Below, in pieces: positions 1-64,000 of a stretch of DNA of 64,000 nt. This DNA is from Symbiodinium natans (Eukaryota > Sar > Dinophyceae > Suessiales > Symbiodiniaceae). The notes under the pieces were generated by a model. It was not told where the DNA came from. It saw only the letters and a program-made list of their open reading frames with translations, and did not search any database. The DNA lies in assembly GCA_905221605.1 (NCBI GenBank), contig CAJNDS010002833.1, forward strand, positions 124,001-188,000. The letters are read 5' to 3'. Within the stretch, counting starts at the first letter, position 1. Every line of letters starts with the position of its first letter. Position numbers and translations under genes: made by a program.

Positions 1-660
1 GGTTTCGGGTTTAGGGTTTAGGGTTTAGGGAGAGTTTCTGAGAACAACCCTAAACCTCGAACACTCAAACTCCCAACCCAACGAGTGCTTCGACACACCC
101 TTGCTGTGCCACACGGGGAGGAGGAGGAGGAGGAGGAGGGGCATTGTCTGGCAGGCGGCGCCCTAAGCCCTAAGCCCTAAGCCCTAAGCCCTAAACCCTA
201 AACCCTAAACCCTAAACCCTAAACCCTAAACCCTAAACCCTAAACCCTACCCAAAGACACGGCAGCAGGTTGGCGATCGCCCGCTGTTTGGTGAAGGATC
301 CGCCGATTGTAGCCACTGGACACTGAAGTGACATTGCAGGGCTTCAGGAGTTGCTTTGAGTTCCCAAAAACCATTATGAAATACGATTCTTATTCTTATT
401 CTTTTTCTTATTCTTACGTTCATTCTCATTCTTATGCTATTTCTTGTTCTTGTACTATTTCTTATTCTAGTTATTATGATTATGAGTATTATGGTTATTT
501 GTTGCAGATATTCCGAACAAAAATGACCATGGCCTGAGCCTTCTACGGGATCAAGGTGAAAATTCGGAGTCGGCCCTCTTGATCAAGAAAGAGGGTTTAG
601 GGTTTAGGGTTTAGGGTTAGGGTTTAGAGTTTAGGGTTTAGGGTTTAGGGCGCTTGTTGT
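1..660. repeat. Telomere-type repeat blocks with short unique spacers
   Basis: The start of the window carries blocks of TTTAGGG (1-30, about 594-650) and CCCTAAA or CCCTAAG (about 162-249), so both orientations occur within 600 bases. This argues for interstitial telomere-type repeats and not a simple chromosome end, which would be a single uninterrupted orientation. A GGA triplet run sits at 118-140. Apart from the pyrimidine-rich simple repeat at 380-480 I see no supported gene here. Upstream exons of the ABC transporter beginning at 671 are expected but were not found. Confidence 0.8.
380..485. repeat. TATTCT-like simple repeat
   Basis: A degenerate hexamer-like run of TTATTC and TCTTAT motifs. 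It gives a spurious Tyr/Ser-rich reading frame, which I do not treat as a gene. Confidence 0.7.
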
Positions 661-670
661 GGAGAATGAG

Positions 671-1511
671 GTGCTGGATGAGGCCACCTCTGCGCTGGAC
701 TCCCAGACGGAGCAGCGCATCCAGCAGGCGCTGAGCGTTCTCAGCGCGTCGCGGACGGCCGCTCGGACGTTAGACCCTTCATGGGTGTAGGGTTTAGGGT
801 TTAGGGTTTAGGGTTTAGGGTTTAGGGTCCATGAGTACAGGCAGCGATCTCCGCAAAAACCCTCAGCCCTAAACCCTCAACCTTAATCTCTTAACCCTGT
901 GGAGCTTTGTTTTCTTGAGGGCTAGGGAAGATCAAGCTGACCTGACCTGTTTAGGGTTTTAGGGTTTTAGGGTTTTAGGGTTTTAGGGTTTTAGGGTTTT
1001 AGGGCTTTAGGTTTTTAGGGTTTTAGGGTTTTAGGGTTTTCGGGTTTTGGGGTCTTAGGGTCTTAGGGTTCTAGGGGTTTAGGGGTTTAGGGGTTCAGGG
1101 TTTAGGGTTTGGGCTCAGATGAGCAAAGAAATCCGGGGGCAGGTTGTGGCAATCGCCCACCGCCTCAGCACCATCAAGGCCTACGATCAGATCTGCGTCC
1201 TGGAGTCCGGACAAATCGCCCCTCGGCCCCCAAAGGGCTTAGGGTTTAGGGTTTCGGGTTTAGGGTTTACTGGTTGCTGCTCAACTCCTTGGAGGTTCAG
1301 GGTACTGAAAACCTAAACCCTAAACCCTAAACCCTAAACCCGAAACCCTAAACCCTAGCCCTAAACCCTAAACCCTAAACCCCAAATCGCTCCTCAGGTG
1401 GAGTCCGGCACGCACGACAGCCTCCTCGAGAGAGGGGAGGCTTATGCTGCGATGTGGAAGAGACAGGCTGCTGGAATCATGGAAGATCCAGAATGGGAGG
1501 ACCCCCTTTAG
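671..1511 (+). CDS. ABC transporter ATP-binding domain, last three exons
   Basis: C-terminal part of an ABC transporter ATPase domain, which hydrolyses ATP to drive membrane export. Exon 671-757 encodes Walker B and D-loop (VLDEATSALDSQTEQ) and ends in SASRT. Exon 1143-1217 begins VVAIAHRLSTI, the H-loop, and ends LESGQI. Exon 1398-1511 continues VESGTHDSLLERGEAYAAMW, the usual end of B-family exporters. All three join in phase 0 and read as one continuous domain. Inferred donors are GC (after 757 and 1217); acceptors are AG. The stop TAG at 1509-1511 lies inside the first unit of a TTTAGGG array, so the array may supply the stop codon. Walker A and the signature motif lie outside the window or were not found. 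Both introns are filled with telomere-type repeats. Alternatively a GA donor near 1500 could lead to another exon near 1820-1908. Family assignment is firm; the 3' end is less so. Confidence 0.85.
787..1111. repeat. TTTAGGG and TTTTAGGG arrays in ABC intron 1
   Basis: Six TTTAGGG units at about 787-829, then an octamer variant array TTTTAGGG at about 949-1111 that decays into TTAGGGTC and TTTAGGGG variants. The two blocks occupy most of the inferred intron between exons 671-757 and 1143-1217. Confidence 0.85.
1237..1384. repeat. Opposed telomere-type blocks in ABC intron 2
   Basis: TTTAGGG units at about 1237-1268 are followed by CCCTAAA units at 1312-1384. The two blocks face each other, so transcript of this intron could fold into a hairpin. 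Confidence 0.75.
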
Positions 1512-1800
1512 GGTTTAGGGTTTAGGGTTTAGGGTTTAGGGTTTAGGGTTTAGGGTTTAGGGTTTAGGGTTTAGGGTTTAGGGCCTAGATAGAGACTTTG
1601 AAAACGCCCCGATGCCCTTGCTAAAACGTGCCAAGCTAAGAGACCTTTGCGTGTATGTGTGTGCGTATATATATATATATATAATGTATACATGTGTATA
1701 TATATATATAGACACATAACATACATATGTACATATATATATATGTATATTGTATTTATACATACACATATATATGTACATATATACATATATATAGATG
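1506..1800. repeat. TTTAGGG array followed by TA-rich microsatellite
   Basis: About eleven TTTAGGG units (1506-1584), then a TA/TATG dinucleotide-rich stretch at 1662-1800. Reading frames on the minus strand here (Tyr/Ile-rich) are simple-repeat artefacts. Confidence 0.85.
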
Positions 1801-1819
1801 TACATATTGGTGATTAATT

Positions 1820-1908
1820 TCTTGAGTCATTGACACATGCCCCGGCTGAAGCGAAGGACGTGCAGGCTGGCAGTCCTAAGAAGGGAGCTGAGAAGGCAGC
1901 TGCCAGCT
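1820..1908 (+). CDS. Possible small terminal exon, unassigned
   Basis: After CTTGAG a short open frame encodes an Ala/Lys/Glu-rich tail that contains AGSPKKGAEKAAAS and ends in TGA at 1906-1908. The composition and GC-rich codons resemble exons in this window, and it is flanked by repeats on both sides. It could be an alternative last exon of the ABC gene (if a GA donor near 1500 is used) or an unrelated remnant. No homology is recognised. Confidence 0.3.
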
Positions 1909-1913
1909 GACGG

Positions 1914-1964
1914 GCTTAGGGCTTAGGGCTTAGGGCTTAGGGCTTAGGGTTTAGGGTTTAGGGT

Positions 1965-2003
<39 letters not shown>

Positions 2004-2006
2004 GGG
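1914..2006. repeat. Variant heptamer array (GCTTAGG, TTTAGGG, TTGAGGG)
   Basis: Successive runs of GCTTAGG, TTTAGGG and TTGAGGG units, showing local homogenisation of different heptamer variants. Confidence 0.8.
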
Positions 2007-2070
2007 GCATTCGGCGGCCCTGTACATACGGCTAGCGGCTGGAGACTCTTGATGCTCGCCGCAGCGAGAC

Positions 2071-2454
2071 TTGTACAGACTTGTAAGCCTCTTCCGGCGG
2101 CAGGCAGCGGGCCACGAAGCAATATCCCCTTATAGCCCTTGTTATTATACACAACAAATCGGTCCCAATATGTTGATGGTCCTTGTTGAACAGAAGTTCC
2201 AACAGTGGGCCTTCTTGCAGGTCATAGTCACGGTTGAGGACATCGCTAGGCTGCTGCGAGGGGGGTGGGTGGTACTTTCAATAAAGCCGAGGACGATCGC
2301 ACCTGCCAGCGCCGGCAGTCTTTGCGGCGATCCTTCGCATTGGCTCTTCAAGGGCAACGTCCGTGTGGACGATGCATTCCTGCATCTGCCCTGGGCGAAG
2401 ATCCGCCGGCATGTGCAGCTTCGACCACTGCCGGCCTGTCGTCAGGGTTACTGA
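2071..2454 (+). CDS. Hypothetical ORF, unrecognised
   Basis: A 127-codon open frame between telomere-type blocks ending in TGA at 2452-2454. The C-terminal half has GC-rich codons and a plausible composition (for example VRVDDAFLHLPWAKIRRHVQ), whereas the first half is less protein-like. I recognise no domain. It may be one exon plus retained intron, or noncoding. A competing minus-strand frame (2145-2357) is shorter and no more convincing. Confidence 0.3.
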   Translation: MYRLVSLFRRQAAGHEAISPYSPCYYTQQIGPNMLMVLVEQKFQQWAFLQVIVTVEDIARLLRGGWVVLSIKPRTIAPASAGSLCGDPSHWLFKGNVRVDDAFLHLPWAKIRRHVQLRPLPACRQGY

Positions 2455-2838
2455 GCTGCCCCCCTGCTACCCTAAACCCTAAACCCTAAACCCCCCCCAT
2501 GTATATCTATATATATATATATATGTGTGTGTATGTATATATATATATACACATATATATACATATACCTATCTTTGTGCCAGTTCTTTAGAGTTCCTTT
2601 TTGGGGTAGCCTTTATATGTATGCATATATACATATATATGTATGTGTGTACGTAGATATCTAAAGGCCTGTGCGATGTGACATGCTTCGGTATCTTGCT
2701 TGGACCCTTAGACACTTGGGCCATCTTGGGCCTCGCGTGATTTTCCAACGACTCCAAAGAACTTTGGTTTAAGAGTCCCAGGCTCCACTGCGCCCCAAGG
2801 TCCAAAGAAAAGTGCCCTGATTGACTGGGGGGGGAAGG
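2455..2838. repeat. CCCTAAA block and TA/TG microsatellite, no gene seen
   Basis: A few CCCTAAA units (2469-2492) precede TA/TG dinucleotide repeats to about 2660. The remaining 180 bases before the transporter show no coding signal. Confidence 0.6.
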
Positions 2839-3055
2839 ATTGGGGGTGTTTGTTGCTTGCAACTGCTGTTATGATGACATCTGCCGTTGCCACTACTTTT
2901 CCGTCATGACCGACAAACCGAAAGTAGCCATGCAGCTGGCAAGTCTGTGTTGTCCAGTTGTCGCTTGCGTGCACCATGATGCGTTCTGCTGCGATGTCTG
3001 CTCTTGTAGTTTTCAGTTTTTGCGCTGTCACTGGTACGTCCATCCCGTGCAAACC

Positions 3056-4426
3056 ATGGCACCCATACTAAGCGCTCTGGCAACTGGCATCGGCCTGTTG
3101 ACCGACAAGTACATGCTTGGCGCCACCAATTTTGTCGAGCACTATGCGCTCGACTTTCACGCAACTCATGCACAGAAGGATTTCGTGAAAGCTGCCATGT
3201 ACGCCGGGGCTATGCTGGGCATGATTGTCATGGGTCCGGCATCCGACTTTTTTGGACGCCGTTTAGGCCTCATTCTTTGCTCCTTTATCACGCTGCTCGG
3301 TGCATTGCTCTCTGCTCTGGCTTGGAGTGAGAACGCACTCATTGCAGCCCGTGTCATCACTGGTATTGGTATGGGTGGTGAGTATCCCCTGGCTTCGTCG
3401 CACTCTGCCGAATCGTCGGACAAGACGAGCGACGGTGCTCGAAACGTCGCCCTACTGTACCTCTTCGGGAGCGGTTTTGGCCAGGCGTTGTGCCCGTTCG
3501 TGACGTACTTGATGGATGTCGCGGGTGTTCCGCACAAGCTTCTTTGGCGATGGATCTTTGGAGTGGGCGTGATTCTCTCGGCTCTGGGCCTGGCCTTGCG
3601 GTACTTCGCCATCCAGGACAGCCAGAAGTTCGTGGAAAGCAAGCAGGCCGAGCAGAAGCACCATGCAAGCACATGGAAGATCCTGGCCCCGTACTGGCGG
3701 GCGCTTCTGGGAACAGCGGGGTGCTGGTTCCTCTTCGACATTGTCGAGTATGGGTTGAAGCAGAATGATGCGGCAATCTTTAGCAAGAACGCCTCGGCCA
3801 CGTATACCGACAGCATCCTCCAAGTTTTATGGAGCCGCCTACTGGTGATCCCTTCCTTGATTTTTGCCCCGTGGCTCCTTACCAAGATCTCCAGCAAAAG
3901 AGTTCAGCTCGTGGGCTTCCTGGGCTGTGCGCTGGCCAACCTCATTTTAGCAGTTGCCTATGAAGAGTTGCAAGACTTGTCTGGCCTCTTCTTTGCGTTC
4001 TATATTGCTCAGCTGTCCTTCCAGAGCCTGCCAGGGGTCACCACCATGGCGATCTCGGCGGAGATCTACCCAAGCATGGTCCGCGGCACCGGCGCCGGCA
4101 TCAGCGCCGCCTGCGGCAAGCTCGGCGCGACCGTCGGCTCCTACTTCTTTTCCGAGCTCAAGAACTTGGGGGAAATCAGGGCGATCTTCTGGACCGTGTT
4201 TGCCACATCTGGTCTGGCCATGCTACTCACGGTGCTCACTACTCCCTACTACAACGGAGATGGGCTTGATGAGGCAGATGCGCTTGCCTGTGACTCAAAG
4301 CCAGGCCAGGCGGTGAAGGTGCTGTACGCCGGTCCGAAGAATTGTGACGGGACAGAGCCAACGAAGTCGGCCAGATACGTCTCGGAGGACTTGGCCGACG
4401 ATGCTGAGGAGAATGTGATGGCCTAA
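3056..4426 (+). CDS. MFS transporter, phosphate/organic-ion permease type, intronless
   Basis: A 456-residue 12-helix major facilitator superfamily permease of the inner or plasma membrane. TM1 contains GIGLLTDKY, matching the Asp in TM1 of Pho84-like H+/phosphate symporters. The loop 2-3 signature is GPASDFFGRRLGL. RVITGIGMGGEYPLASSHSA matches the phosphate-symporter TM4 signature, and EIYPSMVRGTGAGISAACGK the TM11 region. This points to the sugar/phosphate-porter clan. Substrate cannot be read from sequence; phosphate or an organic anion are both possible. The frame is open from 2840, but the extra residues are Cys-rich and unlike the family. ATG 3056 lies just before TM1 in an ACCATGG context, and a pyrimidine run with TTTTCAG at about 3010-3018 could be a splice or trans-splice acceptor. 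Unlike its neighbours it has no intron and no telomere-type repeats. The stop is TAA followed by AAAAG. Confidence 0.88.
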   Translation: MAPILSALATGIGLLTDKYMLGATNFVEHYALDFHATHAQKDFVKAAMYAGAMLGMIVMGPASDFFGRRLGLILCSFITLLGALLSALAWSENALIAARVITGIGMGGEYPLASSHSAESSDKTSDGARNVALLYLFGSGFGQALCPFVTYLMDVAGVPHKLLWRWIFGVGVILSALGLALRYFAIQDSQKFVESKQAEQKHHASTWKILAPYWRALLGTAGCWFLFDIVEYGLKQNDAAIFSKNASATYTDSILQVLWSRLLVIPSLIFAPWLLTKISSKRVQLVGFLGCALANLILAVAYEELQDLSGLFFAFYIAQLSFQSLPGVTTMAISAEIYPSMVRGTGAGISAACGKLGATVGSYFFSELKNLGEIRAIFWTVFATSGLAMLLTVLTTPYYNGDGLDEADALACDSKPGQAVKVLYAGPKNCDGTEPTKSARYVSEDLADDAEENVMA

Positions 4427-5418
4427 AAAGGGAGGGTGCCAAATGGTGCAATAGACTGAGTAGACTGCAAAGTAGCTGCACGAGAGCTTTTGAACGGCTG
4501 CGGGGCCGTTCTTGCAAAGCGAGAAGTCTGGTGCCACAATAATTGTTTTTCTCAAGCCGCCGGCGAGATCTGACCTAGAGCCGGTTTCCTCTTGACCTCA
4601 CAGCCCACGCTGGAATGTGCAATTAACCTGCAAGATTATGCACGAGCCATCAAAAGCCATCCAGGGCCATCAAGAGCCATCAAGAGCCATATCTTGCGCT
4701 GCTTGAGCGCCGAAAACATGATTACCAGGATCTGTGTCTTTCGTGCCATCTAGTTCAACCGTGCGTCTGAATTGTGGGAGATATTGGAGCCGCAACGATC
4801 CCAGATGCCAACGCAACACACGTGCAGCTCTCGAAGTTAGAGTTTCTTCTCGCAGCGTGGAGCCATAGCCTGGGGTACCCCAACAGGCCCAACAACCCAA
4901 GCCCTAAACTCAAAACCCCAAGCCCTAAACCCTAAACTCCAAAACCCTAAACCCCAAACCCTTTAAACCCCAAACCCTAAACCCCAAAGCCCAAACCTCG
5001 AGAGCTGCCATCATCGTCTGCCACTCGCAGGCTCATGTGCCTTCGGCACCCTAAGTCCCTGATATTTAGGATTTAGGGTTTAGGGTTTAGGCCCCCCCCA
5101 AAAAAAAAATATATATATATATTCTTCTTCCTTATAAGGGCATTATTGGGATTATTTTGCATATATGTTTGGGTGTTCTTAAGCAAATAGTAGATCAGAG
5201 GGTGTAGCAGAAGAGAGTTTTTAAAAGCCAGGCAGTAGAGGAAAATGCAAGGTTTAGGGTTTTATGGTTCTTAGATGTTTTGTGAGGCTTTTCTAGAGGG
5301 TTTTGTTAGGGTTAGGGGCTCAATTCTGAATCCGACGCCCTCAAGTCTACTGCCCATGAGACCCCAGGAACCCCTAAACCATTCTAAGCCCTAAACCCTC
5401 AACCCTAAACAAAGCGCC
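4427..5418. other. Intergenic region with degenerate CCCTAAA block
   Basis: After the transporter there is a short GAGCCATCAA tandem (about 4646-4690), then CCCTAAA-like variants with C or A changes (4895-5000) and a few TTTAGGG units near 5068-5090. A poly-A/TA run is at 5099-5121 and the right half of a small foldback element at 5121-5193. No gene is supported. Confidence 0.6.
5121..5193. mobile_element. Foldback family 1, truncated right half
   Basis: Matches the right half of a roughly 110-bp foldback element seen again at 5991, 29296, 33717 and 56675: CTTATAAGGGCATTATTGGG, then GTTCTTAAGCAAATAGTAG. The left inverted repeat is missing and replaced by a TA run. Confidence 0.6.
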
Positions 5419-33563
<28,145 letters not shown>

Positions 33564-33716
33564 GCTCCGGGCTCAGAATATTCTTGGGGTTAGGGTTTCT
33601 AGGGTATAGGGTTTAGGGTTTAGGGTTTAGGGTTTGGGGTTTAGGGTTTAGGGTTTAGGGTTTCGGGTTTAGGGTTTACGGTTTAGGGTTTAGGGTTTAG
33701 GGTTTAGGGCCCTTTC

Positions 33717-33820
33717 CTACTAGTTGCTTAAGGACCCCGCAGAAAGTATAAAATGTTCTTCCTCATAAGGGCAATGTCGGGATTATCTCTTTTCTTTTTT
33801 GGGGTTCTTAGGCAAATAGT
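33717..33820. mobile_element. Foldback family 1 copy
   Basis: CTACTAGTTGCTTAAGGACC at the left and GGGGTTCTTAGGCAAATAGT at the right, with core AAAATGTTCTTCCTCATAAG. Confidence 0.75.
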
Positions 33821-35228
33821 CGCCTGAGCCCGAATGAAACCCTCAGAGCCTTGAACCTTTGAACCCTGAAGCCCTACACAAGTCCGAAATGGAGATGCCA
33901 CCCTTCATGATCATGGTTCTTTTTGAGGGCAAGTGGCTGGGCTTCATTTTAAATACTTGAAGACTCGTGGCTAGCCCAGTGGCAACCGTATTCTTGAGTT
34001 GGGTTTTTTTTGGACTCCGTTCCAGCAGAAAGTGGGGGAGCCTTTTCAATCATGTGGTCATTGGGCTACAATAGCTAGGATTAAAGAAGCTGTGGTACAT
34101 AGAGCCCTAAACCCTAAACCCTAAACCCTAAACCCCACTTGGCACAGGTCTGTTAAGTGCAGAATCTTGAACCCTAAGCGGCTGAAGTCCAGCGCCGGGG
34201 TGAAGCGACAGCCCTAAGGTTTAGGGTTGAGGGTTTAGGGTTTAGAAACCCTGAACCCTAAACCCTAAACGAACCCCCCAGCAAGCTCATAGATGTCTTT
34301 CTTCGGGCTGCTAGAAAAAAGTTGTCCGGTGTGTTTCTTCCGAGGTACCCCATGTGTGCAACCCACCATGAAATATTCATCTGGGCAGTTCAACCCTAAA
34401 CCCTAAACCCTCAACCCTCAACCCTAAACCCTAAACCCTAAACCCTAAACCCTAAACCCTAAACCTGAAGCTCGCTCGGGGTCCTTTTCCCGCGAGGTGC
34501 CATTCGACTGGACTTGCCATGACCTCTGGCCCGGCATCCAAGCCTCGCCTGTTCGCTTCGAACGGGGTTTTCGGGCTTTAGGGGTTGCTTACCCCTTTAG
34601 GGTTTAGGGTTTAGGGTTTAGGGTTTAGGGTTTCGGGTTTAGGGTTTAGGGTTGTTACGGAGCCTTACATAGGGCACCTCAAAAGCCCGTAGATAAGAGA
34701 ATCCCACGGTTGAGAGAGGGGGGGGGGAGGGGGGTTCTTCTAAATGAGGAGCGCTTCTGGGAGTACGAAGGGGTCCTATATCATATCAGAACCAAAGCAG
34801 TTCAGAACTCTGCGGTGCTTTACTGTGACTTTGGATCTTTCGCCTTTTGGGGTTTCTTGGGTTTCTTAGTAAGGCAGCAAAAAATAGATTTATGGCTACC
34901 CTGCTACGTGCAGCCAAGATCCTATCAGAACCAAAGCAGTTCATGAGGGGGCCGCCGTTTCGGACAGCTTCAGCAGTTTGGTTTGGCCTGGGCTTGCTTC
35001 TGTAGTCTAAAGCCCTAAACCCTAAACCCTCAAGTCCCCGAACCAGTCACAGGGCCCCTAGACCCTTCGATCCCATGTCATGCCCTAGATCTAAGCCCTA
35101 AACCCTAAACCCTAGACCAGCGACCCCCTGAACCCTGAACCTGAAACACCGAAAACGTACCCGAAGCCTTCCTAAACCCCTAAACCCTAAACCCTAAACC
35201 CCCAAGCCCACAAATATTCTGCCTTGAG
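33821..35228. other. Telomere-type blocks and unassigned unique sequence
   Basis: CCCTAAA or TTTAGGG blocks at 34104-34135, 34220-34275, 34395-34466, 34595-34655, 35015-35035, 35095-35115 and 35175-35205. Short unique stretches between them could hold microexons, but no frame is distinctive. A repeat AGAACCAAAGCAGTTCA occurs twice (34788 and 34928). Confidence 0.5.
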
Positions 35229-35293
35229 TTGGAGGACTGGCTTCTCAATGGGCTCAGAGCAGGGCCGGCTCGCCCGCCAAAGAGAGGAGGCAG
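35229..35293 (+). CDS. Candidate exon, unassigned protein
   Basis: After TTGAG the frame LEDWLLNGLRAGPARPPKRG runs to a GT donor (GGCAG|GTCTGG). Phase 0 entry is compatible with the preceding coiled-coil exon, but composition is no longer coiled-coil, so membership of that gene is uncertain. Confidence 0.35.
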
Positions 35294-35319
35294 GTCTGGC
35301 TTTGGGGGGTGGGATTTCG

Positions 35320-35406
35320 AACCCTAAACCCTAAACCCTAAACCCTAAACCCTAAACCCTAAACCCTAAACCCTAACCCCTAAACCCTAAACCCTAAACC
35401 CTAAAC
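35320..35406. repeat. CCCTAAA array
   Basis: About twelve units, followed by a 12-base poly-G run. Confidence 0.9.
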
Positions 35407-36176
35407 TGGGGGGGGGGGGGCGGTCTATATATTTTTGAATGATTCAGCTCAAGGCTTCCTGGTGTCAGTCGTTTAGGGAGTTTAGGGGGTTTAGGGAGTT
35501 CTGCGCGAAGTCTTTGTCTTCACAGTGGAGGACGGTCTCTGTCGCTTAGCCGGCCTGCTGCGAAACCGACGGCCTTCAGTCGCAGTTGAGAACCCTGGTA
35601 TTCATTGCCTTAAAAAACCTCGTAAGCTGGAACCACACCCCAAACATTTATGCAACCGAAAAGAACCTAAGAGGCCCCTCAACACAAAGGCAGAAACCTA
35701 AAGAACCTTGAAGACATTCTTTTGGCCCTAAACCCTAAACCCCAAACCCCTAAACCCTAAACCCGAAATCCTAAACTCCCTAAACCCTAAGCCCTAAGAG
35801 GTGCCAGGGCCCCTTTTGGCCCCCACCCTTCACGAGGCTTTGGCGGAGCTCTCGACCGTGATCCAGGAGGCCCAGTGCTCGGGGGGTCTGAGGGCTTAAG
35901 GATATAGGGGTTTTGGGTTTTGGGTTTGGGTTCAAGGTTCAAGGTTCTTGGGGTTTAGGGGTTAGGATTCAGGGTAGGAACCGGTGGGTTTAAGGATTTA
36001 GGGTCTAGGGTTTAAAGTTGAGGGTTAAGGTTCAGGGTTTGGGGTTCAAGGTTCTTAGGCTTGAGGGGTTGGGGTTCAGGAGGTATTCCATGAGAACCCT
36101 AAACCCTAAACCCTAAACCCTAGGCTGAGGGCTTTAGGGCAGCCTAGGGTTACCCGTCAGCACTTCCACCCTAAAC

Positions 36177-36272
36177 TTGGGATGCTCCCCCTTATACTAA
36201 GAGTCCCTGGATTTTTTGTGGGGGGTACTATCATCCCTATTAAGGACTCTTAGTATAGGGGGAACACCCCAA
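36177..36272. mobile_element. Foldback family 3, intact hairpin
   Basis: TTGGGATGCTCCCCCTTATA with CTAAGAGTCC pairs with GGACTCTTAG and TATAGGGGGAACACCCCAA. Related single arms (ATGTTCCCCCTTAT and GTCCTNAATAGGGA) occur near 32350, 44525, 46410 and 58450. Confidence 0.75.
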
Positions 36273-36286
36273 CCCCAAAAAATCTA

Positions 36287-36560
36287 AACCCTAAACCCTA
36301 AACCCTAAACCCTAAACCCTAAACCCTAAACCCTAAACCCTTACCCTTACACCCTAAACTCTCAAACCGTGTGAACCTTGTCTGGCTAGCAGGCCTGCCG
36401 ACAAAGCGCCGGCGCCTTGCAGAAGTGGTCCTCTGCCTTGCTTGGAGGCTCTCGGGATATTTTTCTGGGGGAGCGGGTTTGGCATTTAGGGTTTAGGGTT
36501 TAGGGTTTAGGGTTTAGGGTTTAGGGTTTAGGGTTTAGGGTTTAGGGTTTAGGGTTTAGA
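36287..36560. repeat. Opposed CCCTAAA and TTTAGGG arrays
   Basis: About eight CCCTAAA units (36287-36345) and about eleven TTTAGGG units (36485-36560), about 140 bases apart. A GC-rich coding-like stretch (36394-36464) lies between them. Confidence 0.9.
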
Positions 36561-37323
36561 CTGTTCTCTCAAGGTCCTGTTTGGGGTACCCTAGTTTCCA
36601 GAAGACTCAGACTCCTGATACGAGGAATCCCCCAAGATGGATCCTAACGTCGGGAAGCTGCCGCATCCTACACGATGTTGAGGGTTGAGGTTTAGGGCTC
36701 CGATTCCCAAAGCAGCTTCAACTAGGAAGGCCTTTGGGACATGTTCTATTTTCCCTTACTGGGTTGAAGAGGATCATATCTTAGGAATGTTGTCCCTAAA
36801 CCCTAAACCTAAACCCGAACATTTTTTAGAGGGTTTTAAGGGCCATCCTAGGTGGTGCCCTGTGCCGGTGTCCGCAGGTGGAGACGAAGAGCCTGCCTGG
36901 ATCCGAGTGGTCTGGGTTCAGGGTTTAGGGTTTATGGTTTAGGGTTCAGGGTTTAGGGTTTAGGGTTTCGGGTTCAGGGTTTAGGGTTCAGGGTTCAGGG
37001 TTCAGGGTTTAGGGTTTAGGGTGCAGCTTCAAGCCATGGCACACCCAAAACAGAGGAGTCTCGCGATTAGAGTTTTTGGGGCTTGTCAGGGTTTATAGGC
37101 TGTATAGGCTTTATAGGGTCTTATAGGGTCTTATGGGGTGTATAGGGTTTTTATGGGATTTTAGGGTTTTTGGGGGGGTTTAGGGTGTTTTAGGGTTTCT
37201 GGTTTACGAGCTGTGGCCCTCCGGAACCCCGAAGCCACATTCCTGCTGCCTGGCGGAGTAGCCGACGCAGTTTAAGGCCCGGCGGCTACGCATCCGCAGC
37301 AAGGTGGCGAAGAGCCCAGACTC

Positions 37324-37432
37324 GGGGTTTAGGGTTTAGGGTTTAGGGTTTAGGGTTTAGGGTTTAGGGTTTAGGGTTTAGGGTTTAGGGTTTAGGGTGT
37401 AGGGTTTAGGGTTTAGGGTTTAGGGTTTAGGG
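37324..37432. repeat. TTTAGGG array, about 15 units
   Basis: Nearly perfect array beginning directly after a coding-like segment with FKARRLRIRSKVAKSPDS (about 37271-37324). Confidence 0.9.
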
Positions 37433-37889
37433 CTTGGCGCTTAGGGCTTGGGGTTTAGGGAAGTTTGTGCCCACCCTCAGTGCCGAACAACCCTTGCCAG
37501 CCCTCACAAAAGCCCTAAAACCCTAAACCCTAATCCCTAAACCCCGCAGTAGCCCCTGAAACCCCTAAACCCTTGTAGGCCCTCATGGAGCCCTTCTCAA
37601 CCCCGAATCTCTCCCAGTCCCTCACCCAGAATATGACATGTTCCCATTCGAATATGTATGGTATTTGGGTGGGGGGTTTAGTATCAGGGGAGGGGGCCGA
37701 TCCCCTGATGATATCCGAAGGAGACGGCGGGCGTTCCTGAGATTGACTTTGAAGCCCGCCTCCCCCCATGCGAGCGAGAAGCTTTGCTGAAGCCAATCTC
37801 GAATTCGGGTTTAGGGCTTCGGGATTGGGGTTTAGGCAAGCCCGGGCAGAACACGCACACGTAGCCCATCGACAACTCCGAAGGCTGAG

Positions 37890-37967
37890 TTTGCCCAGCA
37901 GCTGTCGCAGTCCGTCCTCGAGGAGCGCCAACCCACTGCATGCAACTGCTGGGAACGTCATTTCGAG
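37890..37967 (+). CDS. Candidate exon, unassigned protein
   Basis: Exactly 26 codons between CTGAG and a GT donor (CGAG|GTCC), phase 0 at both ends. The frame contains FAQQLSQSVLEERQ followed by a Cys/Trp-rich end (CNCWERHFE). The helical, Gln/Glu-rich start suits continuation of the coiled-coil gene, but this is inference. The overlapping minus-strand open frame (37530-37961) is judged a shadow. Confidence 0.45.
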
Positions 37968-37999
37968 GTCCTAATCCCTGAGCCCTACACACTAAGCCC

Positions 38000-48944: not shown

Positions 48945-49103
48945 CATAATCCGGAGAAAAGCACAAGATCAACTACCAAAGTACTCGTGCGCATTTTGAA
49001 GCCCCGCTACCAAAAACTTGCCTCAGAGGGCTTCGAGATTGGCCGGAGGTTCTGTACCTGTGGCCGAGCCTTTGGCACAAGCTTCTTTCTGTCCACTTGG
49101 CGG
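48945..49103 (+). CDS. Candidate exon, unassigned protein
   Basis: An open frame after TTGCAG carries KVLVRILKPRYQKLASEGFE, then IGRRFCTCGRAFGTSFF, and ends at a GT donor (TTGGCG|GTAGAT). No repeats are present here. A CxC pattern is visible but no zinc-binding family is recognised. Confidence 0.4.
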
Positions 49104-49689
49104 TAGATGCACGCCGCAAGGACTGCAAGCACCTTCAACCCTCCGAAGCACCCTCAAAGCACCTAACCATACGAAAGCCCTTCGCCCAGCTGCTGGTAAA
49201 CACACAGTCCAAGAAGTTGGCCCTACCCCTCATTCGCAAGCCCTCGAAGCTTCCACTCCACTCCCGCACCCTTTGGATTGCTGGGACATGGCGGCCTTGA
49301 TCCTTTCTCGATGCGCTGAGCGGGCGCGCTGCCCGGCAGGTGGGGACCATATTGAGCAAAAGGCCCAGAGTAGGCCCTAGTCCCTTTCTTCAGGGTTCCC
49401 TTATAAGCCCCTTTTCAACCAAAAAGGGCCCCTATTTGTATTTCTAGGTCTAGGTTTCTTACAGGTCCTAGACCTTTTGCCGTTTGTTCCGACATGTGTC
49501 GTCTGTCAACCCGCAGAATGCCAAGGGAGGGTCGGAAAGAGGTTCATGAGAAAGAGGCCTTCACCTGGGCTGACGGGCTCCCCCCTGGGCCTGGAAGTTA
49601 ACCTTATCTAAAGCCCCCCGGGCTCTAAGAAGCACCCTAACATGCCCTACTAACCCATCTCCTCAGCCCCTTTTTTCTTGAACTTTCAG
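49104..49689. other. Unassigned, possibly coding-rich stretch
   Basis: Two overlapping plus-strand frames (49018-49380 and 49097-49300) stay open through GC-rich sequence, but neither shows a recognised domain. A short frame with MPREGRKEVHEKEAFTWADG lies at 49517-49576. It probably contains more exons that I cannot delimit. Confidence 0.35.
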
Positions 49690-49934
49690 CCTTGTCTGGT
49701 GGGCTTTGGCTTGAAGCACGCGCTGCCTTCGGTCATGACACAAGGATGTCCTGCAACTCGAGTCCCTCATGCTTGGTGACAGCAGGCCTGCGATCATGGC
49801 GGGCATCGGTGGGCGCAATGCTGAGGCTCTGTGAAAAAGAACGGGATTTCATAGGTTTCACGGAGCATTTGCAGCTTCACAGTGCACACAACCAACACCT
49901 TGCTGAGGGAACAATGCAGTCCCTTAACGAGTAA
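49690..49934 (+). CDS. Candidate terminal exon, unassigned protein
   Basis: After a pyrimidine-rich TTTCAG acceptor the frame runs 80 codons to TAA (49932-49934) and includes LWLEARAAFGHDTRMSCNSS and GAMLRLCEKERDFIGFTEHL. It is the longest uninterrupted frame in the 34-50 kb region and looks like the last exon of the gene whose pieces precede it, possibly the coiled-coil gene. No family is recognised. Confidence 0.45.
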
Positions 49935-50100
49935 TACATTGGGATAACGAGGTTCTTAAGGAAGGCCCTAATGCTCGGGGATTACAGATTCTGTACCGGA
50001 TGTGCTTCGACCCGATAGAGGCCTTTCGAAGTACCATGTGATCTGAAACTTGCTGACTCTTAAATGTCCTGTGCCCGAAGCAACAAGCATCCCGCAACCC

Positions 50101-50350
50101 TGTACCCTGTACCCTAAACCCTAAACCCTAAACCCCAAACCCCAAACCCCAAACCCTAAACCCTTCAGCAGGCCCGCGGCCTCCCAACAGCGCTTCTTTG
50201 GAGCTTCAGGCTGGGCCTCGCCAGGCCACGGCATGCGCCTGGCCTACTTCCAGGGGCCTTAATCATGAAGGGTTTAGGGTTTAGGGTTTAGGGTTTAGGG
50301 TTTAGGGTTTAGGGTTTAGGGTTTAGGGTTTAGGGTTTAGGGTTTAGGGT
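50101..50350. repeat. CCCTAAA block and long TTTAGGG array around a candidate exon
   Basis: CCCTAAA/CCCCAAA units at 50101-50163 and about eleven TTTAGGG units at 50272-50350 flank the candidate exon 50169-50253. Confidence 0.85.
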
Positions 50351-53300
50351 TTTCATAATGTCAATAGGAATTATTTTTTTTTGGGGGGGGTCATTATAGT
50401 ATGATTTTAAAGGGACCCTAAGGGAATACTGTTTTTTAGGCATGTCTAAAAAACCGGGTTTTGGGGGTGATTATAGTATACTTATAAAGGCACCCTAAGG
50501 GAATACTATGAGTAGTTATTCCGACCCCTATATTACGTCTACGGGCCACGGCCTTCAAGCTCTTTTAGGGTTTAGGGCCCTGTCGGGTTTTGGGTTTAGG
50601 GCTTAGGGCTTAGGGCTCAGGGTTTAGGGTTGAGTATCCGGCATAATTTCAGTTCTAGCTGGGGTAAGACTACCAGGTTGTTGTTTTGTTCGCTTTGGAC
50701 TCGATGAGGAGCTCAAAGGGGTTTAGGGTTTGGGGTTTAGGGCTTAGGGCTGAGGGTTTAGGGATTAGGGTTTAGGGTTTAGAGGTTTAGGGCTTAGGGT
50801 TTAGGATGGTGAGGGGGGGGGGGGGGGCTAATAACGTTCAGGCTGTTTGTCTCCACCAGCAATGCAAGCCCAAACCTTGAAACCTGCCCGATATAAGATA
50901 CGGGAATACCATTAGTAATTAATCCGACCCCCCTAGAGCAGCCCTACTGAAGGCTCTGCCTGTCAGCCACTTTCTGCTATGTCCGGAGTATGGGAGTGCA
51001 AGCCCAAACCCTTGAGCACATTATTCCTAAACCCCTAAACAGCAGCGCAAGCCCCAAAAATAGAAAAAGCCGCAAGCCTTAAGACCTCCCAAGCATGCAT
51101 CGAACAGGTTTCAAGATTTGGGCTTGCATTGCTGGTGGAGACAAACTGCTTGAACGTTATTACCCCCCCCCCCCCCCCTCACCCCCTAAACCCTAACCCT
51201 AAACCCTGAACCCAACCCTCAACCCGAACCTGAACCCTGAACCCTAAACCCTAAACCCCCCCCCCCCCCCGCCACCCTTCCACCCTCCCCCCAACAAAAA
51301 GCCTCAGGCACTTCAAGGCGGATCTGCAAAGCACAAGCCAAGCAAGTCAAGACACCCTAAACCCTAAACACTAAACCCTAAACCCTGAAACAAAAGCAAG
51401 AAAACGAGCGGCAGAACCCGGAAAGCACAAAGTCAAAACCACCAAAAACGGAAAATGCCCGAAGCCAGAAAGTGCGAGAACAAACCTTTTCAAAAACGAA
51501 AATAAATCTGCGAAATGTGCAAAATCCCAGAGAAAAGGACACTAAGAGTAGAAGAATGGGGAAGGAAAAAGCACAAGTGTAAGACAGTGCCCGAAGCGGG
51601 CACTAGAGAAAGTGGAGGAACTGTTCTAAATACCAAGGAAAACACGAAGGAATGCAAGATCTCGCGGGGCCACATACGCCCCGCATTCCAACGAGTAGGG
51701 CCGATTCATTGGCCAACATGGGTTCCATGTCGAAATTTAGTCACTGCCCCGCTGCTTTGCAAGTTATTTATTGCGGAACCCTGTTATCAAAGGATATGAA
51801 TGGATCACGCCGTAAGCACTCCGGAACTAGACCTGTACCTTTTGAGTTCAGGTCTGCAAGGGCGGATTCAAGGGCTTTCAGGGTTACCTGTTACCCACAA
51901 AATTGGGCTCTGGGATGGTCTAACATCACCCCTAAACCCTAAACCCTAAACCGTTGTTGCGCTAAGGTACGGAGAGCCCGGTCCAGATCCAACGAACGGG
52001 CGCAGGAAGATCCCCTGCTGCAATCGGGCATCCTTGCTCAGTGGGGCATGGGCATCAGAAGCCACAAACAGCCGAAGCTTGAAACGGGTTTAGGGTTTAG
52101 GGTTTGGGGTTTATGGGTTTAGGGGTTTAGGGGGTTAGGGGTTTAGGGGTTTAGGGGTTTAGGAATAAGGCCTGCCATGTGCTGCGCTTTCGTCCGAGGT
52201 GGCATAAAATGGATGGGGACTACAACAAGGACACTTAGCAGCTGAGTGTGTACACTTTACACTTTTTGGGATACCATAAATAAATCCCCTATAGAACTGA
52301 AAGTGTACACTTCTTGGGGCGCTTATGAACTCAGCAACTAAGAGGAGAAGGATTATCCACCGCTGGGCTCGCACAACGCCAGAGAGTACGACGAGCAGTA
52401 CGGCCGCTGGTGGTTTCAGAAGAAGGAGCTGGGCTCAGAACCGAGATCCTGGAAACTCTAAACCCTAAACCCTAAACCATGCGAGCTCCTAACAGCCCTA
52501 AACCCCAGGAGGACTGGCGTCCCAAGCTCTACACCACCATCGGCAGCCACGCGCGTAGCCCCAAGCTGAAGCGAACCATCCTCAGGACCGTCTGGCCTGA
52601 GGTTTAGGGTTTAGGGTTTCGGGTTTAGGGTTTAGGGTACCGAATAGCATGTCCCAAAGTACCCTACCCAAGTCCCGACCCCTAAAGCCCTAGACCCCCC
52701 AATTGGTACCCCCAGTTTTCGGAATCCCCCACTCCTGAAGGAAGTGCTACAACACACCCAACTTTCGGGCTTTGAAGAGGGACGTCTATCGCCTCGGGGC
52801 TGCACTGGCATGCTGACTGGGGGTCGGGTTTCGGGTTTAGGGGTTAGGGATTTGGGTTCATGGGGTTACTTGGGCTGCAAAGCCCTAGGACCCTAAACCC
52901 TTTGCCTTGATCCCGAAGCCCGAAACCCTGCCCGGATCCTGTAAGACCTTAAGACTCTAAAGCCCTAAGCCCTGATCCTCTATGGCCTTGCGCCCTAAAC
53001 AGTAAAAACCCTGATTCCTCAGAGCTCAAACCCGAGGACCCTAAAGCCCTGATCCCCCAAGCCCTAAACCCCAAAATCCTGACCCCTGATCCCCTAAGAC
53101 CCTGACCTAAATCTTAAACCCCTAAGACCCGAAACCCTGAACCCTGAGACCCTAAACCCTAAACCTTAAACCCCAAGACCCGAAACCCCAAACCCTAAAC
53201 CCTAGCCCTAAACCCTAAACCCTGATCCCCTCAGCCTTACTAAACCCAGACATGGAGGCAAGCGGTGGCCCAAGACTCGGGGGCTCAACTTCCAGTTCTT

Positions 53301-56300
53301 CGCGGAGTTCTGTCAGAAGGATGCTCGTCAAGATCTTGGGTTAGGGTTTAGGGTTTAGGGTTTAGGGTTTAGGGTTTAGGGTTTAGGGTTTAGGGTTTAG
53401 GGTTTAGGGTTTAGGGTTTAGGGTTTAGGGTTTAGGGTTTAGGGTTTAGGGTTTAGAGTACAGTGGGACCTTGGGACATCGGACAAGTTCCCCTCAAAAC
53501 ACACGGACCTTAAAGGGACCTAGTTCCTGGTGGCACCTGAGTCATGCATGACTCGGATCGACTGGTTTCCTCACTTTGATACTTTGATGAAGCAGCTGTA
53601 GCCATGACCCCGACTAAGGTCGGGGTTTCCGAAATTAGGGTACCTTATTATTGTGGTCCTTACTATAAGGGAATCCTACTATTGGGGGTCCATATGAGGG
53701 GCCTCTTATCTTCGTAAACCCTCTGGTGCACCTAGCCCCACCTATGAACCACCCATGCCACGCAAAAGCTGATGGCACGAGGACTTCAACAAGCGAACAC
53801 TGCTCGAGACGGCCCACACCCTGCCCTTGCTGCTTGGTGCTTAAACGGTTAGGGTTTAGGGTTTAGGGTTTAGGGTTTAGGGTTTAGGGTTTAGGGTTTA
53901 GGGTTTAGGGTTTAGGGTTTAGGTCTCTATTGTAGTACATTCCTTATTTTTGTAGCGTAGGGTAGCTCTGAACCCTAAGCCCTTCACTACGAAAGGCCTA
54001 ATGTTAACGTTTCGCAGCCCGACTCGGCCGTGGCCTGCCCAGTGGCGAAGCAACCCAAACCGGAGATGGGTTTAGGGTTTAGGGTTTAGGGTTTAGGTGT
54101 GTGAAGGTGCTCTGAGGCTTCAGGGTTTTGAAGATGTCTTCCAAATACTTGATCCTGTAAAAGGATGTAAGAGAGGCTTCGTGCAATCATGCCCTTTTGG
54201 AGATCCTGTTGTAACATGCGTGCTCATGTATAGACCACCCCACATGTGGGAGTGGCAAAACAAGAAAAACGAGCAGGCAAGGAAACGCGAATAGAGGTAG
54301 TGAAGGGTGGGGGCGGGCTAAGAGGGAGGAGAGGTGGGGGACAGAAGGAAACGCAACGGCTCTGGGGAGGACCAGGGCTGCGGAGGGATTCAAGGTGGGG
54401 TACCTGCCTTGTGTTACTCATACGGCCCGAGGCCTCGGTGAATTTGGACCACGATACCTCTTGGAGCTTACTAGCCATAGAGCACAGGCTCATAGATGCG
54501 AAGGTGAGTACAAAAAGGAGCCACAACTACCAATATCATCCCCGAATCATCCCATAATATACTACCTTGTTGAGCAAATGTGGCAGTCGGCCCCTGCAGT
54601 ACCAATCGCGTCGTAGATGCCAGTTGCACTTTCTGGAGCGCCCTTAAATGCGTCAACATCTTAAGCCTAAACCCTAACCCCTAAATCCCGGAATGAAACC
54701 CAAAAGGTTTGGCGCCGGCTGCAAATTCTGGCGGGCCCCAGATGTACAACACCCGGACTTTCGGCGGGGAATCAGGTTTGCACCCTGGGTTTTGGTTTTT
54801 AGGGCTTAGGGCTTCGGGCCCTGAAGGATTTTGAGTTTTTGGGATGCAGCCTTGACATGTTTTGCTATGTCAACCTTCATCTGGGGCATCATAGGGTTTG
54901 GGGACGTTTGGGGCGAGTAGGGGGGTGCAGAGACGGGGAGGGGGGGGGCGGGGCGGGGCAGGGGGGAAGGTCCGAAGTCTTGGTTCCCGCTTGTTGAGTG
55001 AAGCCAGGCCCTGTTTTTTCATGTAGGAGTGCGTTCTCGGCCACTGCAGCAGTCAAAAGACTCTGAGACTCTCCGTCTGGACTGCCAGCCTACCAGGAGT
55101 CCCAGGAAATATATTTGCGTTGTCATTCGCTTGCTTGCTTGCTTGCTCGCTGGCTTGTGTCGTGTCCGTGTGCACCTGCGTGTGCGAGTGCGCGTGTGTC
55201 TGTCCGTGCGGTCTCTTTGTTCCTAAGAACAGTAAACCCTACAACGCCCCATGCCCTAAACCCCAAGCCACCCCTTTCGCCCGAAAAGCGCCCAAAGCAA
55301 AGGACACCAAGGGGCAGTACTTCGTGGCGGAGTCTGTGGACTATCGGTTGAGACCCATCCGAGGTCCCTGGTTGCAGGGTTTCGGTGGTTTAGGGTTTAG
55401 GGTTTGGGGTTTAGGGTTTAGGGTTTCCGGTGGTTTAGGGTTTAGGGTTTGGGGTTAAGGGTTTAAGGTCTGAGGTTTAGGGTTCACGGCTTCGGGTTTA
55501 GGGATTAGCGTGGGTTTGGGGTTTCGGCGGTTGAGGCTTGAAGGCCCCGCTCTGTCACATGTTGAGGTTAAGTGCAGTCAAAGCTCTGAAAACTTTTACA
55601 ACCCTAAACCCTAAACCCTAAACCCTAAACCCTAAACCCTAAACCCTAAACCCTAAACCCCAAATCTTGTGGGGTTTCGGGTCGAGAGCATGCTCTCGAG
55701 GGGCACGCCTTGGGGGGGCTCCAACTCCTCGGTTGGGTTTAGGGTTTAGGGTTTAGGGTTTAGGGATTAGGGTTTAGGGTTTAGGGTTTTGGGTATTGAT
55801 TGTGGGCTGCAAGGGGGCGTTTGAGGTTTTGGCTTTCGGGGGCTGTTGGAGGTCGAGCGTCAAGCTCTCAGCATCTGCGATGGCTCAGAAGGGGGCGTTG
55901 AAGAACCCTAAACCCTAACCCCTAAACACCAAACCCTAAACCCCAAACTCCAAACCCTCTCAAAGGTGACATCCGCGGCACTCAGTACGTGTTCGGTCGG
56001 CCAGTTCCTTGGTCATAGTTCGGTATCATGTTGCATTTTTAAGGGTTCTTAAACCCAATAAGGAATAAAAATCTAAATTTTCAATACGACCCCAACCATG
56101 AACTAGGTTCGAGGCGGCATTGCGCCCATTGCAAAGTCGCTCGGGTGGGCGCGCTCAGTCTTGGCCAGACACATGGGATTTGGGATGGGCGGAGATCCTG
56201 GCGCCTCCTAAACCCTAAACCCTAAACCCTATACCCTAAACCCTGCACAAGCCCCCCAAAAGAAGCCCCAAAAGTTCGCTGAGGTCTTGGCGCTACGAGT

Positions 56301-56392
56301 TCCCCGAGAACGCGCACCCTGCCGTGTACCGACCGGCCTTCCCCGCGATGAAGAGCCAAGAGGAGTCTGAGACGACTGAGAGCACCGAATGA
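50169..56392 (+). CDS. Unrecognised multi-exon gene, possibly organelle-related
   Basis: Inferred exons: 50169-50253 (RPAASQQRFFGASGWA), 51967-52087 (ARSRSNERAQEDPLLQSG), 52170-52198, 52345-52437 (YPPLGSHNAREYDEQYGRWW), 52509-52601 (EDWRPKLYTTIGSHARSPKL), about 53250-53340 (frame ambiguous; KRWPKTRGLNFQFFAEF is one), about 54020-54058 (PDSAVACPVAKQPKPEMG), about 55283-55361 (GQYFVAESVDYRLRPIR), about 55968-56013 (GDIRGTQYVFGRPVPW), about 56107-56208 (IAPIAKSLGWARSVLARHMG), and the last exon 56284-56392 (RYEFPENAHPAVYRPAFPAM, then an acidic Glu/Thr tail and TGA 56390-56392). Exons 51967-52601 join in consistent phases. No known domain was recognised. The QQRFFGASG start resembles mitochondrial presequence ends, so an organelle protein is possible but speculative. 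Almost every inferred intron has telomere-type arrays, and two start with GTTTAGGG. Confidence 0.5.
50351..51966. other. Inferred intron with tandem degenerate motifs and CCCTAAA variants
   Basis: 50385-50440 and 50460-50510 share GATTATAGTAT.(C/A)TT and CACCCTAAGGGAATACT, a local duplication. Variant heptamers lie at 50580-50810 and 51185-51260. A segment at 50838-50880 (TTCAGGCTGTTTGTCTCCAC and CAGCAATGCAAGCCCAAA) is repeated inverted at 51115-51160, bounding a roughly 300-bp palindromic segment. The open frames at 51515-51942 have no recognised domain. Confidence 0.5.
52822..53230. repeat. Highly degenerate heptamer tract
   Basis: Variants such as CCCTGATCCCC, CCCTAAGACC and CCCGAAACCC without uniform runs; an old decayed array inside an inferred intron. 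Confidence 0.7.
53338..53458. repeat. Longest TTTAGGG array in the window
   Basis: About seventeen near-perfect units (121 bp), starting directly at the end of a candidate exon. Confidence 0.95.
53622..53722. mobile_element. Foldback family 2 copy
   Basis: GGGGTTTCCGAAATTAGGGT at the left and CTCTTATCTTCGTAAACCCT at the right, with TAAGGGAATCCTACTATTGG in the core. Confidence 0.7.
53850..53922. repeat. TTTAGGG array
   Basis: About ten units in the intron before exon 54020-54058. Confidence 0.9.
54059..55282. other. Inferred intron, mostly unassigned
   Basis: It starts with four TTTAGGG units (54068-54097). Plus-strand open frames (54097-54294, 54246-54557) and minus-strand frames lack domains. 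A G-rich run lies at 54937-54965 and GCTTGCTTGC repeats near 55128-55152. Confidence 0.4.
55378..55665. repeat. TTTAGGG variants then CCCTAAA array
   Basis: Two copies of a GGTGGTTTAGGGTTTAGGGT unit (55384 and 55430) and about nine CCCTAAA units at 55600-55662. Confidence 0.85.
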
Positions 56393-56458
56393 GGGTTTAG
56401 GGTTTAGGGTTTAGGGTTTAGGGTTTAGGGTTTAGGGTTTAGGGTTTAGGGTTTAGGG
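56393..56458. repeat. TTTAGGG array directly after a stop codon
   Basis: About nine units begin right after the TGA at 56390-56392 of the preceding gene. Confidence 0.9.
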
Positions 56459-56674
56459 CGGCTAGGCGGGCTGAGGGAGCTTCGGGCTTTAAGAAATACG
56501 TAGAGGACTTGCCAGTGGGCAGGTCTGGCTTGGTTTGGTGTGATGGTTTCTAGAAGCTACCATAGCTTCTAAACCCTAAACCCTAAACCCTAAACCCGAA
56601 ACCCCGTGTCCGCGAGCGGCCGGCATCTCCAAGTGAGCCGGGCGGCCAAAAAGTGCACTCGAGCATGGAGCTAG

Positions 56675-56773
56675 CTACTGTTTGCTCAAGAACCCCCGAG
56701 CAATAAAACATGTTCTTCCCTATAAGGGTAATAAGGGAATCATTCATGTTTGTGGGGTTTTCAAGCAAATGGC
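56675..56773. mobile_element. Foldback family 1 copy
   Basis: CTACTGTTTGCTCAAGAACC at the left and GGGGTTTTCAAGCAAATGGC at the right, with core AACATGTTCTTCCCTATAAG. Confidence 0.75.
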
Positions 56774-58087
56774 AGCAGGCAGAGCGGAATCTTCAGATCA
56801 CTGCGGAGGAGGTGTTGCACACCTGGGGGACCAAATAAACCCTAAAATTGGGTTCATATCCCAATACTACTACAACTCCTTTTAAGGTATATCAACCTTT
56901 AACTTCACTTGGTCTCCAAGGCACATGGTGCTCGTAAATTTGACGGCTCAAGCCTTGGACCAGTGGCGTATGGAACGCAGGGCTTCTTCGTTTAGGGTTT
57001 AGGGTTTAGGGTTTAGCGTTTAGGGTTTAGGGTTTAGGGCTTCTTCGCACAACCTCGCAGTGCTCGTAGATCTGTTCCGTTATAAGTCCCTGTTGGGATT
57101 GATCGGTGGGACAGGAAGACAGAGCACTCGTCCCTGAGAACTCAGAAGCCATGGCGTACAAAACCCAGACACCCTAAGCTTGGTAGCTGAGTGGTACCCT
57201 TGTGCCCTTGTTGGGTTCCGGGACCCTGATTACAAGATGCCTGCTGGGCTACCAAGTAAAAGCCCTTCAATGTATAAAAGGCTCTGAACCCTTACTTCCT
57301 GAACCCCAAACCCTAAACCTCCCCTTCTCAGTTACCTCGCAGATGTTGCTCTTGCCTGGTGAGTCCCAGACTCTGAGCCACGGTGCGAAGACTGCGAAGA
57401 AGCAGAGTAGGGCGGAGGTTGCTACCCGTGCCCTGGCTAATTAAAGGAGAAGCTGCGGAGCATATGGGAGGGGGATGAAAAGTTGAGGGCTTTCATAAAA
57501 CCCTAAACCCTGAACCCTGAACCCAGGTGGAGCCTCGGGTTCTAGCAGAGGGCTTGGTGACATGTAGAACGCCAGGGTTTCGGAGTTTCGGAAGGTGTAG
57601 GATCTAGACGGAAGAAGACTACGGGGTGCAAGCATCTGCAAGCAAGATGCTCCTGAGATGAGGCACCTATCGATATCTGGAGCCTCGGCTTGCTCAGGCA
57701 CCGCTATGGTGTCTGATCTTCATTCTTGCTGTGCTGTTCGGAAGGTCAATATTAGAAACTATATATACTATGTGCTTTTGTTGATTTCAGTACAGCCTTT
57801 TTTGGTAGGCTGATGGCTGCAGTCCAGTCTCTAAAGCTCCTTACTGCAGTAAGGACAAATTCGGAGACGCCCGGTTGCAATGTGGCCACTGAGTCACAGA
57901 GACGAGTCATACCCCTGAACTGAACCCTACAACCCTCTAAGTTACCCTGAAACCCCCAGAGACCCTATGAGCCCTATAAACCCTGTAAACCCAAACCCGG
58001 ATCCCAAGCGATACCCCTAAACCCCAAACTCTAAACCCTATACCCCTATACCCTAAACCCCAAATCCTAAACCCTGAGCCCCCTCAG
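56774..58087. other. Intergenic or upstream intron sequence with possible exons
   Basis: TTTAGGG units lie at 56992-57040. A coding-like stretch at 57342-57444 (ending HGAKTAKKQSRAEV..., TAA 57442-57444) contains a GTGAGT donor-like site. A hydrophobic frame at about 57684-57732 (APLWCLIFILAVLFG) looks like a membrane segment. Either may be a 5' exon of the next gene, but phases could not be joined. Confidence 0.35.
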
Positions 58088-59380
58088 GAAAGGACTGCCG
58101 AGTTCCCGGTGGATGCCAGCGAGGACGTGGCAGGTGCCGTCTCTTCTGCTTCGTCAGGGCCGCTGCGGGACTACCAGGACATGAGATCAGGTTTAGGGTT
58201 TGGGGTTCAGGGCTTAGGGTATGGGGGTTTCCGAAAGGAGGGTTGTACCCGGTTAGAGGGTTTTTAGAATAAGTAAAAAGGATTCTAGCATTTCGGTTTT
58301 ACTTAAGTAGGGGAATACCTATATTGGAGAGGGGGAGGGTGGTTAACTAGGGCATCTTGAATGAATACTTGGGGGGCGGGGGGGTGTGATCAAGAGGTCG
58401 GCCTTTGCGCGTTGGCCGTTTTAAGGGATTCAAAGTTCAATCTTGGAATGTTCTCACTTATACTAACCGTCCTGAATAGGGATTCGAATAGGTTCATTAG
58501 AATCCCTGGGAAGGACTGCTAGCTTAAGGCTAAACCCTAAACCCGAAACCCTAAACCCTAAGCTGAAGTTATCGGGTTTCGTGTGGTGGTTGCGGCATGA
58601 AAGCAGGACAAGCTGAAAGCGATCCAGCTGCGCGAGACGCTCTATTTGAGTTTCAGCCGTCGCCGTTTGTCCTTCGCATTTTGTCACCCTAAACCCCAAA
58701 CCCTAAACCCCAAACCCTCAACCCTAAACCCTAAACCCCCCGTATAGCCACAGATCTAAGGAAGGGCCTGTCGAAAGCGGAGATTGCCGAGAAGGTGGGT
58801 CGCTCTGAGCACTGGGTCAAGAGGCGCTTGGGAAAGAGCCCTAAACCCTACCCTAAACCCTAAACACCCCTCAACCCTAAGCCCCACTGAGATCCTCTGA
58901 ACCCTGTAAGACCCAAGACTCGAGGGCTCAAGGCCCTGCAGCCCTTAAACACTACAGCCCTACGGGTTTAGGGTTTAGGGTTTAGGGTTTAGGGTTTAGG
59001 GTTTAGGGTTTAGGGTTTAGGGTTTAGGGTTTAGGGTTTAGGGTGCCCTAAACACCCTTGCGAGGTGGTGGCGTGAGCATCCCGCCACCCTGGAGAGACC
59101 GGTGGGCTCCCGCGACGTGGTGCTCCAGCGCGCGTCCCTGAACTCCTTCCGTGATCTTGAGATCAGGCTCGCCGAAGTCCGGTCCCTTAAAGGAAGTACC
59201 CCCGAAGATTAGGGCCCCTAAACCCTAAACCCTAAGCCCTAAACCCTAAACCCTAAACCCTAAACCCTAAACCCTAAACCCAACTCTGCCAGGCGCGGCT
59301 TTGCCAACGACGCCGCGACCTTTGACAGCTTGGTGAAGCAGGCCGTACTGTCAATGTCGCCCGCGGCAAGCGGGCATTGA
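58088..59380 (+). CDS. Five-exon gene with helix-turn-helix-like segment, 5' end unknown
   Basis: Exons 58088-58190, 58607-58675, 58754-58835, 59065-59166 and 59293-59380 join in matching phases (1, 1, 2, 2) into one frame ending in TGA at 59378-59380. Key segments: RTAEFPVDASEDVAGAVSSA, SDPAARDALFEFQPSPFVL, LRKGLSKAEIAEKVGRSEHW followed by VKRRLGK, WWREHPATLERPVGSRDVVL, and NDAATFDSLVKQAVLSMSP. The LSKAEIAEKVGRSEHWVKRR stretch has the pattern of a DNA-binding helix-turn-helix (Ala at the first-helix position, Gly in the turn), so a DNA-binding or regulatory role is a reasonable inference; no named family was recognised. Donors are GT (GTTTAG at 58191), GC, GA and GC. All four introns contain telomere-type arrays. 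The start codon lies upstream and was not identified. Confidence 0.65.
58540..59281. repeat. Telomere-type arrays in the four introns of the HTH-like gene
   Basis: Intron 1 starts GTTTAGGG (58191) and ends with CCCTAAA units at 58535-58562. Intron 2 has units at 58686-58740, intron 3 has CCCTAAA at 58838-58865 and about twelve TTTAGGG units at 58966-59044, and intron 4 has about nine CCCTAAA units at 59219-59281. Confidence 0.9.
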
Positions 59381-60129
59381 CCAGAAGAGGGGGAAAACTT
59401 CACATGCCCCAAAAAATTCGAGTCCTTGTTACCACCAAGAAAAAGGGTACAGCCCTCATGTAGCTGACACCTAAACCCTAAACCCTAAACCCTAAACCCT
59501 AAACCCTAAACCCTAAACCCTAAACCCTAAACCCTAAACCCTAAACCCTAAACCCTAAACCCTAAACCCCCCCCCCCCCCCCGCCGCCGCCAGCTCGCAG
59601 ACCGAACTTCGGTAGATTTTCAAAGCCCCCGCTGTGCTTTTGCCATGCAGCGCCCGATCGTACTGCTCTGTGCCTCGAGCTTGTACTCTTGAGGGTTTAG
59701 GGTTTAGGGTTTAGGGTTTAGGGTTTAGGGTTTAGGGTTTAGGGTTTAGGGTTTAGGGTTTAGGGTTTAGGGTTTTTATCGCTAACAAACCCTAACGTTA
59801 AAAGACCCTAAATGCTTGTACGTTTAAGGGTTTGGAGGCTGGAGAGGAGTTTAAGGAGGGGAAACCTGCAATCCAAAGACCCCGAAGCCACCGGCTTAGG
59901 GTGCATAAGGCTTACGCAGTGCGTAGTCCAGGGCAGAATCCGAATAGGATCCCCAATGATGGAAAAGGTTGATCAAGGGCCTAGTAGGTTCAAGACTAGA
60001 GCGGCCCTAAAGTTCCTAGTCTCATGCCATTATGCCGATCACCCAGGTGCATGGTTCCTTGCAGCATGGGGAGAGGACGTGGACTTCTTTCCGGATAGCC
60101 AGAGGGCTTGCCATGGGACGTCATGCTTA
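59381..60129. other. Spacer with two long opposed telomeric arrays
   Basis: About fourteen CCCTAAA units (59470-59569) ending in poly-C, and about eleven TTTAGGG units (59694-59774), facing each other across 120 bases. An open frame from 59812 runs into tandem copy 1, but its first part has no counterpart in the other copies and is probably intron or upstream sequence. Confidence 0.7.
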
Positions 60130-60594
60130 GATCAGGAAGACGCGGCACTTCTGCAGGCCACATCGCAGGCCGTGAAGCCTCATGGTCCTAGCAAGGGCAA
60201 GAAGGTCGGCCACACCAAGGCCACCTATTACCCGGCCGCGCATCCAGGCAAGAAGCTCGGCCACACAAAGGGCAAGAAGGGCAAGAAGGCGCCGGCATCA
60301 GACCCATCGGAGCCTGCTGCTTATCCAGGCAAGAAGCTCGGCCACGTGAAGGGCAAGAAGGCGCCGCCATCAGACCCATCGGAGCCTGCTGCTTATCCAG
60401 GCAAGAAGCATGGCCACACGAAAGACAAGAAGGACAAGAAGGCGGGCAAGAAGCTCGGCCACACGAAGGGCAAGAAGGCAGGATACTATCCGGAGCCAGC
60501 AGCAGAGGTGGAAACGCATCTTGACTCAAGTGGCCAAAGTTGTGCACCTTTCTTCTTCCAGTTGCAAAAAAACCCCAAGTGCACTGTGTCATAG
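60130..60594 (+). CDS. Tandem family copy 1: lysine-rich GKKLGH repeat protein
   Basis: Homology with the other copies begins exactly after CTTAG at 60129 (ATCAGGAAGACGCGG), as expected for an exon start after an AG acceptor; the first exon was not found. It encodes EDAALLQATSQAVKPHGPSK, then repeats of YPGKKLGHTKGKK and DPSEPAAYPGKKLGH, ending in KNPKCTVS and TAG/TAA-type stop at 60592-60594. The protein is very Lys/Gly/His-rich with Pro/Ala/Ser linkers. No family recognised; the basic repeats suggest nucleic-acid or polyanion binding, which is inference. Minus-strand frames (Cys/Pro/Ser-rich) across all copies are shadows. Confidence 0.7.
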   Translation, partial: DQEDAALLQATSQAVKPHGPSKGKKVGHTKATYYPAAHPGKKLGHTKGKKGKKAPASDPSEPAAYPGKKLGHVKGKKAPPSDPSEPAAYPGKKHGHTKDKKDKKAGKKLGHTKGKKAGYYPEPAAEVETHLDSSGQSCAPFFFQLQKNPKCTVS

Positions 60595-60685
60595 TGGTCC
60601 AGGTTCGAACTCCTAAGGCCTAAGCCCTTCAAGAGCCCTCAGCCCTGCCACACTTTGAACCTACAGAAACACAACTAGGCCGGAA

Positions 60686-61246
60686 ATGGATGAGATGCCG
60701 GAGGCGCCTGAGGCGCCTGAGGCGCCTGAGGAGTCCGAGTTGCCCTCCGAGCTGCAGGATGAAGACGAGGTGCCGGATGAAGATCAGGAAGACGCGGCAC
60801 TTCTGCAGGCCACATCGCAGGCCGTGAAGCCTCATGGTCCTAGCAAGGGCAAGAAGGTCGGCCACACCAAGGCCACCTATTACCCGGCCGCGCATCCAGG
60901 CAAGAAGCTCGGCCACACGAAGGGCAAGAAGGACAAGAAGGCGCCGGCATCAGACCCATCGGAGCCTGCTGCTTATCCAGGCAAGAAGCTCGGCCACGTG
61001 AAGGGCAAGAAGGCGCCGCCGTCAGACCCATCGGACCCTGCTGCGTATCCAGGCAAGAAGCATGGCCACACGAAAGACAAGAAGGACAAGAAGGCGGGCA
61101 AGAAGCTCGGCCACACGAAGGGCAAGAAGGCCGGATACTATCCGGAGCCAGCAGCAGAGGTGGAAACGCATCTTGACTCAAGTGGCCAAAGTTGTGCACC
61201 TTTCTTCTTCCAGTTGCAAAAAAACCCCAAGTGCACCGTGTCATAG
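60686..61246 (+). CDS. Tandem family copy 2: acidic N-terminus plus lysine-rich repeats
   Basis: Complete intronless copy of 186 residues. It starts MDEMPEAPEAPEAPEESEL, an acidic Pro/Glu-rich region with DEDEVPDEDQEDAALLQATS, then five basic repeat units (YPGKKLGHTKGKKDKK, YPGKKLGHVKGKK, YPGKKHGHTKDKKDKK, AGKKLGHTKGKK) and a C-terminal tail ending NPKCTVS. The start is supported by conservation of ATG in copies 2, 3 and 4. Upstream spacer ACAACTAG|GCCGGAA could be a trans-splice acceptor, fitting dinoflagellate tandem arrays. The spacer to copy 1 is 91 bases. Confidence 0.8.
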   Translation: MDEMPEAPEAPEAPEESELPSELQDEDEVPDEDQEDAALLQATSQAVKPHGPSKGKKVGHTKATYYPAAHPGKKLGHTKGKKDKKAPASDPSEPAAYPGKKLGHVKGKKAPPSDPSDPAAYPGKKHGHTKDKKDKKAGKKLGHTKGKKAGYYPEPAAEVETHLDSSGQSCAPFFFQLQKNPKCTVS

Positions 61247-61340
61247 TGGTCCTCGAGGTTCGAACTCCTAAGGCCTAAGCCCTTCAAGAGCCCTCAGCCC
61301 TGCCACACTTTGAACCTACAGAAACACAACTAGGCCGGAA

Positions 61341-61991
61341 ATGGATGAGATGCCGGAGGCGCCTGAGGCGCCTGAGGCGCCTGAGGAGTCCGAGTTGCCC
61401 TCCGAGCTGCAGGATGAAGACGAGGTGCCGGATGAAGATCAGGAAGACGCGGCACTTCTGCAGGCCACATCGCAGGCCGTGAAGCCTCATGGTCCTAGCA
61501 AGGGCAAGAAGGTCGGCCACACCAAGGCCACCTATTACCCGGCCGCGCATCCAGGCAAGAAGCTCGGCCACACGAAGGGCAAGAAGGACAAGAAGGCGCC
61601 GACATCAGACCCATCGGAGCCTGCTGCTTATCCAGGCAAGAAGCTCGGCCACGTGAAGGGCAAGAAGGCGCCGCCATCAGACCCATCGGAGCCTGCTGCT
61701 TATCCAGGCAAGAAGCATGGCCACACGAAAGACAAGAAGGACAAGAAGGCGGGCAAGAAGCTCGGCCACACGAAGGGCAAGAAGGCAGGATACTATCCGG
61801 AGCCAGCAGCAGAGGTGGAAACGCATCTTGACTCAAGTGGCCAAGGTTGTGCACGTTTCTTTCCAGTGGTGGTTTGTGCATCTAGAGTTGGCCGTCCGCT
61901 TCTGCAAAATTCCCAGCTGCACTGTGTCGTAGTGGTCCTCGAGATTCGGGCTCCTAAGCCCTGGGCCCTCCAAAAGCCTGCCGTTCTTTGA
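61341..61991 (+). CDS. Tandem family copy 3, altered C-terminus
   Basis: Nearly identical to copy 2 through AEVETHLDSSGQ, then diverges: extra sequence CCAGTGGTGGTTTGTGCATC at about 61864 changes the frame, so the frame passes the usual stop and ends at TGA 61989-61991, giving 216 residues. The extension is hydrophobic (VVVVLEIRAPK) and derives from what is 3' spacer in copy 2. It may be a degraded end or reflect an unrecognised intron. Confidence 0.7.
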   Translation: MDEMPEAPEAPEAPEESELPSELQDEDEVPDEDQEDAALLQATSQAVKPHGPSKGKKVGHTKATYYPAAHPGKKLGHTKGKKDKKAPTSDPSEPAAYPGKKLGHVKGKKAPPSDPSEPAAYPGKKHGHTKDKKDKKAGKKLGHTKGKKAGYYPEPAAEVETHLDSSGQGCARFFPVVVCASRVGRPLLQNSQLHCVVVVLEIRAPKPWALQKPAVL

Positions 61992-62018
61992 ACCTACAGA
62001 CGCACAACTAGGCCAGAA

Positions 62019-63376
62019 ATGGATGAGATGCCGGAGGTACCTGAGGCGCCTGAGGAGTCCGAGCTGGTGATTCGTACCTCTCAAGTAATACAGTTATATC
62101 ATGATGCATCATGGGGAAGTAGCAACTCAGAATCAGTAATTGGTATTGGTTTAATGGCCAGTCAGTAAGTAGTCTTTCGTCACTAGCGAGTAGCACTTAT
62201 TAGTAAGTCGCAGTGAAGAACTAATCATCAGTACTGATTAATCGCAAGCCCCCAAAACCCCAAACCTTGACCCTGCGGCGTTAGTGAGCTTGGGGGGCGT
62301 AGAGGCTTGCCGGGGAGGACCCCTGAAGCCGTGTGGCGCTAGCATTACAAAGCCTGCCATCATGCGCTCGTTGTTTGTGCTCGTGTCGTGTGGTGTTGCC
62401 AGGTGGAGCTTGGGAGGGGCTTCTCCCGTGCGGAGATTATGGGTTTAGGGTTTAGGGTTTAGGGTTTAGGGTTTAGGGTTTAGGGGGTTCAGGAGGAGCT
62501 CCTGGGGTCCCAGCAAGGGGGCTCAGGTCGAGTTGGGAAGGCGGGAAGGAGACGAGATTCGGTCCGCTTGTCCCACGGCGAAAGTGAGGCGAACTTGAGA
62601 CTAGCAAGTATTTATGAAAAGTCGCCACCAGCAGTTGATATTTAGCAGTTAGTGGCGAGGATGAGGACGAGGATGCGGGCGAGGATGAGGATGAGAATGA
62701 TGAGCCGGATGAAGATCAGGAAGACGCGGCACTTCTGCAGGCCACATCGCAGGCTGTGAAGCCTCATGGTCCCAGCAAGGGCAAGAAGGTCGGCCACACC
62801 AAGGCCACCTATTACCCGGCCGCGCATCCAGGCAAGAAGCTCGGCCACACGAAGGGCAAGAAGGACAAAAAGGCTCCGGCGCCGCCATCAGGCCCATCGG
62901 AGCCTGCTGCTTATCCAGGCAAGAAGCTCGGCCACGTGAAGGGCAAGAAGGACAAGAAGGAGCCGGCGCCACCATCAGACCCATCGGAGCCTGCTGCTTA
63001 TCCTGGCAAGAAGCTCGGCCACATGAAGGGCAAGAAGGGCAAGAAGCCGCCTGCGCCATCAGACCCATCGGAGCCTGCTGCGTATCCAGGCAAGAAGCTC
63101 GGCCGCGCGAAGGACAAGAAGGACAAAAAGGCGCCATCGGACCCGGCTGCGTATCCAGGCAAGAAGCATGGCCACGCGAAGGACAAGAAGGCAGGATATT
63201 ATCCAAAGCCGTCACCAACACCAACACGCATCTTGACTCAAGTGATCAATGTTGTGCTCGTTTCTTTCAAGCTACTGGGGTTGAACGTCCCGCTGACAAA
63301 TCCTGTTTTGACATTGCCAAGCCCTAGAAGCTTTGAACCTACAAGCAAGCAAGCAAACCAGGCCGGTAACGGATGA
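62019..63376 (+). CDS. Tandem family copy 4, two exons with telomere-repeat intron
   Basis: Exon 1, 62019-62066, encodes MDEMPEVPEAPEESEL and ends at a GT donor (GAGCTG|GTGATT). Exon 2, 62660-63376, begins after GGCGAG with an acidic Asp/Glu run (DEDEDAGEDEDENDEP), then EDAALLQATSQAVKPHGPSK and six basic repeats with longer APPSDPSEPAAYPGKKLGH linkers. Phase 0 at both sides. Copies 2 and 3 are continuous at this position. The intron (62067-62659) contains a TTTAGGG array at 62440-62487. The frame ends at TGA 63374-63376 inside a spacer-like sequence, so the true stop or a further splice is uncertain. It is more diverged from copies 1-3 than they are from each other. Confidence 0.75.
62067..62659 (+). 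other. Inferred intron of tandem copy 4
   Basis: 593 bp, GT start and AG end, absent from copies 2 and 3. It contains CAGTCAGTAAGTAG-like short repeats (62090-62250), heptamer variants and seven TTTAGGG units (62440-62487). Confidence 0.6.
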
Positions 63377-63420
63377 GATGACGGATGTGCTTACGGTTTC
63401 TGAGTCGGCCTGAATTGGGG
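63361..63420 (+). pseudogene. Start of a degenerate fifth tandem unit
   Basis: AGGCCGGTAACGGATGAGAT followed by GACGGATG matches the 5' boundary of copies 2-4 (GGCCGGAAATGGATGAGATG) but the ATG has become ACG and the similarity ends within 60 bases. Confidence 0.6.
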
Positions 63421-64000
63421 CTTTGGTTAAGGTTTTGGGTTTAGGAGTGGTATTGTTCAAGGTTTTGGGTTTTAGGCTCCCCGTTCAGCAGAGTGCTAGC
63501 TTCGGGTGGAGCATTGCCGTCAGATTGGTGGCTGCACAGCAGCCCACCTGATTTTAAAAATGCGCGGCTTTTCAATTACAAGCGCACTTGTTGAAGCAAC
63601 GGCGCAGTGATAAAGGCAACCATGCTGAGATGCTGAGTTGGATGGGTCCCCTAAACCCTAACTCCGGACTCTTTCCTTACGCTCAAATCGGAGGTTCCTT
63701 GGCGACAAGCCAAAGTGGTCGCCCGAGATCTGAACACAGGAAGCCGTTGCTTGTGGCTATGTTTTTTTTTGGGGGGGCGGGCGGGGGGGGAGGGGGGGTT
63801 GAGGGTTGTCGGAAGAATTAGGTCTCTAGGCAAACTTTGGAGATTTTGAGTTTTTGGGTTTTTGGGGTGTTCAGGTTTGGGGGGGTTGTGGGGTTGGAGG
63901 GTTTTAGGGCCTCAGACCCGCCCTCAAGCCTCAAAGCCGCGGAGGAGAGTTGGGTCTGAGATACAACGAGAAGGGGGAGAGCTTGAATGCAGGCTGCGAG
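63421..64000. other. Unassigned end of window
   Basis: Scattered TTTTGGG and TTAGGG variants (63430-63475, 63840-63910), a poly-T/poly-G run (63762-63800) and no recognised coding domain. Confidence 0.5.

Follow-up and report, generated by a model that had tools for sequence, protein, structure and literature searches.

Why does the telomere heptamer TTTAGGG recur between the coding islands of an internal Symbiodinium natans locus, and how is it related to the introns found there? A preliminary description, made from the letters of this DNA, had proposed that telomere-type repeats spread as, or into, introns. The question was addressed in the window, i.e., the whole 64-kb stretch analysed here, and then in the genome.

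Telomere-type arrays in the window and in the genome

Exact heptamers numbered 692 in the 64 kb (370 TTTAGGG and 322 CCCTAAA), with 117 perfect runs of at least two units. A scan tolerating sequence decay delineated 166 segments, 82 of T-type (TTTAGGG sense, hereafter T arrays) and 84 of C-type (CCCTAAA, C arrays), amounting to 11,868 bp or 18.5% of the window. Three Markov-resampled windows used as control yielded 0, 1 and 0 segments. The telomere-type arrays first described are real. They do not occupy the whole window as had been stated, three stretches being free of them:

6661-9930, satellite, no arrays
13268-18411, LTR-type element, no arrays
18412-24600, array-free stretch

The same repeat pervades the 759-Mb genome, with 1,706,651 overlapping exact four-unit matches versus 31 for the reversed pattern, and in 12 loci on other contigs 16.5% of readable bases belonged to arrays. 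A subtelomeric location was considered and rejected, the window lying inside a 264,580-bp contig and its exact four-unit density (2578 per Mb) being near the genome average (2247 per Mb). These are tandem arrays of the telomere unit at non-terminal sites, i.e., interstitial telomeric sequences (ITS). Separately, a scan of viral contigs returned five contigs with few arrays.

Arrays within the introns of four genes

Four genes (ABC, gene A, gene B with HTH_23, and TTL) were modelled by spliced alignment to homologues, giving 78 introns. Pfam scans of the plus-strand frames, with stops written as X, found no convincing domain, and the genes were recognised through their homologues instead; early exon guesses, e.g., at ~54037, proved intronic. 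The spliced alignment of ABC used homologue P0156, a protein annotated in S. natans and 99.5% identical over 637 aa, together with P0160. A search for paralogues of ABC gave 41 matches, three of which were the window gene itself; the paralogues are 34-53% identical, and many have long open frames. The end of this gene (abcB6) is organised as follows, introns here and below being placed by spliced alignment:

592..650 (+), TTTAGGG array within ABC intron 312-670 (array scan and spliced alignment)
671..757 (+), ABC exon (spliced alignment to P0156 and P0160)
758..1142 (+), ABC intron, GC donor, AG|G acceptor, arrays T, C, T; an ungapped PDB alignment spans the junction
1143..1217 (+), ABC exon (spliced alignment)
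1218..1397 (+), ABC intron, donor-near T array, acceptor-near C array
1398..1499 (+), ABC exon (spliced alignment)
1500..1856 (+), last ABC intron, T array at 1507-1588
1857..1907 (+), last ABC coding exon, followed by the stop codon and then a T array at 1912-2005

Genes A and B are split in a similar manner:

50235..51966 (+), first gene A intron used, arrays T, T, T, C, C, C
52009..52198 (+), gene A intron, T array
52230..52344 (+), gene A intron without array
52426..52508 (+), gene A intron, acceptor-near degenerate C array
52590..52744 (+), gene A intron, T then C; junction +/-4 nt, 52586-52740 with other homologues
52791..53257 (+), gene A intron, T then C
53320..53781 (+), gene A intron, donor-near T array
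53829..54706 (+), gene A intron, T, T, C
54756..55302 (+), gene A intron, degenerate T then C
55364..55965 (+), gene A intron, T, C, T, C
56004..56106 (+), gene A intron without array
56145..56283 (+), last coding intron of gene A, C array
56392..56458 (+), perfect TTTAGGG array directly 3' of the gene A stop codon
58178..58606 (+), gene B intron, donor-near T, acceptor-near C
58636..58760 (+), gene B intron, acceptor-near C
58824..59064 (+), gene B intron, reversed order, C then T
59167..59292 (+), gene B intron, acceptor-near C
59342..63693 (+), gene B intron of 4352 bp containing tandem ORF copies and five array segments

Tandem ORF copy 4 was tried as an empty-site test and set aside, the array being internal to a 624-bp stretch rather than at its edges, and no frame-keeping splice being found by eye. 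The uncertain first intron of gene A, the upstream and downstream introns of gene B on which three homologues disagreed, and the gene B stretch at ~66086-66438 were dropped before counting. All 78 introns entered the main statistics, and 36 of them the junction direct-repeat and array-distance figures.

Donors were GC in 42 introns, GA in 19 and GT in 17, and 76 of the 78 acceptors read AG|G. Hence, all donors and nearly all acceptors are of the dinoflagellate spliceosomal type, within an aligner that allowed only GC, GA or GT donors and AG acceptors and merely rewarded the following G. Continuity of the exons across the introns rests on homologous proteins, some of them encoded on probable transcript contigs of 0.9-2.8 kb. 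Copies of gene A lacking introns, which would serve as fossil cDNA, were looked for and not found, its 7 genome matches all falling at its own locus.

Arrays were present in 62 of the 78 introns and in 39 of the 40 measuring at least 250 bp, while the exons of the four genes contained none, bar one 47-bp merge artefact. The initial claim that every intron of the best gene models carries an array was thus too broad (25/31 in ABC, 18/22 in the HTH gene). Equal densities in intergenic DNA and in introns, raised in the preliminary description as an argument against an intronic link, were not what was found: array bases reached 24% in introns, and 10-18% in three stretches of non-coding DNA lying beside genes or between them. 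Likewise, exact four-unit density was 3766 per Mb in the modelled introns versus 2247 per Mb genome-wide. The proposal that arrays occur as, or in, introns is therefore upheld insofar as array blocks appear, from the alignments, to lie inside introns of real genes and are enriched there; however, they are not confined to introns. As had been supposed, our literature search turned up no described intron class defined by telomeric repeats, and polar arrays of this kind in introns were nowhere described in it.

Strand polarity around exons

The arrays had been noted in both orientations. Both do occur, but their arrangement is not random, and this polarity adds to the original observation. Over the 78 introns, donor-near arrays were T rather than C by 36 to 5, whereas acceptor-near arrays were C rather than T by 33 to 13 (Fisher P 2e-8). 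Two or more arrays were present in 33 introns, of which 22 began with T and ended with C and 2 showed the reverse. Of 12 single C arrays, 10 were acceptor-side, and of 17 single T arrays, 10 were donor-side (P 0.053 for the comparison), the pattern expected from a constraint on the acceptor side. Independently of gene models, exon-sized gaps of 40-200 bp with a C array before the island and a T array after it numbered 18 in the window versus 8.9 expected from shuffled orientations (P 0.0002), and 19 versus 9.5 in the 12 loci on other contigs (0 of 5000 shuffles). In the 36 introns measured, arrays lay 8-77 nt from the donor (median 25) and 3-71 nt from the acceptor (median 20).

Not every observation follows this rule. 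T arrays do occur near acceptors in 13 cases, some of them ending less than 30 nt away, which counts against an account based on splice compatibility, and TTL, the only gene from another contig, showed no clear polarity (donors T4:C1, acceptors T3:C3). Genome-wide, arrays upstream of TGCAGG were C in 4742 cases versus T in 8288, opposite to expectation; among the matches listed, many of the T-array/TGCAGG matches are unit variants such as TTTAGGGTGCAGG, and because these variants themselves contain TGCAGG, the count is regarded as confounded and as no support.

The sequence near the splice sites was in line with this polarity. CTAAA occurred 70-8 nt from the acceptor end in 38 introns versus 8-70 nt from the donor end in 13, and the AG preceding the acceptor was a median of 23 nt away when a C array lay there, versus 13 nt otherwise. 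Pairing from end to end was predicted for all 13 introns of 190-650 nt with a donor-near T and an acceptor-near C array, with 42.5 bridging pairs versus 9.9 in shuffles; the corresponding values were 15.4 versus 11.6 in 24 other array-bearing introns and 14.3 versus 14.0 in seven array-free ones. For ABC intron 1218..1397, a T:C hairpin of ~35 pairs was predicted (z -8.66). Pairing alone cannot account for the order of the arrays, since a C-first, T-last intron could form a hairpin too. Besides, adjacent variant units were alike in 12.6% of cases versus 7.5%, the maximum of 500 within-array shuffles being 8.6%; this clustering of variants indicates that arrays grow through local tandem amplification.

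Origin of the arrays and comparison with known systems

The explanation that we favour, with a probability of roughly 0.45, is that telomere-type minisatellites spread in non-coding DNA and were retained in introns in a splice-compatible polarity. In non-coding DNA of the Symbiodinium genome the telomere heptamer is an interspersed minisatellite of very high abundance, whose arrays would be seeded at many sites and then grow and mutate through local tandem amplification. They would persist in introns and between genes and be eliminated from exons. We infer that selection on splicing may have favoured the G-rich TTTAGGG on the donor side and the C-rich CCCTAAA on the acceptor side. Indeed, a C-rich array contains CTAAA but no AG, which could make it tolerable at the branch point or pyrimidine tract, whereas an acceptor-side T array would offer a false TTTAG|G acceptor in each unit. 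Pairing of the donor-near G-rich array with the C-rich array might in addition draw the splice sites together.

Telomerase action at breaks is a possible origin. In its explicit form, telomerase would add TTTAGGG to the 3' ends at both sides of a double-strand break, and rejoining would leave T on the left and C on the right. Only intronic or intergenic breaks would survive, each exon thereby resembling a small telomere-capped fragment. The repeat is the dinoflagellate telomere unit and telomeric insertion at breaks is reported in mammals; two-sided end addition also predicts the 22-to-2 excess of the T...C order, whichever the gene strand, and at gaps of at most 40 bp (score at least 14) there were 11 T-C versus 3 C-T cases. 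However, T and C arrays seldom meet, usually having 40-400 bp of other sequence between them, and random breaks do not predict the acceptor-side placement of single C arrays. Many arrays moreover consist of 8- and 9-nt variants, apparently amplified locally, and no empty site was found, gene A being without a second copy in its own genome. On balance this origin is somewhat unlikely. A bolder version would take the CCCTAAA-exon-TTTAGGG arrangement as exons capped in native telomere orientation, and introns as healing scars (breaks capped, rejoined and then used by the spliceosome), giving telomerase a large part in building up intron length, and perhaps introns themselves; we consider this improbable.

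A mobile intron with telomere-type inverted ends, as in the proposed introner transposition, would likewise give T...C pairs as terminal inverted repeats. T stands first and C last in 22 of the 33 multi-array introns, although the arrays stop short of the intron ends by the distances given above, and dinoflagellates are known to have introners bearing inverted and direct repeats. Direct repeats at the junctions of the 36 introns averaged 3.03 versus 2.62 in shuffled pairs, a slight excess in length (P 0.007), with 15 of at least 4 nt versus 9.1 expected, which speaks weakly for transposition; those of at least 5 nt were not in excess (6 versus 3.4, P 0.11). One tandem gene copy also has 624 bp, including a T array, where its sister copies have 25 bp. 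Against this, no single body underlies the T-C spacers. Repeats are shared by 41 of 120, and these fall into several unrelated families, which also occur between C and T arrays (15/138) and in random chunks (78/258). As random chunks match as often as T-C spacers, only the low C-T figure is informative, and it is expected for islands holding exons. Similar bodies in introns of unrelated genes were not found in the 204 kb sampled, and array-free introns have other inverted-repeat elements. Such an element is accordingly a doubtful source. Plain expansion of a simple sequence, linked neither to telomerase nor to splicing and made polar by the strand asymmetry of transcription-coupled mutation or repair, is equally doubtful. 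Variant units do amplify locally, and the order offers a precedent for dominance by one simple repeat, (TTG)n forming 19% of the Polarella glacialis genome; but a transcription-strand bias predicts one orientation along the whole intron, not a T start and a C end.

The preferred orientation of the arrays to exons suggests an unexpected link between telomere-type DNA and the splitting and splicing of genes. If such DNA accounts for about one sixth of the genome and keeps a fixed order relative to exons, the synthesis of telomere repeats, or the dispersal of what it produces, would have shaped gene structure genome-wide. It provides a testable case for the gain and retention of intron sequence and for whether array pairing across introns aids splicing, and it raises the question of how the genome distinguishes its real chromosome ends from so many similar internal repeats. 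It also calls for caution, as telomere-length and telomere-FISH work on Symbiodinium may pick up internal repeats.

Among known systems, the ITS of vertebrates and plants are likewise telomere-type tandem repeats away from chromosome ends, for which insertion at breaks has been proposed; the S. natans arrays differ in taking up ~16.5% of sampled bases, lying in most introns and being polar toward splice sites. In Arabidopsis and rice, the frequency of telo-boxes in introns is slightly under the genome average. The introners of Amoebophrya, Prorocentrum and Effrenium (Roy et al. 2023, as cited by other papers) carry an inverted repeat close to each end and short direct repeats at their borders. 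Both traits may recur in S. natans, but no common element body turned up there in the 204 kb sampled, and its inverted parts are long tandem telomeric arrays. In Polarella glacialis, of the same order, a single simple repeat also dominates the non-coding DNA, whereas the S. natans unit is the telomere heptamer and is polar around exons. Finally, the GC, GA and GT donors and AG|G acceptors match the published tables of dinoflagellate spliceosomal introns, and S. natans differs by the telomeric content of its introns.

Distribution of the telomere-type arrays

The arrays of TTTAGGG-type (T) or CCCTAAA-type (C) units noticed in the preliminary description are genuine and lie far above chance expectation in the window, although they do not extend over the whole of it as had been stated, being absent from the following three stretches.

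6661–9930: satellite, AATATT-rich, with units of ~140–160 and 380 bp
13268–18411: recent LTR-type element
18412–24600: array-free stretch

The LTR-type element is bounded by direct repeats (13268–13626 and 18053–18411) of 359 bp each, 100% identical and 4.8 kb apart, and carries on the minus strand an ORF (16022–16714) with what we take to be a zinc-knuckle-like stretch. Near it, a 600-bp repeat pair (17396–17997 and 23780–24379) is 91% identical.

Genome-wide counts were made in the assembly of 759,417,921 bp and 2543 contigs, where the window occupies positions 124001–188000 of a contig (C2521) of 264,580 bp. Exact four-unit matches, counted with overlaps, numbered 853,942 forward and 852,709 reverse, against only 21 and 10 for a control pattern read backwards; with a 7-bp step, these matches amount to at least ~12 Mb of perfect repeat. 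Loci were also sampled at a fixed position on contigs taken at even steps: 18 were requested, six contigs were too short and 12 loci were obtained, one of them partly N. Telomere-like bases made up 18,986 of the 115,000 readable bases, with a per-locus range of 0.6%–42.9%. Among the array-poorest loci, L017 has light-harvesting-like single-exon genes in tandem and L018 a retroelement-like stretch, both named by eye from translations. As a side observation, five IMG/VR contigs (L030–L034) carry TTTAGGG arrays, mostly of ~50–110 bp, in one or two segments apiece.

The array units numbered 3734 in 358 arrays, 1475 of them being GGGTTTA. In 249 of 1972 cases (12.6%) the unit after a variant repeated that variant, versus 7.5% after units were shuffled within arrays, and blocks of GGGTTTTA, GGGGTTTA, GGGTTGA and 9-nt units show local tandem amplification.

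Gene models and array-bearing introns

Guessed exons were joined and searched against 5.8 billion proteins, giving 37 homologues of two window genes and, later, 101 for the ABC gene and a TTL-like gene on another contig (L020). Pfam scans of plus-strand frames gave no convincing domain for the window genes. Spliced alignment, permitting GT, GC or GA donors and AG acceptors, yielded 78 introns.

Gene models by spliced alignment, and array orientation (in gene sense) within 60 nt of splice sites
Gene A: 12 introns; 87% identity to homologue P0119; donors T7:C0; acceptors C8:T1
Gene B (HTH_23): 22 introns used from a longer model; 86% to P0136; donors T11:C2; acceptors C10:T2
ABC (abcB6): 31 introns; 99.5% to P0156, "abcB6 [Symbiodinium natans]"; donors T14:C2; acceptors C12:T7
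TTL (L020): 13 introns; 86% to P0165; donors T4:C1; acceptors C3:T3

Inner junctions agreed across homologues, save one in gene A (4 nt) and one in ABC (3 nt); for gene B, homologues disagreed on the outer part and one inner part. As an independent check, the joined ABC exons aligned ungapped with plant ABCB19 chains in PDB across both junctions tested. According to the available text of the S. natans genome paper (PMC8045281), models were retained on transcript evidence or on two ab initio predictors, either route being possible for abcB6. In contrast to this 31-intron gene, ABC-type genes at G000:C92:193013-220726 have long open frames at ~5 kb spacing. The gene B intron 59342–63693 contains tandem lysine/glycine-rich ORF copies, of which copy 4 has 624 bp including a T array, versus 25 bp in sister copies.

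An array had been noted in every inferred intron of the three best preliminary gene models; in the present models this holds for the majority, 62 of the 78 introns carrying at least one and 16 carrying none. The proportion was 6/11 below 130 bp, 17/27 at 130–250 bp, 25/26 at 250–500 bp and 14/14 above 500 bp. Long introns thus probably owe their length in large part to arrays and other inserts. Arrays account for 7421 of 31,067 intron bases and for 47 of 4228 internal-exon bases, these 47 lying in one exon that a single long decayed segment spans, with no repeat there. The arrays are not confined to introns: they also occupy 10.4% of 1908–3055, 17.6% of 4427–6600 and 15% of 56390–57853. In two of three checked genes a T array begins 0–4 bp behind the stop codon, 4 bp past it in ABC (within 1908–2005) and directly after it in gene A (56390–56458), while none starts directly behind that of TTL. 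The single-exon ORF 3056–4426 is a GIT1-like transporter with 118 matches, the best ones dinoflagellate and the named ones largely Symbiodinium (97% identity to homologue P0001, 83% to Symbiodinium sp. CCMP2592).

Strand polarity and its possible origin

Over all four genes, T arrays outnumber C arrays by 36 to 5 in the 60 nt next to donors, and C arrays outnumber T arrays by 33 to 13 in the 60 nt next to acceptors (Fisher 2e-8). As a single 84-kb stretch supplies 65 of the 78 introns, a gene-free test of this polarity matters. The T...C order is identical on either strand, so that a test on the islands between arrays is independent of gene direction. At the 12 loci elsewhere, C-island-T neighbours with exon-like gaps of 40–200 bp numbered 19 versus 9.5 expected, a value reached by none of 5000 orientation shuffles, and T-C neighbours numbered 9.

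Two candidate processes would yield such polarity, and both may act: splice compatibility with pairing, or end addition by telomerase. A C-rich array, AG-free and containing CTAAA, would suit the acceptor side, and end-to-end pairing would then favour a T array on the donor side. The AG preceding the acceptor lies at a median of 23 nt with a C array and 13 nt without. End-to-end pairing was predicted in 13 of 13 suitable introns; the ABC intron 1218–1397 has a predicted T:C stem of ~35 pairs (z -8.66), and the predicted fold of intron 58178–58606 is better than shuffles (z -3.94). Telomerase, for its part, would lengthen both ends of a break and thereby give the T...C order, in agreement with a small excess of very close T-C pairs (11, versus 3 for C-T). 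Introns with a single array, however, fit better with splice compatibility, C arrays being acceptor-side in 10/12 and T arrays donor-side in 10/17, a difference reaching only P 0.053.

Dispersed repeats and comparison with known systems

In the 204 kb sampled, the sequence between arrays includes dispersed repeats of several unrelated families, which also occur elsewhere; the arrays are therefore probably not the ends of one element. Two families of ~100–130 bp, one or both with palindromic ends, have five window copies each.

Dispersed family 1: 5106, 5976, 29295, 33717, 56675
Dispersed family 2: 26598, 30520, 39141, 44326, 53622

Array-free introns of ABC (L009, its upstream part) and TTL (L020) harbour an inverted-repeat element that is not telomeric, its ends resembling ACTTGGAGGTTCA...TGAACCTTCAAGTA, with a further copy of this type at ~28280–28450 of the window. 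It is probably an introner family.

No description of telomeric introns was found in the literature searched, where coverage of subscription papers was thin, and "telomer" is absent from the main texts, as available, of the paper on the S. natans genome and of a Symbiodiniaceae k-mer paper. In the accessible parts of the literature, TTTAGGG is given as the dinoflagellate telomere repeat, (TTG)n as the dominating repeat of Polarella, and introners with inverted repeats are already known.
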